Origin: Algibacter sp. L1A34
GTDB lineage: Bacteria > Bacteroidota > Bacteroidia > Flavobacteriales > Flavobacteriaceae
Direction: 5' to 3'
NCBI RefSeq assembly: GCF_009796805.1
Contig: NZ_CP047029.1
Span: 62,001-126,000 of the forward strand
DNA length: 64,000 nt
Of this stretch, positions 1 to 64,000 are shown piece by piece (position 1 is the stretch's first letter; each line of letters begins with the position of its first letter). The notes below the pieces were generated by a model. It made no database searches, was not told where the DNA came from, and saw nothing but the letters and a program-made list of their open reading frames with translations. The position numbers and the translations under genes are program-made.

Positions 1-1933
1 ATCCATCCTTTCCGTCTTTTTGTTTAGAACGAAAAATATCTACATAATATCCAGAAGTTTCACCGGTACGTACAATACTCATCACTCTATTTTGATCGGA
101 ATTTGTACTCGGTTCATTAAAATAAACATCAGAAAAATTGATATTTGGATAATAGCCTGATTTTCTTTCCGAAGTTGGATACAATGCATTCACTTGAAAA
201 GGATAGTAACTACGCATTTTATTGTACTGTGATTTTCCATTTACAGAAACCGTATTATGTGCAGGGAATTGCGAATAATACTCACGATAATCTGGCTGAA
301 AATAACTCGATCCACGCCCCCCTTCAGGAGCTAAAACATAATTTTTACCATACAATTCCATAGCAATACCATTGGAATGGGCATGATTCCCTAAAGACCC
401 AACTTGAGAAATCATTAAACCATGTTTTGCATCCAACCCATTTCTCATAGCTACCCAACTCACTGTTGGCGCGTAAAAAGAACTCGTCATGTAATCACTC
501 TTAATTGCAGGTGCAATAGTTTCATCTAAAAGAACTGTAGAATCATGTAAAAAGTTGGAAAATGCATTTTTCTTATTTCCTTTCGTATTCTGCACTTTTT
601 CACCTTCTATTAAATATAGTAATCCAGTAAATTTTTCTTCTTGTTCTCTATTATTAAACTGCTGTGCATTACTAATTAAATCGTAATACGGGTTAGATTT
701 CAACGGTCCATAATGCGAATCACCAAAAGCAACAATGTTATTATTAGGATATAAATACTGAGGCATAACCGCCACAGCTTCTGGAATTACTGGCATAAAT
801 TGCATAATATCTACACCCAATGAGTTTTGAACAACTCTTGCCAAATGCGTGTACCCTTCGGCCACGCTTAAAGCATAACTTGAACTCTCATTCCAAACAC
901 CATTTTTTTGATCGTAACCATAATCTAAAACATCTTTAACAGACCATTGTCGAACTTCCGATTCGTTAAATACACGGTTTAAATAATACTGACAGCCTTT
1001 GCCGTCGTCGTACATTTTATCTTCATCTAAAACCAACGCAATTTGAATTACAAAATTGGCTTGATGTAGATTCCAGTTATTATCTGCTACACCATTTTTT
1101 ATAATTATTTCTGCTAATTTCTTTAAAGATGTGGCATAAATTTGATTTTCCTTTTTATGTTTTTTTTGAATATAATCATAAAGAAAATCGTAACACTCAG
1201 CCAATTCATCTACAATATTTTCTTTAATAACTTGAAAAGAAGTTAGTCCAATTATATTTTGAACATTTCCTTTTTTCATGTCTATAGGTTCGTTTCTATA
1301 ATACAAACCCTGCATATACACATCGAACAAATGTGCTGCTAATTTTGCGTAATCGGCATCACCTTCAACATAATAAACCAACGCTGCATCACGAGCAATT
1401 CTCATAATATTTTCGTTAGTATTTTCTATTATTCTTCCTGTTTTAGCTGGATTTACCCACTCCCATTTATCTGTTTTTTTATTCTGAAGAAATAAACCAC
1501 GCGAATCTTCTAAATATGGCTTTGCATCTTTTAAACTTGGTATTTTATAATTTGTAACATAATCTCGTTGCCCTGTAAAACGTACCGTTGGCACAGGCGC
1601 ATAACCTTTGGCATGATCGTAAAACTCCCCTTTCACAAAAATATCTGTAGCATGAGATTTCCAATACATTTGATATCTTGATGATAACCATTCGGGTTCA
1701 GTTTTATACTGCTCGACGTATTTTGAAATTTTACTTTTTATAGCTTTATAAGATTGCTGAACATCATTTGAAGTTTCTATTTTTTGAAGAATATCTTCTT
1801 TAGAAACTTTAGACGATATTAAACGCGAATGTACTCGTTCAATATTCTTAGGAAATACAAATTGAGCATAAGTCAACTTTCCAAAAAACAAACTAAAAGT
1901 AATTAAAAAAACTATTTTCTTCATCCTTTTCAT
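1..1933 (-). CDS. Heparinase II/III-type polysaccharide lyase, partial (3' end beyond left edge)
   Basis: The frame is open for 644 codons from the left edge to an ATG at 1933. The protein starts with a signal peptide (about residues 1-23, ending TYAQ), followed by a long alpha-helical toroid-like region. The last part resembles the heparinase II/III beta-sandwich: HAHSNGIAMELYG near residue 514 and AHNTVSVNGKSQY near residue 555, matching the family pattern of a His-rich strand and an AHNTV strand. Such lyases cut uronic-acid polysaccharides by beta-elimination in the periplasm or outside the cell, leaving a 4,5-unsaturated uronate, which is the substrate of the GH88 enzyme in the same locus. 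An AGGAG lies just before the ATG at 1933; an in-frame ATG at 1924 has better spacing to it and is an alternative start. Only 5 bp separate it from the sulfatase gene, so co-transcription is likely. The exact PL family and substrate cannot be fixed. Confidence 0.85.
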   Translation of the reverse strand, partial: MKRMKKIVFLITFSLFFGKLTYAQFVFPKNIERVHSRLISSKVSKEDILQKIETSNDVQQSYKAIKSKISKYVEQYKTEPEWLSSRYQMYWKSHATDIFVKGEFYDHAKGYAPVPTVRFTGQRDYVTNYKIPSLKDAKPYLEDSRGLFLQNKKTDKWEWVNPAKTGRIIENTNENIMRIARDAALVYYVEGDADYAKLAAHLFDVYMQGLYYRNEPIDMKKGNVQNIIGLTSFQVIKENIVDELAECYDFLYDYIQKKHKKENQIYATSLKKLAEIIIKNGVADNNWNLHQANFVIQIALVLDEDKMYDDGKGCQYYLNRVFNESEVRQWSVKDVLDYGYDQKNGVWNESSSYALSVAEGYTHLARVVQNSLGVDIMQFMPVIPEAVAVMPQYLYPNNNIVAFGDSHYGPLKSNPYYDLISNAQQFNNREQEEKFTGLLYLIEGEKVQNTKGNKKNAFSNFLHDSTVLLDETIAPAIKSDYMTSSFYAPTVSWVAMRNGLDAKHGLMISQVGSLGNHAHSNGIAMELYGKNYVLAPEGGRGSSYFQPDYREYYSQFPAHNTVSVNGKSQYNKMRSYYPFQVNALYPTSERKSGYYPNINFSDVYFNEPSTNSDQNRVMSIVRTGETSGYYVDIFRSKQKDGKDG

Positions 1934-1938
1934 ATCTC

Positions 1939-3417
1939 CTATTCATTACGCACCCAAATATGGCTTCCGTCTAAAAGTTTTTTATATTGAATTTCGAATT
2001 CCGCTTTTATCTTCTTAAAAACTTCTGGTTCTTTTAAAGCTAAATTTTCAGATTCACTGATGTCGTTTTTCAAATTAAACAATACAAAGTCGGTCAATTT
2101 TGCACTTTTTACAAACTCTTCATTTCCATCGTATAGATTATGAATATGTGGTAATTCTTCATTGTTAACATCTAAGCGCCCCATAATTTTCCAATCGCCA
2201 CTTCTCATAGCCACTCGGCGTTCGTTAATAGCATCATAAAAAGCCCAAATCAACGGTTTTTCACGTGTTAATTTACCCGAATCTAAAAAGCTTTTAATGG
2301 ATTGACCGTCCAAAGTGCGTTTTGGCAATTCGGCTCCCGCCAATTCAGCAAATGTTGGTAGAAAATCTAATGCTGAAACCACTTGATCCGAGGTTCCTGA
2401 AAAGGTTTCTTTCCCCATCCAATTTACAATACACGGTACTCTAAAACCAGCTTCGTTAGTCCATAACTTCATCCCTTTTAAGGCACCTGGTGTACCATAA
2501 GAATGCTTGGCTCTACTATAACGCATAAAGGTTTCTGGCCCATTATCGGAAGTGAAAATGATTAATGTATTCTCACTATTATGTTTTTCTAAATAAGTTA
2601 CTAAACGGCCTACTGCAATATCTACATTTTCAACATTAGCAAAATATTCTGCTTGCTGACGATTTTCTGCCAATGGTAAATATTTTTGAACTAAATCTTC
2701 TGGTGAAGCAATAGGTTCGTGTGGTTCATGAAAAGCCACTTCAAGAAAAAATGGTTTATCATCTTTTTGGATTTTCAACCAATTAATAGCTTCATCAACT
2801 ACAATTTGACTACTAAAACCTTCTATCTCACCAACCTTTTCACCATTACGAATAAAATTATTCGGGTTATGATGGCTAGGCGCTGCATTGTTATGTGTAG
2901 CAAACCAATGGTCGAAACCAAAATCATTTGGTTGAGGTTGTGCTGCATTATTAAAACGAGAATTACAATGCCATTTACCAGATAAACATGTGGCATATCC
3001 AGCAGATTTTAAAATAGCAGGAATGGTAACCTCATCGGCTTGAAGATGCACTAAATCTCGATTATCTTCACTTTTTTTATACCCCGGAATAAAATCGTAA
3101 ACACCCGCTCGGTTTGGACTTCTCCCTGTTAACAACCCAACTCTTGAAGGTGAACAAACTGGAGCTGTGGAATAAAAATTGGTGAGTTTAATTCCGGTTT
3201 TTGCCAGTTTATCCAAATTATCTGTTTTAATAATAGGATGCCCAAATGCTGCTAGATCTCCATAACCTAAATCATCACATAACATAACAACAATGTTAGG
3301 CTGTGACGATTTTTCAGTTTGAACAGTATCTTCTTTTAATAAAGAATTTTCTTTGGATTTACATGAAATGACTAATAAGACAACCACGCATACCATATAT
3401 TTTATTACTTGGATCAT
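1939..3417 (-). CDS. S1-family formylglycine-dependent sulfatase, lipoprotein
   Basis: The 492-residue protein has a lipobox ending at Cys19 and an alkaline-phosphatase-fold sulfatase domain. The metal-binding start NIVVMLCDDLGYGD (Asp48, Asp49) precedes the active-site signature C88-S-P-S-R, where the Cys is converted to formylglycine by a maturase encoded elsewhere. The following LLTGR and GKWH motifs are also typical. It would remove sulfate esters from the target polysaccharide or its oligosaccharides, probably at the periplasmic face of a membrane. It is 6 bp downstream of the esterase gene and 5 bp upstream of the lyase gene, inside one leftward operon. The S1 subfamily is not assigned, so the sulfated sugar position is unknown. 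Confidence 0.92.
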   Translation of the reverse strand: MIQVIKYMVCVVVLLVISCKSKENSLLKEDTVQTEKSSQPNIVVMLCDDLGYGDLAAFGHPIIKTDNLDKLAKTGIKLTNFYSTAPVCSPSRVGLLTGRSPNRAGVYDFIPGYKKSEDNRDLVHLQADEVTIPAILKSAGYATCLSGKWHCNSRFNNAAQPQPNDFGFDHWFATHNNAAPSHHNPNNFIRNGEKVGEIEGFSSQIVVDEAINWLKIQKDDKPFFLEVAFHEPHEPIASPEDLVQKYLPLAENRQQAEYFANVENVDIAVGRLVTYLEKHNSENTLIIFTSDNGPETFMRYSRAKHSYGTPGALKGMKLWTNEAGFRVPCIVNWMGKETFSGTSDQVVSALDFLPTFAELAGAELPKRTLDGQSIKSFLDSGKLTREKPLIWAFYDAINERRVAMRSGDWKIMGRLDVNNEELPHIHNLYDGNEEFVKSAKLTDFVLFNLKNDISESENLALKEPEVFKKIKAEFEIQYKKLLDGSHIWVRNE

Positions 3418-3423
3418 TTTAAT

Positions 3424-4242
3424 CTATTTTGATTTATTAAAAAAGTCGCTAAAATAAAGCATGTGGTATTTTATAGAATTACTCCAGTATTTATTGGTAT
3501 GCCCACCTGGACGTTCAATATAATCGTGTGGAATATTGCGTTCCACTAATTTATTATGAAGACGAACATTAGCGTCGTGAAAAAAATCGTCTACACCACA
3601 ATCAAATAAGAAATTTAGATTTTCACCATCTAGTAAATACACTAAATTAATTACACTGTTTTTTTTCCAGATTTCAGGATTTTCGGCATAAACACCTAAT
3701 CTTTTAGAAATATCCCAACGCAATGGAAATGGCCTAATATCGACACCTCCACTCATACTTGCTGCTACTCCCCAAATATCATTATGTTTAAAAGCCAAAT
3801 ACAATGCTCCATGGCCGCCCATACTGTAACCAGAAATGGCACGGTTTTTATTATTAGCTTTTGTATTGTACGTTTTATCAATTTTAGAAACTAATTCTTT
3901 CGAAATATAAGTTTCATACTTCATGGTTTCATCAATTGGACTATCAAAATACCAACTTGTTTTAGTACCATCAGGACACACAATAATTACATTATATTGG
4001 TCGGCATAAGCTTTAATCTTAGGAGCTTTTCCTAACCATGCTTTGTGGTCGCCTCCTGCTCCATGCAGCAAATAAACGACAGACAAAGCTTCTCCATTTT
4101 TTTTATAAGAATCGGGAGTAATTATTACATTTTTTATGTCTTTATTCATACTATTACTATGCACAACTAGCGTATCAATTTTTGACGCATAAAGCGATAA
4201 TGACAAACAAAAAACGAGTAAAAACCCAACTAACTTTTTCAT
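3424..4242 (-). CDS. Secreted alpha/beta-hydrolase esterase (esterase D / CE1-like)
   Basis: The 272-residue protein has an N-terminal signal peptide (about residues 1-20) and an alpha/beta-hydrolase domain of the putative-esterase type that includes esterase D and feruloyl or acetyl xylan esterases. The oxyanion-side motif HGAGG follows strand VVYLL near residue 60, the nucleophile elbow is GYSMGG with Ser140, and a likely catalytic His sits in PGGHTNKYW near the C terminus. It probably removes an acyl group from the polysaccharide or its fragments. It is 13 bp downstream of the transporter gene and 6 bp upstream of the sulfatase gene. The acyl group and the sugar are unknown. Confidence 0.82.
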   Translation of the reverse strand: MKKLVGFLLVFCLSLSLYASKIDTLVVHSNSMNKDIKNVIITPDSYKKNGEALSVVYLLHGAGGDHKAWLGKAPKIKAYADQYNVIIVCPDGTKTSWYFDSPIDETMKYETYISKELVSKIDKTYNTKANNKNRAISGYSMGGHGALYLAFKHNDIWGVAASMSGGVDIRPFPLRWDISKRLGVYAENPEIWKKNSVINLVYLLDGENLNFLFDCGVDDFFHDANVRLHNKLVERNIPHDYIERPGGHTNKYWSNSIKYHMLYFSDFFNKSK

Positions 4243-4255
4243 ATAAACTGATTTA

Positions 4256-5578
4256 TTATTTTTTCTTTAACATGATATCTTCTAATTCTTCTAATGTTTT
4301 CCCTTTAGTTTCTGGCATCATAAACGCAACAAATAATAATTGAAAAACCATCATTACGGCAAACACAAGAAAAACAACTCCTCCTCCAACTAGTTTTAAT
4401 AAGAAAGGAAATAATGAAGGAATAAGTGCTGCTAAAACCCAGTGGGTTGAACTACCGAAAGCTTGACCGGAGGCACGTAAATGATTCGGGAAAATTTCTG
4501 AAATAAACACCCAAATTACTGCACCTTGGCCTACTGCATGAGCTCCAATAAATAAAAACAAGAAAATTGGTACCGCCATACCTGTCCATTCTAATAAGAA
4601 AGCAGCAGCTAAAAGTCCTAATGAAACAATATACCCTACAGAACCAATATACATTAACGTTTTTCTTCCTAATTTATCAATTAAGAACACCCCTAATAAT
4701 GTAAAAACAAGATTAGTAACACCTAAGCCTATACTATTTAATAATGCTGAATTTTCTCCTAATCCTGCCTCTTCAAAAATACGTGGCGCATAATATAATA
4801 CTGCATTAATTCCTGAGAACTGGTTAAAAAAGGCTATAAAAAAGGCTAACATTAACGGAAATCTATATTTTTTAATGAAGATAGTTTCAGATTTATCACT
4901 TTTTTCTGCATGCGAATTAAACTCTCTTATTTGCTCTTCAACATCAGCCTCAGGCTCTATTATTTTTAAGACCTCTCTCGCTTCATCCTCTCTAGATTGA
5001 GATAATAACCAACGTGGGCTTTTAGGTAATTTTAAAGCGAATAAAATATATAACACTGCAGGAATAGCTTCTACACCAAGCATCCAACGCCATGCATTGT
5101 CACCAATATCACTTAATAAGTAATTAGATAGATAAGCTATCATGATACCAAAAACTATATTAAATTGGTACATAGCAACCAAACGGCCTCTATCTTTTGC
5201 TGGTGCAATTTCAGAAATATAAGCTGGAGCTGCAATAGTAGATGCACCTACTCCTAATCCTCCAATAAAGCGAGCAAAGGCAAATACATACGGATCATTC
5301 GACAAAGCCGAACCTATGGCTGAGACAGCAAATAAAACCCCAATAACTATTAGGGTATTTTTACGTCCGTATTTATTAGTTGGAATACCTCCAAAAATAG
5401 CACCTACAACAGTTCCCCAAAGTGCCATTCCCATAACTACTGCGCCATGAAAAGCTTCTGAAGACCCCCATAATGCTTGTAATTTTTTATCGGCACCAGA
5501 AATTACGACAACATCAAATCCAAATAAAAAACCTGCAAGTGCTGCGGTAATAGACCATAATAATATTTTTTTGTTCAT
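4256..5578 (-). CDS. MFS sugar:proton symporter (sugar porter family)
   Basis: The 440-residue polytopic protein has the sugar-porter signatures: GFLFGFDVVVISGA in the first helix, a loop with NKYGRKNTL, PESPRWLL-like PKSPRWLLSQ near the middle, the second-half copy DKLGRKTLM, and the C-terminal PETKGKTLEELE. Twelve membrane helices can be drawn. It should import a monosaccharide released in the periplasm across the inner membrane, as xylose, arabinose or galactose symporters do; which sugar cannot be read from sequence. Its place between the GH43-like and esterase genes fits uptake of an end product of this locus. Confidence 0.9.
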   Translation of the reverse strand: MNKKILLWSITAALAGFLFGFDVVVISGADKKLQALWGSSEAFHGAVVMGMALWGTVVGAIFGGIPTNKYGRKNTLIVIGVLFAVSAIGSALSNDPYVFAFARFIGGLGVGASTIAAPAYISEIAPAKDRGRLVAMYQFNIVFGIMIAYLSNYLLSDIGDNAWRWMLGVEAIPAVLYILFALKLPKSPRWLLSQSREDEAREVLKIIEPEADVEEQIREFNSHAEKSDKSETIFIKKYRFPLMLAFFIAFFNQFSGINAVLYYAPRIFEEAGLGENSALLNSIGLGVTNLVFTLLGVFLIDKLGRKTLMYIGSVGYIVSLGLLAAAFLLEWTGMAVPIFLFLFIGAHAVGQGAVIWVFISEIFPNHLRASGQAFGSSTHWVLAALIPSLFPFLLKLVGGGVVFLVFAVMMVFQLLFVAFMMPETKGKTLEELEDIMLKKK

Positions 5579-5617
5579 GTTATGTTTGTATTAGTTTTAT
5601 TAAAATATTTAATTGTA

Positions 5618-6706
5618 TTATTTTTTTAGAGGAATAACCATATTCCATGTTTTTGTTCCATTGCCAAAACCACCAGGACCATCCATGGTGGCGAAAAATA
5701 TATGAGTTGGTTTTCCGTCTTCAACTAAAACAAAAGGACGTTCTAACTGTCCTTGTTTAATAGTTTTTCCGTTATTCCATTTTACCATTTTAGTATATGC
5801 TCTCGGGTTATCATCTACCACCCAATGTATCCCATCTGTAGAATGTGCTAAAAGCCCATCTCCATGTCCGCCAGTAATAGCTCCACGTTGGTCTTTAGCA
5901 ATCATGTGATAGCCTTTAGCGTCTCCCCATAAATGCGGATCTTCAACTTCACCAAAGTGTTCTACTGAAAATAAAGGTTTATCACCAATTACAGTATATT
6001 CTCCATCGAAAGTAGGCGCCGTAGCTACGCCAATACTCATATCACTATGTGTAATTCCGTCTTCTTTATACGACCGGCCTTTAAATAATAAAACTACCGA
6101 GCCATCTTCTTTTATTAATGGAGAAGGATTAGATGTTAAAAAACTGTAATACGAATTTGGTTTCACTTCTAAAACAGGAGCATCTCGTCGTTTCCATGGT
6201 CCATTCGGACTCTTTGAAGTTGCTATCCCAACACGTTTTCCCCAACGGGCTGCAATACACCATTTACTAGATAAATTGAATTGATCTACATTACCTTCTG
6301 TAACATCCTCAAATGGATGGGTAGACCCCATATAATAAAGAATATAGGTATCTTTATATTTTACAATTTTTGGATTGTGACAAGATTTCCCATCCCAATA
6401 CTGCGTTCCACGATTACCTAAAGCAACATCTTTAAATTGATACGGACCATCTGCCGTTTTAGAAATAGCATGTACAATTTCCGACTGAATCATCCAACCT
6501 GGATGAAACGGTAAATATTTTGGCCAACGTGATGCATACATGTGATATAAACCATCTTCGCCTTTAATTACAGAACTTCCCCAAACCCAATAATCGTCCA
6601 TTTGTAGTCCGCCATTAATTGGTGCTTCTTCTAAATTATCGAAAATGGCATTCTGTGCATTAGTACACGCGATAACCCCAATAAATAAAAGAATAAAATA
6701 TTTCAT
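5618..6706 (-). CDS. GH43-like five-bladed beta-propeller protein, exported
   Basis: The 362-residue protein starts with a signal or lipoprotein peptide (VIAC, Cys14, or cleavage after TNAQ). The rest is built of repeating blade-like segments typical of five-bladed propeller glycosidases (GH43/GH117-type): WGSSVIKGEDGLYHMYAS, CHNPKIVKYKDTYILYYMG, SNPSPLIKEDGSVVLLFKG, and VEDPHLWGDAKGYHMIAKD. Acidic residues in the blade starts (Asp in DGLYH, Glu-Asp in VEDPHLW) are candidates for the catalytic set, but I cannot map them to a known family with confidence. It is probably a periplasmic exo-glycosidase of the locus. It lies 12 bp downstream of the fucosidase gene. Confidence 0.65.
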   Translation of the reverse strand: MKYFILLFIGVIACTNAQNAIFDNLEEAPINGGLQMDDYWVWGSSVIKGEDGLYHMYASRWPKYLPFHPGWMIQSEIVHAISKTADGPYQFKDVALGNRGTQYWDGKSCHNPKIVKYKDTYILYYMGSTHPFEDVTEGNVDQFNLSSKWCIAARWGKRVGIATSKSPNGPWKRRDAPVLEVKPNSYYSFLTSNPSPLIKEDGSVVLLFKGRSYKEDGITHSDMSIGVATAPTFDGEYTVIGDKPLFSVEHFGEVEDPHLWGDAKGYHMIAKDQRGAITGGHGDGLLAHSTDGIHWVVDDNPRAYTKMVKWNNGKTIKQGQLERPFVLVEDGKPTHIFFATMDGPGGFGNGTKTWNMVIPLKK

Positions 6707-6718
6707 CTAAAAAAGTAT

Positions 6719-8491
6719 TTAGTTTTTGTTTGGTTTTAAGGTTACATCTTTCAAGTTAATAGCATTCCATTTTCCTACTACAGGCATTATAGAAAACTGA
6801 TACTTCCCAGCTTTTTCAACTTTGAAATTACTTAAATCTGTTGTTTTAAATCGTTTAGGATTAGACCCTGTTTTTGGGATTTTAACGGTTTTAGTTTCTC
6901 CGTTAAATGTTATTGAAATTTCGGAATCTTCTACTGCAGAATACCCTAAAACCCCATTGAAACTGCCTGGTTTATCTATTTGAAAAGACCAATATACTCT
7001 AGCCGTTTCACTATCCCAATTAGAAATACAATCCCATTCCTCTTTATATAACGCGCCTGGACCTTGTAAGTTTTCATATTGCGCTCTAAATGCAGATAAG
7101 ACCGCAACTCCAGCTTCATCCTGTCCTAATGGTTTTACAGGTAAAGCATTTGGCTTTTCTTTCAGCTTTAAAACAATTACAGAAGCAATACTATCCGGTG
7201 CTTCTCCTGTTAATTTTACTTGAATACCATCGTCTACCGTTTCCGTTTTAAATGTTCTATTTTTATCAGTTAATAAATAACAAGATTCTACACTGTTTTT
7301 TAATCGGATAGGTAATGATGCGCCATCTTCCCAGTTGTAAACGTGTAAATAAAGCAAGCTTTTATCGTTAACCGTTTTCATAGTAATACGTCCCCAATCT
7401 GGCTCGGTACTCGTTGGGCTAGCTTGTGTTCCGTATATAGCTTCGGAATTTTTTGACATCCAAGCGCCAATAGCTTTCATACGTTCTACCGCCTCAGGTT
7501 TTAAAATCCCTTCACTAGTTGGACTTACATTTAATAAATAATTCCCGCCTTTACTACTTTGGTCTATCAAATTATGGATTAAAGTAGGAATCGATTTGAA
7601 TTTATTATCGTCGCTACGGTAGCCCCAACTTCCACTAACGGGTTGGCATAATTCCCAATATTTTGCTTCAGGTTGATGTCTAGGTCCGTTTCTTTCAAAA
7701 GTTTTATGATCTCCAGGATAATCATCGCCCAAACGGTCGTTTGTAATTATTCGTGGTTGTAATGCTGTTGTAATGTGGTGTAAACTATCTACTACCGATT
7801 TTGTCATTTCTCTAGGCGTATCCCACCAAAAAATAGCGATTGGGCCGTATTCTGTTAGCAATTGTTTTACTTCAGGCAATGCTTTTTCGTAAACATACGC
7901 GTCGCTACTAACACGTTTTAAATCTTTATCCCAAGTATTTCCTAAACCACCTGGATGATGCCAATCTTGAGCTTGTGAGTAATAAAACCCAAATTTTATG
8001 CCTTGAGCCTGACATTCTTTAGCTAATTCTTTTAAAACATCGCGTTTAAATGGCGTGGCATCTACAATATTATAATCGGTTGCTTTAGAATCGAACATTG
8101 AAAACCCATCATGATGTTTGGCTGTTATCACCATATATTTCATGCCAGCTTCTTTCGCTAAAGACACAAACTCTTTGGCGTTGAATTTTGTTGGATTAAA
8201 CTCGTCTGCAAATTTTTCGTATTCGACAATTGGAATCTGCCCTTTATTCATAATCCATTCGGCACTATTAGAAATTTCTTTGCCTTTATAAAACCCTGCA
8301 GGAACAGTGTAAATCCCCCAGTGAATAAACATACCAAAACGGGCTTCTTCCCACCATTGCATGCGTTCTTCATCTGATATATTTTTCGAATCGATATTCT
8401 CGTTAGTAACTATAGACTTTTCTGCTTTAGTTCCACATGCTGTTCCTAAAATAAAAACAAACAACATTGCCCAAACACCTAATTTTTTCAT
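6719..8491 (-). CDS. Alpha-L-fucosidase, GH29, lipoprotein
   Basis: With the start at 8491 the protein has 590 residues and begins MKKLGVWAMLFVFILGTACG, a clear lipoprotein signal; a longer frame to 8536 adds 15 residues with no signal-like features. The GH29 barrel is evident from WWEEARFGMFIHWGIY, ITAKHHDGFSMFDS and GFYYSQAQDWHHPGG, and the likely nucleophile Asp224 lies in IAIFWWDTP. A C-terminal beta domain of about 200 residues follows the barrel. The enzyme should release terminal alpha-L-fucose. It starts a new transcription unit: 241 bp separate it from the upstream hydrolase gene, and a promoter of the shared 60-bp design lies at 8534-8593. GH29 members can also act on related sugars, so fucose is likely but not certain. 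Confidence 0.93.
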   Translation of the reverse strand: MKKLGVWAMLFVFILGTACGTKAEKSIVTNENIDSKNISDEERMQWWEEARFGMFIHWGIYTVPAGFYKGKEISNSAEWIMNKGQIPIVEYEKFADEFNPTKFNAKEFVSLAKEAGMKYMVITAKHHDGFSMFDSKATDYNIVDATPFKRDVLKELAKECQAQGIKFGFYYSQAQDWHHPGGLGNTWDKDLKRVSSDAYVYEKALPEVKQLLTEYGPIAIFWWDTPREMTKSVVDSLHHITTALQPRIITNDRLGDDYPGDHKTFERNGPRHQPEAKYWELCQPVSGSWGYRSDDNKFKSIPTLIHNLIDQSSKGGNYLLNVSPTSEGILKPEAVERMKAIGAWMSKNSEAIYGTQASPTSTEPDWGRITMKTVNDKSLLYLHVYNWEDGASLPIRLKNSVESCYLLTDKNRTFKTETVDDGIQVKLTGEAPDSIASVIVLKLKEKPNALPVKPLGQDEAGVAVLSAFRAQYENLQGPGALYKEEWDCISNWDSETARVYWSFQIDKPGSFNGVLGYSAVEDSEISITFNGETKTVKIPKTGSNPKRFKTTDLSNFKVEKAGKYQFSIMPVVGKWNAINLKDVTLKPNKN

Positions 8492-8533
8492 CCTTGTTTT
8501 TTTATTATTTATTCTAAAAAAGTATAACATATA

Positions 8534-8593
8534 CAATAATAAAAATTATAGAGTTTTTACTGTATAAATCATGAGCCTTTCCATATAAACTAT
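8534..8593 (-). promoter_or_regulatory. Shared PUL operator-promoter before the GH29 unit
   Basis: Reading leftward: box 1 ATAGTTTAT (8585-8593), 12-bp spacer, box 2 ATGATTTAT (8564-8572), 22-bp spacer, -7 box TATTATTG (8534-8541). Boxes match the ATAAWTTAT consensus at 8 and 7 of 9 positions. The geometry is exactly that of the susC promoters. Box centres are 21 bp apart, two DNA turns, as for paired AraC-type sites (inference). Confidence 0.7.
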
Positions 8594-8732
8594 AGCTTAT
8601 TTATGCGCTATATTAATAAAATAGGCTATTAACAAATAATTGGACGATTACAAACACGAATAAAACCCCTCAATTTACATGAGAATCTGTAAACTATTTT
8701 AAGACATATTTATAGTGAAAAACGAGATTAAA

Positions 8733-9593
8733 TTAATGGCGAGTTTCCTTTAAAATAAAATCCACAATTGGTTTTGGATCTTTTAAAGAATGAGGATGAT
8801 GCCCTACTTCTGGCTTGCGAATCATGTTTAATTCCCAACCCAAACTATTTAGTCGTTGCTCTAATAACGTGCTATTTTCTACAACAGGAACCACCTTATC
8901 GGCATCACCAACAATAATTAAAATAGGCACTTTTTGAACAGCGATATATTCCATATGATTTATTGGATTTCCTGAAAATTGAGTTGCAATTTCTTCAGAA
9001 AAACCATAACTCACTAAGCAGGCTTGCCATGCTTTTTTAGAGCCATCTCCAGTACCTTGCCCAGCAGGCCAACTTTTAAAATCGCAAACCGGAGCATCTG
9101 CATAAATACAAGCTACTTTTTCGGCATTTTGGTTGGCCCAATTAAAGATAATTAAACCACCTCTACTCATACCTTCTAATACAACTTTAGGATTCAATTT
9201 ATATTTTTTTATAATGAATTTGTAAAAACCATCCCAGATTTTCATAGCCTTTGGACTTCCGAATAAATTAGCGACTTCAATATACACCACATGAAAACCT
9301 GCGTTTAAAAGTGCAATATCGGTTTGTGGCTCGTGACCCCAAAATCGGGCGCGCCAAATCCAGTTTTTACTTGCATTCGCTTTTTTAGGAAACACCACTT
9401 TATAAGCCACGCCATTTAAGGTCGCTTCCTTTATTTTAAAACCATTCCATTCCTTTTTTACGGCTTCGTTTTCTTTGGAAATATATCTAATTGAAGTTTC
9501 AATATTAACGTTTGCTTCCGCAGAAATTATTTCAGAAGGAAAACAGTAAAAACTGTAAAATAGGATAATAAGTAAACTTAAATTTCTTTTCAT
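8733..9593 (-). CDS. Exported alpha/beta hydrolase (possible carbohydrate esterase)
   Basis: The 286-residue protein has an N-terminal signal peptide (about residues 1-20) and an alpha/beta-hydrolase fold. The nucleophile elbow is EGMSRGGL with Ser143, the acid is in IIVGDADKVVP (Asp230 or Asp232), and the His is in PEVGHHPHSL (265-268). It resembles prolyl-oligopeptidase/dienelactone-hydrolase-like proteins that often act as sugar acylesterases in polysaccharide loci. It is the last gene of the GH88 unit, 13 bp after the nucleoside-hydrolase-like gene, and is followed by a 241-bp gap with a new promoter. The substrate is not known; esterase function is an inference from the fold and neighbourhood. 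Confidence 0.75.
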   Translation of the reverse strand: MKRNLSLLIILFYSFYCFPSEIISAEANVNIETSIRYISKENEAVKKEWNGFKIKEATLNGVAYKVVFPKKANASKNWIWRARFWGHEPQTDIALLNAGFHVVYIEVANLFGSPKAMKIWDGFYKFIIKKYKLNPKVVLEGMSRGGLIIFNWANQNAEKVACIYADAPVCDFKSWPAGQGTGDGSKKAWQACLVSYGFSEEIATQFSGNPINHMEYIAVQKVPILIIVGDADKVVPVVENSTLLEQRLNSLGWELNMIRKPEVGHHPHSLKDPKPIVDFILKETRH

Positions 9594-9606
9594 TTTTTAA
9601 TATAGT

Positions 9607-10473
9607 TTAATGTATTGGGTTTTCGATAATTTCTCTTGCATCTTCAGGGCTTGTTTTTTGTTTTCCGGTTAGCAAATAAATAACCATACCAGCATCCGAT
9701 GGATCGAAATCACCTTTTTTAACACAAGTTAATTGCCTTTGATACAAACAATCTAATTGGTTTTTAGCTTCTTCGGAAGTATTTCTTATTGGCGAGGTTT
9801 TTATCCAATCGAACATGGCTTTTGGAGCTTTCATACCTTCGTAATCTTTCCCTCCATTTTGATCGGTTATTCTATCGCAAATAAGTCCGAAGGACTCAAA
9901 ATTTGCTTTAATTTCGTTCCAAGTCCAACCAGAATGATCTTCCCAATCGTAAGGTTTATCAGAATGTTTATCGTTCCAATTAGAATGAGAAATAATTCTA
10001 ACATATTTCAACTTTTCTTTTTTAGATTGTGAAATTGCAGATCCCACAACATGCATTGGCCCAGCAGCAACAATAGTTAACGGGTTGCTCGCTTTAGATT
10101 TATTAATTTCTTTTACAATGGCATTAATAGCTTTTGTAGAATCGGCAACCGCTTCTAAGAAATTACTTTTTTTAAAATTATATATTTTTTGCCCTTCTAA
10201 AGCACTGATTAACATTTCGGCTTTTCCCTTTTTCATTTGGTGATCACTGCCCCAAATATGATCGCTAAAAGTATAAACCGTAAGTTTATCTTGAAGTCCG
10301 CTTGCAGCCAACAGCGCTAACGAAAAAGGTGTTGCCGCCCAATCGTCGTGATCATGCTCATTACCATCAGAACTCACCACAACACGTCCAATAGAATACG
10401 GTATGGTCTGCGCGAAAAGATGAGAACTCAAAGTTAATGTTATACAAATAAGAACAAAACGAAGTTTTTTCAT
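9607..10473 (-). CDS. Secreted nucleoside-hydrolase-like protein of unknown function
   Basis: The 288-residue protein has a signal peptide ending SSHLFAQ. After it comes SSDGNEHDHDDWAATPFSL, an Asp-rich stretch that recalls the N-terminal Ca-binding DxDxxxDD motif of inosine-uridine-type nucleoside hydrolases. Further along, NPLTIVAAGPMHVVGSA resembles the family strand with GPLTNIA. Sequence elsewhere (ISHSNWNDKHSDKPYDWEDHSGWTW) is not typical of nucleoside hydrolases. It sits between GH88 and an esterase-like gene, 17 bp downstream of GH88, so a role as a glycosidase or processing enzyme in polysaccharide breakdown is plausible. The fold assignment is tentative and activity cannot be stated. 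Confidence 0.55.
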   Translation of the reverse strand: MKKLRFVLICITLTLSSHLFAQTIPYSIGRVVVSSDGNEHDHDDWAATPFSLALLAASGLQDKLTVYTFSDHIWGSDHQMKKGKAEMLISALEGQKIYNFKKSNFLEAVADSTKAINAIVKEINKSKASNPLTIVAAGPMHVVGSAISQSKKEKLKYVRIISHSNWNDKHSDKPYDWEDHSGWTWNEIKANFESFGLICDRITDQNGGKDYEGMKAPKAMFDWIKTSPIRNTSEEAKNQLDCLYQRQLTCVKKGDFDPSDAGMVIYLLTGKQKTSPEDAREIIENPIH

Positions 10474-10490
10474 TTTAAATGTGGTGTTTG

Positions 10491-11696
10491 TTAAATATTT
10501 TCTAGTTTCTTTAATCGCAATAAGGCTTCCATATAATAGTAATCGGCATAAATAATTGGTACGTCCATTTCTTTATTCTTAGGGTGATTTCCTGTGGAAT
10601 GCAATAGCAAGGCATCATTTTTAGCATGACTCAAATAAGCACTAGATGATAGATTTTCAACCAATGTTTTACCTGCGTTGAAATATTTAGATTTTAACTT
10701 TTCATCTTGAACCAAACCCGATAATTCCATTAAGCCACATGCTGCAACTGCTGCCGCAGAAGCATCTTTTGGTACATTAGGAATTTTAGGATCGTCGAAA
10801 TCCCAAAACGGAATACCATCTTCCGGTAAACGCTCTAAAAATTTATCTGAAAGTTTTATGGCAGTATTCAAAAAATTAGAATCACCAGTTTCACGATATG
10901 CCATTGCAAAACCATAAATTCCCCAACCTTGCCCTCGCGCCCACATGGATTCGTTAGCATAACCTTGATGTGTATAGCCTTGTAAAAACGCTCCTGTTTC
11001 CATATCGAAAGACCCAACATGAAATGCAGAACCGTCTTCCCTAACCAAATGCTTCATAGTTTGTTCTGCATGACTTTTAGCTATATTGTACAAACTTTTA
11101 TCTCCACCATTTTTAGCTGCCCAAAAAAGCAACTCTAAATTCATCATATTATCTATAATGGTGTTGTGCTTGTATCGCTTAATTTGAGAAGGCCAAGATA
11201 AAATACTACCAACTTTCGGGTTGTATAATGTTGCCAATGTATCGGCAGCGGCCAACAAAACCTCTTTGTAATTTTGGTTTCCTGTTAATCTATACCCATT
11301 ACCATAACTACAATATAACTGAAAACCGATATCGTGATTTCTCGCAGAACTGTATGCAATAACCTTAAGTGGTTCTGTGAAATTTACAGCCTGTTTCTTT
11401 AACCCCTCATCTCCTGAATATTCGTAAGCATACCACAACATACCTGGATAAAAGCCGCTACACCAATCTGTAGTTTTAACAAAACTCCATTGGGTATTGT
11501 TTTTATTAACGTGTCTCGGAAAACTATCAAAACGTGTATAAGTTTGTGCTACTGTTTTTATTTTTTCAACATTATTTTTTAGTATATTCTCTATATTAAA
11601 CTTAGAGGCTTCATTTAACGACCTTTCTTTTTTTGCAGAATTACAAGCAAAAATTAAACTCAACACTAAAAATGACACTAACTTAACTACACGCAT
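10491..11696 (-). CDS. GH88 unsaturated glucuronyl hydrolase, lipoprotein
   Basis: The 401-residue protein has a lipobox (SLIFAC, Cys18) and an alpha/alpha-barrel GH88 domain. Diagnostic segments are WCSGFYPGMLW (about 78-88), HDIGFQLYCSYGNGYRLTG with Asp122, DNMMNLELLFWAAKNGG with Asp182, and ESMWARGQGWGIYGFAMAYRETG. The two Asp residues correspond to the catalytic pair of the family. The enzyme hydrates 4,5-unsaturated uronates left at the non-reducing end by polysaccharide lyases, so it works downstream of the heparinase-type lyase at the other end of this gene set. It is the first gene of the leftward unit and is preceded by a shared-design promoter at 11760-11819. Confidence 0.93.
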   Translation of the reverse strand: MRVVKLVSFLVLSLIFACNSAKKERSLNEASKFNIENILKNNVEKIKTVAQTYTRFDSFPRHVNKNNTQWSFVKTTDWCSGFYPGMLWYAYEYSGDEGLKKQAVNFTEPLKVIAYSSARNHDIGFQLYCSYGNGYRLTGNQNYKEVLLAAADTLATLYNPKVGSILSWPSQIKRYKHNTIIDNMMNLELLFWAAKNGGDKSLYNIAKSHAEQTMKHLVREDGSAFHVGSFDMETGAFLQGYTHQGYANESMWARGQGWGIYGFAMAYRETGDSNFLNTAIKLSDKFLERLPEDGIPFWDFDDPKIPNVPKDASAAAVAACGLMELSGLVQDEKLKSKYFNAGKTLVENLSSSAYLSHAKNDALLLHSTGNHPKNKEMDVPIIYADYYYMEALLRLKKLENI

Positions 11697-11759
11697 TCTT
11701 TTTCGGTTTTAAAATATTCAACATAACGTTTTTAATAATCTGGCAAAACTTATTCCATT

Positions 11760-11819
11760 GCAAGTTATTATTTATTGAATTTATGATCGTTAAATTATCA
11801 ATCAAAAGCTATAAATTAT
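11760..11819 (-). promoter_or_regulatory. Shared PUL operator-promoter before GH88
   Basis: Reading leftward: box 1 ATAATTTAT (11811-11819, 9 of 9), 12 bp, box 2 ATAATTTAA (11790-11798, 8 of 9 to ATAAWTTAT), 22 bp, -7-like TAACTTGC (11760-11767). The spacings are identical to those of the susC promoters. The -7 box is the weakest of the six. The inferred transcript start lies about 58 nt before the GH88 ATG. Confidence 0.65.
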
Positions 11820-12032
11820 TGCTTAATTAAAGAGATAATTTCAATCTTACTAAAAAACAACGTTTTTATACTTGTGCTTCCTATATTCATCTGAACAAAA
11901 ATGTTCCTAACCTTCAATTTAAATATAATAAAATATTAAAAACTGATTAAGAACACTTTAATTAACTTCAAATTGAAAACACCTACTATACCTTAATTCT
12001 TTTATAAGGCAATTTATTTCGGAAAATAAGTC

Positions 12033-12092
12033 ATAATTTATAATGTTGAAGCGATAAATTATACACATTGGTCTAAAATATAAATAACATTG
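12033..12092 (+). promoter_or_regulatory. Shared PUL operator-promoter before susC1
   Basis: Box 1 ATAATTTAT (12033-12041), 12-bp spacer containing TTGAA, box 2 ATAAATTAT (12054-12062), 22 bp, -7 box TAACATTG (12085-12092), close to the Bacteroidota consensus TAnnTTTG. A TTGG 17 bp upstream of the -7 box may serve as the -33 element. Box 2 abuts this -33 position, as expected for an activator touching RNA polymerase. Confidence 0.75.
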
Positions 12093-12196
12093 TTAAGACT
12101 AAAACCACTTTAAGTACCTTTTTATTAAATATGTTTTAAAACATCAACTTCAAAACATTTTAAAACGGGTATTTAAAATCAACAAACTAAACTTTT

Positions 12197-15100
12197 ATGA
12201 TGAAAAAAACCAAACCTCAGACAAGTCTGAAAAAACCAGCAAATCTATTTTGGCTTATAGGCCTTCTAGTGTGCTGCATGACTACATTAGGGTATGCAAG
12301 TGCAAACCCTATTATTGAACAAAACAAAACTATTTCAGGAACTGTTGTTAGTGCCGAAGATAACATGGGTATTCCCGGCGTAAATGTTATCGTTAAAGGT
12401 ACTTCTACAGGAGCTGTAACAGATTTTGATGGAAATTACAGTATTACAGTACCTAACAACAATTCAACTCTTGTGTTTTCTTACATCGGTTATGTTTCTC
12501 AAGAATTGAATACAGGAAGTAAATCGACAATTAATGTGTCTTTAGAACCTGATGTTGCTGCCTTAGACGAAGTTATTGTAGTAGGGTATGGTACTCAGAA
12601 AAAAGAGACTCTTACCGGTTCTGTTGAACAAATTAAATCTGAAGCTTTTGCGGATTTAGCTCAAGGTAGTCCAGCATTGGCGCTTCAAGGTAGAACTCCA
12701 GGTTTAACAGTTACGCGTTCGTCATCTAGACCAGGCGATGAAGGTGTTAATTTCTTAATTAGAGGAGCTTCTTCTATTAATGGTATAGAACCACTTATTG
12801 TTATTGATGGTGTACCCTCAATAAACTCAGACTCTTTTAATAATATGAATCCGAATGATATTGAAAGTATAAGTGTACTTAAAGGTGGTTCGGCATCTGT
12901 ATATGGCTCTCGTGCCGCTGGTGGTGTTATTTTAGTAACCACTAAAAAAGGTCGTGGTGACGTTAAGGTTAATATAAGTTCTGTGCTCCGTATGGGAACC
13001 ATTGGTATTCGCCCGCCATCACCATCTATGTCGGAATATGGACAACTTTATTTAGCAGCAGTAGATGAGGATATTGCTTCAAGCAAACCTCCTCGTTATT
13101 TCTTTTGGAGCGACCGTGCAACTGTACAACGAATTGCTAACGGAGAAGAAGGTATTTATGATTTACCAATTAACGGAAGTGTTTATTTAGGAAACGCTCC
13201 TAGATTTGACGAGATGTTTGGTAACTCATACTCGAGCCAACATAATATTAGTGTTTCTGGTGGTACTGAAAACTCTAATTTCCGCATCTCTGCAGGTTAC
13301 GATCAAAATATTGGAGGTTTACTAGTAGCTGATGATGGTGTAGACAGATATAATTTCTCATTGAATTATAACGTTGATATTAGTGACAGATTGAACATTA
13401 ATACTAACGTTACCTATTTTGATAATATTTATTCTGGACCTTCAGGAGGCGTAGACAGTGAAGCTATTACTTATGATGCGCCATTGTTCCCAACGTATAA
13501 TCCTCTAGGACAATACTATGGTAATTTTGGTGGTAATATTGGCGGTGGAAAAAACTCTGTTGCTAATGCCATTGATGGTGGTCGTACAAATGACAAGAAC
13601 CAACAATTCAAAATAGCAGCAATAGCTACATACAAAATAACTGACGAGTTAAATGTTTCTGGATCTTATTCCCTTAGCAAGCAACATTCAGAAGATCAAA
13701 CCTATGAGATAACCGTTCCAACTTACAACTGGTATGGAGATGTAGCACCAGGTCAAGTTAATCCTACTTCATTTATTGAAGAAGAAACGGGGACTATTAC
13801 TTATAAAAACTATAAAGCTGCTTTAAACTATAGCAATAGCTTTGGAGACCATAATGTATCTGGGCTTTTAGCAATTGAAGCTGAGAAAAACACAAGCAAT
13901 GGTTTAAGAGCAAGAAGAAACGGATTTGTTGACTATGGTGTATATGATTTAGATTTAGGTGCATCAGACCAACAAATTACTACTGAAGGAGGTGGTAATA
14001 CTTGGGGTTTCTACGGATATATTGGTCGTGTAAATTACGATTATAAGAGTAAATACTTATTAGAATTGCAAGGCAGACGTGATGGGTCGTCAAGATTTGC
14101 TGAAGGAGCAAAATGGTCTAATTATGGAAGTATTTCTGCCGGTTGGGTATTAAGCTCAGAGGAGTTTCTACAAGATAGCAAGATTATTTCCTTCCTAAAA
14201 CTAAGAGGTGGTTATGGTGAATTAGGTAGTACATCTGGAATTGGTGAATTCGGGTACTTATCTACAGTAGGTTTTGGTAACACTGTATTTGGCCAAACAG
14301 ATGCTGGTCAACAAGTAACTTCTCGTGCAAGTAGTTTATTTAGTGGTACTACAACGTGGGAACGTATTGCAACCAAAGAAGTTGGTTTAGATTTTAGGAT
14401 GTTTACCTCTAAACTATTTGGTTCTTTAGACTTTTTTCAAAAAGATAATAAAGGTATGCTTGTTAGAGGTATAACACCAGATGTATTAGGTACTACGGCA
14501 CCTTATACTAATATTGGTACTTTACAAACTAAAGGGTGGGAAGTTATGTTAGGTTGGAGAGATCAAATTGAAGATTTCGAGTATACTGTAAGTGCTAACA
14601 TTAGTGATACTCGTAATGAAATCACTAAATATGACGGAGCCCAATCTGTAGTTGCCGGATTAAATGAAGCTTCAGAATCTGAAAATATTTTAGGAAGGCC
14701 TATTAACTCGTTATATTTATACGAAACAAACGGATATTTTGATTCTACAGCCGAAGTAATTGAGTACTACAATAGCTTAGAGGCAGGTGGCATTTTACCA
14801 TCACAAACATCTAACGACGCCTTACGACCAGGAGATATGAGAGTTATTGATTCAAATGGCGATGGTAAATTAGATGAAGGCGATTTAACTTACCAAGGCG
14901 ATAACGCAGCGCACTATGTATATGGAATAAATTTTGATATTAAGTATAAAAATTGGGATTTAAGCGCTTTTTTTCAAGGTACTTTAGAGCAGAAAGTTTA
15001 CAGAACAGGATTTTTTGCACAACCTTTCCAAGCAGAATGGCAAAATCAATCTAACACATGGTTAGGTAGAACCTGGACCGAAAACAATCGTAACGCAGAA

Positions 15101-15397
15101 TTTCCTAGATTAACTACGCAACGTGGATTATCTAAATGGAACTACCAATTTAAGGATCATATCCTTCAAAATAATCGTTACCTAAGACTTAAATCTTTAA
15201 TTATTGGTTATAATATTAAAGGTCTAAAACTTGGAAACACGCCAATAAACACCTTTCGTGTTTATTTCTCAGGAAATGATTTATTTGAGTTAACCACAGT
15301 AAAAGACGGTTACGACCCTGAATTTCAAGCAGACACAAATGCAAGTGCTTATCCGTTTATGCGTACTTGGGCATTAGGCTTAAAATTATCTATTTAA
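12197..15397 (+). CDS. SusC-like TonB-dependent outer-membrane transporter (copy 1)
   Basis: The 1066-residue protein has a long signal peptide (cleavage likely after GYASA, near residue 36), a carboxypeptidase-regulatory-like domain (about 45-125; GTVVSAEDNMGIPGVNVIVKG), then LDEVIVVGYGTQKKETLTGSV leading into the plug domain (about 130-250), and a beta-barrel to the C terminus (WALGLKLSI). No STN domain is present, so sigma/anti-sigma signalling through it is unlikely. With the SusD lipoprotein 31 bp downstream it would form the pedal-bin oligosaccharide importer of the locus. An ATGATG start leaves two adjacent start codons. The first ~110 residues nearly match the second SusC at 18175; the barrel does not, so the two probably take different ligands or chain forms. 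Confidence 0.96.
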   Translation: MMKKTKPQTSLKKPANLFWLIGLLVCCMTTLGYASANPIIEQNKTISGTVVSAEDNMGIPGVNVIVKGTSTGAVTDFDGNYSITVPNNNSTLVFSYIGYVSQELNTGSKSTINVSLEPDVAALDEVIVVGYGTQKKETLTGSVEQIKSEAFADLAQGSPALALQGRTPGLTVTRSSSRPGDEGVNFLIRGASSINGIEPLIVIDGVPSINSDSFNNMNPNDIESISVLKGGSASVYGSRAAGGVILVTTKKGRGDVKVNISSVLRMGTIGIRPPSPSMSEYGQLYLAAVDEDIASSKPPRYFFWSDRATVQRIANGEEGIYDLPINGSVYLGNAPRFDEMFGNSYSSQHNISVSGGTENSNFRISAGYDQNIGGLLVADDGVDRYNFSLNYNVDISDRLNINTNVTYFDNIYSGPSGGVDSEAITYDAPLFPTYNPLGQYYGNFGGNIGGGKNSVANAIDGGRTNDKNQQFKIAAIATYKITDELNVSGSYSLSKQHSEDQTYEITVPTYNWYGDVAPGQVNPTSFIEEETGTITYKNYKAALNYSNSFGDHNVSGLLAIEAEKNTSNGLRARRNGFVDYGVYDLDLGASDQQITTEGGGNTWGFYGYIGRVNYDYKSKYLLELQGRRDGSSRFAEGAKWSNYGSISAGWVLSSEEFLQDSKIISFLKLRGGYGELGSTSGIGEFGYLSTVGFGNTVFGQTDAGQQVTSRASSLFSGTTTWERIATKEVGLDFRMFTSKLFGSLDFFQKDNKGMLVRGITPDVLGTTAPYTNIGTLQTKGWEVMLGWRDQIEDFEYTVSANISDTRNEITKYDGAQSVVAGLNEASESENILGRPINSLYLYETNGYFDSTAEVIEYYNSLEAGGILPSQTSNDALRPGDMRVIDSNGDGKLDEGDLTYQGDNAAHYVYGINFDIKYKNWDLSAFFQGTLEQKVYRTGFFAQPFQAEWQNQSNTWLGRTWTENNRNAEFPRLTTQRGLSKWNYQFKDHILQNNRYLRLKSLIIGYNIKGLKLGNTPINTFRVYFSGNDLFELTTVKDGYDPEFQADTNASAYPFMRTWALGLKLSI

Positions 15398-15428
15398 GAA
15401 GAACACGAAATAATTAAATTCGAAACAA

Positions 15429-17225
15429 ATGAAAAAATTAAGATATATAATATTACCGTGCTTGATGATGGTTTTAGCATCCTGCGCAGATGAATTTATA
15501 GATTTAACACCCCCAGCTGAAATTACTGACGAAGTTTATTTCAACGAAGCCGAACATTTTAATGCCGCTGCAAATAGATTTTATACTTATTTGTTAGATT
15601 GGAAAGACCAAGGTATTTATTCTGATCATGGATCAGACTTAATAGGCTATGATGAGGATAGTGAAATGCAAGTATACAGTAGAGGATTAATTCAAGCTCA
15701 AGCGAATGACGACTACTATTCAGACACTTATGAAGCCATTAGAGATATTAATCTTTTAATTTCAAGAGCAGAAAATTACGATGGTGAAGAAAGTATCGTA
15801 GAATATGTAGCTGCCACTAAATTTCATAGAGCATGGCAGTATTTCTTTTTAATACAGCGATATGGTGGCGTACCACTAATTACTCAACCATTAACTGAAA
15901 ATTCTGAAGAACTTTATGGAGCCAGAAACAGTAGGTACGAAGTAGTAGCACAAATCATTACAGATTTGGACGATGCAATAGCTGGATTACCTAGAGAACA
16001 AGATGTTGCTTCTGACGACAAAGGAAAAATCAGTAAATGGGCTGCTATGGCATTTAAAGCTGATGTCTTATTACACGAAGCCACATGGATGAAAAACGTT
16101 GGTACTACTACAGACGGTGATGGTGTATCTGCAGGTGCAGGTAGCGAAGGCTACGATCCATCTAAAATAGAACCTTACTTACAAGAAGTTGTTACATTAA
16201 CTAAAACAGTAATGGATCAAGGTGGTTTTGAACTTTGGAATTACAATAACGTCCTTGATAATTTAAGCCACAATTTCTTATTCAATTTAGAAGGTTCTGG
16301 TTCTAACCCTGCAGGTTTAGACAAGGCAACTAATAAAGAATTTATCTTTTATAGTAAATTCGATTTTACATTTAGACAAGCCGGAACTTTAGTGAGTCAC
16401 GTTTACCAAGGTAGAACAAAGCCTAGTAGAAAAATGATGGACATGTTTTTAACTACATCAGGTTTACCAATTGATAAGCCACTAAGTGGTTTCGCAGGGT
16501 ACACCAACCCAGAAGATGAGTTCCAAAATAGAGATTTAAGAATGAGAGCGTATTTTACCAATCATAAATTCTTAGGTGTAATTCCAACTATTGATAACGA
16601 TCCTGAATTAAGATTAGATGGTACCAACAAATTTGGATATTTTAATTCCAAATTTATGAGTTGGAAATGGGGTACAGATGAGGCTTATAGAGCTACAGCT
16701 ACTGAGAGTTATGATATGCCACATATACGCCTTGCAGAAGTATACTTAATGTATGCTGAAGCATTATATGAGCTAAACGGCGCAATTACTGATGGAGAAC
16801 TTACTGAGTCTATTAATCTAGTAAGGGATAGAGCAGGATTACCGGCTTTAACTAATGCATTTGTAGCTGCTAACAACTTAGATATGCTAAACGAAATAAG
16901 AAGAGAGCGTACGATTGAATTATTTGCCGAAGGTGCAACTCGATTTAACGACCTTAAACGTTGGGGATTAGCCGAAGCTGAATTAGGTGAAACTATTTTC
17001 GGCGCGGTTATTGAAGGTACTGTATATGAGAATAATACTGCTATTTATAACCCTGAAGTTTATGGATATGGAGAAGGTGTAGCAGAAACAGGTGTCGGAG
17101 AAAGAAGAGCAGTGATTGTTCAGCCAGCATCAATCCGGAATTTTTCTAGGGATAATTATTTATTCCCTTTACCTACTTCTCAAACAGGGTTAAACGCTAA
17201 TCTACAACAAAACCCAGGTTACTAG
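15429..17225 (+). CDS. SusD-like glycan-binding lipoprotein (copy 1)
   Basis: The 598-residue protein has a lipoprotein signal (MMVLASC, Cys near residue 19) and the SusD/RagB architecture: an N-terminal TPR-rich part (FHRAWQYFFLIQRYGGVPLITQPL) and the C-terminal family region with LAEVYLMYAEALYEL, INLVRDRAGLPAL, NEIRRERTIELFAEGATRFNDLKRW and the closing FPLPTSQTGLNANLQQNPGY. It is the surface lid and glycan-binding partner of the upstream SusC. A strong hairpin follows 36 bp after the stop, ending the susC1-susD1 unit. Confidence 0.96.
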   Translation: MKKLRYIILPCLMMVLASCADEFIDLTPPAEITDEVYFNEAEHFNAAANRFYTYLLDWKDQGIYSDHGSDLIGYDEDSEMQVYSRGLIQAQANDDYYSDTYEAIRDINLLISRAENYDGEESIVEYVAATKFHRAWQYFFLIQRYGGVPLITQPLTENSEELYGARNSRYEVVAQIITDLDDAIAGLPREQDVASDDKGKISKWAAMAFKADVLLHEATWMKNVGTTTDGDGVSAGAGSEGYDPSKIEPYLQEVVTLTKTVMDQGGFELWNYNNVLDNLSHNFLFNLEGSGSNPAGLDKATNKEFIFYSKFDFTFRQAGTLVSHVYQGRTKPSRKMMDMFLTTSGLPIDKPLSGFAGYTNPEDEFQNRDLRMRAYFTNHKFLGVIPTIDNDPELRLDGTNKFGYFNSKFMSWKWGTDEAYRATATESYDMPHIRLAEVYLMYAEALYELNGAITDGELTESINLVRDRAGLPALTNAFVAANNLDMLNEIRRERTIELFAEGATRFNDLKRWGLAEAELGETIFGAVIEGTVYENNTAIYNPEVYGYGEGVAETGVGERRAVIVQPASIRNFSRDNYLFPLPTSQTGLNANLQQNPGY

Positions 17226-17260
17226 TGAAAGTAAAAAAAGGAATTTATATTTGATACTTT

Positions 17261-17300
17261 AAAAACCGGCAAATCGAAAATTCGATTTGCCGGTTTCATT
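17261..17300 (+). terminator. Intrinsic terminator after susD1
   Basis: A 16-bp perfect stem (17263-17278 with 17281-17296; AAACCGGCAAATCGAA and its complement) is followed by CATTTT. It lies 36 bp after the susD1 stop. It differs in sequence from the terminator after susD2. Confidence 0.85.
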
Positions 17301-17407
17301 TTCAATCCGCCCAAATTAAAGTTTTAAAAGTAACTTTCCCGAATACATTGTTACCTCCTTTAATATAAAAATTTATTGCTTACCCATCAAAACGACTAAA
17401 ATAAATG

Positions 17408-17467
17408 ATAATTTATACATATTGAATCATAAATTATATCCAATTTATTTAAAATACTATAATATTG
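17408..17467 (+). promoter_or_regulatory. Shared PUL operator-promoter before small unit 1
   Basis: Box 1 ATAATTTAT (17408-17416), 12 bp, box 2 ATAAATTAT (17429-17437), 22 bp, -7 box TAATATTG (17460-17467). All box bases match the susC1 site and all spacings are identical, yet no long ORF follows; the next feature is a terminator about 110 bp downstream. Confidence 0.75.
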
Positions 17468-17471
17468 TAAG

Positions 17472-17612
17472 AGGAAGCCTGGAACATTTGTTTTAGAGAA
17501 AATGTATTTTATGGCAACCTATTTTCATATTAGTTACAAATATATTTATAGTTTAAGTTAGTTTTTTTTAAATTAAAAAAAAGCAGTTATAATTTTATAA
17601 CTGCTTTTTTTA
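17472..17612 (+). ncRNA. Candidate PUL-linked small RNA or micropeptide mRNA, copy 1
   Basis: A transcript of about 140 nt is predicted from the promoter ending at 17467 to the hairpin terminator at 17575-17611. The sequence is strongly conserved in the second copy (23651-23791), including AATGT/ATGGCAACC, TTTTCATATTAGTTACAAATATAT and AGTTAGTTTTTTTT-like stretches, while the protein genes between the copies have diverged far more. It contains a short ORF at 17511-17561. Whether the product is RNA, peptide, or both cannot be decided from sequence. No member of a known RNA family is recognised. Confidence 0.5.
17511..17561 (+). CDS. Possible 16-residue micropeptide in small unit 1
   Basis: The ORF encodes MATYFHISYKYIYSLS; an in-frame upstream ATG at 17502 would add three residues. 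GAGAAAAT lies upstream. The second copy encodes MATNFHISYKYIIV, so 11 of the first 12 residues agree, after which a one-base length difference changes the frame. Conservation may be due to nucleotide conservation alone, so coding is only a possibility. Confidence 0.25.
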   Translation: MATYFHISYKYIYSLS

Positions 17613-17613
17613 T
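17575..17613. terminator. Hairpin terminator of small unit 1 (usable both ways)
   Basis: A-rich arm plus GCAGTTATAA pairs with TTATAACTGC plus T-run (17576-17592 with 17595-17611). Being A-rich on one side and T-rich on the other, it can stop transcription from either strand. The same hairpin occurs at 23754-23789. Confidence 0.85.
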
Positions 17614-17713
17614 GTCTATAAATAATTTCACTTCATATTAAAACACAAAATATCACCATTAACGACGGACTTTCACATAGAGACGGACTAAAAACAATTA
17701 TATATGCTAATAA

Positions 17714-17870
17714 TTATTTTTCCGTTTTTGTAACTGAAATTCCATTTTAATATATAAGTAGTAGTGTCATGAATTTTAGTATAATTAGCAGCTGTCATTT
17801 TTTTAGAATTTTTCGTTTTAAAAGCTGCTCCATGTTTAATCAAAAATTCCAAAATTTTAGTCTTGCAAAA
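17714..17870 (-). pseudogene. Decayed 3' fragment of the ankyrin-repeat gene
   Basis: The segment aligns with the 3' part of the complete ankyrin gene at 23892-24290. Shared stretches on the plus strand include CATGAATTTTAG, AGCAGCTGTCATTTTTTT and GCTGCTCCATGT. The leftward reading gives AANYTKIHDTT where the intact gene has AAKYAKIHGAT, then loses frame and similarity near the C terminus. It stops abruptly near 17,870 where susC2 upstream sequence begins. This is what a tandem duplication with a breakpoint inside the ankyrin gene would leave. Confidence 0.75.
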
Positions 17871-18013
17871 AACAACGTCTATATACTTAAAATTTCATTT
17901 TTTACCTTAAAAAAGATCTTAAATACTGATTAATAGACCTTAATATATTTTGAGCTCAAAACACCTCTTTTCCTTAATTATTATTGAAGGCAATTTATGA
18001 CAAAAAATGAATC

Positions 18014-18073
18014 ATAATTTATCATTTTGAAGTGATAAATTACACTAAATTATCTAAAATATAAATAACATTG
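18014..18073 (+). promoter_or_regulatory. Shared PUL operator-promoter before susC2
   Basis: Box 1 ATAATTTAT (18014-18022), 12-bp spacer with TTGAA, box 2 ATAAATTAC (18035-18043), 22 bp, -7 box TAACATTG (18066-18073). Only the last base of box 2 differs from the susC1 site. A leader of about 95 nt precedes the susC2 ATG. Confidence 0.75.
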
Positions 18074-18174
18074 TAAGACTAAAAATCACTTTAAAAATTT
18101 CTTAATTGAAAACGTTTTAAAAGTTCAATTAAGAAGTTTTTTAGAGGGAAATATTATAGAACAAACAAAATTTT

Positions 18175-21100
18175 ATGATGAAAAAAACAAAAACTCAGAC
18201 AGGTCTGAAAAAAACAGCAAATCTATTTTGGCGTATAAGCCTTTTAGTTTGCTTCATGACTACAATGGGGTATGCAAGTGCAAATCCTATTATTGAACAA
18301 AACAAAACGATTACAGGAACGGTTATAAGTGCCGAAGATAACATGGGGATTCCCGGAGTAAATGTTATCGTGAAAGGTACTTCTACAGGAGCTGTAACAG
18401 ATTTTGATGGAAATTATAGTGTTAAAGTACCTAACAACAATTCAACTCTTGTATTTTCTTACGTAGGTTTTATGACACAAGAATTAATTGTAGGAAACAG
18501 TTCTACTATAAATGTATCACTAAAAGCCGATGTTGCCGCTTTAGACGAAATTATTGTTGTTGGTTTCGGTACACAAAAAAAAGCTACGCTTACGGGATCT
18601 GTAGCACAAGTAAAAGGGGACGATGTTGTAAAAGGTAAGGGTACTTCTAGTGCCGTTTTAGCTTTACAAGGTGAGGTTCCTGGTTTAGTTGTTACACGTA
18701 CATCTACCCGTCCTGGTGTAGAAGGAACATCTATTAATATTCGTGGAGATATTTCTGTAAATAGTATAAGTCCGCTTATTTTATTAGATGGTGTTGAAAT
18801 TTCACAAAGTGATTTGGCTGCTATTAATGCAAACGATATTGAAACGTATTCTGTTTTAAAGGATGCGTCTGCTGCAATTTTTGGTACTAAAGCTGCAGGA
18901 GGTGTTATTTTAGTCACTACTAAAAAAGGTAAATCTGGTAAAATGAAAATCTCTTATAAAGGTGAAACACAATTAAACTTTGTAAAAGACTTTCCCGTAG
19001 CTAATATGAAAGAGTTTGCAGAGGCTTGGTTGGTCGCTGGAAGAAATGATGCTATTGACTTTGTAGATGGGACCGGAAATCAACAAACAGCAGCAACAAG
19101 TTTTAGATTTTTTACTGAAGATGAATTTATGAATATGGCTAATGGCACATTGCCTACAGCTCCAGATTCTTATTATTGGGCAGGAAAAGATAATTATTTT
19201 TCTGACACAAGCCAATTTGATGCCGTTTACGGCACAACTATTACAGAAAGACACGATTTTTCACTTTCTGGAGGTAATGAAAATGCAACCTATAGAACAT
19301 CTTTTGGATATGCCAACGAGCGTTCTCCTATATCAGTAGTATACGATGGGCAAAAACGTTACAACTTCCGTACAAATGTGGGGTATAAGGTTAGTGATTT
19401 AGTAAAAACAGATTTTAATATATCATACAATAGTAATATAATTGATACTCCAACTCAAGGTATTGGATATGGGATTCAAGATATGAATATATTCCCATTG
19501 TATAATCCAGATGGACAGTTTTACGATAATTTCGGAGGAAACAATCCACTAGCATATTTAAAAGAAGGTGGTCGTGTAAAAAATAGAACTAATGTGTTTC
19601 GCTTAGGAGGTAAAGTTACATTAGACTTAGATAAGTATGTTGAAGGTTTATCTTTCTCTTACTTTGGAAACATAGCAATGACACAAAGTAGAAAAAATAA
19701 AACATGGAAACCTGTAACCATGTACGATTGGCAAGGTATTGAAACAAGTACTCCAACAACTTTAGGAAATGCTAAACTAGAAGTAACTGAAGCCGATTAC
19801 GTATTCCAAAACCATATTTTCCAAGCAAATTATAATCGTTCTTTCGGAAAACATAATTTAGGAATTATGGTTGGATATACCGCAGAACAATCAGAAACAG
19901 ACAAGTATTTCATGTCTCGTTCTAATTTAGTTGATGCCTCTTTAAACGATTTAAATGCTTTCGACGCTACTACGCAAACAAATAGTGGTGGTAGTAATGT
20001 TGTTGGTTTAGTATCTTACCTAGGAAAAATAAATTACGATTATAATGGTATTTATTTATTAGAAGTATTAGGTCGTCGAGATGGATCTTCTCGTTTACAC
20101 CCAGATTACAGATGGAAAAACTTCCTTGGTGCATCTGGAGGTATTGTATTTTCAGAAATGTCATTTATGGATGATAGTACGATTAATCTATTAAAATTAC
20201 GTGCTTCTTATGGAGAAACAGGATCGGTAACAGGTATCGGTGCTTACGATTATTACTCTAGCATTGGTAATGGCACTGTATTATTTGGTAGTACTCCACA
20301 ATTAGCTGTAACATCGAATATTAGTGGAATGACTTCTTTTCAACGTTCTTGGGAACGTGTATCAACAAGTAACATTGCAGTAGATTTTGGTTTATTAAAT
20401 AACAGATTAACAGGTACTGCAGAATATTTTATTCGTAAAAATGACGATATGTTAATTAATATAACATATCCCCAAATATTAGCTGCTACGGCTCCAAAAA
20501 CGAATAGTGGTAATTTTGAAACTAAAGGTTACGAATTGTCTTTAAACTGGAGAGATCGTATAGGAGACGATTTTACATATCGTGTAGGACTTGCATTTTG
20601 GGATAACGATAGTGAAGTTACCAAAATGGAAGGTAAAAGCCTTATTGCTTTGGGTACAAACGATATTCTTGAAGGGAAACCATTAAATGCAATATATGCG
20701 TATAAAACGGATGGTATATTATCTTCAGAAAGCGAAGTGTTAGAATACTATAATCAATATGGATTTGCAGATCCTTCAGACCAAACAAACATGAAAAATG
20801 GTACAAAATTACCAAATTATAGAAGTGAAGATCGTTTAGTTCCAGGAACCGTTAATCGTGTAGATGTCAGTGGAGATGGTATTATTGATGAAGATGATTT
20901 AGTGTATATAGGCGATGCAAATCCACATAAAAGTTTTGGTATTAATTTAGGGTTCTCTTATAAAAACTTCGATTTTAGTGCGTTCTTCCAAGGAGTTGCA
21001 GAAGTAAATATCGTTAGAACAGGATCTCTTTCTTATCCATTTATGCAATGGTGGACAAACCAAAACCCAATTTTCACAAACAAGACCTGGACAGAAGATA

Positions 21101-21417
21101 ATCAAGATGCTGAATATCCTGCAGCTTTCTTTAATGGAGCTAGAAAAAAATGGAATTATGGAGATTTAAACGATAGAAATGTTATTAAAGCCTCTTATCT
21201 AAGAGCTAAAACAATATCTGTAGGATACAGGTTACCAGAAACTGTTTTAGATAGAATGGGAATGGACAAAGTACGTTTCTCTCTAACAGGTAGCGATTTG
21301 TTTACAATTTCGAACATAAAAGATGGGTTAGATCCTGAATTTGGTGAAGGAACTAGACAAGGGAATATGGTGCCTTTTTCATCTGCATTGACCTTTGGAG
21401 TTGAACTAGCATTTTAA
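18175..21417 (+). CDS. SusC-like TonB-dependent outer-membrane transporter (copy 2)
   Basis: The 1080-residue protein has the same layout as the first SusC: signal peptide ending GYASA, carboxypeptidase-regulatory-like domain (about 45-125), LDEIIVVGFGTQKKATLTGSV, plug domain, and barrel ending TFGVELAF. Residues 1-105 nearly match copy 1 and the DNA is about 90 percent identical there, but from the end of that domain onward the similarity falls sharply. Its SusD partner begins 24 bp downstream. Divergence in plug and barrel suggests a different ligand from the same polysaccharide, or a second substrate under the same regulator. Confidence 0.96.
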   Translation: MMKKTKTQTGLKKTANLFWRISLLVCFMTTMGYASANPIIEQNKTITGTVISAEDNMGIPGVNVIVKGTSTGAVTDFDGNYSVKVPNNNSTLVFSYVGFMTQELIVGNSSTINVSLKADVAALDEIIVVGFGTQKKATLTGSVAQVKGDDVVKGKGTSSAVLALQGEVPGLVVTRTSTRPGVEGTSINIRGDISVNSISPLILLDGVEISQSDLAAINANDIETYSVLKDASAAIFGTKAAGGVILVTTKKGKSGKMKISYKGETQLNFVKDFPVANMKEFAEAWLVAGRNDAIDFVDGTGNQQTAATSFRFFTEDEFMNMANGTLPTAPDSYYWAGKDNYFSDTSQFDAVYGTTITERHDFSLSGGNENATYRTSFGYANERSPISVVYDGQKRYNFRTNVGYKVSDLVKTDFNISYNSNIIDTPTQGIGYGIQDMNIFPLYNPDGQFYDNFGGNNPLAYLKEGGRVKNRTNVFRLGGKVTLDLDKYVEGLSFSYFGNIAMTQSRKNKTWKPVTMYDWQGIETSTPTTLGNAKLEVTEADYVFQNHIFQANYNRSFGKHNLGIMVGYTAEQSETDKYFMSRSNLVDASLNDLNAFDATTQTNSGGSNVVGLVSYLGKINYDYNGIYLLEVLGRRDGSSRLHPDYRWKNFLGASGGIVFSEMSFMDDSTINLLKLRASYGETGSVTGIGAYDYYSSIGNGTVLFGSTPQLAVTSNISGMTSFQRSWERVSTSNIAVDFGLLNNRLTGTAEYFIRKNDDMLINITYPQILAATAPKTNSGNFETKGYELSLNWRDRIGDDFTYRVGLAFWDNDSEVTKMEGKSLIALGTNDILEGKPLNAIYAYKTDGILSSESEVLEYYNQYGFADPSDQTNMKNGTKLPNYRSEDRLVPGTVNRVDVSGDGIIDEDDLVYIGDANPHKSFGINLGFSYKNFDFSAFFQGVAEVNIVRTGSLSYPFMQWWTNQNPIFTNKTWTEDNQDAEYPAAFFNGARKKWNYGDLNDRNVIKASYLRAKTISVGYRLPETVLDRMGMDKVRFSLTGSDLFTISNIKDGLDPEFGEGTRQGNMVPFSSALTFGVELAF

Positions 21418-21441
21418 TTAAGAACTTTTAATTTAAAGAAT

Positions 21442-23334
21442 ATGAAAAATATACATTATAATATAAAACGAATAGGGCTAACAGCCGTAGTTTCAGTATT
21501 CATGTTTACTGGATGCTCAGATTATTTAGACCAGGAACCACTGGATTCTGTTACCGAAGCAGTATATTTTAGCACTGCAGAACAGTTTGAAAATGCTGCA
21601 AATTATTTTTACCGCGCATCTTTAGGATATGATGCCGGAGATGAATCTTCAGATTTATCAGGAAATCTTGCCACTTCTCCGTCTTATGGACAAGGGCAAT
21701 CATCTATTCCTGTTACAGATGCTGTTTGGTCAGGTAATTATGGTCAATTAAGAGAACCAAATCAATTAATTGAAAAAGCTGCAGAATACAATGGAAATCA
21801 ATCAGAAATTGCTGGATCTGTTGCTACAGCTTACTTCTTTAGAGCTTGGTGTCATTACAATTTATTACAACGTTTTGGAGGTGTACCAATAGTTACACGT
21901 TCTTTAGATGTAGATTCAGAAGAATTATATGAAACAAGAAACAGTCGTTACGAAGTGGTAGACCAAATTCTTAGCGATTTAGACGTAGCTATAGCAGATT
22001 TACCTTCAGAAAACAGTATTCCAGATTCAGGAAAAGGTAAACTTTCAACAGAAGCGGCTAGAGCATTTAAAGCACGTGTTTTATTATACGAAGCAACTTG
22101 GGAAAAATACGTAGGTACAACTACAGATGGAGACGGCATTAGCACAGGAGCCGGGTCTAATAAACCAGTAAATTACCCTAGTGTAGACGAGATGTTTACA
22201 GAAGCAAAAGAACAATCTTTGGCAGTTATTAATAGTGGAGCTTATGAATTATGGGATCACCGTAATGAATTTGGCGATAGAAACTTATTTTATCTATTTA
22301 ATTTAGAAGATGAAGGATCTAATCCTGCTGGCTTATCTAAAGCAAATAATAAAGAATTTATAATTCAAACCGTTTACGATTATACATTAAGAAGTATAAA
22401 TAAAAACCTAACACACTCTAAAGCGCATACTCCATCTCGTAAATTAATGGATATGTACTTATGTACAGATGGTTTACCTGTTCAACATTCTTCAGTATTT
22501 GAAGGCTATGATTTAATGAATTCAGAATTTCAAAATCGTGATTATCGCTTAACTAGCTTTGTTAGCGAACCTCTAAAAGAATACTGGGGTTGGGGAAATA
22601 GCGTAGAAGGTGGAGGAGCACAATATGGTGTAGACTTCGCAGACGCAGGTACTAATTATGATTATAGATATGTGCCGGAATTAACAAGCCCAGGAGCCAG
22701 ACGTAATATTGGTTATAGAGGTATTAAGCTTACCACTGAATATAAATTAAGAGAAACCAAAGATGAATCTTTTAATTACCCACATTTACGTTATGCTGAA
22801 GTACTATTAACATATGCGGAAGCAACTGTAGAATTAGGAGGAGGAACAATTTCAGATGGTGATTTAAATATCTCTATCAACAAAATTAGAGAACGTTCTA
22901 ATGTAGCACCTTTAACTAATGCATTAATTGCACCATTTTCAGACTTAACTATGTTAGGTGAAATACGAAGAGAACGTGCTATCGAGTTATTTGGTGAAAA
23001 TCAACGTTTCAACGATTTAAAACGTTGGGGTATAGCAGAAGAAGAACTTGGTCATACTGTAGCAACCACTTATGTAGATGGTACAGAGTTTGAAACAGCT
23101 ACCAATCCAAAGAATCCAACTTCTACAATTTATCGTCCAAGTGCATTTTCTTATGGAACAACAACCTCAGAAGAATCTGTATCTTCTTATTCTGGTATTG
23201 CAACAACGAAACCAGGAGCTTTAATTTTAGATATTGCTGGGAATAGAAATTTCTCTATAGATAATTATGTAGACCCTATTCCTTCCGGTCAAATAGATCA
23301 AAATCCAAACTTATTACAAAACCCAGGTTGGTAA
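21442..23334 (+). CDS. SusD-like glycan-binding lipoprotein (copy 2)
   Basis: The 630-residue protein has a lipoprotein signal (VFMFTGC, Cys near residue 25) and SusD/RagB features: AYFFRAWCHYNLLQRFGGVPIVTRSL, SRYEVVDQILSDLD, LRYAEVLLTYAEATVEL, INKIRERSNVAPL, GEIRRERAIELFGENQRFNDLKRWG and PIPSGQIDQNPNLLQNPGW. It is the binding partner of the second SusC. It is 32 residues longer than copy 1, with inserts near the middle (GWGNSVEGGGAQYG region) and before the C terminus. A terminator follows 35 bp after the stop. Confidence 0.96.
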   Translation: MKNIHYNIKRIGLTAVVSVFMFTGCSDYLDQEPLDSVTEAVYFSTAEQFENAANYFYRASLGYDAGDESSDLSGNLATSPSYGQGQSSIPVTDAVWSGNYGQLREPNQLIEKAAEYNGNQSEIAGSVATAYFFRAWCHYNLLQRFGGVPIVTRSLDVDSEELYETRNSRYEVVDQILSDLDVAIADLPSENSIPDSGKGKLSTEAARAFKARVLLYEATWEKYVGTTTDGDGISTGAGSNKPVNYPSVDEMFTEAKEQSLAVINSGAYELWDHRNEFGDRNLFYLFNLEDEGSNPAGLSKANNKEFIIQTVYDYTLRSINKNLTHSKAHTPSRKLMDMYLCTDGLPVQHSSVFEGYDLMNSEFQNRDYRLTSFVSEPLKEYWGWGNSVEGGGAQYGVDFADAGTNYDYRYVPELTSPGARRNIGYRGIKLTTEYKLRETKDESFNYPHLRYAEVLLTYAEATVELGGGTISDGDLNISINKIRERSNVAPLTNALIAPFSDLTMLGEIRRERAIELFGENQRFNDLKRWGIAEEELGHTVATTYVDGTEFETATNPKNPTSTIYRPSAFSYGTTTSEESVSSYSGIATTKPGALILDIAGNRNFSIDNYVDPIPSGQIDQNPNLLQNPGW

Positions 23335-23368
23335 TAATAAAAACATTTTTTTAAATTAGTTGTTTTAG

Positions 23369-23406
23369 AAACTGCAGATTGATTTTATCAGTCTGCAGTT
23401 TTTTTT
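23369..23406 (+). terminator. Intrinsic terminator after susD2
   Basis: AAACTGCAGA (23369-23378) pairs with TCTGCAGTTT (23392-23401), followed by a T-run to 23406. The loop region is TTGATTTTATCAG. Confidence 0.85.
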
Positions 23407-23586
23407 ATGCTCAAATACAAGGTGTTACCATACCTCTAATGAATATGAATAAACTGAACATCTAGTACTTGCCAACAATATCTATGATCTAATACATTGC
23501 TTCAAAAAAAATCTTAATAAAATACTGTTTTCATCTATAAATGAAAAACATCTGTATTTACTAGGCAAAAAGGTTTAAAATGATTT

Positions 23587-23646
23587 ATAATTTATAGTAA
23601 TAGAACCATAAATTATATCCAATTTCTTCAAAATACTATAATATTG
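23587..23646 (+). promoter_or_regulatory. Shared PUL operator-promoter before small unit 2
   Basis: Box 1 ATAATTTAT (23587-23595), 12 bp, box 2 ATAAATTAT (23608-23616), 22 bp, -7 box TAATATTG (23639-23646). The layout is identical to the site before small unit 1. The inter-box spacer has drifted (TAGAA for TTGAA) while both boxes are unchanged, which argues for selection on the boxes. Confidence 0.75.
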
Positions 23647-23689
23647 TACAAGGAAGTCTTAGAGATTTGTTTTGGAGAAAATAAATGTT

Positions 23690-23734
23690 ATGGCAACCAA
23701 TTTTCATATTAGTTACAAATATATTATAGTTTGA
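23690..23734 (+). CDS. Possible 14-residue micropeptide in small unit 2
   Basis: The ORF encodes MATNFHISYKYIIV. GGAGAAAAT is 10-15 nt upstream. An overlapping ORF from ATG at 23685 (MLWQPIFILVTNIL) is better placed for that purine-rich site but has no start in copy 1. Coding is uncertain. Confidence 0.22.
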   Translation: MATNFHISYKYIIV

Positions 23735-23753
23735 GTTAGTTTTTTTTTAATTA

Positions 23754-23790
23754 AAAAAAAGCAGTTATAAATTTATAACTGCTTTTTTTA
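23754..23790. terminator. Hairpin terminator of small unit 2 (usable both ways)
   Basis: A perfect 36-bp palindrome (23754-23789): seven A, GCAGTTATAAA, its complement, seven T. It is the counterpart of 17575-17611. Confidence 0.88.
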
Positions 23791-23823
23791 CGTCTATAAG
23801 AATTTCACTTCTTGTTTAAAAAC

Positions 23824-23852
23824 AAAAAAGCCACCATTAACGGCAGCTTTTT
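23824..23852 (-). terminator. Probable terminator of the ankyrin gene
   Basis: AAAAAGC (23825-23831) and GCTTTTT (23846-23852) flank a 14-nt loop. In leftward reading the hairpin ends in a T-run. It is 40 bp past the ankyrin stop codon. The copy-1 counterpart is degraded. Confidence 0.55.
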
Positions 23853-23891
23853 ACAGAGTGACTAACTCAAAATAATTATATATGTTAATAA

Positions 23892-24290
23892 TTATTTTTT
23901 CTTTTTCTCAGCTAGAGTTTCTTTTATTATTAAACCCGCATCGGTAGCGCCATGAATTTTAGCATATTTAGCAGCTGTCATTTTTTTTGAATTTTTCGCT
24001 TTTAAATCTGCTCCATGTATAATTAAAAGTTCCAAAATTTCAGTTCTGTTAAACTTAGCGGCATACATAGCCGGCGTCATCCCATTAGAAACCTGATTAA
24101 CATCTTCACCCAAAGATAACAACTTCATTACGGTATCAATATCACCTAAAGCGATAGATACACAAAAGGAGTTTACTTTAAAATACCGAACATTTACTAA
24201 AGTGTAATCGGTTGAAGTTACAGGTGTAGCATTTACAGTTCCTAATGAAAAGCATAATGCGATTGCGGAAATAATGATTGATTTTTTCAT
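23892..24290 (-). CDS. Exported ankyrin-repeat protein
   Basis: The 132-residue protein has a signal peptide (about residues 1-21, ending NATP) and at least two ankyrin repeats: DIDTVMKLLSLGEDVNQVSNGMTPAMYAAKFNRTEILELLIIHGADLKAKNSKKMTAAKYAKIHGAT. The C terminus is a short lysine-rich tail. It probably binds a protein partner in the periplasm. It is convergent to the second SusCD module and was caught in the duplication: its 3' part is repeated at 17714-17870 as a dead copy. Its own function is unknown; nothing in it links it directly to glycan use except location. Confidence 0.85.
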   Translation of the reverse strand: MKKSIIISAIALCFSLGTVNATPVTSTDYTLVNVRYFKVNSFCVSIALGDIDTVMKLLSLGEDVNQVSNGMTPAMYAAKFNRTEILELLIIHGADLKAKNSKKMTAAKYAKIHGATDAGLIIKETLAEKKKK

Positions 24291-24509
24291 GATGAAAGAT
24301 TTTTGATTTGATTAAATTGATTATGTTTTTTGATATACTTAAAAGACGATGGAATCTTAAAAATGTTACAGAGAAAATAAAAATTATCAAGATTTTAGTA
24401 TTTAATTTTGATATAATTAAAGAAAACCTACATTTTCAAACAAATTATCAACCCCCTTATAAAACCCTATTTTCAAGCTAATTTTAATGGTCACTTAGAC
24501 CAAGTTATG

Positions 24510-24517
24510 TATCTTTG
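24510..24517 (+). promoter_or_regulatory. Promoter -7 box of gpmI
   Basis: TATCTTTG is a perfect TAnnTTTG box. It ends 2 bp before an upstream ATG at 24520, so the transcript would begin at or after that ATG; this supports translation from 24544. Confidence 0.6.
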
Positions 24518-24543
24518 TAATGATTATTAAAATTTTCAAAAAA

Positions 24544-26055
24544 ATGAATAAAAAAGTCATCTTAATGATTCTAGACGGTTGGGGAAACTCTCCAGACCCA
24601 AAAGTTTCTGCTATCGATCATGCAAACACACCTTTCATAGATTCACTATATAAAAAATATCCATTCGCGACATTAAGGACCGACGGTTTACATGTTGGTT
24701 TACCAGAAGGGCAAATGGGAAATAGTGAAGTTGGCCACATGAATTTAGGTGCCGGTAGAATTGTATATCAAGATTTAGCTAAAATTAACTTAGCGATTGA
24801 AAAAGATACTTTAAAAGACGAAAAAGTATTAATTGATGCTTTAAAATATGCATCGGATAATAATAAAAAAGTACACTTTTTAGGTTTATTAAGTAATGGT
24901 GGTGTTCATGCACATACTAGCCATTTAAAAGGGTTTATTGATGCAGCCAACAAAGCTGGTGTAAACTCTTATGTCCATGCATTTACAGATGGTCGTGATG
25001 TTGATCCAAAATCTGGTAAAGGTTATGTTGAAGATTTACAAAAATATATTGAAGGCACAAAAGCAAAAATAGCAACTATTACTGGTCGTTATTACGCCAT
25101 GGATAGAGATAAGCGCTGGGAACGGGTAAAACTAGCTTACGATGCTATTGTAAACAATGTGGGAACTAAAACAGATAACCCAGTTGCCGAAATTCAGGCT
25201 AATTATGATAATGATGTTACCGATGAGTTTATCAAACCTTTAATTATTACTGAAAATAATGAAGCCATAGCTAAAGTAGAAAAAGATGATGTTCTTATCT
25301 TTTTTAATTTTAGAACAGATAGAGGTCGTGAGTTAACAGAAATGTTAAACCAAAAAGATTTTCCAGAATACAATACTAAAAAATTAGACTTATACTATGT
25401 AACCATCACAAACTACAGCGATGCTTTTAAAGGTATAAAAGTTATTTTCAATAAAGATAATATAACCGAAACCTTAGGTGAAGTTTTATCTAAAAACGGT
25501 AAAAAACAAATTAGAATTGCCGAGACAGAAAAATACCCACACGTAACATTTTTCTTTTCAGGAGGGCAAGAAACCCCATTTGAAGGTGAATCTCGAATTT
25601 TGAAAAACTCGCCTAAAGTAGCGACTTACGATTTGAAACCTGAAATGAGTGCTTTTGAATTAACAGAAGCGTTAGTTCCTGAATTACAAAAAGGAGAAGC
25701 AGATTTTGTTTGCTTAAACTTTGCCAATGGCGATATGGTTGGACATACAGGCGTTATGGAAGCAGCAATTAAAGCTTGTGAAGCTGTTGATACTTGCGTG
25801 AAAGAAGTTGTTACTACAGGTTTAGCAAATGGGTACACTACCCTATTAATTGCCGATCATGGTAATTGTGAAACTATGATTAATCCAGATGGTTCGCCAA
25901 ATACAGCACACACAACAAACCCTGTGCCTGTTATTTTAATAGACAACGAATTAAAAAGTATTAAAGATGGTGTTTTAGGAGATATGGCTCCAACCATTTT
26001 AAAACTTATAGGTGTAGAACAACCAAAAGCAATGACGCAACACCCTTTGGTTTAA
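24544..26055 (+). CDS. gpmI: 2,3-bisphosphoglycerate-independent phosphoglycerate mutase
   Basis: The 503-residue enzyme interconverts 3- and 2-phosphoglycerate in glycolysis and gluconeogenesis in the cytosol. Family motifs are LMILDGWGNS with metal ligand Asp11, GQMGNSEVGHMNLGAGR with the catalytic Ser61, FTDGRDVDPKSG, GRYYAMDRDKRW, FFNFRTDRGREL, FANGDMVGHTG and ADHGNCE. An in-frame ATG at 24520 would add eight residues before MNKKVILM, but a -7 box lies right before it, so 24544 is preferred. It starts a rightward housekeeping run; the next gene is 44 bp away. Confidence 0.97.
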   Translation: MNKKVILMILDGWGNSPDPKVSAIDHANTPFIDSLYKKYPFATLRTDGLHVGLPEGQMGNSEVGHMNLGAGRIVYQDLAKINLAIEKDTLKDEKVLIDALKYASDNNKKVHFLGLLSNGGVHAHTSHLKGFIDAANKAGVNSYVHAFTDGRDVDPKSGKGYVEDLQKYIEGTKAKIATITGRYYAMDRDKRWERVKLAYDAIVNNVGTKTDNPVAEIQANYDNDVTDEFIKPLIITENNEAIAKVEKDDVLIFFNFRTDRGRELTEMLNQKDFPEYNTKKLDLYYVTITNYSDAFKGIKVIFNKDNITETLGEVLSKNGKKQIRIAETEKYPHVTFFFSGGQETPFEGESRILKNSPKVATYDLKPEMSAFELTEALVPELQKGEADFVCLNFANGDMVGHTGVMEAAIKACEAVDTCVKEVVTTGLANGYTTLLIADHGNCETMINPDGSPNTAHTTNPVPVILIDNELKSIKDGVLGDMAPTILKLIGVEQPKAMTQHPLV

Positions 26056-26099
26056 AATCTAATACTCTAGCTTAGGTTTTATAAGCTACCGTTAATAAG

Positions 26100-26504
26100 A
26101 TGAATTTTAACAACACAAAAATAATTGCTGTCGATTTTGATGGCACAATCGTAGAAGATGCTTACCCAAAAATAGGGAAGCCTATGATATTTGCTTTCGA
26201 AACATTAAAAAAACTTCAAGAAGAAGGGCATCGTTTAATTTTATGGACCTACAGATGTGGTAGTAGATTAGACGAAGCCGTTACTTTTTGTGAAGAAAAT
26301 GGTATTAGCTTTTACGCTGTGAATAACAGTTTTGCAGGTGAAGAATACACAACAGATATTAGTCGTAAAATAAATGCAGATTTATTTATAGACGATAGAA
26401 ATATTGGCGGTTTTATTGGTTGGGGTAAAGTTTATCAAATACTTACAAATGAAACACCAGTAATACCCAAACAAAAAAAAGGTTTTTTTAGTTTCTTAAA
26501 ATAG
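26100..26504 (+). CDS. Small HAD-superfamily hydrolase-like protein
   Basis: The 134-residue protein begins with HAD motif I, IIAVDFDGTIVED (Asp12 and Asp14), has a motif-II-like LILWTYR segment, and ends in ADLFIDDRNIGGF, matching the motif IV acidic pair. It lacks a large cap domain, as in small BT0820-like HAD proteins of Bacteroidota. It is presumably a cytosolic phosphatase or phosphohydrolase; the substrate is unknown. It lies between gpmI and map, all in the same direction. Confidence 0.75.
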   Translation: MNFNNTKIIAVDFDGTIVEDAYPKIGKPMIFAFETLKKLQEEGHRLILWTYRCGSRLDEAVTFCEENGISFYAVNNSFAGEEYTTDISRKINADLFIDDRNIGGFIGWGKVYQILTNETPVIPKQKKGFFSFLK

Positions 26505-26585
26505 GTTAAATCTTGAGTAGCTTTATTTTAAGCAAAAGCAAAGACTTCTAATTAAAGCATCTTTGCCATTATTTTTTTTATAATT

Positions 26586-27404
26586 ATGATAGTAATAAAA
26601 ACAAAAGAAGAAATAGAATTGATGCGTGAAAGTGCATTAATAGTATCTAAAACATTAGGCGAAGTTGCCAAAGCAATTAAGCCAGGCGTTACGACGCTTC
26701 AACTTGATAAAATTGCAGAAGAACATATTAGAGACCATGGTGCTATTCCTGGTTTTTTAGGCCTTTACGATTTCCCAAACACCCTTTGCATGAGTCCGAA
26801 TACACAAGTAGTACACGGTATTCCTAATAATACACCTTTAGTTGAAGGCGATATCATTTCTATAGATTGTGGTGCATTAAAAAACGGATTTTATGGAGAT
26901 CACGCTTATACATTTGCAGTAGGTGAGATTGATCCAGAAACTGAAAAATTACTTCAAGTTACCAAAGAATCTTTATACGTTGGTATCCGTGAGTTTAAAG
27001 CGAACAACCGTGTTGGCGATGTTGGTTATGCCATTCAAAAATATTGTGAAGATCATGGTTATGGCGTGGTTCGTGAGCTAGTTGGTCATGGATTAGGCAG
27101 CAAAATGCATGAAGATCCAGAAATGCCAAACTACGGAAAACGTGGTAGAGGCAAGAAATTTATTGACGGTATGGTGGTTGCCATTGAGCCAATGATTAAC
27201 TTAGGGACACACCGTATAAAACAACACAGAGACGGTTGGACAATTACAACTTTAGACAATAAACCATCTGCACATTTTGAGCACGATGTGGCTTTAGTTG
27301 ATGGAAAACCTGAGTTGCTTTCAACCTTTGCGTATGTATATGATGCTTTAGGAATTAAAAGTAATGAAGAAGATGAATTTCGTCAACAAGCATTAGTTCT
27401 CTAA
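26586..27404 (+). CDS. map: Methionine aminopeptidase, type I
   Basis: The 272-residue enzyme removes the N-terminal Met from nascent proteins. The pita-bread fold ligands are visible: Asp in [24 protein letters not shown] (two metal-binding Asp), His in [20 protein letters not shown], Glu in [11 protein letters not shown] and Glu in [16 protein letters not shown]. The N-terminal [23 protein letters not shown] is typical of type I. It has no zinc-finger extension. The next gene starts 8 bp after it, suggesting an operon with the DUF3050 protein and methyltransferase. Confidence 0.96.
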
Positions 27405-27412
27405 AACAACGC

Positions 27413-28198
27413 ATGAATACATCTATTGAATCTATAGAACTCGCGTTAAAACCATTACGCGCAGAACTTAATTCTCATAAACTATATAGCAACTTAGCAT
27501 CGGTTAAAGACATAAAAACCTTTATGGAGCAACATGTGTTTGCCGTTTGGGATTTTATGAGTTTGCTAAAAGCGCTTCAAAATCATTTAACTAATACTTC
27601 TGTGCCCTGGATTCCTGTTAAACATCCTTCTACAGCTCGTTTTATTAATGAAATTGTTTTAGGAGAAGAAAGTGATATTAATGAATTGGGAGAACCTAAT
27701 AGTCACTTTGAAATGTACTTAGATGCTATGCACCAAATTGGAGCAAGTACAACTGATATAGAAAAATTTATAATACAAATAGAAAAAGGTATTTCAGTTT
27801 CCGAAGCGATGACGGCTTTAAACTTACCTAAAGCAACTAGAGATTTTGTAGACTTTTCATTTAAAATAATAGCAACCAATGCATCGCATAAAATAGCATC
27901 TGCATTTACTTTTGGCAGAGAAGATGTAATTCCTGATATGTTTTTTCAAATTATTAAACAATCGGAACAAAACAATAAAGCATCTTATAGTAAGTTAACT
28001 TATTATTTAGAACGCCATATTGAATTGGATGGAGATGAACATGGCCCACTGTCACTAAAAATGGTTGAAGAATTATGTGGAAACGACCAAACTAAATGGA
28101 ATGACGTATTAGAAACAGCCAAAGATGCATTAAAATATAGGATTGCGCTTTGGGATGGTATTTCAACTTTAATTTTATCGAATACGGTATTAGCCTAG
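27413..28198 (+). CDS. DUF3050 family protein
   Basis: The 261-residue soluble protein matches the DUF3050 family: an N-terminal segment [45 protein letters not shown], then [17 protein letters not shown] and a C-terminal [24 protein letters not shown]. The helical layout with conserved His residues recalls heme-oxygenase-like or TenA-like folds, though no function is known to me. It follows map by 8 bp and precedes a methyltransferase by 6 bp. Confidence 0.8.
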
Positions 28199-28204
28199 CA
28201 AAAT

Positions 28205-28969
28205 TTGAAAAAGCTCTTTAAACTCATATTAAACACCATTCCAAGACCTTTGTTAATAAGGTTAAGCTATGTTATTCGTCCGGTTTTAGCTTTCTTTTTA
28301 AAAGGCGACACTTTTACCGACCCTATAGATGGAAAAAGCTTTAAAAGTTTTCTCCCTTATGGTTATGGCAATCAGCGTAACAACGTATTATCACCTTCTA
28401 CTTTAAGTTTAGAGCGCCACCGATTACTTTGGTTGTATCTTAAAAATGAAACCGATTTTTTTACAGCACCAAAAAAAGTACTTCATTTTGCTCCCGAACA
28501 ATGTTTTTTAAAACGTTTTAGAAATCTTAAAAACTTAGATTACACTACAACCGATTTACTTTCTCCTATTGCAGACGTAAAAGCAGATATTTGCGATTTA
28601 CCTTTTGAAGATAATAGTTACGATATTATTTTTTGTAATCATGTTTTAGAACATATTCCTGATGATACCAAAGCGATGCAGGAATTATATCGTGTTTTAA
28701 AACCTGGTGGTATGGGTGTTTTTCAAATTCCCCAAGATTTATCTAGAGCAACCACTTTTGAAGATGATTCGATTACCGATAAAGTTGAACGCGCTAAAAT
28801 ATTCGGACAATACGATCATGTTCGTGTTTATGGCCAAGATTATTTTGACAAGCTTCGAGGTATAGGTTTTAAAGTAAAGGAGGTTGATTATACCGCAAAT
28901 CTTTCCGCGGAAGCGATAGAAAAATACTGTTTAGCCAAAGGTGAAATTATTCCGGTAGTTTATAAATAA
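28205..28969 (+). CDS. SAM-dependent methyltransferase (type 11)
   Basis: The 254-residue protein starts at a TTG codon six bases after the previous stop; no ATG is nearby. A hydrophobic N-terminal third is followed by a Rossmann methyltransferase core: VLHFAPEQCF near residue 95 takes the place of motif I, then DYTTTDLL, ADICDLPFEDNSYDIIFCNHVLEHIPDDTKAMQELYRVLKPGGMGVFQIP. The substrate is not known. Co-directional tight spacing suggests it is transcribed with map and the DUF3050 gene. Confidence 0.85.
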   Translation: MKKLFKLILNTIPRPLLIRLSYVIRPVLAFFLKGDTFTDPIDGKSFKSFLPYGYGNQRNNVLSPSTLSLERHRLLWLYLKNETDFFTAPKKVLHFAPEQCFLKRFRNLKNLDYTTTDLLSPIADVKADICDLPFEDNSYDIIFCNHVLEHIPDDTKAMQELYRVLKPGGMGVFQIPQDLSRATTFEDDSITDKVERAKIFGQYDHVRVYGQDYFDKLRGIGFKVKEVDYTANLSAEAIEKYCLAKGEIIPVVYK

Positions 28970-28997
28970 AAATTTCAAACTAAATATTTATTGAATC

Positions 28998-29366
28998 ATG
29001 ACACAACAAGTTATAATTGCTACTGGTGCTATTTTTGGGATGTTATCCGTTATTTTTGGTGCTTTTGGAGCACATGCTTTGAAGAAAATCTTATCTAACG
29101 ACCAATTGCATAGTTTTGAAGTTGGTGTAAAATATCAAATGTATCATGCCATTGTTTTGGTAGCACTCGGTTTAAATTTTAAATATATAACGATACCTAT
29201 TTACTGGTGCTTTACCTTGGGTATTATCTTGTTTTCTTTCAGTATTTATGGTTTAATTTTATCTGATGCAAAAGGAAGTAAGTTGAAATTTTTAGGCCCT
29301 ATAACTCCGCTAGGTGGCTTGCTTTTTGTTATTGGCTGGTTACTTTTGTTAATTAATGTTTTATAG
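28998..29366 (+). CDS. DUF423 small membrane protein
   Basis: The 122-residue protein has four predicted membrane helices and the DUF423 (YgdD-like) pattern: ATGAIFGMLSVIFGAFGAHALKK, FEVGVKYQMYHAIVLVALGL and LKFLGPITPLGGLLFVIGWLLLL. It is an inner-membrane protein without assigned function. It begins 28 bp after the methyltransferase and may be the last gene of that run. Confidence 0.88.
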   Translation: MTQQVIIATGAIFGMLSVIFGAFGAHALKKILSNDQLHSFEVGVKYQMYHAIVLVALGLNFKYITIPIYWCFTLGIILFSFSIYGLILSDAKGSKLKFLGPITPLGGLLFVIGWLLLLINVL

Positions 29367-29453
29367 AAAGAATTTACGCTTATCTATTTTCTATTGTATC
29401 TAATTTGACGCAACCTAATTAGATATTTATCATCTAACAATAAACTAGAAAAC

Positions 29454-29960
29454 ATGAGGCATTTTATTTTTACATCTATAATGATTCTAACCTTCTTTTC
29501 TTCTTGTAAAAGCGACGAAAATGAAAACGATTGTTATCCCGAAATGATAATATCAAATTGGGTTTCTGAAAAGGAAATAATAGTTGAATTCGATACTCAG
29601 TTTAAAAGAAATAATTATAATATAATTAATGGAAATAAAATATTGTTTAAATACAATCTTAACGGAGCGCAATGTGATAATATAATAGATGATGAATGGG
29701 GAGAAAACTTAATTTTTCAAATCGAAAACAATAATACTGACTTTGAATTTATAGATAATGAAATCCTTTCAACAAACTGCTTTTACCAACAGTATGGGGC
29801 TTGGGTAGCTCATAACAAATATGAAGTAAAAAATGGTATAATAAAAGGAGAGAAAATATCAAAGACCGAGTGGGAAATAACTGTAAATATTGAAACCACG
29901 CCTATATTTGAAAATGAACCATCTAAAAATATTATTTTTACAGAAATATTTAAAGAATAA
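29454..29960 (+). CDS. Hypothetical lipoprotein
   Basis: The 168-residue protein has a lipobox (TFFSSC, Cys18) followed by an acidic, Asn-rich linker (KSDENENDCYPEM) and a probable beta-rich domain with no recognised motif. Two further Cys residues (in GAQCDN and STNCFYQQYG) could form a disulfide. It ends 25 bp from the convergent apbE gene. It is more AT-rich than its neighbours. Confidence 0.7.
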   Translation: MRHFIFTSIMILTFFSSCKSDENENDCYPEMIISNWVSEKEIIVEFDTQFKRNNYNIINGNKILFKYNLNGAQCDNIIDDEWGENLIFQIENNNTDFEFIDNEILSTNCFYQQYGAWVAHNKYEVKNGIIKGEKISKTEWEITVNIETTPIFENEPSKNIIFTEIFKE

Positions 29961-29985
29961 AAACAACAGATACCAAACCTATAAA

Positions 29986-30981
29986 TTACTCACCAAAACC
30001 ATTAAAAGTTAAAGTTTCAAACTCCTTTTCATCATTTTCAAAAATCAAGAAGACTTTTAATTCTGAATGACCTTCTAAAAAGACTTTTACTTTTTCTATT
30101 CCCATAGCCTTAAAAGCAGTCGCGTAAGCATCTGCCGTCATACAATTATCAGCAATTACAGAAATGCTTAATAAGTTAGTTTTACTAGGATAACCTGTTT
30201 TAGTATCGATAATATGTGCATAGCGATTTCCATTTTCGTCAACCTTAAATTTTCGATATGTTCCTGATGTTGCCATGGACTTATCCTTAAGAAAAAGCAC
30301 TTTATTTATAGATTGCGTTCCATTAAAATTTGGGTTCTCTACACCTACTGTCCAAACCTTTCCACTGGCTTTATTAGAACCTCTTGCACGTAGTTCTCCT
30401 CCTATATTTATTAAATAGTTTTTAACGTTTTTACTTTCCAAAAATCTACCTACAACATCAACCCCATAACCTTTTGCGATAGCGTTAAAATCCAAAAACG
30501 TTCCTTTTGGTTTTATAATTTTAGAATTAACCAATTTAACTTTATTTAAACCTACGGATTGCATTAAATTGTTAATCTTAAGGCTATCTAAGTCAATTAT
30601 TTTTCCTTCCGGGCCAAAATCCCATGCGTTAACTACGGCTCCTATTGTAGGATCGAAAGCACCATTGGTAGCTTTGTAAATAGCTTCAGAATTTTCGAAA
30701 ACGGTTTTAAAATGGTTATCAATATCAATAGATTCATTTCTGTTTAATTTCGAAATATCAGAATCAGGAATATACGTTGACATCGACTTATTAATTACAA
30801 AAAACAAACTATCGAGCTGTTTTTCATAATTCACATCTGTACCGCAAGTAACTTGATAAAAGGTTCCAAAAACAGAACCTTCGATTCGTGTATTTTCAGG
30901 ATTAATTATTTCTTTACTTGAAGCTGATTGCTTGCATGCAGCAAACATCAAGCATAATATCACAAATTTAAGCTTATTCAT
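29986..30981 (-). CDS. apbE: FAD:protein FMN transferase (flavinylates Na+-NQR), lipoprotein
   Basis: The 331-residue lipoprotein (MFAAC, Cys16) has ApbE motifs: EGSVFGTFYQVTCG, MSTYIPDSDISKLN, GAFDPTIGAVVNAWDFGP, FLDFNAIAKGYGVDVV, YLINIGGELRARG, and MATSGTYRKF...YAHIIDTKTGYP with the Mg-binding region ADNCMTADAYATAFKAMG. It transfers FMN from FAD to Thr residues of NqrB and NqrC in the periplasm; both subunits are encoded 9-11 kb to the right. The gene directly abuts the upstream small gene (next base after its stop), so the pair is co-transcribed. Confidence 0.95.
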   Translation of the reverse strand: MNKLKFVILCLMFAACKQSASSKEIINPENTRIEGSVFGTFYQVTCGTDVNYEKQLDSLFFVINKSMSTYIPDSDISKLNRNESIDIDNHFKTVFENSEAIYKATNGAFDPTIGAVVNAWDFGPEGKIIDLDSLKINNLMQSVGLNKVKLVNSKIIKPKGTFLDFNAIAKGYGVDVVGRFLESKNVKNYLINIGGELRARGSNKASGKVWTVGVENPNFNGTQSINKVLFLKDKSMATSGTYRKFKVDENGNRYAHIIDTKTGYPSKTNLLSISVIADNCMTADAYATAFKAMGIEKVKVFLEGHSELKVFLIFENDEKEFETLTFNGFGE

Positions 30982-31359
30982 TTAGTTCAAATTTGTTTCT
31001 AAAACCTGAATTCCGTTATATTCTAATAAGTATTCTTCGTTTAAATAAAGAGGTTCTTTTTCACCATTAACACTACCTACTCCAACACCTGCATACAATA
31101 CTTTAGCATCATTTTCTCTAGCGTGCTTTTTAAAGCTTTCCATCCAAACTACATCGTAATTATTAGGGTTTTCTGGTAAAATTACGGCACGAACAATTAC
31201 AAAAAAGTACTGCTTTGTTTTATCCATACAAACAAATTGGGGATGTTTTTTAAGTTTACTATTTATGGCTATAAAATCGAAACCACGATTTTCTAAATCT
31301 TTCCCAACGTGGTTCATGGCCAAATTGTGAAGTTCTTGTTTTGATAATGCTTTACTCAT
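30982..31359 (-). CDS. Conserved small protein paired with apbE, unknown function
   Basis: The 125-residue soluble protein (MSKALSKQELHNLAMNHVG...) has no signal peptide or membrane segment. A core of DLENRGFDFIAINSKLKKHPQFVCMDKTKQYFFVIVRAV could be an alpha/beta fold. The frame extends to a TTG at 31374, but a TATTTTTG -7 box at 31364-31371 overlaps that extension, so the ATG at 31359 is chosen and the mRNA would be nearly leaderless. It has no 2Fe-2S or FAD motif, so it is not NqrF. Its tight link with apbE suggests a role in flavinylation or Na+-NQR assembly; that is only an inference. Confidence 0.7.
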   Translation of the reverse strand: MSKALSKQELHNLAMNHVGKDLENRGFDFIAINSKLKKHPQFVCMDKTKQYFFVIVRAVILPENPNNYDVVWMESFKKHARENDAKVLYAGVGVGSVNGEKEPLYLNEEYLLEYNGIQVLETNLN

Positions 31360-31363
31360 ATTG

Positions 31364-31371
31364 CAAAAATA
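31364..31371 (-). promoter_or_regulatory. Promoter -7 box of the apbE unit
   Basis: Leftward TATTTTTG matches TAnnTTTG exactly and lies 4 bp before the ATG at 31359. Initiation about 5-7 bp downstream would make the transcript leaderless or almost so. Confidence 0.5.
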
Positions 31372-31424
31372 CAATATTACTCGTATTTTAAAAACTAGAT
31401 TATAACAAAGTACTTGACAAAAAG

Positions 31425-32294
31425 TTATTTAAAACGAACAAATTTGGAATTATTAAAGGTATAATTTGAAACAGGTATAACAACATCTTGCTCCAGTTTA
31501 TACCACGGAGAAATTACGCTATTCTCAAGATTTTTAACCAAATGCACACTTTGCGCAGGCGTATTTCCTTGAAACAGTAAAAATAGTTTTTCACCATTTT
31601 CATTTATCACTTCATCACAAAGCATAACAATATGCCCTGGCGAACCACCTCTTATAAGCATATCTCCAATTTTCAAATCTTTTGAAGATGTTATTTTTGG
31701 TAATTCATTGTATAATGACAATGTGCCTGAATACATGTAAATAAGATTCAAATATTTATAAAAATTTTCTTTTGAATAATTCTTCCCCGCGGTTTTATAA
31801 AAAGAGACTTTATTGCCTTTAATTTTAGGCCGATATCCTTCAGCATATTTAAGCCAAGAACAGTAATGTCCACTTGTGAAATTAAACCCTATTTCTGATT
31901 TTCTACCGGTTTCCCATAAGTATTCGCTACGTATTCTAATTAATGCATCGGCACATTGTTGTAATCCGTTTTTAGGAACAGGAATTTCTAAAATCCCTAT
32001 GTGGCCACCTTGCCAAAAATATTCAGAATTATCATAATTAATAATTTTACTTCCAAAAGCTTTCAATTTATAATTCCGAAGATAATTTTGAAAAGTTCTT
32101 TCAGAATAATTTAAACGTTTATAGCCATCAGGAACATTTACTCTTGAAACAATAGTAAAACTATCTTTATCAATTAGGTTTACTTTATCGGTAGCTCTAA
32201 CACTGTTTTTTAAATTCTTATGAGAAGATGTTATCTGAAAGAACAAAACAGCAACAACAGTGGTGAAAATGGTTAAAACGATAGTTTTTTTCAT
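31425..32294 (-). CDS. DUF4846 family exported protein
   Basis: With the start at 32294 the protein has 289 residues; an upstream ATG at 32315 adds seven polar residues before the hydrophobic segment MKKTIVLTIFTTVVAVLFFQI, which is a signal peptide or anchor. DUF4846 traits are the N-terminal VPDGYKRLNYSERTFQNYLRNYKL, EYFWQGGHIGILEIPVP, QQCADALIRIRSEYLWETGR, GHYCSWLKYAEGYRP and LKIGDMLIRGGSPGHIVML. The Cys in HYCSWL and His in GSPGHIVM resemble a Cys-His pair of NlpC/P60-like hydrolases, but catalysis is not established. Confidence 0.82.
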   Translation of the reverse strand: MKKTIVLTIFTTVVAVLFFQITSSHKNLKNSVRATDKVNLIDKDSFTIVSRVNVPDGYKRLNYSERTFQNYLRNYKLKAFGSKIINYDNSEYFWQGGHIGILEIPVPKNGLQQCADALIRIRSEYLWETGRKSEIGFNFTSGHYCSWLKYAEGYRPKIKGNKVSFYKTAGKNYSKENFYKYLNLIYMYSGTLSLYNELPKITSSKDLKIGDMLIRGGSPGHIVMLCDEVINENGEKLFLLFQGNTPAQSVHLVKNLENSVISPWYKLEQDVVIPVSNYTFNNSKFVRFK

Positions 32295-32403
32295 GTTTTT
32301 ATAACGAAGAAACATATAGTTTGGTATAAATAGAATTGGTAAAGAAAGTTCATTTTAAAGAAACTGCTTTTTTTTTCGTAATTTAATATCAAAATTAACC
32401 GAT

Positions 32404-32862
32404 ATGCAAACTACTCCACGATTAGAAGCCGCTATAAATAAACTATATATTGCTTTTCATAATAACAAATTGAATCCCGAATGTTGCAAACAATGTGCGG
32501 TTGGAAATATTTTAGACCAAATGGATAGTTGGAAACATCTTTCTGACCATCATGGGGCAACAGCGCTTAATTATGTTGGCAAAGTACATCAAAATTTAGG
32601 ACGAAAATTTAATGGATATTCCCCTTTAGAATTACTTCAAATAGAAGCAACTTTTTTGAAGGCTTGCGGATACAAATTACCACTTCATTATAAAAATGAA
32701 AAACCTAAAAATCCAACAGATAAAGATATTTTATTTAAAGGATTGTCTGAAGTGATAAAACTTTTGTGCGATTTAGACAAAATCGATAATGTTATGGATT
32801 ATACCAAATTATTTGAATTTGAAAACGATAAACCTAAAGTAGAATTACATCTTTTTAGTTGA
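32404..32862 (+). CDS. Conserved small protein with a CCxxC motif, unknown function
   Basis: The 152-residue cytosolic protein has helices around RLEAAINKLYIAFHNNKLNPECCKQCAVGNILDQMDSWKHLSDHHGATALNYVGKVHQNLGRKFNGYSPLELLQIEATFLKACGYKLP. The Cys cluster ECCKQCAVGN (Cys27, Cys28, Cys31) with nearby His residues could bind a metal or an Fe-S cluster. No known enzyme family is recognised. It stands alone between a leftward DUF4846 gene and a convergent sensor kinase gene. Genes of this region surround the nqr/apbE loci, so a redox role is possible but unproven. Confidence 0.65.
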   Translation: MQTTPRLEAAINKLYIAFHNNKLNPECCKQCAVGNILDQMDSWKHLSDHHGATALNYVGKVHQNLGRKFNGYSPLELLQIEATFLKACGYKLPLHYKNEKPKNPTDKDILFKGLSEVIKLLCDLDKIDNVMDYTKLFEFENDKPKVELHLFS

Positions 32863-32875
32863 AAAACAAATAAGT

Positions 32876-34744
32876 TTAAACTTTCACTGGAATAGAAAAA
32901 GAAAAAGTTGTTCCGGCGCCTTCTGATGATGTAAACCATATTTTACCAGAATGAGATTCCACAATTTTTTTGCAATGTGCTAAGCCTATTCCCGAACCTT
33001 CATAGTCTAATCTTGAGTTCAACCTTTGAAATATAGCAAAAACACGATCTTGATATTCTTGAGCTATACCAATGCCATTATCTGCAACAGAGAACTGCCA
33101 GAATTTTTGTTCTTCAACATCGCCTTCTTCTATTTTGGAAATTTCGGTACAATAAATATCTATTTTAGGCTTAACTCCAGGTTTTGTAAATTTAATCCCA
33201 TTAGTTATCAGGTTTTGGAAAAGTAATCTTAATTCTACCTCATTACCTTTTATTTTTGGCAAATCTTTATAATTAACAACGGCTTCACTGCGGTTTATGA
33301 CACTTTGTAAATCTCCTGTCAATACATTTAATAACGGCATACAGTCAACATCATCAATTATTTTTGTTCTTCCTAACCTAGAATATTGTAAAAGTGCATC
33401 GATTAACTTTTTCATTCTCACACTACCTTCTTTTATAAAACCAAGCATTTGTTTTCCATCATCATCAAAACTACTGTTGTACTCAGAATCTATAACATCT
33501 ATAAAACTAGATATGGTATTAAGAGGTTCTTGTAAATCATGGCTTGCGATATAAACAAATTGTTCTAATTCTTTATTTTTTGAAACCAATTGTTTAGACT
33601 GGTGGTTAATTTCAACATGCTGTGCCTTTAAGCGAAAATTTAATTTTTTATTCTTAATATAAGCCACTAGCAATGATATACTCACTATGAATAATAAACA
33701 AGACAAAATGGATAATAATATATTGTATTGTCTTTGTGTACTTATTATTATATTTTTTTCTGCAAGAATATCTTCCTTTTCTTTTATATGAATGTTTTGG
33801 ACCGTTAAAACCTTTTGTTGATTTTGAATTTCAAGATTAACAGAATCTATTTCTAATTGTTGCGCATTTATTTTATATAACTGTTTTTCAAGCTTTTCTT
33901 CTAATTCTAGCTCGAATACAAGACTTTCTTCTAGCCTCTTGTTTTTCAATTCACTTTCACGAGACAAATTAGTTATAGAATGTTCTTTATCTATAATAAC
34001 TTTATCTTTTTTATTAATATCATCTATTTGACTTCCAATTGTTTTTATATGAGTTTCTATAATTTTTTTCTGCTCAGCTTTTTCCCTATTGGCTATATAT
34101 AAGTTTTGCTCTACTTTTTTATATAATTTATCTTTTATTTCTTTTGAAGTTACAGCATAACTAGCTAATACTGGAGTAATTTTAAGATTAGCTTCTCTAA
34201 TAAACTGCCTATTGATATCATATTCATAAGTATCACCAACCTGCACCATATTAATCATTGAGCTGTGCGTTGGATACCCTTCTGTTATTATCAGAATCTC
34301 CTTCCCCTTTGTACTATTTAAAATTGCTTTTATTAAATATTCATAGGTGCTATTTACATAAACCACATTGCAATATTGAATATCATCAACACTGTTTATT
34401 CTTTTAACTTCAATAAGTTTATCATATATGCGTCTATTATTTGAAATATCAAAAAGACTCTTTTTAATAGTATCTGGCCCCATAACTCCTATTTTCAAGG
34501 TAGTCATTTGTTTTATTTTGGGCCACTTAACTTGTTCACACAAATTAAAAACCATTATTGCGCGTTGCTCCAGTATAGAAGATTCTCTGTTTTTCTCTGA
34601 ATTCTGGCTAAAAGACAGATTAGAGTACAAGGAAAATACAACTAATAATATTAAGGTTTTTAAATTTAAACACTTTGAATTATAAGTCAGTATAATTTTC
34701 TTAAGCACAGATTTACTTAGATCCCTATATGATATATTTCCCAT
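32876..34744 (-). CDS. Sensor histidine kinase with YfiR-like (DUF4154) sensory domain
   Basis: The 622-residue protein has a signal-like hydrophobic segment (about 28-47), a YfiR/DUF4154 periplasmic domain (about 58-205; FNLCEQVKWP, LKIGVMGPDTI, ILIITEGYP), a long coiled coil (about 205-340), one membrane helix (about 341-364), a HisKA domain with His402 in FVYIASHDLQEPLNTISSF, and an HATPase domain with N box QNLITNGIKF, G1 ADNGIGIA and G2 GSGIGLAHCKKIVESH. It autophosphorylates in response to a periplasmic cue. It is the third gene of a leftward unit with two single-domain response regulators, its probable phosphate acceptors. Confidence 0.9.
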   Translation of the reverse strand: MGNISYRDLSKSVLKKIILTYNSKCLNLKTLILLVVFSLYSNLSFSQNSEKNRESSILEQRAIMVFNLCEQVKWPKIKQMTTLKIGVMGPDTIKKSLFDISNNRRIYDKLIEVKRINSVDDIQYCNVVYVNSTYEYLIKAILNSTKGKEILIITEGYPTHSSMINMVQVGDTYEYDINRQFIREANLKITPVLASYAVTSKEIKDKLYKKVEQNLYIANREKAEQKKIIETHIKTIGSQIDDINKKDKVIIDKEHSITNLSRESELKNKRLEESLVFELELEEKLEKQLYKINAQQLEIDSVNLEIQNQQKVLTVQNIHIKEKEDILAEKNIIISTQRQYNILLSILSCLLFIVSISLLVAYIKNKKLNFRLKAQHVEINHQSKQLVSKNKELEQFVYIASHDLQEPLNTISSFIDVIDSEYNSSFDDDGKQMLGFIKEGSVRMKKLIDALLQYSRLGRTKIIDDVDCMPLLNVLTGDLQSVINRSEAVVNYKDLPKIKGNEVELRLLFQNLITNGIKFTKPGVKPKIDIYCTEISKIEEGDVEEQKFWQFSVADNGIGIAQEYQDRVFAIFQRLNSRLDYEGSGIGLAHCKKIVESHSGKIWFTSSEGAGTTFSFSIPVKV

Positions 34745-34928
34745 TTTTAAACAACTCTATTAAACAGCATATAACCCTAAGAACAGTGTTCTAATGGTTT
34801 ATTTATCTGTTTAGACATAAAAGATATTATATATCTTTAGTTTATTATTAAATTTAGAGGGAATGAATGGATTATTATACAATTAACCTAAAGCAAAAAA
34901 TTAAGCTCTTATCGTTAACTAATACTTA

Positions 34929-35303
34929 CTAGATATTTACATAATTATTAATATATTCTACTGTTAGCATTTTTCCTTTTTTAATCTCAACTTTACGAAC
35001 GGCAGTTAACCTTTCAAATTTTTCTTCTGATAAATCTACACTTATCATAGCATATACCACGACTTTATCAAATTTATCATTAGAACATTTTTGGACTTCT
35101 TCTAAAAATTGAATACCATCCATAACAGGCATATTTATATCTAAAAAAATAATATCTGGAACATCAATATTTTTCAAATAATTAAGTGCTTTTAAGCCAT
35201 TCTCCAGCATTACTATTTCACAATTGATAGCACTTTTTTTAAAAATATAATGATTATAAAAATTGGTCGCTTCATCATCATCAACTAAAAGTATTTTTTT
35301 CAT
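34929..35303 (-). CDS. Single-domain response regulator (CheY-like)
   Basis: The 124-residue protein is only a receiver domain: KKILLVDDDEATNFY with the acidic pair, phospho-acceptor Asp55 in DIIFLDINMPVMDG, and Lys in VRKVEIKKGK near the C terminus. No DNA-binding or enzymatic output domain is present. It lies 2 bp after the second response regulator gene and 184 bp before the kinase gene. It likely works by protein contact or in a phosphorelay. Confidence 0.88.
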   Translation of the reverse strand: MKKILLVDDDEATNFYNHYIFKKSAINCEIVMLENGLKALNYLKNIDVPDIIFLDINMPVMDGIQFLEEVQKCSNDKFDKVVVYAMISVDLSEEKFERLTAVRKVEIKKGKMLTVEYINNYVNI

Positions 35304-35305
35304 AA

Positions 35306-35734
35306 TTAATATGATGAAGTATTATTCTTAACTTTCATTAATGCAGAATTAAACACCTGTTTATCTAGAGGCTTCCTTATAAAATCTAAAAGTGTATCAT
35401 AATTATTGAATTTTGTTAAATCTTTTGGATCATTAGATGACGAAAGAATAATAACGTTAATATCATCGACTAAATCCTTACCCAATGCATAAAAATTTTC
35501 TAAAAACTCCCAACCATTCATGGCTGGCATATTAATATCTAAAAAGACTATATTGGGTTTTTCTTCTTCGTTTTTTAAACAATTCTTAATATAAGAGATT
35601 CCTTCAAAACCACTATCTAATAACACTATAGAACTAATATTATCATTATTTTTAGCGATATGTTTATTTAAAAAATTAGTTGCTTTATCATCATCAATGA
35701 ATAAAACTTTTAGATTCTTTTCTTTATCAACCAT
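35306..35734 (-). CDS. Single-domain response regulator (CheY-like)
   Basis: The 142-residue receiver has LKVLFIDDDKATNFLNKHIAK, Asp66 in NIVFLDINMPAMNGWEFLE, ILSSSNDPKD with the Thr/Ser switch position, and FIRKPLDKQVF with the conserved Lys-Pro. It carries no output domain. Sequence similarity to the neighbour at 34929-35303 (KATNF/EATNFY and LDINMP shared) suggests an old duplication. It is the first gene of the leftward receiver-receiver-kinase unit. Confidence 0.88.
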   Translation of the reverse strand: MVDKEKNLKVLFIDDDKATNFLNKHIAKNNDNISSIVLLDSGFEGISYIKNCLKNEEEKPNIVFLDINMPAMNGWEFLENFYALGKDLVDDINVIILSSSNDPKDLTKFNNYDTLLDFIRKPLDKQVFNSALMKVKNNTSSY

Positions 35735-35912
35735 TATAGAGCGATTATATTATAATAATGAAAGTTTTTATCTACGCTTATTGTTGCAATTTAATTATTT
35801 TATCGATATAATAACACATTTTTACGACATAATACATTGTGTATTTCTAATTCAACAAAAAAATATTAAAATAAAAACTTTATATTTTAATATTTAATAA
35901 AAATTAGAAGCT

Positions 35913-35946
35913 AAAAAAGCCCAACACTTTCGTATTGGGTTTTTTA
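35913..35946 (-). terminator. Terminator after the nqr operon
   Basis: A hairpin with AAAGCCCAA and TTGGG plus T-run (stem around CCCAA/TTGGG, loop near ACTTTCG) lies 20 bp past the nqrF stop. Flanking A and T runs make it usable from both sides. Confidence 0.7.
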
Positions 35947-35965
35947 TATATTTCAAATTTAGAGA

Positions 35966-37273
35966 CTATCCTCCAAAATCATCAAATCGAATGTGTTCAT
36001 CTGGGATACCAAAATCTTCACCCATTTTTTGAACAGCTTTATTCATTAATGGAGGTCCACAGAAGTATAATTCTATATCTTCTGGAGACTCATGTAATGA
36101 CAAATAATTATCGATAACACAGTTGTGAATGAAACCTACAAAACCATCACCTGGGGCATCAATATTTTCTTTTACTTTCCAGTTATCTTCTTCCATTGGT
36201 TCAGATAATGCTAAGTAAAATTTAAAATTAGGAAAATCTTTCTCTAACTCACGGAAATGCTCTAAATAGAATAACTCACGTTTAGAACGTCCACCATACC
36301 AATAAGTCACTTTTCTTCCAGTCTTTAAAGTTCTGAATAAATGATATAAATGAGAACGCATTGGAGCCATACCTGCACCACCACCTACGTATAGCATTTC
36401 GCTATCAGATTCATTAATAAAGAATTCACCGTAAGGTCCTGAAATTGTTACTTTATCTCCTGGTTTTTGGTTGAATATGTAAGACGAAGCTATACCTGGA
36501 TTTACATCCATCCAACCACCTTTGGCGCGATCAAACGGCGGGCAAGCCACACGTACGTTTAACATAATCTCACGTCCTTCAGCAGGGTAAGAAGCCATAG
36601 AATAGGCTCTTTCAATTGTTTCCGTATTCTTCATGACCAATGGCCATAATTTAAATTTTTCCCATTCTGCTTGAAACTTATCTGGCGTTTCATGTTCTTC
36701 AGGATGCGCTGTAATATCCATATCAGAATACTTTACTTCACATGGAGGAATTTCAATTTGAATATATCCACCTGCTTTGTAACCCATATCTTCCGGGATC
36801 TCAACTACAAATTCTTTAATGAAAGATGCCACGTTATAGTTACGCACTACAACAGCTTCCCATTTCTTAATTCCAAATACTTCTTCTGGAATAGTGATAT
36901 CCATGTCTTGTTTCACTTTAACTTGACAAGCTAAACGAACACCATGTTGTAATTCCTTTCTTGTAAAGTGAGGCACTTCGGTTGGTAAAGCTTCACCTCC
37001 ACCAGAATTTACGTGACATTCACATTGAATACAAGTTCCACCACCACCACAGGCAGATGGTAAAAATATTTTAGCATTCCCTAACGTGGTAAGTAAACTA
37101 GCTCCAGAAGCTACTTCTATTTCCTTTTCACCATTAATCGTTATTTTTACTGGTCCTGATGGTGATAGTTTTTGTTTTACAACTAATAATAAACCAACTA
37201 GTAAAAGCGTAATAATTAAAAAAGCAATTACTGTTACTACTATTGTTCCTGTTGTACTTGCGGCTAATATCAT
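35966..37273 (-). CDS. nqrF: Na+-translocating NADH:quinone reductase subunit F
   Basis: The 435-residue subunit is the NADH-oxidising entry of the sodium pump. It has one N-terminal membrane helix (about 8-32), a 2Fe-2S ferredoxin domain with Cys75, Cys81, Cys84 and Cys116 (LPSACGGGGTCIQCECHV, RLACQVKV), an FAD domain with RAYSMASYP and GPYGEFF, and an NADH domain with MLYVGGGAGMAPMRSHL and ELYFCGPPLMNKAV. It is the last gene of the nqrABCDEF operon, starting one base past the nqrE stop. Confidence 0.98.
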   Translation of the reverse strand: MILAASTTGTIVVTVIAFLIITLLLVGLLLVVKQKLSPSGPVKITINGEKEIEVASGASLLTTLGNAKIFLPSACGGGGTCIQCECHVNSGGGEALPTEVPHFTRKELQHGVRLACQVKVKQDMDITIPEEVFGIKKWEAVVVRNYNVASFIKEFVVEIPEDMGYKAGGYIQIEIPPCEVKYSDMDITAHPEEHETPDKFQAEWEKFKLWPLVMKNTETIERAYSMASYPAEGREIMLNVRVACPPFDRAKGGWMDVNPGIASSYIFNQKPGDKVTISGPYGEFFINESDSEMLYVGGGAGMAPMRSHLYHLFRTLKTGRKVTYWYGGRSKRELFYLEHFRELEKDFPNFKFYLALSEPMEEDNWKVKENIDAPGDGFVGFIHNCVIDNYLSLHESPEDIELYFCGPPLMNKAVQKMGEDFGIPDEHIRFDDFGG

Positions 37274-37274
37274 A

Positions 37275-37988
37275 TTACTCGTTTACTTTTATGTTGTTAG
37301 CTAACACTTCTTTGTTATCCTTTGTAGAATCTACTTTTGCAGTTTTTTCTTCTTTTGGTGCTTCTTCATCACCTCCAGTTAACATTCCTCCAAAACTCAT
37401 GAATCCAATCGCCATTAAACCAGTAATGATGAATGTAATTCCTAAACCTCTTAATGCTGGTGGCACGTTAGAATATCTAATTTTTTCACGAATAGCGGCT
37501 ATCGCTAAAATCGCTAAAAACCATCCAATTCCAGAACCTACACCGTAAACAGTTGCTAATCCTAAAGTTGGTATTTCACGAGATTGCATAAATAATGAAC
37601 CTCCTAAAATGGCACAGTTTACAGCAATTAATGGTAAAAATATACCTAATGAATTGTACAATGATGGAGAGAATTTCTCGACCACTATTTCTACTAATTG
37701 TACCATGGTTGCAATAGTTGCAATAAACATGATAAACGATAGGAAACTTAAATCGTAACTTGCATATTCCTCACCTAACCAAGATAAAGCACCTGGTTGC
37801 AATAAATACTGATCTAATAACCAGTTTAAAGGCACGGTAATAGCCAATACAAAAATTACGGCTGCTCCTAAACCTACAGCTGTACTCACTTTTTTAGATA
37901 CCGCAAGGTAAGAACACATTCCTAAGAACGTGGCAAATACCATGTTATCGATAAATATTGATTTAAAAAATAACTCTATATGTTCCAT
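37275..37988 (-). CDS. nqrE: Na+-translocating NADH:quinone reductase subunit E
   Basis: The 237-residue membrane subunit has six predicted helices and the NqrD/E family pattern [41 protein letters not shown], with [14 protein letters not shown] in the middle; the Cys in MCSYL and NCAILG are the positions that hold the membrane Fe-S centre between NqrD and NqrE. After the last helix there is a charged C-terminal tail of about 35 residues ([19 protein letters not shown]...), longer than typical proteobacterial NqrE. It lies 76 bp downstream of nqrD. Confidence 0.97.
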
Positions 37989-38064
37989 ATTTCTTTAGTT
38001 ATTGATTATTTAATAATTGTTACTTGTTATAAAAAAACCCGTCACAACTACTAGTAACCAAATT

Positions 38065-38712
38065 TTAATGATCTTCTACTAATGCTGTATTTCTACTACG
38101 TTGAATCCAAATAATAATACCAACTACAATTAAAGCCATTGGAGATAATAACATAAAACCGTTATTCTCGTAACCTAAAGCATATAATCCTGTTTTTTCG
38201 ATTGGATCTCCTAAAACTTTAAATCCTAATAGTGTTCCAGAACCTAAAAGTTCTCTAAAGAATCCTACTAGAATAAGAATTAAACCGTAACCAGCTGCAT
38301 TACCAATACCATCAAGGAAAGATCTCCAAGGTTTATTTGCCAGAGCAAAAGCCTCAAAACGTCCCATAATAATACAGTTTGTAATAATTAATCCAACAAA
38401 TACCGAAAGCGTTTTACTTAACTCGTAAGCAAATGCCTTTAATACTTGATCTACTATAATTACCAAAGCTGCAACAACAACCAATTGTACAATAATTCTA
38501 ATTTTTGAAGGAATAATATTTCTCATTAAAGAAATAACAACGTTCCCAATAGCTAACACGGCCATTACTGAAACAGCCATTACAATAGATGCTTTTAACT
38601 CAGCAGTAATTGCTAAAGCAGAACAAATACCAAGAACTTGAATAGTAATTGGGTTATTATCCGCTAATGGATCTGTGATTAACTTGGCGTCTTTTTTTGA
38701 TAAAAGTCCCAT
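38065..38712 (-). CDS. nqrD: Na+-translocating NADH:quinone reductase subunit D
   Basis: The 215-residue membrane subunit has six helices and the family pattern KDAKLITDPLADNNPITIQVLGICSALAITAELK near the N terminus and VGLIITNCIIMGRFEAFALANKP in the middle. The Cys of GICSAL and TNCIIM pair with those of NqrE in the buried Fe-S centre. It lies 3 bp downstream of nqrC in the operon. Confidence 0.97.
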   Translation of the reverse strand: MGLLSKKDAKLITDPLADNNPITIQVLGICSALAITAELKASIVMAVSVMAVLAIGNVVISLMRNIIPSKIRIIVQLVVVAALVIIVDQVLKAFAYELSKTLSVFVGLIITNCIIMGRFEAFALANKPWRSFLDGIGNAAGYGLILILVGFFRELLGSGTLLGFKVLGDPIEKTGLYALGYENNGFMLLSPMALIVVGIIIWIQRSRNTALVEDH

Positions 38713-38715
38713 AAA

Positions 38716-39465
38716 TTAATTGTTTTTTAAGTTTTTGAAGAACGGTACGTATAGCTTTAAATCGCTTTTTATCATTGCTGAAACCCCATTACCTGTAATA
38801 GTAGCTCCTGCAATAGCATCGACTTCGTTATCTGTTTTATCATCGTTTTTTGGATCGGCATTACTTTTAGAAACATCAATACCTTTAAAACGATCTGAGT
38901 TATCTAACAAATGCTCACCAATAAAATCGTCCATAAAAAAACGTTGCTTAATATTAGCTCCTAAACCAGGCGTTTCTCCTTTGTGATCAAAATAAGCACC
39001 TTGTATTACCATGTTTTCGTCCATAGCAACGTAAGCCCAAATAGCATCCCAAAGACCTTTACCACGAATTGGCGCAATGTAAAATGTTTTACCATCCTTT
39101 ACACCTTCTAATAAAGGTAACCGTCTAGCAATACCAGCTTTCGCATTGGTTTGTTCTTTTTTAACATCAATTAAATAAGCTTCATCATCCTCGGTAACTT
39201 TACCATCTTGAATAACCAATTGTTTTTTAATGTATTTTTTAAACAAGTCTGGCGCTTTATCTGTTGACACAAAATTAGCACTAGTTTCATCATTCTCATT
39301 TACGCCCATAGCATACAAAATATTTTGTTGCTTTTCTAGACGTTTGTTTTCATCAATATTAGGTTTTAAAGATGATGCTGTAAATGCTAATAATGAACCT
39401 ACAACCAACACCATAACAACGGCGAAAATTATAGTATATGAATTTTTATCTGTTCTATTTTCCAT
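38716..39465 (-). CDS. nqrC: Na+-translocating NADH:quinone reductase subunit C
   Basis: The 249-residue subunit has one N-terminal membrane helix (about 10-32) and a periplasmic FMN-binding domain. The flavinylation site is Thr222 in DAIAGAT, which fits the ApbE target pattern Dxx[ST/A]GAT. Nearby HKGETPGLGANI is also characteristic. FMN attachment would be done by the apbE product encoded at 29986-30981. The gene is 2 bp from nqrB. Confidence 0.97.
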   Translation of the reverse strand: MENRTDKNSYTIIFAVVMVLVVGSLLAFTASSLKPNIDENKRLEKQQNILYAMGVNENDETSANFVSTDKAPDLFKKYIKKQLVIQDGKVTEDDEAYLIDVKKEQTNAKAGIARRLPLLEGVKDGKTFYIAPIRGKGLWDAIWAYVAMDENMVIQGAYFDHKGETPGLGANIKQRFFMDDFIGEHLLDNSDRFKGIDVSKSNADPKNDDKTDNEVDAIAGATITGNGVSAMIKSDLKLYVPFFKNLKNN

Positions 39466-39467
39466 CG

Positions 39468-40694
39468 TTATGCAACTTTAGCTTTTAAACGTTTCATTCT
39501 TTTCTTCACATTTCCTTGAACCACATAATGGTCTATAGTTGGAGCAAACACATTCATTAATAGAATAGCTAACATCACACCTTCTGGATATGCTGGATTG
39601 AATACACGAATCATAATAGAAAGAAACCCTATTAAGAAACCATAAATCCATTTTCCTTTATTGGTTTGCGACGCCGTAACTGGGTCGGTAGCCATAAACA
39701 CGGTACCAAAAGCAAAACCACCAATAAGTAAGTGATGCCAAAATTCAGTACTCATTAATCCATAAAACTTACTTGTTTCAGTAATCCAACCAGAACTTAC
39801 AACACCATTAAAAATTAAGCCCATAACTAATGCGCCAACACATGATGATAACATAATTTTCCAGCTTCCAATTTTAGAAAACACTAAAAACAAACCACCT
39901 AAAATAATAAGTAGTGTTGAAGTTTCTCCAACTGAACCAGGGATAAAACCAAAGAACATATCGGCAACAGAATGTGTAACCGCTTTCCCTTGTGCTAAAG
40001 TCCCCAAAATAGTTTCTCCAGAAATGGCATCTAAATTAGCTCCAGCAGCAATTTCTTTTGTTCTTTCAACTGCACCTTCAACCCAAACTTTATCTCCAGA
40101 CATCCAAGTAGGATATGCAAAGAATAAAAAGGCTCTAATTGTTAATGCTGGATTTAAGATATTCATCCCAGTACCACCAAAAACTTCTTTTCCGATAACA
40201 ACACCAAAGATAACAGCAACGGCCAACATCCATAAAGGAATATCAATTGGCACAATTAATGGCACTAACATACCTGTTACTAAATAACCTTCTTCAACTT
40301 CGTGATTTTTTATTACCGCGAATAAGAATTCAATTCCTAAACCAACACCGTAAGAAACAATTACTAAAGGAATGATTTTCCAAAAACCAATAATAAAGTT
40401 ATCAAAAGCCCAAAATTCTGGACTAAAGAAACCTGCCGTTACAGCTTGAACTTCTCCAACCTGTAAGTTATGTTGATAACCAGCGTTAAACATACCAAAC
40501 AATAAACATGGCACCATAGCCATAATTACTGTATTCATAGTACGCTTTAAATCGTCGGCTGCTTTTATATGAGTTCCATTATGTGTGGTCTCATTTGGTA
40601 AGTATAAAAAGGTATGGATTGCATTAAATGCAGGTGCCATTTTTGTCCCTTTATACTTTTGCTTTAATTTATGTAAATTATTTTTTAAACCCAT
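39468..40694 (-). CDS. nqrB: Na+-translocating NADH:quinone reductase subunit B
   Basis: The 408-residue membrane subunit has about ten helices and takes part in Na+ transport and quinone reduction. N-terminal HTFLYLPNETTHNGTHIKAADDLKRTMNTV is family-typical. The likely FMN attachment site is Thr228 in DAISGET; here Glu replaces the usual Ala before the Thr of the SGAT pattern. NPALTIRAFLFFAYP and FMATDPVTASQTNKGKW are also conserved. Its ATG overlaps the nqrA stop by one base (TAATG), implying translational coupling. Confidence 0.97.
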   Translation of the reverse strand: MGLKNNLHKLKQKYKGTKMAPAFNAIHTFLYLPNETTHNGTHIKAADDLKRTMNTVIMAMVPCLLFGMFNAGYQHNLQVGEVQAVTAGFFSPEFWAFDNFIIGFWKIIPLVIVSYGVGLGIEFLFAVIKNHEVEEGYLVTGMLVPLIVPIDIPLWMLAVAVIFGVVIGKEVFGGTGMNILNPALTIRAFLFFAYPTWMSGDKVWVEGAVERTKEIAAGANLDAISGETILGTLAQGKAVTHSVADMFFGFIPGSVGETSTLLIILGGLFLVFSKIGSWKIMLSSCVGALVMGLIFNGVVSSGWITETSKFYGLMSTEFWHHLLIGGFAFGTVFMATDPVTASQTNKGKWIYGFLIGFLSIMIRVFNPAYPEGVMLAILLMNVFAPTIDHYVVQGNVKKRMKRLKAKVA

Positions 40695-42046
40695 TATCCT
40701 ATTTCTTTAAGCATTAAGTCTAAACCTTCTCTAATAATTTTTTGATGCGGTTGTTTAGATACACATACAAACTCGGTTAAGGCGAAATCTTCAGGTGCAA
40801 CTTCGTACATTCCTAAAACTTCCATTTCATCTAAATCTTTATACATACAAGCTTTTAAAATTTGCATTGGATAAATATCTAAAGGAAAAACCTCTTCGTA
40901 AACACCTGTAGTAACAAAAGCACGATGCTCACCATTAGTGTTGGTGTTTAAATCGTATTTTTTTGTTTTACTTAACCAAGAAAATGTTAAGGCTCTAGAC
41001 GTAGAAATTTTATTGAAGACAGGTTTAGTCCATCCAAAAAACTCATAATCATCACCTTCAGGAATAACAGATATTACATTACTGTAATAGTCTAAATTTC
41101 CGTCTGGTTGAATTTGTTTTCCTGATAACACATTTCCAGAAATAACACGATCGTTACCTTCTTTAGAAACACCTTTATCGTAAATAATGGTAGAAATTTC
41201 ACTACCAATAATAGTTTTAAAATATCTTGGTTTTTCAACCGAAGAGCCAGCTAAAGCTACAATACGTTCTGCATTAAACTTACCAGTTAATAAAAGTTCC
41301 CCAATAATAACCAAGTCTTGAGCATTTACCGTCCAAACTACTTCGCCTTTATTTACAGGATCCACTTTATTAATTAGTGTACCAACATTCCCAGATGGGT
41401 GTGGTCCAGAAACTTTATGAGTAGTAACACCTGTTAAACCAGCAAGAGGTGAACTAGAGGTACCAACTGAAATATGCACAGCACCTTCCGTTAGTTTACC
41501 TAAAGCAGTTACCGCAGCTTGCAATTCAGCTTCTTTACCTTTTAAAGTAAAGTCTAAATCGGCAGCCAATGGTGCGCTAGCATAACCCGAAATAAATATC
41601 GCTTTTGACGATTTATTTGGATTTGCAATAACATCATAAGGGCGTTGTTTTACAAACGGCCAGCATCCTGATGCTAACAAATGTGCTTTTACAGATTCCG
41701 CTGTGGCACTACTTAAATCAAATTTTCCTAAATCTGCAAAAACTTGCGATTTATCAGCTTCAATTTTAATAGCATCTAGGCGTCGTTTTGGTCCACGCTG
41801 TACTTCAATCACTTTCCCTGAAACTGGCGATAAAAACATTACCGAGTCTTGGGATTTATCGAAAAACAAAGTATCCCCAGCTTTTACTGAAGTACCTTCT
41901 TTTGCAACAAGTTTTGGAATTACGCCGTGAAAATCCTCTGGCCTTATAGTGTAGTAGTTACTAATAATCGCTTGTTCAACGGTTTTATCAGCTTCACCTA
42001 TAAGTTTAATGTCCAGACCTTTTTTAATACGAATGTCGTTTGACAT
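40694..42046 (-). CDS. nqrA: Na+-translocating NADH:quinone reductase subunit A
   Basis: The 450-residue cytosolic subunit shows KKGLDIKLIGEADKTVEQAI at the start, KLVAKEGTSVKAGDTLFFDK, GKVIEVQRGPKRRLDAIKIE, PFVKQRPYDVIANP, and GPHPSGNVGTLINKVDPVNKGEVVWTVNAQDLVIIG. It lacks cofactors but contributes to the quinone-binding region. It is the first gene of nqrABCDEF. A TATTTTTG -7 box lies 39 bp upstream. Confidence 0.97.
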   Translation of the reverse strand: MSNDIRIKKGLDIKLIGEADKTVEQAIISNYYTIRPEDFHGVIPKLVAKEGTSVKAGDTLFFDKSQDSVMFLSPVSGKVIEVQRGPKRRLDAIKIEADKSQVFADLGKFDLSSATAESVKAHLLASGCWPFVKQRPYDVIANPNKSSKAIFISGYASAPLAADLDFTLKGKEAELQAAVTALGKLTEGAVHISVGTSSSPLAGLTGVTTHKVSGPHPSGNVGTLINKVDPVNKGEVVWTVNAQDLVIIGELLLTGKFNAERIVALAGSSVEKPRYFKTIIGSEISTIIYDKGVSKEGNDRVISGNVLSGKQIQPDGNLDYYSNVISVIPEGDDYEFFGWTKPVFNKISTSRALTFSWLSKTKKYDLNTNTNGEHRAFVTTGVYEEVFPLDIYPMQILKACMYKDLDEMEVLGMYEVAPEDFALTEFVCVSKQPHQKIIREGLDLMLKEIG

Positions 42047-42084
42047 ATTTATTTTTATTGAAATTAGTTGTCTAAAAATCGGTG

Positions 42085-42092
42085 CAAAAATA
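42085..42092 (-). promoter_or_regulatory. Promoter -7 box of the nqr operon
   Basis: Leftward TATTTTTG is a perfect TAnnTTTG box, giving a leader of about 30-35 nt before nqrA. No operator was recognised around it. Confidence 0.55.
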
Positions 42093-42213
42093 CAAATAAA
42101 TACCTAAAATCTTCATCAAAAAAAAGCATATCATTTATTTATATCGATTCTAAATAAACAGATTTAATTAGGCATAGATTTTGTTTATATTTACACATAA
42201 AATTATAGCAAAT

Positions 42214-43464
42214 ATGAAATCTAAGGTAATAAAAACATTTCTTATAGCACTCCTCCCTTGTCTTATTTTTTCTCAAGTTGAAGAAGTAAGTCCTCCTGAT
42301 TTCATTAAAACCATCAATTTTAAAAGTAACACACCCGAAACCCAATTACCTATTTTAAAACTAGGCGAATATGTTGTTTTAGAATTCGACGCCTTAAATG
42401 GCGAAGAGGCAGACTACTACTATAAAATTGAACATTACAATTTCGACTGGACACCTTCCAACCTTATAAAATCTGAATTCTTAAATGGTTTCGATAATCA
42501 GCGTATTCGTGATTACGAAAATTCACTTAACACCTATCAAATATTTTCACATTACAAACTCACCATCCCAAACCAATTTACAAAAGGACTAAAAGTTTCT
42601 GGGAATTATATGATTTCTATTTTTAATGACGACGACGAATTAGTATTCTCTAGAAAATTCATGATTTATGAAGACAAAACCGCCGTTGGTGTAAGCGTAA
42701 AACGATCAAGAAACATTGAATTCATTGAAGAAAAACAACGAATAGAACTCCTAATTACCTCAAACAACATCCAGCTAAATAACCCAACACAAACTGTAAA
42801 AGCCGTCATTATTCAAAATAATAATTTAAACAACGTAATCGCGAATATTAAACCACAATACACCATTGGCAGCAAGCTTATATATAAATACGATAACGAA
42901 ACTAGTTTTTGGGCCGGCAATGAATTTCTCTTTTTCGAAAATAAAGATGTTCGCGCAGCCAACACCGGTATTCAGTTTATAGACCTTAAAGATATTTACC
43001 ATAATTACCTTTACACCAACATGGAACGCGCCAGTAAACCATACACATATAACCCAGATATTAACGGAAATTACTTAATAACCAATGTTGATGCAGATGA
43101 CGCTAGCATTGAGTCAGATTACGTTTGGATGCATTTTTCACTGTTAGGCGACGACTTTTTAACCAATAAGAACGTACATATATATGGAAACTTTAATAAT
43201 TACGCGATAAACGATAGCACCCGTATGATTTTCGATGAAGCAAATAACCGTTTTACAAACACCATGCTACTAAAGCAAGGGTTTTATAACTACAAATATA
43301 TTGTTGTCAACGATGACGGTACAATAAATGAAGGTGCCGTAAGCGGTAATTTCTGGCAAACTGAAAACAATTACAAAGTTCTAGTGTATTATCGCGATTT
43401 AGGTGCTCGATACGATAAAATCATTGGTTTAGGAGAAGCCAGCTCAGTGAACATCACAAATTAA
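42214..43464 (+). CDS. Type IX secretion system plug protein (DUF5103)
   Basis: The 416-residue exported protein begins MKSKVIKTFLIALLPCLIFSQ (signal peptide); a TTG-started frame from 42181 would precede it but spoils the signal sequence. It matches the DUF5103 family, whose member is the plug of the SprA translocon in gliding Bacteroidota: IKTINFKSNTPETQLPILKLGEYVVLEFDALNGEEADYYYKIEHYNFDWTPSNL, SEFLNGFDNQRI, and the closing FHFSLLGDD / YIYGNFNNYAINDSTRM-like region followed by NYKYIVVNDDG. It stands alone, divergent from nqr. Confidence 0.9.
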   Translation: MKSKVIKTFLIALLPCLIFSQVEEVSPPDFIKTINFKSNTPETQLPILKLGEYVVLEFDALNGEEADYYYKIEHYNFDWTPSNLIKSEFLNGFDNQRIRDYENSLNTYQIFSHYKLTIPNQFTKGLKVSGNYMISIFNDDDELVFSRKFMIYEDKTAVGVSVKRSRNIEFIEEKQRIELLITSNNIQLNNPTQTVKAVIIQNNNLNNVIANIKPQYTIGSKLIYKYDNETSFWAGNEFLFFENKDVRAANTGIQFIDLKDIYHNYLYTNMERASKPYTYNPDINGNYLITNVDADDASIESDYVWMHFSLLGDDFLTNKNVHIYGNFNNYAINDSTRMIFDEANNRFTNTMLLKQGFYNYKYIVVNDDGTINEGAVSGNFWQTENNYKVLVYYRDLGARYDKIIGLGEASSVNITN

Positions 43465-43599
43465 TACGCTAATTTTAGAAATTCAGCAAAATATAGGGTA
43501 AGAAATGCATTTCAACTAATTTATCAATCAAACCTGTTAAAATCGCTCACTAACTCTTTAATATTTATTATTTTAGCAACGTAAATTGCTTAATTACAT

Positions 43600-43986
43600 A
43601 TGGTACAACAAGTTACATGCGGCATAAAAATTTCGGTAGTTACAAACTTCGAAGGCTCATTTTATAAAAACTATAAAATGCAATATGCCTTTGCCTATAC
43701 CGTAACCATAGAAAACCAAAGTAAAGATTCCGTACAACTTTTTGCCCGCCACTGGGAGATTCTAGATGCCTTAAATAATGTAGAAACCGTAATTGGCGAA
43801 GGTGTAATAGGTAAAAAACCTGTTTTAAAACCAGGAGAATCACACACGTACACATCTGGCTGTTTGCTTAAATCGCCTTTTGGCGCTATGCAAGGGCACT
43901 ACAACATGGTCAATTTTACAACTACAAAAAAATTCCAAGTAACCATCCCTACATTTAAGTTGAGTGCTACTTTTGCTATCAATTAA
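43600..43986 (+). CDS. apaG: ApaG domain protein
   Basis: The 128-residue protein is a complete ApaG immunoglobulin-like domain: GIKISVVTNFEGSFYKNYKMQYAFAYTVTIENQSKDSVQLFARHWEILDA, VETVIGEGVIGKKPVLKPGESHTYTSGCLLKSPFGAMQGHYNMV. Members are linked to Mg/Co efflux phenotypes and nucleotide binding, but the biochemical role is not settled. It is followed by a dispersed repeat at 44009. Confidence 0.95.
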   Translation: MVQQVTCGIKISVVTNFEGSFYKNYKMQYAFAYTVTIENQSKDSVQLFARHWEILDALNNVETVIGEGVIGKKPVLKPGESHTYTSGCLLKSPFGAMQGHYNMVNFTTTKKFQVTIPTFKLSATFAIN

Positions 43987-44008
43987 TTTCTGAATTTATC
44001 TTATTTTG

Positions 44009-44163
44009 GCGTTACCCAAAAGGGTCGGGCTTTCCGCTATATCTTTATTTGTGCTATATTAATTACAGCTTTTAATAAACAAGCGTTAAAACCCCAATTA
44101 TATTCCTTTCAACAAAACAAAAGCTTAGCACAAAAAAGGATGCCGCATCAATCCCTAACGCAG
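44009..44163 (+). repeat. Two-block dispersed repeat, copy 1
   Basis: Block B (44009-44046) contains GTTACCC, GGGTCGGGC and TTTCCGCTATATCTTT. Block A (44131-44163) contains AAAAAAGGATGCCGC and ATCAATCCCTAACGC. Between them is a variable segment of about 85 bp whose ends form a 9-bp inverted repeat (TTTGTGCTA 44048-44056 with TAGCACAAA 44126-44134). Copies with different middle sequence lie at 51769-51932 and 63924 onward, both in reverse orientation. Confidence 0.65.
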
Positions 44164-44186
44164 GTTTCCACAGTGGTTTAATTATA

Positions 44187-46403
44187 TTAATAATTTATTA
44201 TTTCAATTGCTTTTTCCAATACTTCATCTCTCCCCTTTTTAATTCCTTCAACAGTTGGCCTAATCACCACATCGGGAACAATACCAATTCTTTGAGTTTC
44301 TGCACCATCTGGATAATAAATACCATTTCCAGAAATTCTAGTTAATAATCCTCCTGGTAAATATATATCAGAAACACTACCATCTGCTCCAGCTGTAGTA
44401 CTTCCAACAATAGTAGTGTTCTCTCCTGCTCTAAATGCCATAGCAGTAAATTCCGATTGACTTTGCGAATATTCATTAACCAAAACAACCAACTTGCCTT
44501 TATATGTTATAGTATCGTTTTCGAGATTCAAAGGTCCCGAAAAATTAAATTCCCCAGGGTTATCTTTATTAAATTGAGCTATTTTAACAAAAGGAGTTCT
44601 TGACGAAACAAAATAAGAACCTAATTTATAAGGCACAAAAGCCGAAGGATAGTTTCTTATATCAATAATAATACCTTTTGTGTTTTCAAAAGTTTCTTTT
44701 AATATCGGTATGTCCTCAGTTTTTATCGATTTTAAAGTTACATAGCCAATATTATTTTCTAATAATTTATAACTTTTTTCACCCGTCCAATTATACCACT
44801 TCGTATTCAATTGCTCCAAAGGATAAAGCGATATAAACTCGTGCTTTTTGATTTCATTAGAAATAAAATCAATATCAATATTTTTTTTATTGAAACGTAA
44901 AAGATCTTTAGAAATATCTCTCATTTTCGCAGCGCCATTTGATGCTGGATAATAAGGACTAATACTATCCACAATAAACTCAACAGATTTATTATTAATA
45001 TGTGTAATCACGTCCCCAACTTCAACCTTCGAAGCTTCTTTTAACTCAGGATTATAATAATCTGTAACTACTAATTTATCTTCGACAAATTCAACTTTAA
45101 AAGGCGGGTAAAACTCACCTTGTTTTTTAGTTACATTATTAAAACCAACTGAAGTTGTTGCATGAGTATCATTAATGTCACTTATTAATAAAATACATTT
45201 TTTTTCGTATTCTAATTTACCCTCTGATTTTATAAACTTTGGAATATATTCTTTTAAAACTTTACTCCAGTCTTTATCTGTTAAATGTTTATAAGGAAAA
45301 AAATAATGAATGATATTCCAATATCGATAAAGAGCTAATAATTTAAACCCATCATCATTATACAACATGGAATAGTAATATTTTTCATTTACAAAATTCG
45401 GATTCCTAGTAGGACCTTTATCAATATAATAATGCTTTCCTTGAAATCTATTTTTATAAATATAATTTATTTTATTTTTTAATTCTGAACTCAAACTAAA
45501 CCCTTCCAACCATAACATATCAGGCTTTACAAAACTAACAGCTTTAGTATCTATACATTTTGCACACGCATCAATTTCTCCGTATTTTTTAATCCATTCG
45601 AGAATCACCTTATCTCTTTCTAAGTTACCTTTAACTTTTAAAAATTTTGGTAACATTCTAAAAAGCTCAAAATCCCAATTATAATTTCCTTTACCTACCT
45701 CCGGATGATTGTATTTCAAAAACCCCCAAACTTTACCTAATAATTCTAAATTACTAACAAGTTCTTCATTAAGCTCAGGGAATTCAATCTTAGAATTCAA
45801 GTCAAATTCATTATCTAAAGTTGCTTTATAAACGGGTTGTTCTATTTCTTTTAAAGTTTGAACATCCTGGCCATCTATAGTTAAAACAAATTCGTCAAAC
45901 CATGCCTCACCTGTGCCACTCATTATCCCCGCCACAATAATATTTTCAGCATTTTCGGGATATGTTAACGTTACAGAGTATTTTTGCCAATCTTTTGTAC
46001 CATGGATATTTTGTTTTTCCATATTATCGCCCGCTAATATTTTTTTACCACCATCTATTCTCAGCATAAGACCTGCATACCCTTTTTCAATATTTTTGGT
46101 TTTCATGTAGCCTTCAAGTTTAATAGACTCTCCTTTATAATTAGCAGGAATACGGTAAGCAATACAACCAAAAGAATTGGCAGCATTTTCTTTAGAAGTT
46201 ATTTTGGATGCATATTTGCCTGAATACACATTAACACTATCTACATTTAAGCTATAATCTCCCCATTCAAACCATTTCTCCGGAAATAATAGTAATGAAT
46301 CATAAGTTTCAAAATCTAAATTAAATCTTTTTTTTGTTTGAGATGTACAGGTTATATAAAAAAGCGATACAATAACTAAAACCGTGTATTTCATTAGTTT
46401 CAT
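44187..46403 (-). CDS. S41-family serine peptidase, exported
   Basis: The 738-residue protein has a signal or lipoprotein peptide (YITC, Cys19). Residues about 25-190 look like a carbohydrate-binding-like or jelly-roll module (NLDFETYDSLLLFPEKWFEWGDYSLN...). A PDZ-like part includes VEVGDVITHINNKS, and the tail-protease domain has GYVTLKSI, TKGIIIDIRNYPSAFVPY and the Ser nucleophile near residue 648 in NEYSQSQSEFTAMAF, followed by VGSTTAGADG. The substrate is unknown. It is monocistronic. Confidence 0.85.
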   Translation of the reverse strand: MKLMKYTVLVIVSLFYITCTSQTKKRFNLDFETYDSLLLFPEKWFEWGDYSLNVDSVNVYSGKYASKITSKENAANSFGCIAYRIPANYKGESIKLEGYMKTKNIEKGYAGLMLRIDGGKKILAGDNMEKQNIHGTKDWQKYSVTLTYPENAENIIVAGIMSGTGEAWFDEFVLTIDGQDVQTLKEIEQPVYKATLDNEFDLNSKIEFPELNEELVSNLELLGKVWGFLKYNHPEVGKGNYNWDFELFRMLPKFLKVKGNLERDKVILEWIKKYGEIDACAKCIDTKAVSFVKPDMLWLEGFSLSSELKNKINYIYKNRFQGKHYYIDKGPTRNPNFVNEKYYYSMLYNDDGFKLLALYRYWNIIHYFFPYKHLTDKDWSKVLKEYIPKFIKSEGKLEYEKKCILLISDINDTHATTSVGFNNVTKKQGEFYPPFKVEFVEDKLVVTDYYNPELKEASKVEVGDVITHINNKSVEFIVDSISPYYPASNGAAKMRDISKDLLRFNKKNIDIDFISNEIKKHEFISLYPLEQLNTKWYNWTGEKSYKLLENNIGYVTLKSIKTEDIPILKETFENTKGIIIDIRNYPSAFVPYKLGSYFVSSRTPFVKIAQFNKDNPGEFNFSGPLNLENDTITYKGKLVVLVNEYSQSQSEFTAMAFRAGENTTIVGSTTAGADGSVSDIYLPGGLLTRISGNGIYYPDGAETQRIGIVPDVVIRPTVEGIKKGRDEVLEKAIEIINY

Positions 46404-46696
46404 TTTTTATAAAAATATCAATATAACAGAGACGACAACCTTTTCTTAAGGCTCCAAACAAAGTTAATAAAAAACTGATAATGTTTACATTAACTCTTAA
46501 ATAGCACTACTTAATCTTTAAAATTCAGAATATATTCTATCAACTAAATATAAAACCATCAAAATGTAACATTTCAACAAAAAACGACACCTATATATAA
46601 AGTAGCTGCTTTTCATTTACAAAGATTTAGATCAAGTAATCTTTCACACTCTTGTTGACTATTTCAACAGAGTTTCACTAAAAACATTCAGAAATT

Positions 46697-46960
46697 ATGG
46701 GAGGAGAAGGTTCAATGATGGCTGCTAACCTGTCGTTAAAAAACAACAGAAGTATAGCGTCAAAACGAAGAGAAAACAGCGCTTTATCTGGTAGCTACTC
46801 AAAAATTAAATTAAAAAAATTTCCTAAAGCCACACCAGAACAACTAAAAGAAATAAAGGAGAAAACAATAAGAGAAAACAGAAAAACGCTATTAATAAAT
46901 ATCGGCTTATTTATAGTAACATGCATTGGCTTATTTGTTGCCATCCAATATTTATTCTAA
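46697..46960 (+). CDS. Small single-span membrane protein, unknown function
   Basis: The 87-residue protein has a basic, Ser/Asn-rich N-terminal half (SLKNNRSIASKRRENSALSGSYSK), a charged stretch with TPEQLKEIKEKTIRENRK, and one C-terminal membrane helix (LLINIGLFIVTCIGLFVAIQYLF). Charge distribution suggests the N terminus is cytosolic. A terminator follows 7 bp after the stop. The 293 bp upstream contain no gene; two short inverted repeats there (AAAGATT/AATCTTT and GTTGA/TCAAC near 46,620-46,675) may be regulatory. Confidence 0.7.
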   Translation: MGGEGSMMAANLSLKNNRSIASKRRENSALSGSYSKIKLKKFPKATPEQLKEIKEKTIRENRKTLLINIGLFIVTCIGLFVAIQYLF

Positions 46961-47005
46961 AAAAAAAGATCCTTCAGATTTAAAAAACCTGAAGGATCTA
47001 ATATT
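46961..47005. terminator. Bidirectional terminator
   Basis: AGATCCTTCAG (46967-46977) pairs with CTGAAGGATCT (46989-46999) between convergent genes; it is preceded by a run of A. It ends the rightward small membrane protein gene and probably the leftward aminotransferase gene. Confidence 0.8.
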
Positions 47006-47037
47006 ATATAAAGTTTACTGTTTAAACGTAAATCTAT

Positions 47038-48222
47038 CTAGCTCACTACTTCTTTAATACGCTTAATAGCTTCAATAATTTGTTCTTGCGAAGCTGCATA
47101 AGAAATACGAATACAATTAGGATTACCAAAAGCAGCACCTGTAACGGTTGCAACTAAAGCTTCTTCTAATAAATATAAAGAAAAATCGGTAGCATTATTT
47201 ATTTTTGTACCTCTTAATGTTTTTCCGAAGTAATAAGATACATCTGGAAATACGTAAAAAGCACCTTCTGGCGTGTTTGAGTTAAAACCTTTAACATCGC
47301 TCAATAAATCTAAAACTAAATCACGACGCACTTTAAACTCGTCGATCATATATTTAACAGCACTCGGCTCTGCTTGTAACGCTGTAATTACTGCACGTTG
47401 TGCAATACAGTTAGCACCACTAGTAATTTGACCTTGCATTTTATTACATGCACGAGCAATTTTTTCTGGAGCACCAATAAAACCAATACGCCATCCCGTC
47501 ATAGCGAAAGCTTTCGATACACCGTTTACCGTAATTGTATTATTGTACATATCATCAAATTCTGCAATACTTGAATGACCAGAACCGTAATTAATATGCT
47601 CATAAATTTCATCTGAAACCACATAGATATTAGGATATTTAACCAATACATCGGCTAAAGCTCTTAATTCTTCTCTACTGTAAACAGATCCACTTGGGTT
47701 ACAAGGTGAACTAAACCACATCATTTTGGTTTTTGGCGTAATAGCCGCTTCCAATTGTGCAGGAGTCATTTTAAAATCTGTATCAATAGATGTTGCAACC
47801 TCTACTGGCACACCATCGTTTAATTTTACAATATCAGAATAACTTACCCAATAAGGACAAGGTAAAATAACCTCATCTCCTTTATTCAACATAACGCTAG
47901 CAATATTTGCCAAAGATTGTTTAGCTCCCGTAGAAACAACAACTTGAGGTAAAGTATACGTTAAGTTATTATCGCGTTTAAATTTCGCAATAACTGCCTC
48001 TTTTAAATCTACATAACCATCTACTGGAGAGTACGAATTGTAATTATCATTTACAGCTTGAATGGCTGCATCTTTAATAAAATCTGGTGTGTTAAAATCT
48101 GGTTCCCCAAGACTTAAACCAATAATGTCTTTGCCTTCGCCTCTTAATTCGCGCGCTTTGGCAGCCATAGCTAACGTTGCCGATGTAGCCATGTTTAAAA
48201 TTCTATCAGATAGTAATTGCAT
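47038..48222 (-). CDS. PLP-dependent aminotransferase (aspartate aminotransferase-like, class I)
   Basis: The 394-residue enzyme has the class I fold-type I pattern: LSLGEPDFNTPDFIKDAA, VSTGAKQSLANIA, CPYWVSYSDIVKL, SSPCNPSGSVYSREEL, VVSDEIYEHINYG with the PLP-binding Asp and Tyr, and the Schiff-base Lys near residue 236 in TVNGVSKAFAMTGWRIGF. It most resembles subgroup-Ib aspartate or prephenate aminotransferases. It is 33 bp downstream of the desaturase gene in the same direction. Confidence 0.92.
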   Translation of the reverse strand: MQLLSDRILNMATSATLAMAAKARELRGEGKDIIGLSLGEPDFNTPDFIKDAAIQAVNDNYNSYSPVDGYVDLKEAVIAKFKRDNNLTYTLPQVVVSTGAKQSLANIASVMLNKGDEVILPCPYWVSYSDIVKLNDGVPVEVATSIDTDFKMTPAQLEAAITPKTKMMWFSSPCNPSGSVYSREELRALADVLVKYPNIYVVSDEIYEHINYGSGHSSIAEFDDMYNNTITVNGVSKAFAMTGWRIGFIGAPEKIARACNKMQGQITSGANCIAQRAVITALQAEPSAVKYMIDEFKVRRDLVLDLLSDVKGFNSNTPEGAFYVFPDVSYYFGKTLRGTKINNATDFSLYLLEEALVATVTGAAFGNPNCIRISYAASQEQIIEAIKRIKEVVS

Positions 48223-48254
48223 GAAATGTGTTTATAAGTAAATATATAGTTAGT

Positions 48255-49349
48255 TTATGCTAAATCAGGATTTTTCCCAAGCACTTTTAATTGATTATAA
48301 TGTTCTGAAACTGCTTTCCAAAATGTGTTGTATTCATTATATGGTAAACTGAACTCGTTTGCTGTTTCTTTAACTATTTTTGCTATTTTACTATAATGCA
48401 CGTGGCTAATATTAGCAAATAAATGGTGCTCTACTTGTCGGTTTAAACCTCCAGTATAAAATTCAGCTAACCAGCTTTTAGGTGAAAAATTACAAGTTGT
48501 AAATAATTGGTGAATAGCCCAAGTGTTTTTCATATTACCATCCTCATCAGGCAAAGGCATAACAGTGCTAGGAACCACGTGTGCCAATTGAAAAACAACA
48601 CTTAAGATTATTCCAGCTGTGTAATGCATAATTAAGAACCCTATTAATACTTGCCACCAAGCAAAACCTAAAATTAATGGTAAGGCCACCCAAAGAGAAT
48701 AATACACAATTTTACCAATAATAAGTTTAGTCCATTGTGTTGCAGGACTTGGTAACTTACCATAAGCTAATTTACGTTTTAGGTATTTATAGGTTTGTAT
48801 AAAATCTGTTGTAATAGCCCAGTTTGCAGTTAACAGTCCGTATAAAAAGAATGCATAATACTTTTGGTATTGATGAATTTTAAACCATTTTGAATGTTTT
48901 GAAAAACGGATAATTCTACCCGCATCAATATCTTCATCATGTCCTTGAATATTGGTATATGTATGGTGCAATACATTATGTTGTACTTTCCAATTGTAGT
49001 CATTTCCAGCTAAAATGTAAATACTACTTCCCATTAATTTGTTCACCCATTTTTTACTGGAGAATGAACCATGGTTAGCATCGTGCATCACATTCATGCC
49101 TACTCCTGCCATACCAATACCAACAACTACCATGCATAAAGCTTGTAGCCATCCAGACATGGGTACTGTTAAAATTAATACTGCTGGAACAATTAGTAAA
49201 GCAAACATTATGATGGCTTTATTATATAATTTCCAGTTTCCTGTGCGTTTAATATCGTTCTCCTTAAAGTAATCATTAACACGTTTATTCAACGTTTTAA
49301 AGAACTTAGCAGGGTCTTTTCTCGAAAATGAGACGGTTTGTTTAGTCAT
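48255..49349 (-). CDS. Membrane fatty acid desaturase
   Basis: The 364-residue protein has the three His boxes of the membrane di-iron desaturases: HDANHGSF, HNVLHHTYTN and QVEHHLFANISHVHY. The QxxHH third box is typical of front-end or acyl-lipid desaturases. Four hydrophobic helices surround them (LYNKAIIMFALLIVPAVLIL, LWVALPLILGFAWWQVLIGFLI, and others). It introduces a double bond in membrane acyl chains; position is unknown. Its start is at 49349, and rsmG lies divergent 142 bp away. Confidence 0.92.
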   Translation of the reverse strand: MTKQTVSFSRKDPAKFFKTLNKRVNDYFKENDIKRTGNWKLYNKAIIMFALLIVPAVLILTVPMSGWLQALCMVVVGIGMAGVGMNVMHDANHGSFSSKKWVNKLMGSSIYILAGNDYNWKVQHNVLHHTYTNIQGHDEDIDAGRIIRFSKHSKWFKIHQYQKYYAFFLYGLLTANWAITTDFIQTYKYLKRKLAYGKLPSPATQWTKLIIGKIVYYSLWVALPLILGFAWWQVLIGFLIMHYTAGIILSVVFQLAHVVPSTVMPLPDEDGNMKNTWAIHQLFTTCNFSPKSWLAEFYTGGLNRQVEHHLFANISHVHYSKIAKIVKETANEFSLPYNEYNTFWKAVSEHYNQLKVLGKNPDLA

Positions 49350-49440
49350 GCAATAAATTTTAATATGATTTCTAAAATATTTTTTTGATCATACCTAACT
49401 GCAAAGATATGAATAAAGCTATTTAAGTTATCCCAATTTT

Positions 49441-49474
49441 TTGTAAAATTATGCGCCTAAAAAGTATATTTTTG
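49441..49474 (+). promoter_or_regulatory. Promoter of rsmG
   Basis: A TTG at 49441-49443 (in a TTTTTTG run) and a -7 box TATTTTTG at 49467-49474 are 23 bp apart, within the usual range for flavobacterial promoters. The ATG follows 17 bp later. Confidence 0.55.
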
Positions 49475-49491
49475 TTGAAAATTTAACAGAA

Positions 49492-50121
49492 ATGAAACTG
49501 CTTTTAAAATATTTCCCCGACTTAACGGAAGACCAAATTGAAAAATTCACCCAATTAGAAACCTTATATCAAGATTGGAATTTAAAAATAAATGTAGTTT
49601 CTCGAAAAGATATCGATGAGCTTTATTTAAGACATGTATTACATTCTTTAGGAATAGCTAAAATAATCCAATTTAAAGATGGTAGCCATATTCTAGATGT
49701 TGGAACAGGTGGTGGATTCCCAGGAATCCCTTTAGCTATAATGTTTCCCGAATGTTCATTTCATTTAGTAGATAGTATTGCTAAAAAACTAAAAGTAGTT
49801 AACGAAGTTGTTGAAGGCTTAGGTTTAACCAATGTAAAAACAACACATAGCCGCGTTGAAGAGACCAATGGGAATTACGATTTTATTGTAAGCCGTGCCG
49901 TTGCTGCTATGCCTACTTTTGTACATTGGGTAAAAGGAAAAATTGCAAAAGAGCAAAACCACGAACTAAAAAATGGTATTCTATATTTAAAAGGTGGCGA
50001 TCTAACCGAAGAGCTAAAAGATTACAAAACCACTACTATTTTTGATTTATCTGACTATTTTGATGAAGATTTCTACGAAACCAAAAAAATAGTACACTTA
50101 CCTTTAAAGTATCGCGGGTAA
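49492..50121 (+). CDS. rsmG: 16S rRNA (guanine(527)-N7)-methyltransferase
   Basis: The 209-residue enzyme methylates G527 of 16S rRNA with SAM. Typical segments are FTQLETLYQDWNLKINVVSRKDIDELYLRHVLHSLGIAK, motif I ILDVGTGGGFPGIPLAI, HLVDSIAKKLKVVNEV, and the late DFIVSRAVAAMPTFVHW. It is a single gene followed by a large perfect palindromic terminator. Confidence 0.97.
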   Translation: MKLLLKYFPDLTEDQIEKFTQLETLYQDWNLKINVVSRKDIDELYLRHVLHSLGIAKIIQFKDGSHILDVGTGGGFPGIPLAIMFPECSFHLVDSIAKKLKVVNEVVEGLGLTNVKTTHSRVEETNGNYDFIVSRAVAAMPTFVHWVKGKIAKEQNHELKNGILYLKGGDLTEELKDYKTTTIFDLSDYFDEDFYETKKIVHLPLKYRG

Positions 50122-50145
50122 TTTATAACGGATTATAAGAAAAGT

Positions 50146-50190
50146 AAAAGCCATTAAAAATCATAATTATGATTTTTAATGGCTTTTTTT
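50146..50190. terminator. Perfect 42-bp palindromic terminator after rsmG
   Basis: The 42-bp palindrome 50146-50187 has a 21-bp stem (AAAAGCCATTAAAAATCATAA and complement) and ends in a T-run to 50190. It serves rsmG and perhaps the convergent pepD gene. Confidence 0.85.
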
Positions 50191-50248
50191 ATCTCTTAAT
50201 TGTAATTTTTTCTAGCTTAAAAACAACAATCTTTACTATGACTAGAAC

Positions 50249-51712
50249 CTAAGCCTTCTCAGGAATCTGCTTTAAAATTTCTAATACAAAGTTCCAATAT
50301 TTTTGAGCAGATGAAATTTGAGCACGTTCATCTGGAGAGTGCGCTCCTTTTATAGTTGGACCAAAACTAATCATGTCCATTTCTGGATAATTTGTTCCAA
50401 GAATCCCGCATTCTAAACCAGCATGACATGCTGCTACGTGTGGTTTTTCGTTATTTAATTCTTCGTAAAGTTTCTCCATTATTTTTAAAATAGCAGAATC
50501 CATATTTGGTGTCCACCCTGGATAATCGCCTGTACACTCTACTTCGCAACCCGTTAATTCGAAAACAGAACGTAAAGTGTTTGCTAAATCCCATTTAGAA
50601 CTCTCTACAGAAGAACGTGTTAAACAACCAATTTTTACATGGCCATCTTTAATAATAACTCTAGCAATATTATTTGATGTTTCTACTAATTCAGGAATAT
50701 CTGCACTCATACGATACACACCATTCCATGCGGCATAAATAGCTCGTGTTAATCCTTCTTGAACTCCTAAATCCATTATTTTTTCTGGAGTTTCAACTTT
50801 AGAAACTACAACTTCTAAATTAGGCTCCATCGTTTTTAATTCCGTCTTTAAAACTTCTTCTTGCTGTTTTATCTCTAAAAGAAAAGCTTCTTCATGAATA
50901 GCATCGATTGCAACAATAGCATTACTTTCTCGAGGAATAGCGTTACGTAAACTTCCTCCGTCGATTTCCGAAATGCGCAAACCAAAATTCTCAAAACCAT
51001 CAAAAAGCACACGGTTCATTATTTTATTCGCATTACCTAATCCTTCATGAATTTGCATTCCTGAATGACCACCTTGTAATCCTTTTACTGTAATTTTATA
51101 ACCTATTTTGAATTCTGGAGTTTCCTCTTCCTCATAAGTTCTCGTTGCTGTTACATCGATACCACCGGCACAACCAACGCCAATTTCATCATCTTCTTCA
51201 GTATCTAAGTTTAAAAGAATTCCGCCAGTAAGTAAGCCGCCTTTTAATCCTTCCGCTCCTGTCATCCCTGTTTCTTCATCTATAGTAAACAAAGCTTCAA
51301 TCGCTGGATGCGGTATATCTGTGCTTTCTAGAATAGCCATAATAGTGGCAACTCCTAACCCATTATCGGCTCCTAACGTAGTGCCTCTTGCACGAACCCA
51401 ATCCCCATCTACATACATTTCTATACCTTGTGTATCGAAATCGAATTCTGTATCATTATTTTTTTGATGAACCATATCTAAATGCGACTGCATCACGATA
51501 GTCGTTCTATTTCCCATACCTGCTGTTGCTGGTTTTTTGATAATAACATTACCAACCTCATCTTCGATAGTTTCAAAACCAAGGTTCTTACCAAAGTCTT
51601 TCATAAATGCGATAACACGTTCCTCCTTTTTAGATGGACGTGGTACGGCGTTTAAATCGGCAAATTTATTCCAAAGTTCTTTAGGCTCTAGGTTTCTTAT
51701 TTCTTGACTCAT
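50249..51712 (-). CDS. pepD: Aminoacyl-histidine dipeptidase (M20 family)
   Basis: The 487-residue metallopeptidase shows M20/PepD motifs: VMQSHLDMVHQKN with metal His and Asp, GTTLGADNGLGVA, LFTIDEETGMTGAEGL with the catalytic Glu pair, LNLDTEEDDEIGVGCAGG, GLQGGHSGMQIHEGLGNANKIM, CHAGLECGIL and ISFGPTIKGAHSPDER. It hydrolyses Xaa-His and other dipeptides in the cytosol. It is monocistronic, with the second dispersed repeat just upstream. Confidence 0.95.
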   Translation of the reverse strand: MSQEIRNLEPKELWNKFADLNAVPRPSKKEERVIAFMKDFGKNLGFETIEDEVGNVIIKKPATAGMGNRTTIVMQSHLDMVHQKNNDTEFDFDTQGIEMYVDGDWVRARGTTLGADNGLGVATIMAILESTDIPHPAIEALFTIDEETGMTGAEGLKGGLLTGGILLNLDTEEDDEIGVGCAGGIDVTATRTYEEEETPEFKIGYKITVKGLQGGHSGMQIHEGLGNANKIMNRVLFDGFENFGLRISEIDGGSLRNAIPRESNAIVAIDAIHEEAFLLEIKQQEEVLKTELKTMEPNLEVVVSKVETPEKIMDLGVQEGLTRAIYAAWNGVYRMSADIPELVETSNNIARVIIKDGHVKIGCLTRSSVESSKWDLANTLRSVFELTGCEVECTGDYPGWTPNMDSAILKIMEKLYEELNNEKPHVAACHAGLECGILGTNYPEMDMISFGPTIKGAHSPDERAQISSAQKYWNFVLEILKQIPEKA

Positions 51713-51768
51713 GTCTTTTTATATTTTAATGCAAAGTTAGTAAAAATACACAGATATTGGCAGCTACT

Positions 51769-51932
51769 CCTGATTGATGTGGCATCCTTTTTTTGTTGTT
51801 AAATAGTTTGCAAAAAGTCTAAACGATTATAATTAAGTTTAACTTTACTTTATACTGAAACAAGTATATCAAAAAAAAGATATAACGGAAAGCAGGAAGA
51901 AACCTTTATAAATATACCCGACCTTTGGGTAC
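51769..51932 (-). repeat. Two-block dispersed repeat, copy 2
   Basis: Read leftward: block B (51870-51932) includes GTACCC, AAAGGTCGGGT and CTTTCCGTTATATCTTTTTTTT; block A (51769-51798) includes CAAAAAAAGGATGCCACATCAATC. The middle of about 70 bp is unrelated to copy 1. TTTTTTTG and CAAAAAAA at the inner block ends can pair. It fills most of the pepD-DUF3810 gap. Confidence 0.6.
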
Positions 51933-51954
51933 AAATTTTTACTATTTTTGATTT

Positions 51955-53016
51955 ATGTTGAAAGATAAAAAAACGATTATTGCGCTGCTGTTGATTCCGC
52001 AGTATTTTTTCGTGAAGTTTTTAGGGAATTATCCAGAATTTGTAGATGCGTATTACAGTAATGGGCTCTATATATATGTATCGAAAATGTTTCGGTTTTG
52101 TTTAGGGTGGTTGCCATTTTCATTTGGAGATTTGGTCTATGCTGTTGGATTAATTTATATAATTAGATGGTTTTTTAAAAATTGGAAACGTTTAAAAACG
52201 GATACAAAGCAGTGGTTTGCTGATGTGTTTTCTGCCGTTTCGGTGCTTTATTTTGCATTTCATTTATTTTGGGGTTTTAACTATTACCGATTACCGCTGT
52301 ATAAAAGTTTGAATTTGAATCCTGAATATTCTACAGAGCAACTTGTAAAGGTGACAGAACAGCTTATTTTACAAGCGAATGCATTGCATTTGGAAATCGC
52401 GAAAAATGATTCATTAAAAGTAGAGATTCCGTTATCTAAAAATGAAATTTTAAAGCTTGCGCCAGACGGTTATTTAGGGCTGAAGCAGGTGTTTCCTAAT
52501 TTGGAATATTCGCCACAGAGTGTAAAAAAATCGTTGTTTAGTTATCCGCTAACTTATATGGGTTTTAGTGGTTATTTGAATCCGTTAACCAATGAAGCGC
52601 AGGTTGATGGATTGATTCCGAAGTTTAAATTTGCGACCACAACAACGCACGAAATAGCACATCAATTAGGCTTTGCAGCAGAAAATGAAGCAAATTTTAT
52701 TGGTTGCTTGGCAGCTATAAATCATGAGAATATTTATTTTAGATATTGCGGTTATACTTTTGGTTTACGCTATTGTTTAAATGAAATTTACCGAAGAGAC
52801 GAAGCACTTTACGAGGAAGTTGTTAAAAACCTAAATATCGGTATTTTAAAGAATTACGAGGAAGTTCGTGTGTTTTGGGAGGCTCACCAAAACCCAACTG
52901 AGCCTTTATTTAAAAGTTTTTATAGTGGTTTTTTAAAAGCTAACAAACAAACTAAAGGCATGGAAAGTTATAGTTACGTTGTTGCTCTATTGGTAAATTA
53001 TTTTGAAGAAAAATGA
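51955..53016 (+). CDS. DUF3810 membrane protein with zinc-peptidase motif
   Basis: The 353-residue protein has three membrane helices in the first 115 residues and then a large domain with HEIAHQLGFAAENEANF: HEIAH is at 232-236 and a second Glu follows as in HExxH-type (gluzincin-like) metallopeptidases. The DUF3810 family has no known substrate. A TATTTTTG box at 51943-51950 ends only 4 bp before the ATG, so the mRNA may be leaderless. Confidence 0.85.
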   Translation: MLKDKKTIIALLLIPQYFFVKFLGNYPEFVDAYYSNGLYIYVSKMFRFCLGWLPFSFGDLVYAVGLIYIIRWFFKNWKRLKTDTKQWFADVFSAVSVLYFAFHLFWGFNYYRLPLYKSLNLNPEYSTEQLVKVTEQLILQANALHLEIAKNDSLKVEIPLSKNEILKLAPDGYLGLKQVFPNLEYSPQSVKKSLFSYPLTYMGFSGYLNPLTNEAQVDGLIPKFKFATTTTHEIAHQLGFAAENEANFIGCLAAINHENIYFRYCGYTFGLRYCLNEIYRRDEALYEEVVKNLNIGILKNYEEVRVFWEAHQNPTEPLFKSFYSGFLKANKQTKGMESYSYVVALLVNYFEEK

Positions 53017-53107
53017 GAAATTCTTAAAGATTACAACTTTATATGTAAAGGAACTTTGATTCTAGATAGATATCCGTATTTTTAGCTAAAACTAACAGAT
53101 TGTATCT

Positions 53108-56089
53108 ATGATTAAAAAATGTATTGGAATCTTGAGCTTCTTTTGCTGCAGTTGCTTATTTAGCCAAGATTATTTTCCAAAAAATGATGGTGTTAAAACT
53201 ACAAACACCAACTACACAGCATTCACGAATGCAAAAATCCATGTTTCTAGCGGAAAAATTATTAACAAAGGCACCTTGTTAATACATAATGGAAAGGTAA
53301 TTTCTACCGGAACAAATGTTTCGATTCCAAAAAACACTAAAATTATTAATATTGAAGGTAAAAGCATTTACCCTTCTTTTATTGATATGTATTCTGATTT
53401 TGGTATTGAAAAACCAAAAGCACAACCAAGAAGCAGAAGTCAGGCTCCCCAATACGATGCTAGCAGAACGGGATATTATTGGAACGACCATGTGATGCCA
53501 GAAAATGAGGCGCTTACTAAATTTAGCTACGATTCTAAAAAAGCTAAAGAGTTACTAAATGCCGGGTTTGGCGTTGTAAATACACACATTCAAGACGGTA
53601 TCCATAGAGGAACTGGTGCGTTAGTGGCTCTTAATAATAAAGAAGGTAATGAAACACGTATACTAAAAGAGAACTCTGCACAATATCTATCTTTCGATAG
53701 AAGCGCCACGTCTCGACAAGCTTACCCAAATTCTATAATGGGTAGTATTGCTTTGTTACGTCAATTATATAATGATGCGGCATGGTATAAAAAAGGACTT
53801 AGTAAAACGAAAGATTTATCTATTGAAGCCTTAAACAGAAACCAAGATTTAATTCAAATTTTTGAAGCCGGAAGTAAAGCTAATGCACTAAGAGCCGATA
53901 AAATTGGAGATCAATTTGGTATTCAATATGTAATTTTAGGTGGTGGTGATGAGTACGAGCGTATTGATGAGATAAAAAACACGAATGCTGCATTTATACT
54001 ACCCATTAACTTTCAAGATGCTTATGATGTTGAAAATAGTTTTTTAACAAGTTCATTAGCGCTTAGCGATATGCGTGCATGGAGCCAAGAACCAACAAAC
54101 CCAAAGGTTTTAGCCGATAACAACATCAATTTTGCATTAACGACACACGCTTTAAAATCGCCAAGTGAATTTAAAGGCAAATTAATGCAAGCTATTAAAA
54201 ACGGACTTTCTAAAGAGAAGGCTCTAGAAGCATTAACGCTTATTCCTGCACAATTACTTGGGCAATCTACAGCAATAGGAACACTTAACAATGGTGCTTA
54301 TGCTAACTTTTTAATTACCTCGGGCGATATTTTTGAAAAGAAAACCAAGCTTTACGAAAACTGGGTACAAGGCCAGCAACATATTGTTACCAACATGAAC
54401 ACCATAGATATTGTTGGTGATTATGAGTTTAGCGTAGATAATACGGCTTATAAAATGACTGTAGAGGGCGACATTAAAAAACTGAAATCTAAAATTACAA
54501 GCGAGACTAAAACCTTAGGTTCAAAAATTAGTTATACTAATGACTGGGTTCAAATCTCGATGACTACAAAAGATTCTACGTCGCAAGATTTTATTCGTAT
54601 TGTAGCTCATGTTGAAAACGACGCTGCTTTAAAAGGAAAAGCTACTTTACCTAATGGTAATGAAATTCCTTTTTTAGCCAAAAAGAGTACAAAAGCCGAA
54701 GATGATTCCGAAGAAAAAGATAAAAAAGACGATGATTCTAAAAATAGCATAGCCTCTATCTCCTACCCTAACACTGCTTACGGATTTAAAACACTACCAA
54801 AACAGGAAACGCTTCTGTTTAAAAACGCAACGGTTTGGACTAACGAAGCCGATGGTATTTTAGAAAACACAGACGTGCTTATTAAAAACGGTAAAATAAT
54901 TAAAATCGGTAAAAACTTGAGCGACGGAAAAGCTCAAATTATTGATGCTACTGGCAAACATTTAACGGCTGGTATTATAGACGAGCATTCGCATATTGCA
55001 ACAGCTTCGGTTAACGAAGGCGGGCAAAACTCGTCTGCAGAAGTAAGCATCGAAGATGTTATCGATAATGAAGATATTGGCATTTATCGCAACCTTGCTG
55101 GTGGTGTAACCTCTATACAAGTATTGCACGGTTCGGCCAACCCAATTGGTGGACGTTCGGCTATTATAAAATTAAAATGGGGCGAATCTGCCGATAATTT
55201 AATTTATAACGATTCACCTAAATTTATAAAATTTGCTTTAGGCGAAAATGTAAAACAAACTAGATATTCTAACGGTGTGCGTTTTCCACAAACCAGAATG
55301 GGTGTCGAGCAAGTTTACATCGATTATTTTACACGTGCTAAAGAATACGATGCTTTAAAGAAAAGTGGTAAACCTTATAGAAAAGACGTCGAGATGGACG
55401 TGCTTGCTGAGATTTTAAACAAAGAGCGTTTTATTTCTTGTCACTCTTACGTTCAAAGTGAAATTAATATGCTTATGAAGGTTGCAGAACAATTCGATTT
55501 CAACATTAACACATTCACTCACATTTTAGAAGGTTATAAAGTAGCAGATAAAATGGTTGAGCATGGGGTTGGAGGTTCTACATTTAGCGATTGGTGGGCG
55601 TACAAATATGAGGTTAACGATGCTATTCCATACAATGCTGCCATTATGCACAATGCAGGCGTTACGGTTGCTATTAATAGTGACGATCCAGAAATGTCTA
55701 GACGTTTAAACCAAGAAGCTGCAAAAACCATTAAATATGGTGGCATGACAGAAGAAGAGGCTTGGAAGTTTGTTACTCTAAACCCTGCTAAACTTTTACA
55801 CATCGATAACCGTGTGGGAAGTATAAAAGTTGGTAAAGATGCCGATGTTGTTTTATGGACCGATCACCCAATGTCTATTTATGCTAAAGCAGAAAAAACA
55901 ATTATTGAAGGTGTCACTTATTTCGATTTAGAACGTGATACTATGCTGCGTTCGGAAATTAAAGAAGAAAAAAACGAGCTTATCAACCAAATGCTAAAAG
56001 CTAAAAACAAAGGCTTAAAAACGCAACCTATTAAGAAAAAGGAAAAAGTAGATATGCATTGCGATTTTATTGGCAATCAAATTAACTAA
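53108..56089 (+). CDS. Exported two-domain amidohydrolase-family protein
   Basis: The 993-residue protein has a signal peptide (SCLFSQ) and two amidohydrolase-like halves. The first (about 20-450) starts like the family (FTNAKIHVSSGKIINKGTLLIHNGKVISTG) but has DMYSDFG where HxH is expected, so it is probably inactive. After an acidic linker (SEEKDKKDDDSKN), the second half (about 570-970) repeats the pattern with the metal motif DEHSHI (His627, His629), SCHSYVQSEINML, INTFTHILEGYKVADKM, INSDDPEMSRRLNQEA. The substrate is unknown, perhaps cyclic amides or imidazolonepropionate-like compounds. The next paralog starts 10 bp downstream. Confidence 0.85.
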   Translation: MIKKCIGILSFFCCSCLFSQDYFPKNDGVKTTNTNYTAFTNAKIHVSSGKIINKGTLLIHNGKVISTGTNVSIPKNTKIINIEGKSIYPSFIDMYSDFGIEKPKAQPRSRSQAPQYDASRTGYYWNDHVMPENEALTKFSYDSKKAKELLNAGFGVVNTHIQDGIHRGTGALVALNNKEGNETRILKENSAQYLSFDRSATSRQAYPNSIMGSIALLRQLYNDAAWYKKGLSKTKDLSIEALNRNQDLIQIFEAGSKANALRADKIGDQFGIQYVILGGGDEYERIDEIKNTNAAFILPINFQDAYDVENSFLTSSLALSDMRAWSQEPTNPKVLADNNINFALTTHALKSPSEFKGKLMQAIKNGLSKEKALEALTLIPAQLLGQSTAIGTLNNGAYANFLITSGDIFEKKTKLYENWVQGQQHIVTNMNTIDIVGDYEFSVDNTAYKMTVEGDIKKLKSKITSETKTLGSKISYTNDWVQISMTTKDSTSQDFIRIVAHVENDAALKGKATLPNGNEIPFLAKKSTKAEDDSEEKDKKDDDSKNSIASISYPNTAYGFKTLPKQETLLFKNATVWTNEADGILENTDVLIKNGKIIKIGKNLSDGKAQIIDATGKHLTAGIIDEHSHIATASVNEGGQNSSAEVSIEDVIDNEDIGIYRNLAGGVTSIQVLHGSANPIGGRSAIIKLKWGESADNLIYNDSPKFIKFALGENVKQTRYSNGVRFPQTRMGVEQVYIDYFTRAKEYDALKKSGKPYRKDVEMDVLAEILNKERFISCHSYVQSEINMLMKVAEQFDFNINTFTHILEGYKVADKMVEHGVGGSTFSDWWAYKYEVNDAIPYNAAIMHNAGVTVAINSDDPEMSRRLNQEAAKTIKYGGMTEEEAWKFVTLNPAKLLHIDNRVGSIKVGKDADVVLWTDHPMSIYAKAEKTIIEGVTYFDLERDTMLRSEIKEEKNELINQMLKAKNKGLKTQPIKKKEKVDMHCDFIGNQIN

Positions 56090-56099
56090 AACATAGAAA

Positions 56100-57401
56100 A
56101 TGAAATATTTCAATTTATATATAGCGTGTGCCTGTCTCCTATTTTTCGGATCCATACACGCCCAACAAACTCCAGCAGACAAACAAAGCAAAGCCATATC
56201 TATAGAAGGTGCCACGGCGCATTTAGGTACAGGTGAAGTTATTGAAAATGCCCTTATTATGTTTAATGAAGGTAAAATCACTTTCGTAGGAAGTGCTAAT
56301 ATGAAAATTGCGCGAATTGGGGACGTTATCGACGGTAAAGGTAAACACGTCTACCCTGGTTTTATTATTCCGAATTCAACTTTAGGCTTAGTTGAAATTG
56401 ATGCTGTAAAGGCCACTGATGATGATTCTGAAATAGGAACATGGAACCCAAACATTAGAAGTATTATTGCCTATAACGCGGAATCTAAAGTTGTAGAATC
56501 TATGAGACCAAACGGGGTTTTACTCGGGCAAATTACGCCACGAGGCGGTCGTATTTCAGGAACCTCATCTGTAGTACAATTTGATGCTTGGAACTGGGAA
56601 GATGCTGCTGTAAAAACCGATGACGGAATTCACATAAACTGGCCAAGCAACTTCAAAAGAGGACGCTACTGGTTAGGCGAAGACCCTTCATTAAAGGTGA
56701 ATAAAGAATACGGCAACCAAATTACAGAAATAGAAGATTATTTTAATAACGCTAAAGCCTATTTAAAAGCAAGCCCTTCTATCACCAACCTATCTTATAA
56801 AGCATTAGAAGGTATTTTCAATGGTTCTAAAAAACTTTACATTAATGTAGATGATGAAAAAGGCATTATCGATGCTGTAAATTTCACTAAGAAAAACGCC
56901 ATTCCAAACATGGTTGTTGTTGGCGGAGCGGAAGCTTATAAAGTAACCGATATTTTAAAATCGAATAACATATCTGTAGTTTTAAACCGTATACACTCGC
57001 AACCAAGCCAAACTGATGACGATTACGATTTACCATATAAATCGGCAAAATTATTAGTAGATAATGGCATTACAGTAGCCTTACAAGCTAACGGACAAAT
57101 GGAACGCATGAATTCTAGAAACTTACCATTTTACGCAGGTACAACCGTAGCTCATGGATTAACAAAGGCACAAGCACTACAACTAATTACTCTAAACCCA
57201 GCAAAAATATTAGGTATCGATGCGCAGTATGGATCTTTAGAAACTGGTAAAAGCGCTACCTTGTTTATAAGTGAAGGTGATGCCTTAGATATGCGTACCA
57301 ACATTATTTCTCATGCTTTTATAGACGGACGCTTAATTAGTCTAGAAACGCACCAAACAGAATTATGGAAACGCTATTCCGAAAAATATCAATCCAATTA
57401 A
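56100..57401 (+). CDS. Exported amidohydrolase-like protein lacking the HxH motif
   Basis: The 433-residue protein has a signal peptide (FFGSIHAQ) and the beginning and end of an amidohydrolase composite domain (ISIEGATAHLGTGEVIENALIMFNEGKITFVG; TKAQALQLITLNPAKILGIDAQYGSLETGKSATLFI). Where an HxH metal site is expected it reads YPGFIIPNSTLG, like the dead first half of the neighbour at 53108. It may form a complex with that protein. A shared operon is likely (10-bp gap). Confidence 0.8.
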   Translation: MKYFNLYIACACLLFFGSIHAQQTPADKQSKAISIEGATAHLGTGEVIENALIMFNEGKITFVGSANMKIARIGDVIDGKGKHVYPGFIIPNSTLGLVEIDAVKATDDDSEIGTWNPNIRSIIAYNAESKVVESMRPNGVLLGQITPRGGRISGTSSVVQFDAWNWEDAAVKTDDGIHINWPSNFKRGRYWLGEDPSLKVNKEYGNQITEIEDYFNNAKAYLKASPSITNLSYKALEGIFNGSKKLYINVDDEKGIIDAVNFTKKNAIPNMVVVGGAEAYKVTDILKSNNISVVLNRIHSQPSQTDDDYDLPYKSAKLLVDNGITVALQANGQMERMNSRNLPFYAGTTVAHGLTKAQALQLITLNPAKILGIDAQYGSLETGKSATLFISEGDALDMRTNIISHAFIDGRLISLETHQTELWKRYSEKYQSN

Positions 57402-57410
57402 TACCAACAA

Positions 57411-57440
57411 AAAAAAGGAAGCCTATAGGCTTCCTTTTTA
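57411..57440. terminator. Bidirectional terminator between convergent genes
   Basis: A perfect 28-bp palindrome (57412-57439): AAAAAGGAAGCCTA and its complement, ending in a T-run. It ends the amidohydrolase operon and the leftward gene at 57466. Confidence 0.88.
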
Positions 57441-57465
57441 ATTTAATATATTTTCTATATCTAAT

Positions 57466-58266
57466 TTACTTTGCAATTGTAGCGCCTTCAGGAACATCAA
57501 AAAGTGTAGCATCAGGAATCTCTTTAGATAGTTTTACATTTACAAAAGTATCTTCTCTACTCATTTTTGTTGGTACATTATTCTCCGTGGCGTAACCTGC
57601 CATAGTTGCTGGTAATTGCAAACCGCTTACATCTTGCCAATTTTGATAACGTCTAAAATGTAAATCTTTACTTTTTTCTTTAGAAAAATAAGTTACCGTA
57701 TAAGCCAACCATTCCATTTTATAAGTTTCAGGATTGTAATAAAGTACATATTCATCTCCAGACGATTCACCTACACCATATTCATAAGAAATTTTAATTC
57801 CAGGATATGTTTTTCCTTCAAACACTAAAGGATCGGCATCACCATAAATAATACCATCATCTGCCAATATAAAAGGCATAGAGTAAAAGTAAAACATTAA
57901 ATTATAGAAAAACTTTGGTTTTCCTTTATAAGCTTCCTCTCCTTTATTCTTTAACCAAATATCTTTGCCATTAGAACCAATAGCATACTTAGGCATATCT
58001 ACCAAAATTTTTCTGTTTTTTAAGTTGGTAGTTGTAACATCGTTCCCGCCTTCTTTTACCTGAGCAAATGTTAATGATTTCATACTATTCCAAGTATCTA
58101 AACCACCATGTGCATCAAAAATTTTAACTAAGATTTCTGGGTAATGTTTTTTATTTTCAACTTGCTTTTCTACAGATGGTTCTGGGGATTTTACTGTTTC
58201 ATTTTTTGTTTCATTCTTACAAGAAAGAATTGAAATTGTAATAAATAAAAATAGAATATTTCTCAT
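57466..58266 (-). CDS. Lipoprotein of the DUF6503-like type
   Basis: The 266-residue protein has a lipobox (ISILSC, Cys16), a low-complexity Lys/Glu linker, and a beta-rich domain of the LolA/LppX-like kind: VKIFDAHGGLDTWNSMKSLTF, GKPKFFYNLMFYFYSMPFILADDGIIYGDADP, SSGDEYVLYYNPETYKMEWLAYTVTYFS. It is probably periplasmic and may bind a hydrophobic ligand. The function is unknown. Confidence 0.72.
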   Translation of the reverse strand: MRNILFLFITISILSCKNETKNETVKSPEPSVEKQVENKKHYPEILVKIFDAHGGLDTWNSMKSLTFAQVKEGGNDVTTTNLKNRKILVDMPKYAIGSNGKDIWLKNKGEEAYKGKPKFFYNLMFYFYSMPFILADDGIIYGDADPLVFEGKTYPGIKISYEYGVGESSGDEYVLYYNPETYKMEWLAYTVTYFSKEKSKDLHFRRYQNWQDVSGLQLPATMAGYATENNVPTKMSREDTFVNVKLSKEIPDATLFDVPEGATIAK

Positions 58267-58456
58267 GGTAAATTTTTAATTTACCATGAAGTCGTAATTA
58301 TCTACTTAAAATTACAATATTTAAATTATTAATAAATAAAACAGTTCGTTCAACTAAAATAAAAAATGCGATAACGTATTATAAACCAATTGGATTTAAT
58401 AAGTTTGAAACTTAGAGTCCAGAAAAAAAACCATTTTAACAAAATTAAGATAATAA

Positions 58457-59884
58457 ATGAATTCAAATTTCACTGCGTCAACAAATAAGGTGTTTTTAAA
58501 AATTCCTTTATTCATATTAATTTTAACTGTTCTGCATATATTTAGGTTTATTGTTTATGAATACACACCAGATACCGCACTGTATATTTTAGTTTGGAAA
58601 CTTGTAATTGCAAGCATTACGGGCTTTTTTTTTAGTTGGTATTTTTATCTGAATAAAAAATGGACCTTAGGTATTATTACACATTTACTATTCATTCTTT
58701 TTGCATTTCAAACTAATTTATCAAATTTAATAGATTATTATTTTAGCATTGATAACAGTAGTTCCATAAGGACCTCTTTACAAACTATTCTGTTTCTAGT
58801 ATCTGCTTCGTGGTTTGCTTTTGGATTTTTTAAAACTGAAAAGGTAAGGCCAAAGAAAAAAGCATTTCTAAACGTTTTTCTTTTAGTAATTGCAACCTAT
58901 TTTGTTCTTGCTAGTGGATTAGGAAAACTTAGTGAACTCTTTCAACAAATAATTAGTAGCGATTCTAGTTTTTTCGAATATCTAGTTCAACTACTCGTTA
59001 TATTAACGCGTGTACTTAAATGTTTTGTATTATTAATTGGGTTTTACTACCTATTATCTAAAATTATAAATACAAACAAGCAAAGTAATATTTTAGCACC
59101 TCAATATATTTCTAAATCGTTTTTCAGTAAAGGTTTTGCCATTTCATACACATTAATTTTCCTTGTATTTTTTAGTGTTTTAGAAAATATTGTCGCATTT
59201 GTTCTGTTCAGTTTTTTCTCTAGAAACTCTTTTGATTTTTACGAAAACATTCAATTACTATCTAATTTCGCCTATCTACTTTATACTGTTTGCTTTTTAG
59301 GCCAACTTATGCAATACAGAAGTTATTCTTTGAAACATTTTTATGGCATATTTTCGGCTGTAGCCTTATTTCCAATATTAAATACGGTATCGCTATTTGT
59401 TCTTAGACACAAAAGAAAAGTAAAATCTGTATCCGATTTTATAAAAAACGCACCTAAACAAAGAAACATTCATCTTAGTATTTATGCTGTTTTAATGATT
59501 GCTTTTATCCTTTTTATAAATAAAGATGAGTTAACCAATGAAGATGAGTTAGCTTGGATTTTCGCAGGTATTATTCTGCATTGCATTTGTTTATTTATCG
59601 TTTCATTAAACAAAAAATACGTTTATACGGCACCTGCTATAATTACGCTTTTATGGATTATTAAAAATTACAGCTCTTTTTCTTTTATAGAAACTATTAC
59701 AGAACATGTATTTGATATCAGTATACTATCTCAAGGTGTTTTTATTATAACCATTTACTATTTAACCTATTATTTATTGTTTTACATCTACCATAAAGCC
59801 TTTTATGTTAACACAAATGAAGAACAAATAAAAGCAGAATTAGATACTCATTTTTCTAACACTAACGAGTCCGAAGTTTTATAG
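58457..59884 (+). CDS. Polytopic membrane protein, unknown function
   Basis: The 475-residue protein has about twelve hydrophobic helices spread over its length and no recognised motif. Loops are short; KKWTLGIITHLLF, KTEKVRPKKKAF and LRHKRKVKSVSDFIKNAPKQR are basic and so probably cytosolic. The last 23 bp overlap the 3' end of the convergent lipoprotein gene at 59862. No signal for enzymatic function or transport family is seen. Confidence 0.75.
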   Translation: MNSNFTASTNKVFLKIPLFILILTVLHIFRFIVYEYTPDTALYILVWKLVIASITGFFFSWYFYLNKKWTLGIITHLLFILFAFQTNLSNLIDYYFSIDNSSSIRTSLQTILFLVSASWFAFGFFKTEKVRPKKKAFLNVFLLVIATYFVLASGLGKLSELFQQIISSDSSFFEYLVQLLVILTRVLKCFVLLIGFYYLLSKIINTNKQSNILAPQYISKSFFSKGFAISYTLIFLVFFSVLENIVAFVLFSFFSRNSFDFYENIQLLSNFAYLLYTVCFLGQLMQYRSYSLKHFYGIFSAVALFPILNTVSLFVLRHKRKVKSVSDFIKNAPKQRNIHLSIYAVLMIAFILFINKDELTNEDELAWIFAGIILHCICLFIVSLNKKYVYTAPAIITLLWIIKNYSSFSFIETITEHVFDISILSQGVFIITIYYLTYYLLFYIYHKAFYVNTNEEQIKAELDTHFSNTNESEVL

Positions 59885-60392
59885 AGAAGCGTCCTCTTGA
59901 ATAAAAACTTATATTATCTTTTGAGTATAGTTTAAAACTAAAACTATAGTTCCCATCTTCTGGAACTACATAAACTCCAGACTCGGCCTCATACTCACTT
60001 GTTACACGTGTAATATCGACTTCTTCCTCTTCGTTCTCGTCATTGTATCTTGTTTCTGTATCCGATTCTTCTTCTTTTGAAGATTTAATAAAATGAGAAA
60101 AAACCAATGGCAAATACCGATCTACCAACATCGAGTCCTTATCCTTTTCTATGTAGTATTTTATAGAGTAATCGTCAAGATCTGGAGATTCGTACGTTTT
60201 ATATTCTAAGCTAGATTTGGTCCAAATTACAACCTCTTCTCCTTTTTTCAAAGACACATTATCTATAGTAGAAATTGAGGAAGTAGATAGTCCTACTTCT
60301 TTTTCTAAATCATTACCAACAACATTACAGGAATGTAACATCCCTAAACATAATAAACAATAAAAATATTTTATATACCGCATTTTATTCAA
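59862..60392 (-). CDS. Hypothetical lipoprotein, small
   Basis: The 176-residue protein has a lipobox (GMLHSC, Cys22) and an acidic linker-like region (SSKEEESDTETRYNDENEEEEVD). The rest looks like a beta-sandwich (VYVVPEDGNYSFSFKLYSKDNISFYSRGRFSIKL). Its first 8 bp overlap the end of the upstream lipoprotein gene and its last 23 bp overlap the convergent membrane protein gene. Function unknown. Confidence 0.72.
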   Translation of the reverse strand: MNKMRYIKYFYCLLCLGMLHSCNVVGNDLEKEVGLSTSSISTIDNVSLKKGEEVVIWTKSSLEYKTYESPDLDDYSIKYYIEKDKDSMLVDRYLPLVFSHFIKSSKEEESDTETRYNDENEEEEVDITRVTSEYEAESGVYVVPEDGNYSFSFKLYSKDNISFYSRGRFSIKLRTR

Positions 60393-61611
60393 TCATTAAA
60401 GTGTTATGTTCCATTTGATAATCAAGCATTTTTTTATAAAAATCTGCCGAGTTTTCATCCACGCCCTCTTTTCTAAAATAAAATACTTTATTGTGCTTTT
60501 CTATTCGATAGTAAAAATGATCTGCATAACTAGTTTCACCATCATAATTTTTGCTGTCTTTAGTAATTACATAGGCGTTGCCTTCATGCTTTATATTAAC
60601 CATAAAACCATCACTTCTAAATGTTCGCCCTCTAAACTCCCACTCGGTCTTACCATAATTTACCTGTTTCACAAGGTTTTTATCGAGCATAGCTCCTTTT
60701 TTCAGAGCATTAATAATATTTAAAAATGATGTGTCGAATTTTTTAGAAGCATAATAAAAATCGAAAGTTTTATAATTATATAAACTTCTTAAATCAATTT
60801 CTTCATTTTCTTCCATAAAAACTCTCATCTCTTTATCGATATCTTTAAGAGCAAAATTATAGGCTTTTATAGTAACAGCAGGATACGTATCTATATAGTC
60901 TGCCCAAGACTTAACAGCTAAATCTTCATTATTTTTAGGTTCCTTAGTTAAATTCTTAGCCATACCTAAAGAAAAAAGAGCCATTTCAAAATTCTCTTTT
61001 CTATTTAAGTCCATCATATCGATTACAGCTTCATAAACAATAAAATACTCGTGTATCTCATCATATTCAAAATACACAACATTAAAACCATCTCTCTCGG
61101 AATAAATAACGCTGTTTGCATCTTGATACTCTACAATTAAATCTTCCCAAACTTTATCTTCGGCATCACTTATATTTTTTTTAATTTTCTCAAAAGTAAT
61201 CGCATCTTTATCTTTAGATGGTAAGAGTACAATACCCTCAGAAATCCCATAAGAATCATAATCCTCTCCACTTTCAAGATCAATTGCTATAGCTTTGTCT
61301 TCTCGTATCGTTAAATCTCCCCAAATATATTCTTCATAATCACTGGCCTCATAATCTTCAAAAGCATCCTCACCTGTAATATCATACTCATAACCAACTG
61401 GTATCGAAATCTTTGGATATAGCGTGCTATCGTTTAAATATTGAATTGAAAGAAGATCTATTTGCCTATTTAAAATAGACGCTATTCGTTCTTTAGATAA
61501 CAGTTCTTTTGGTGTATCTACAATTTCAATCTGATTGCTTTCCTCTTTTTCCTGACATGAAAAAAGAGTAAGAAAAACGCAAAAAAATGTTTTCACTAAA
61601 TATTTCATCAT
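60385..61611 (-). CDS. Hypothetical lipoprotein, large
   Basis: The 408-residue protein has a lipobox (LTLFSC, Cys19), is strongly acidic (YEYDITGEDAFEDYEASDYEEYIWGD), and has no recognised domain. The C-terminal half contains WEFRGRTFRSDGFMVNIKHEGNAYVITKDSKNYDGETSYADHFYYRIEKHNKVFYFRKEG, probably a beta-rich unit. The downstream small lipoprotein overlaps it by 8 bp, so both are likely translated from one mRNA and may be functional partners. Confidence 0.75.
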   Translation of the reverse strand: MMKYLVKTFFCVFLTLFSCQEKEESNQIEIVDTPKELLSKERIASILNRQIDLLSIQYLNDSTLYPKISIPVGYEYDITGEDAFEDYEASDYEEYIWGDLTIREDKAIAIDLESGEDYDSYGISEGIVLLPSKDKDAITFEKIKKNISDAEDKVWEDLIVEYQDANSVIYSERDGFNVVYFEYDEIHEYFIVYEAVIDMMDLNRKENFEMALFSLGMAKNLTKEPKNNEDLAVKSWADYIDTYPAVTIKAYNFALKDIDKEMRVFMEENEEIDLRSLYNYKTFDFYYASKKFDTSFLNIINALKKGAMLDKNLVKQVNYGKTEWEFRGRTFRSDGFMVNIKHEGNAYVITKDSKNYDGETSYADHFYYRIEKHNKVFYFRKEGVDENSADFYKKMLDYQMEHNTLMIE

Positions 61612-61776
61612 TATTTATTTAAAAATTCTAAAATACTCAAAATTAAAACGGTTTTAGAGTTCAATTCCATTTTTTAAAAACAGACTACAAATTTAAAAAC
61701 CTAATTATAGAATTCCCGAAAGTAAAAAGAAGAAGCACAAGAATAAAGCATCTCCTGCTTATTATATATAAAAGTG

Positions 61777-61784
61777 TAAATTTG
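61777..61784 (+). promoter_or_regulatory. Promoter -7 box of the TrmH-type gene
   Basis: TAAATTTG matches TAnnTTTG exactly, 27 bp before the ATG at 61812. Confidence 0.55.
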
Positions 61785-61811
61785 CAGCTATAGATTTTGC
61801 CATAAAGCGAT

Positions 61812-62612
61812 ATGAATTACAAAGAAATATCTAGTACACAAAACCCATATATTAAACAACTTGTTTTATTAAAAGACAAATCGCGTGAACGTAAAAAGTC
61901 AGGTTTATTTTTAATTGAAGGCGTTCGCGAAATAGAATTAGCCATAAAAGGTGGTTATGTATTAGACACTGTTTTATTCTACCCAGGACTTTTTTCTAAA
62001 AACGAATTAGAAGCGCTAACTACAAGCCAAAATACAACTATTGAAATATCTAAAGACGTTTACGAAAAACTCGCTTACCGAAGCACTACAGAAGGTGTTC
62101 TAGCGGTTGCCAAACCAAAAAGCCACCTAATAAGTGATTTAAAATTTGACACCCAAACACCACTAATCTTAATTGCTGAAGCTCCAGAAAAGCCAGGTAA
62201 TATTGGCGCCATTTTACGTACTGCCGACGCTGCCAATGTCGATGCTGTAATTATTGCCAACCCAAAAGGCGATTTATATAACCCAAATATTATTCGTTCT
62301 AGCGTAGGTTGTGTATTTACCAATACTATTGCAACGGGTTCTACTACCGAAATTATAGAGTTTCTAAAATTGAAAAACATTGATATTTATTGCGCTATTT
62401 TACAATCTGCTATTCACTATCACGAGCAAAATTTCACCAAAGCAACCGCTATTGTTGTTGGTACAGAAGCTACAGGCTTAAGCGAAGAATGGCGCGTAAG
62501 CTCAACTCAAAATATAATAATCCCGATGCAAGGCGAAATAGATTCTATGAATGTTTCTGTTGCTGCCGGAATTCTTATTTTTGAAGCCAAACGCCAACGT
62601 AATTTTAAATAA
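61812..62612 (+). CDS. TrmH/SpoU-family RNA 2'-O-methyltransferase
   Basis: The 266-residue SPOUT enzyme has an N-terminal substrate-binding domain (SSTQNPYIKQLVLLKDKSRERKKSGLFLIEGVREIELA) and the knotted domain with the three motifs: EAPEKPGNIGAILRTADAANVDAVII (Asn and Arg), VVGTEATGLSEEW, and IPMQGEIDSMNVSVAAGILIFEAKRQR. It would methylate ribose 2'-O in rRNA or tRNA. Which nucleotide is not known, so no symbol is given. Confidence 0.93.
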   Translation: MNYKEISSTQNPYIKQLVLLKDKSRERKKSGLFLIEGVREIELAIKGGYVLDTVLFYPGLFSKNELEALTTSQNTTIEISKDVYEKLAYRSTTEGVLAVAKPKSHLISDLKFDTQTPLILIAEAPEKPGNIGAILRTADAANVDAVIIANPKGDLYNPNIIRSSVGCVFTNTIATGSTTEIIEFLKLKNIDIYCAILQSAIHYHEQNFTKATAIVVGTEATGLSEEWRVSSTQNIIIPMQGEIDSMNVSVAAGILIFEAKRQRNFK

Positions 62613-62680
62613 ACGTAAATTACAAAAAACGAGTTCCCCAAAGAACAACAGTCCGTTTCGGATTTGAAACTTAACACACT

Positions 62681-63913
62681 ATGAACGCAAACACTCTTTT
62701 TTACATTATAATTGGCATTATTATTATCAGTTTTATAGTTGATAAAGTCTTAGACGCCCTAAATGCAAAACACTTTAACGACGTACTTCCTGAAGATTTA
62801 AAAGATGTTTATGATGACGAAGCATATAAAAAATCGCAAAATTATAAAGCGACAAATTATAAATTCGGATTACTAACCTCTACTTTTTCCGTAATTTTAA
62901 CGTTAGCCTTTCTTTGGTTCGATGGTTTCGAATTTATTGACAATATAGCACGTAGCTACAGTGAAAACCCAATATTTGTTGCTCTTATTTTCTTCGGAAT
63001 TATCATGATTGGTAGCGATATTTTAACAACCCCATTTTCTTATTATAGCACTTTTGTAATTGAGGAAAAATTTGGTTTTAATAAAACAACCATTAAAACG
63101 TTCTTTTTAGATAAAATAAAAGGCTGGTTTATGATGGCTATTGTTGGCGGTGCCATTCTATCTTCAATTATTTGGTTTTATGAAGCAACAGGCAATCAGT
63201 TTTGGCTTTACGCTTGGGCATTAGTTGCTGTGTTTAGTTTATTCATGAATATGTTTTACTCTAAACTTATTGTGCCACTTTTTAATAAACAAACACCTTT
63301 AGAAGCCGGAAGTTTACGCGATAACATTTCGGAATACGCAAAAACAGTTGGCTTTAAATTAGATAAAATTTTTGTTATCGATGGTTCTAAACGCAGCACA
63401 AAAGCCAACGCTTATTTTTCTGGTTTTGGTAACGAAAAACGCGTTACGCTTTACGATACTTTAATTAACGATTTGGATGAAGATGAAATTGTTGCTGTAC
63501 TTGCTCACGAGGTTGGTCATTATAAAAAGAAGCATATTATTTTTAATTTAGCGACTTCAATTCTATTAACTGGATTTACACTTTTTATATTATCGTTATT
63601 TATTTCGAACCCTATATTATCACAAGCTTTAGGTGTCGAAACCCCTAGTTTTCATATTGGATTAATTGCTTTTGGAATGCTCTACGCTCCTATTTCGGAA
63701 ATTACGGGTTTAATAATGAATCTGTTTTCTAGAAAATTTGAATACCAAGCCGATGACTATGCTAAGAACACCTATAAAGCCGAACCTTTAATTACCTCCT
63801 TAAAGAAGCTTTCTAAAAACAGTTTAAGTAATTTAACTCCGCATAAAGCCTATGTTTTTATGCATTACTCGCATCCTACGCTGCAGGAACGTATTGGAAA
63901 TTTGAGGAGGTAA
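62681..63913 (+). CDS. M48-family zinc metallopeptidase (Ste24/CAAX protease-like)
   Basis: The 410-residue membrane protein has about seven helices, an N-terminal CAAX-prenyl-protease-1 domain (FGFNKTTIKTFFLDKIKGW), IDGSKRSTKANAYFSGFGNEKRVTLYDTLI before the active site, and HEVGHYKKKH with zinc ligands His276 and His280. The third ligand is probably Glu in SRKFEYQADDYA. It faces the membrane interior chamber and likely degrades or processes membrane proteins. It is 68 bp after the methyltransferase gene. Confidence 0.95.
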   Translation: MNANTLFYIIIGIIIISFIVDKVLDALNAKHFNDVLPEDLKDVYDDEAYKKSQNYKATNYKFGLLTSTFSVILTLAFLWFDGFEFIDNIARSYSENPIFVALIFFGIIMIGSDILTTPFSYYSTFVIEEKFGFNKTTIKTFFLDKIKGWFMMAIVGGAILSSIIWFYEATGNQFWLYAWALVAVFSLFMNMFYSKLIVPLFNKQTPLEAGSLRDNISEYAKTVGFKLDKIFVIDGSKRSTKANAYFSGFGNEKRVTLYDTLINDLDEDEIVAVLAHEVGHYKKKHIIFNLATSILLTGFTLFILSLFISNPILSQALGVETPSFHIGLIAFGMLYAPISEITGLIMNLFSRKFEYQADDYAKNTYKAEPLITSLKKLSKNSLSNLTPHKAYVFMHYSHPTLQERIGNLRR

Positions 63914-63923
63914 ATCACCTTTT

Positions 63924-64000
63924 TATCCCTAACCCGCGTTAACGATTGCAGCGGCATCTTTTTAAAAATTTAAGCAGCCAGAAACCTTGTTATTTCTACA
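63924..64000 (-). repeat. Two-block dispersed repeat, copy 3 (runs off the right edge)
   Basis: Read leftward: AAAAAGATGCCGCTGCAATCGTTAACG with a GGGTTAGGGAT tail (63924-63963) matches block A of the other copies. Block B would lie beyond the window. It begins 10 bp after the stop of the M48 peptidase gene. Confidence 0.5.

Follow-up and report, generated by a model that had tools for sequence, protein, structure and literature searches.

Organization of the locus

The window, by which we mean the whole stretch of DNA analysed (64,000 nt; positions 62,001 to 126,000 of NZ_CP047029.1, which is contig C1 of the source genome, G000), carries tandem susC-susD pairs together with carbohydrate-active enzyme genes, and so qualifies as a polysaccharide utilization locus (PUL). 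Coordinates without a prefix are window positions.

1939-6706, minus: rest of the GH29 unit (protein without Pfam match, sugar MFS transporter, esterase, sulfatase)
6719-8491, minus: GH29 alpha-L-fucosidase, first gene of the unit read from 8534 (Pfam Alpha_L_fucos)
8534-8593, minus: operator-promoter of the GH29 unit; boxes ATAGTTTAT and ATGATTTAT, -7 box TATTATTG
8733-9593, minus: alpha/beta hydrolase of the GH88 unit
9607-10473, minus: protein without Pfam match, GH88 unit
10491-11696, minus: GH88-type gene, first in the unit read from 11760 (Pfam Glyco_hydro_88)
11760-11819, minus: operator-promoter of the GH88 unit; second box ATAATTTAA, weak -7 box TAACTTGC, the weakest of the six
12033-12092, plus: operator-promoter of susC1-susD1; two perfect boxes
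12197-15397, plus: susC1, TonB-dependent receptor (Pfam Plug, CarbopepD_reg_2)
15429-17225, plus: susD1 (Pfam SusD_RagB)
17408-17467, plus: operator-promoter of predicted small RNA 1
17468-17612, plus: predicted small RNA 1; 5' hairpin (GG-AA-GCC...GGC-AA-CC), conserved TATAGTTT(A/G)AGTTAGTTTTTT, intrinsic terminator
17640-17870, minus: remnant of the ankyrin-repeat gene at 23892-24290; this remnant marks the duplicated right end
18014-18073, plus: operator-promoter of susC2-susD2; second box ATAAATTAC
18175-21417, plus: susC2; 45% identical to SusC1 overall, first 300 bp about 90% at the DNA level
21442-23334, plus: susD2; 46% identical to SusD1
23587-23646, plus: operator-promoter of predicted small RNA 2
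23647-23787, plus: predicted small RNA 2

Judged by strand and spacing, the genes at 1939-6706 would lie on one transcript. The start at 8536 given by the ORF tool for the GH29 gene is upstream of the likely ATG. The true start of small RNA 1 is probably about 5 nt further in.

Layout and conservation of the six sites

An earlier note had described six 60-bp sites of uniform layout, and on direct reading all six were found at the positions listed above, each composed of a box, 12 bp, a second box, 22 bp and a -7-like octamer with identical spacing throughout. All twelve boxes are close to ATAAWTTAT, as had been claimed, although the match is 8 or 9 of 9 positions rather than 7 to 9. When both strands of the window were scanned for pairs of boxes 21 bp apart, no more than 2 mismatches being allowed over the pair, with a TA..TT-type octamer at +22, exactly these six sites were returned and none elsewhere, compared with a mean of 0.020 and a maximum of 1 in 400 first-order Markov windows; without the -7 condition there were 6 places, versus a Markov mean of 0.545 (maximum 5; 200 windows). 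Considering box spacing alone, 21 bp was the commonest distance among 10-60 bp (6 pairs; mean 0.70 and maximum 4 for the other spacings). A genome-wide scan with the pattern gave 10 forward and 10 reverse matches at up to 3 mismatches, as opposed to 3 and 2 for a reversed-pattern control.

Equivalents of the sites were present in related genomes. All nine orthologous loci, some of which come from near-identical species, have a site upstream of susC equivalent to that at 12033 with the same 22-bp distance to the -7 box, its boxes having no more than 3 mismatches over 18 positions, and 7 of the 9 have a divergent site equivalent to that at 11760; the 8534 site recurs with 2 mismatches in G299, G300 and G301. 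The six sites are not independent of each other: 12033/18014 and 17408/23587 are duplicate pairs, belonging to the duplicated ends that flank the divergent susCD cores. Taken together with its promoter, small RNA 2 is 88% identical to copy 1. An argument for strong small RNA constraint from this 88%, set against the 45% of SusC, was dropped in favor of a between-species comparison, because the cores had already diverged when the ends were duplicated and the contrast therefore proves little.

Since ATAAWTTAT is its own reverse complement, the boxes alone give no direction. In the consensus of 35 aligned sites, which were chosen by hand (L217, L224, L225, L229, L233 and others were left out, as were the small RNA sites of relatives), the flanking bases favor a direct repeat with a 21-bp period: in most of the 35, the two boxes share one orientation and resemble ATAATTTAT, box 2 being preceded by TTGAat and box 1 by a weaker gA.c. 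This flank is not clean in every window site, and the direction is not clear in each single site; three of the six window sites have a box 1 (ATAATTTAT) that is the exact reverse complement of box 2 (ATAAATTAT), as an inverted-repeat operator of a LacI-, GntR- or TetR-type repressor would have it. Given the same-direction boxes and their flanks in most of the aligned sites, such a repressor operator is almost certainly not what these boxes are. The sites have the form of an operator for a hybrid two-component system (HTCS), a direct repeat with about 21 bp between half-site centers upstream of PUL operons. The I1-I2 half-sites of E. coli AraC are likewise direct, with a 21-bp period, and lie beside the promoter as the window sites do; the sensor there is a cytoplasmic arabinose receptor, whereas here it would be a membrane HTCS.

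A candidate regulator at 2.35 Mb

The earlier note had inferred a single activator encoded outside the window, and the comparative evidence points to one activator of HTCS type. Its expectation that the gene would lie near the left end of the locus did not hold: no such gene was found among the ORFs of the 52 kb at C1:10001-62000, nor by family search. The genome has 21 AraC-type HTH domains, none of them within the window and the nearest at C1:477901. The likely activator, on sequence comparison, is the HTCS at G000:C1:2346652-2350848, 2.27 Mb away, a single protein of 1398 aa with the full domain set, that is, a periplasmic propeller/Y_Y_Y sensor (Reg_prop, Y_Y_Y), HisKA, HATPase_c, a receiver (Response_reg) and an AraC-type HTH (HTH_18). 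It is 62% identical (73-75% over the last 130 residues) to the HTCS adjoining the orthologous susCD pair in three Maribacter loci, compared with 29-32% (36-41%) for six other long Y_Y_Y-type HTCS of G000; a 988-aa HTCS-like protein at C1:3313698 (38% over the matched part) was left out of this comparison.

Operator and HTCS gene are also associated across genomes. Among 299 genomes of the family, 14 have the HTCS and 16 the operator, with 13 having both, 1 the HTCS only, 3 the operator only and 282 neither (Fisher p=4e-19, a value that overstates independence because the genomes are related). In the other HTCS-bearing genomes, 20 of 24 sites lie within 20 kb of the HTCS gene. Within the genus, regulon sites are kept in the 3 other HTCS-bearing genomes, and the fourth, which is without the HTCS, retains one site. 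That genome, G153, has no detectable HTCS orthologue (best 33%), and its small RNA and operator persist; no susCD was found in the 19 kb around this small RNA. The remaining exceptions to co-occurrence are G236, with the HTCS and no site within 1 mismatch, and G183 and G297, with a site and no HTCS.

An alternative is that another AraC-type protein or a different regulator uses the sites and that the HTCS is merely co-inherited with the PUL. The 20 further AraC-type HTH domains in the genome leave room for this, as do the three genomes that have a site without an HTCS orthologue and the position of the HTCS in G000, where it is unlinked to the window locus and just one of the 6 sites within 1 mismatch lies near its gene. 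The sites nevertheless follow the HTCS gene itself, and in G061, G014, G000 and G121 some of them are 63-605 bp away from it; its DNA-binding end is 73-75% identical to the Maribacter orthologues, as opposed to 36-41% for the six other long HTCS; and the repeat geometry is that published for HTCS, to the extent that PMC3878776 details it. On balance we regard a different regulator as improbable. Recognition by the HTCS at 2.35 Mb may not be exclusive, since a second HTCS, 59-60% identical, occurs in three genomes of the genus and is adjoined by a 2-mismatch operator in two of them.

We consider it very probable that the six sites are the operator-promoters of one regulon of the HTCS at G000:C1:2346652-2350848, comprising both susCD pairs, the GH88 and GH29 units and two short transcripts. 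Sites of this kind also stand before a third susCD pair at C1:44830, before the susCD operon linked to the HTCS (2351199) and before a remote GH88-type gene (4595128), and weaker ones occur in a GH95/sulfatase locus (2.73-2.77 Mb); these genes are placed in the regulon on that basis. Operator sites mark four loci in G000. The glycan concerned is probably sulfated and contains fucose and uronate.

Predicted small RNAs

The two small units of the earlier note do have operator-promoters of their own, but no conserved reading frame, and each looks like a small RNA gene of about 140 nt ending in a terminator. By sequence, an own promoter, a terminator and the lack of a conserved ORF, as expected of an intrinsically terminated intergenic small RNA, are found for both G000 copies and for G299, G300 and G301. 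All 5 genus genomes carry the unit, with the terminator at 134-140 nt in four and a different, weaker one at 171 nt in G153. Among the classes of site examined, only the small RNA sites have no ORF of at least 90 aa within 700 bp. Mean pairwise identity among four species was 0.80 in the operator-promoter, 0.78 in the first 12 nt and 0.87 in the unpaired stretch, compared with 0.44 upstream, 0.43 in the middle and 0.51 downstream.

For the 5' hairpin, RNAalifold found the helix on five rows and not on six, for which it gave the terminator helix only. Unaligned folds of 5 of 6 rows, from three lineages, share a frame of GG, small internal loop and inner helix, the pairs of which differ in letters (GCC-GGC, GUCGUU-AACGAU, GUUCUAAA-UUUAGAGC). 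Mononucleotide shuffles matched the inner-helix length in 1866, 2121, 154, 120 and 8 of 20000 cases for G000_1, G000_2, G301, G299 and G153, respectively (G300, which does not fit the frame, was left out), and a cross-lineage control joining the 5' arm of G301 to the 3' arm of G000_1 still gave 5 pairs. As for whole 5' parts, those of G301 and G299 alone exceeded the shuffles in stability (6 and 8 of 300; 88, 68, 121 and 149 of 300 for the others).

Searches of Rfam gave no match at the curated threshold for 17300-18200 (one match on the minus strand, 29 bits, gathering 49), and the 9 matches for 23500-23900, of which 8 were on the minus strand, were all below gathering. Outside the genus, BLAST of 299 genomes matched 7, at the terminator end only, and model R1, which itself missed G153 in this search, gave 5 weak matches (49.6-55.2 bits) in 397 genomes, none at a locus with a box pair of fewer than 4 mismatches.

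Instead of functional RNAs, these units could be promoters left behind at the right end of the susCD modules, which was duplicated, with a terminator after each promoter. They do belong to the duplicated end, and the poorly conserved middle (0.43), the lone terminator helix in the six-row RNAalifold result, the differing terminator of G153 and the unremarkable 5'-part stability in 4 of 6 rows all agree with such an origin; what makes it somewhat unlikely in our judgment is that the operator, the -7 box and the unpaired stretch are kept in four species while the flanks are not, and that the fold frame is shared in 5 of 6 rows and three lineages with different paired letters. Micropeptides (MATYFHISYKYIYSLS / MATNFHISYKYIIV) were also considered as the product, a short frame opening from the same ATG in both G000 copies; a one-base indel sets the ends of the two copies apart and G301, G299, G300 and G153 have not conserved the ATG region, so that this reading was rejected for want of conserved frames and is highly improbable.

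A possible target at the susC start

Duplex prediction with nearly whole RNAs gave long low-complexity pairings only and was set aside. With the conserved stretch alone, susC2 ranked 1st, susC1 8th and susC3 44th of 185 start regions (about 316 kb of G000); with the variant letters of small RNA 1 they ranked 13th, 67th and 30th, and the other regulon genes tested 126th or lower. Shuffled seeds, which were ranked on every second start region, did as well in 7, 25 and 111 of 300 cases for susC2, susC1 and susC3 and in 17, 127 and 33 of 300 for G300, G301 and G299. The predicted pairing place, +4 to +26, is common to five susC genes of the genus, susC3 excepted, the starts being homologous; of five susC orthologues from genomes without the unit, two ranked 11th and 17th. 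The susC start as a target is offered as a lead only.

Discussion

In the mechanism that we propose, the HTCS would sense an oligosaccharide in the periplasm and become phosphorylated, its AraC-type domains would bind the two direct half-sites, spaced at a 21-bp period with the inner one adjoining the -33 region, and RNA polymerase would begin transcription a few bases beyond the -7 box. Both susCD pairs, the GH88 unit, the GH29 unit and two short transcripts of about 140 nt would be switched on, the latter as predicted regulatory RNAs with a 5' hairpin, an unpaired conserved stretch and a terminator.

The operator layout is of a known kind. As far as PMC3878776 sets them out, HTCS regulons of Bacteroides thetaiotaomicron have direct repeats with a mean spacing of 21 bp, which are predicted to lie ahead of susC and of enzyme operons, and some of these regulons include distant operons. 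The window operator shares the direct-repeat layout and 21-bp period; relative to what that paper describes, the present case differs in coming from marine Flavobacteriaceae, in its motif, in having the regulator 2.3 Mb from the main locus and in an operator that also precedes predicted short non-coding units. A literature search for HTCS operators in marine Flavobacteriaceae found no mapped ones.

Small RNAs under the PUL's HTCS operator would be a new variant. DonS-type cis-antisense RNAs, in the accounts that PMC7366714 and PMC10994844 give of them, are short, associated with susC operons, and divergent and antisense to susC. The units at 17468 and 23647 resemble them as short RNAs tied to susC operons, but lie on the susC strand downstream of susD and, unlike the RNAs of those accounts, carry the PUL's own operator. 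FopS and GibS are described in PMC11697453 as paralogous small RNAs, many of them intergenic, of which FopS pairs near susC start codons; according to the same description, FopS RNAs are about 65-70 nt, have canonical promoters and are induced by bile salts. The predicted RNAs here are likewise paralogous and intergenic, yet differ from FopS as there described in being about 140 nt with an HTCS-type operator.

The HTCS regulon might further contain a brake of its own, in that a co-induced small RNA ending each susCD module would pair with the susC mRNA start and hold back the transporter after glycan sensing, as an incoherent feed-forward loop. Such an RNA would evolve with a constant hairpin shape and changing letters; in G000 the module ends (promoter and small RNA) would be shared and the susCD core swapped. 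This scheme is speculative, and taken as a whole we hold it to be unlikely.

A motif recognized by eye has become a testable regulon with a named regulator gene, and the regulator is apparently still tied to its own sites after separation from the locus. The predicted small RNAs would stand directly under the PUL's own activator, unlike the antisense and bile-induced RNAs of Bacteroides as the papers cited portray them. Should these RNAs act on susC, the signal that induces the transporter would also set its dosage.

Predicted operator-promoter sites of the polysaccharide locus

Direct reading and a both-strand scan confirmed the earlier note's claim that six 60-bp sites with an operator-promoter layout and a common spacing lie in the polysaccharide locus (PUL): all six (6/6) combine two ATAAWTTAT-like boxes, 12 bp apart, with a -7-type octamer 22 bp beyond the second box, and the scan of the 64-kb window returned these places and no others, against a chance expectation of 0.020 (mean; maximum 1) in 400 Markov windows. 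The note had placed them before both susCD pairs, a GH88 unit, a GH29 unit and two small units; the susCD, GH88 and GH29 assignments held, but no protein gene follows sites 17408 and 23587.

8534 (-), site upstream of a GH29 gene, then four more genes including transporter, esterase and sulfatase
11760 (-), site upstream of a GH88-type gene and two more genes
12033, site upstream of susC1-susD1
17408, site followed by ~140 nt, then a strong intrinsic terminator
17468-17612, predicted small RNA 1 (copy 1)
18014, site upstream of susC2-susD2
23587, site followed by ~140 nt, then a strong intrinsic terminator
23647-23787, predicted small RNA 2 (copy 2)

The whole-genome scan called for in the note gave 10+10 matches with ≤3 mismatches versus 3+2 for a reversed-pattern control. 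Eight of the 20 rows represent seven places, all in the PUL of the window and its left extension; at 73.8 kb a single near-palindromic place, counted on both readings, accounts for two rows. Further sites precede a third susCD pair (C1:44830, 2 mismatches), an HTCS (hybrid two-component system)-linked operon (C1:2351199, 0 mismatches) and a second GH88-type gene (C1:4595128, 0 mismatches), and weaker ones (2-3 mismatches) precede GH95, sulfatase and LRR-domain genes at C1 2.73-2.77 Mb, a locus with no HTCS among its listed ORFs; by eye, the -7 box of the GH95 site is 21 bp away, not 22. The GH29, HTCS-linked and GH88-type sites are present in three other genomes of the genus, and the susC3 site in two. 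A match inside a coding region (3343335) and several 3-mismatch matches look like chance. A spaced variant of the pattern was seen at 1377834.

The PUL extends left of the window (C1:28001-62000) with the third susCD pair and GH29, GH30, sulfatase, heparinase-like and alginate-lyase-like genes, while GH88, GH95 and KduI occur elsewhere in the regulon; judged from these genes, the substrate may be a sulfated glycan with fucose and uronate.

Nine SusC1-orthologue loci (68-94% identity; Algibacter, Cellulophaga, Aureibaculum, Maribacter and Flavobacterium, some being near-identical species) were scanned for boxes with ≤3 mismatches in 18 positions, 71 distant loci (≤33% identity) being set aside. 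All nine carry the site upstream of susC, again with 22 bp to the -7 box, and in 7/9 the divergent GH88-type gene has one also.

A candidate regulator outside the window

The note's single activator encoded elsewhere is well supported by sequence comparison, and a specific candidate can be named, the HTCS at C1:2346652-2350848. No AraC-type HTH was found within the window; the genome has 21, the nearest at C1:477901. In three Maribacter loci an HTCS directly follows the orthologous susD, and its best match in this genome is the candidate, at 62% identity overall and 73-75% in the last 130 residues, versus 29-32% and 36-41% for six other long Y_Y_Y-type HTCS (this comparison did not include the 988-aa HTCS-like protein at C1:3313698). 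A perfect operator, 354 bp past the candidate, precedes a fasciclin-domain gene and a susCD pair. Among 299 family genomes (HTCS at E <= 1e-300; operator at ≤1 mismatch), 14 had the HTCS, 16 the operator and 13 both (Fisher p=4e-19, shared ancestry ignored); reversed-pattern matches occurred in 4/299, and 20 of 24 sites in other HTCS-bearing genomes lay ≤20 kb from the HTCS gene. Counting against the link are one genome with the HTCS and no such operator (G236) and three with the operator and no HTCS (G153, G183 and G297).

Three genomes of the genus (G299:C25:58539-62684, G301:C1:4004913-4009058, G300:C9:60153-64295) have a second HTCS with 59-60% identity to the candidate, which was not seen in this genome; G299 and G301 carry an operator with 2 mismatches just downstream of this second HTCS. 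In another relative an operator (G014:C1:3707414-3707473, L231) stands 175 bp away from the HTCS gene; a hairpin resembling a terminator comes 177 nt after it, with the next ORF at 470 nt, and this stretch may be a leader or a further short unit.

Half-site orientation

Because the box ATAAWTTAT is its own reverse complement, direction cannot be read from it alone. The consensus of 35 hand-picked aligned sites (6 from the window, 5 from elsewhere in the genome and 24 from relatives) was aaAA.gA.c.ATAATTTATA....TTGAat.ATAATTTAT, with TTGAat before the inner box and a weaker counterpart before the outer box. This favours a direct repeat of 21-bp period, although the flank is not always clear in single window sites. 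Ravcheev et al. 2013 (PMC3878776) give direct repeats at an average distance of 21 bp as predicted for 16 HTCS of Bacteroides thetaiotaomicron; the operator layout itself is of an already known kind.

Duplicated module ends around unlike cores

An identity profile of the two susCD modules in 100-column steps revealed alike ends around an unlike core. Identity was 79% in the promoter, 89-91% in the first 300 bp of susC (12197-12500 versus 18175-18480), mostly 40-65% (DNA) in the remaining susC and susD, 80-93% in the small RNA stretch and 72-86% between the ankyrin-repeat gene (Pfam) and its remnant, after which likeness was lost. By this pattern 12033/18014 and 17408/23587 are duplicate pairs, and the six sites are not independent. 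Before the same right end, G300 has a core of SusC1 type (94%), G301 a SusC2-like one (62%) and G299 a SusC2-like pair with a broken pair of a third type (44% to SusC1) behind it; the pattern looks like core exchange through recombination in the module ends. The third-type pair of G299 (L165:4654-9675) is split into several reading frames, and is either a pseudogene or an assembly error.

Predicted small RNAs

The small RNA unit occurs in all five genomes of the genus (5/5) before the ankyrin-repeat gene and gpmI; copy 1 stands before the ankyrin-repeat remnant instead. Across four species identity was 0.80 in the operator-promoter, 0.78 in the first 12 nt and 0.87 around TATAGTTTGAGTTAGTTTTTT, with less conserved parts upstream (0.44), in the middle (0.43) and downstream (0.51); terminator identity was 0.81-0.89 among three species and 0.11 versus G153. 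The predicted RNA comprises a hairpin at its 5' end, a conserved stretch left unpaired and a terminator. Single-row folds gave a common frame (outer GG-CC, small internal loop, inner helix) in 5/6 rows from three lineages, the inner helix differing in its letters in each lineage; its lengths of 3, 3, 6, 6 and at least 8 were reached by 1866, 2121, 154, 120 and 8 of 20000 shuffles. G300 falls outside this frame, one cross-lineage control was 5 pairs, and RNAalifold on the six-row alignment returned the terminator and no 5' hairpin. Given a transcription start ~6 nt beyond the -7 box, the hairpin's GG would be the first bases of the RNA.

In G153 (C1:46251-46425, L166) the operator persists with 1 mismatch, as do hairpin and unpaired stretch, and the terminator is a different one. 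This genome showed no orthologue of the HTCS (33% for the best match), no further operator at ≤2 mismatches and, within the 19 kb surrounding the unit, no susCD; the case reflects either a recent loss or a small RNA with another regulator and target. Among 185 start regions, the susC2 start paired best with the unpaired stretch and susC1 ranked 8th; in view of shuffled seeds, of copy 1's letters and of orthologues lacking the unit, the susC start is a lead to the target, not a result. Codons 7-12 of susC1 and susC2 carry a small inverted repeat, TCAGAC..GTCTGA (~12217-12231 and ~18195-18209), also present in G301 and G299 and, in changed form, in Cellulophaga and Aureibaculum; it may form an RNA hairpin close to the start codon.

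The literature covered on PUL small RNAs (DonS-type antisense RNAs, GibS, FopS and MasB) and on operators (HTCS direct repeats), which takes in few subscription journals, described no small RNA under an HTCS operator, a weak sign of absence. What appears new, and is the most interesting part, is that predicted small RNAs would be co-regulated with the PUL.
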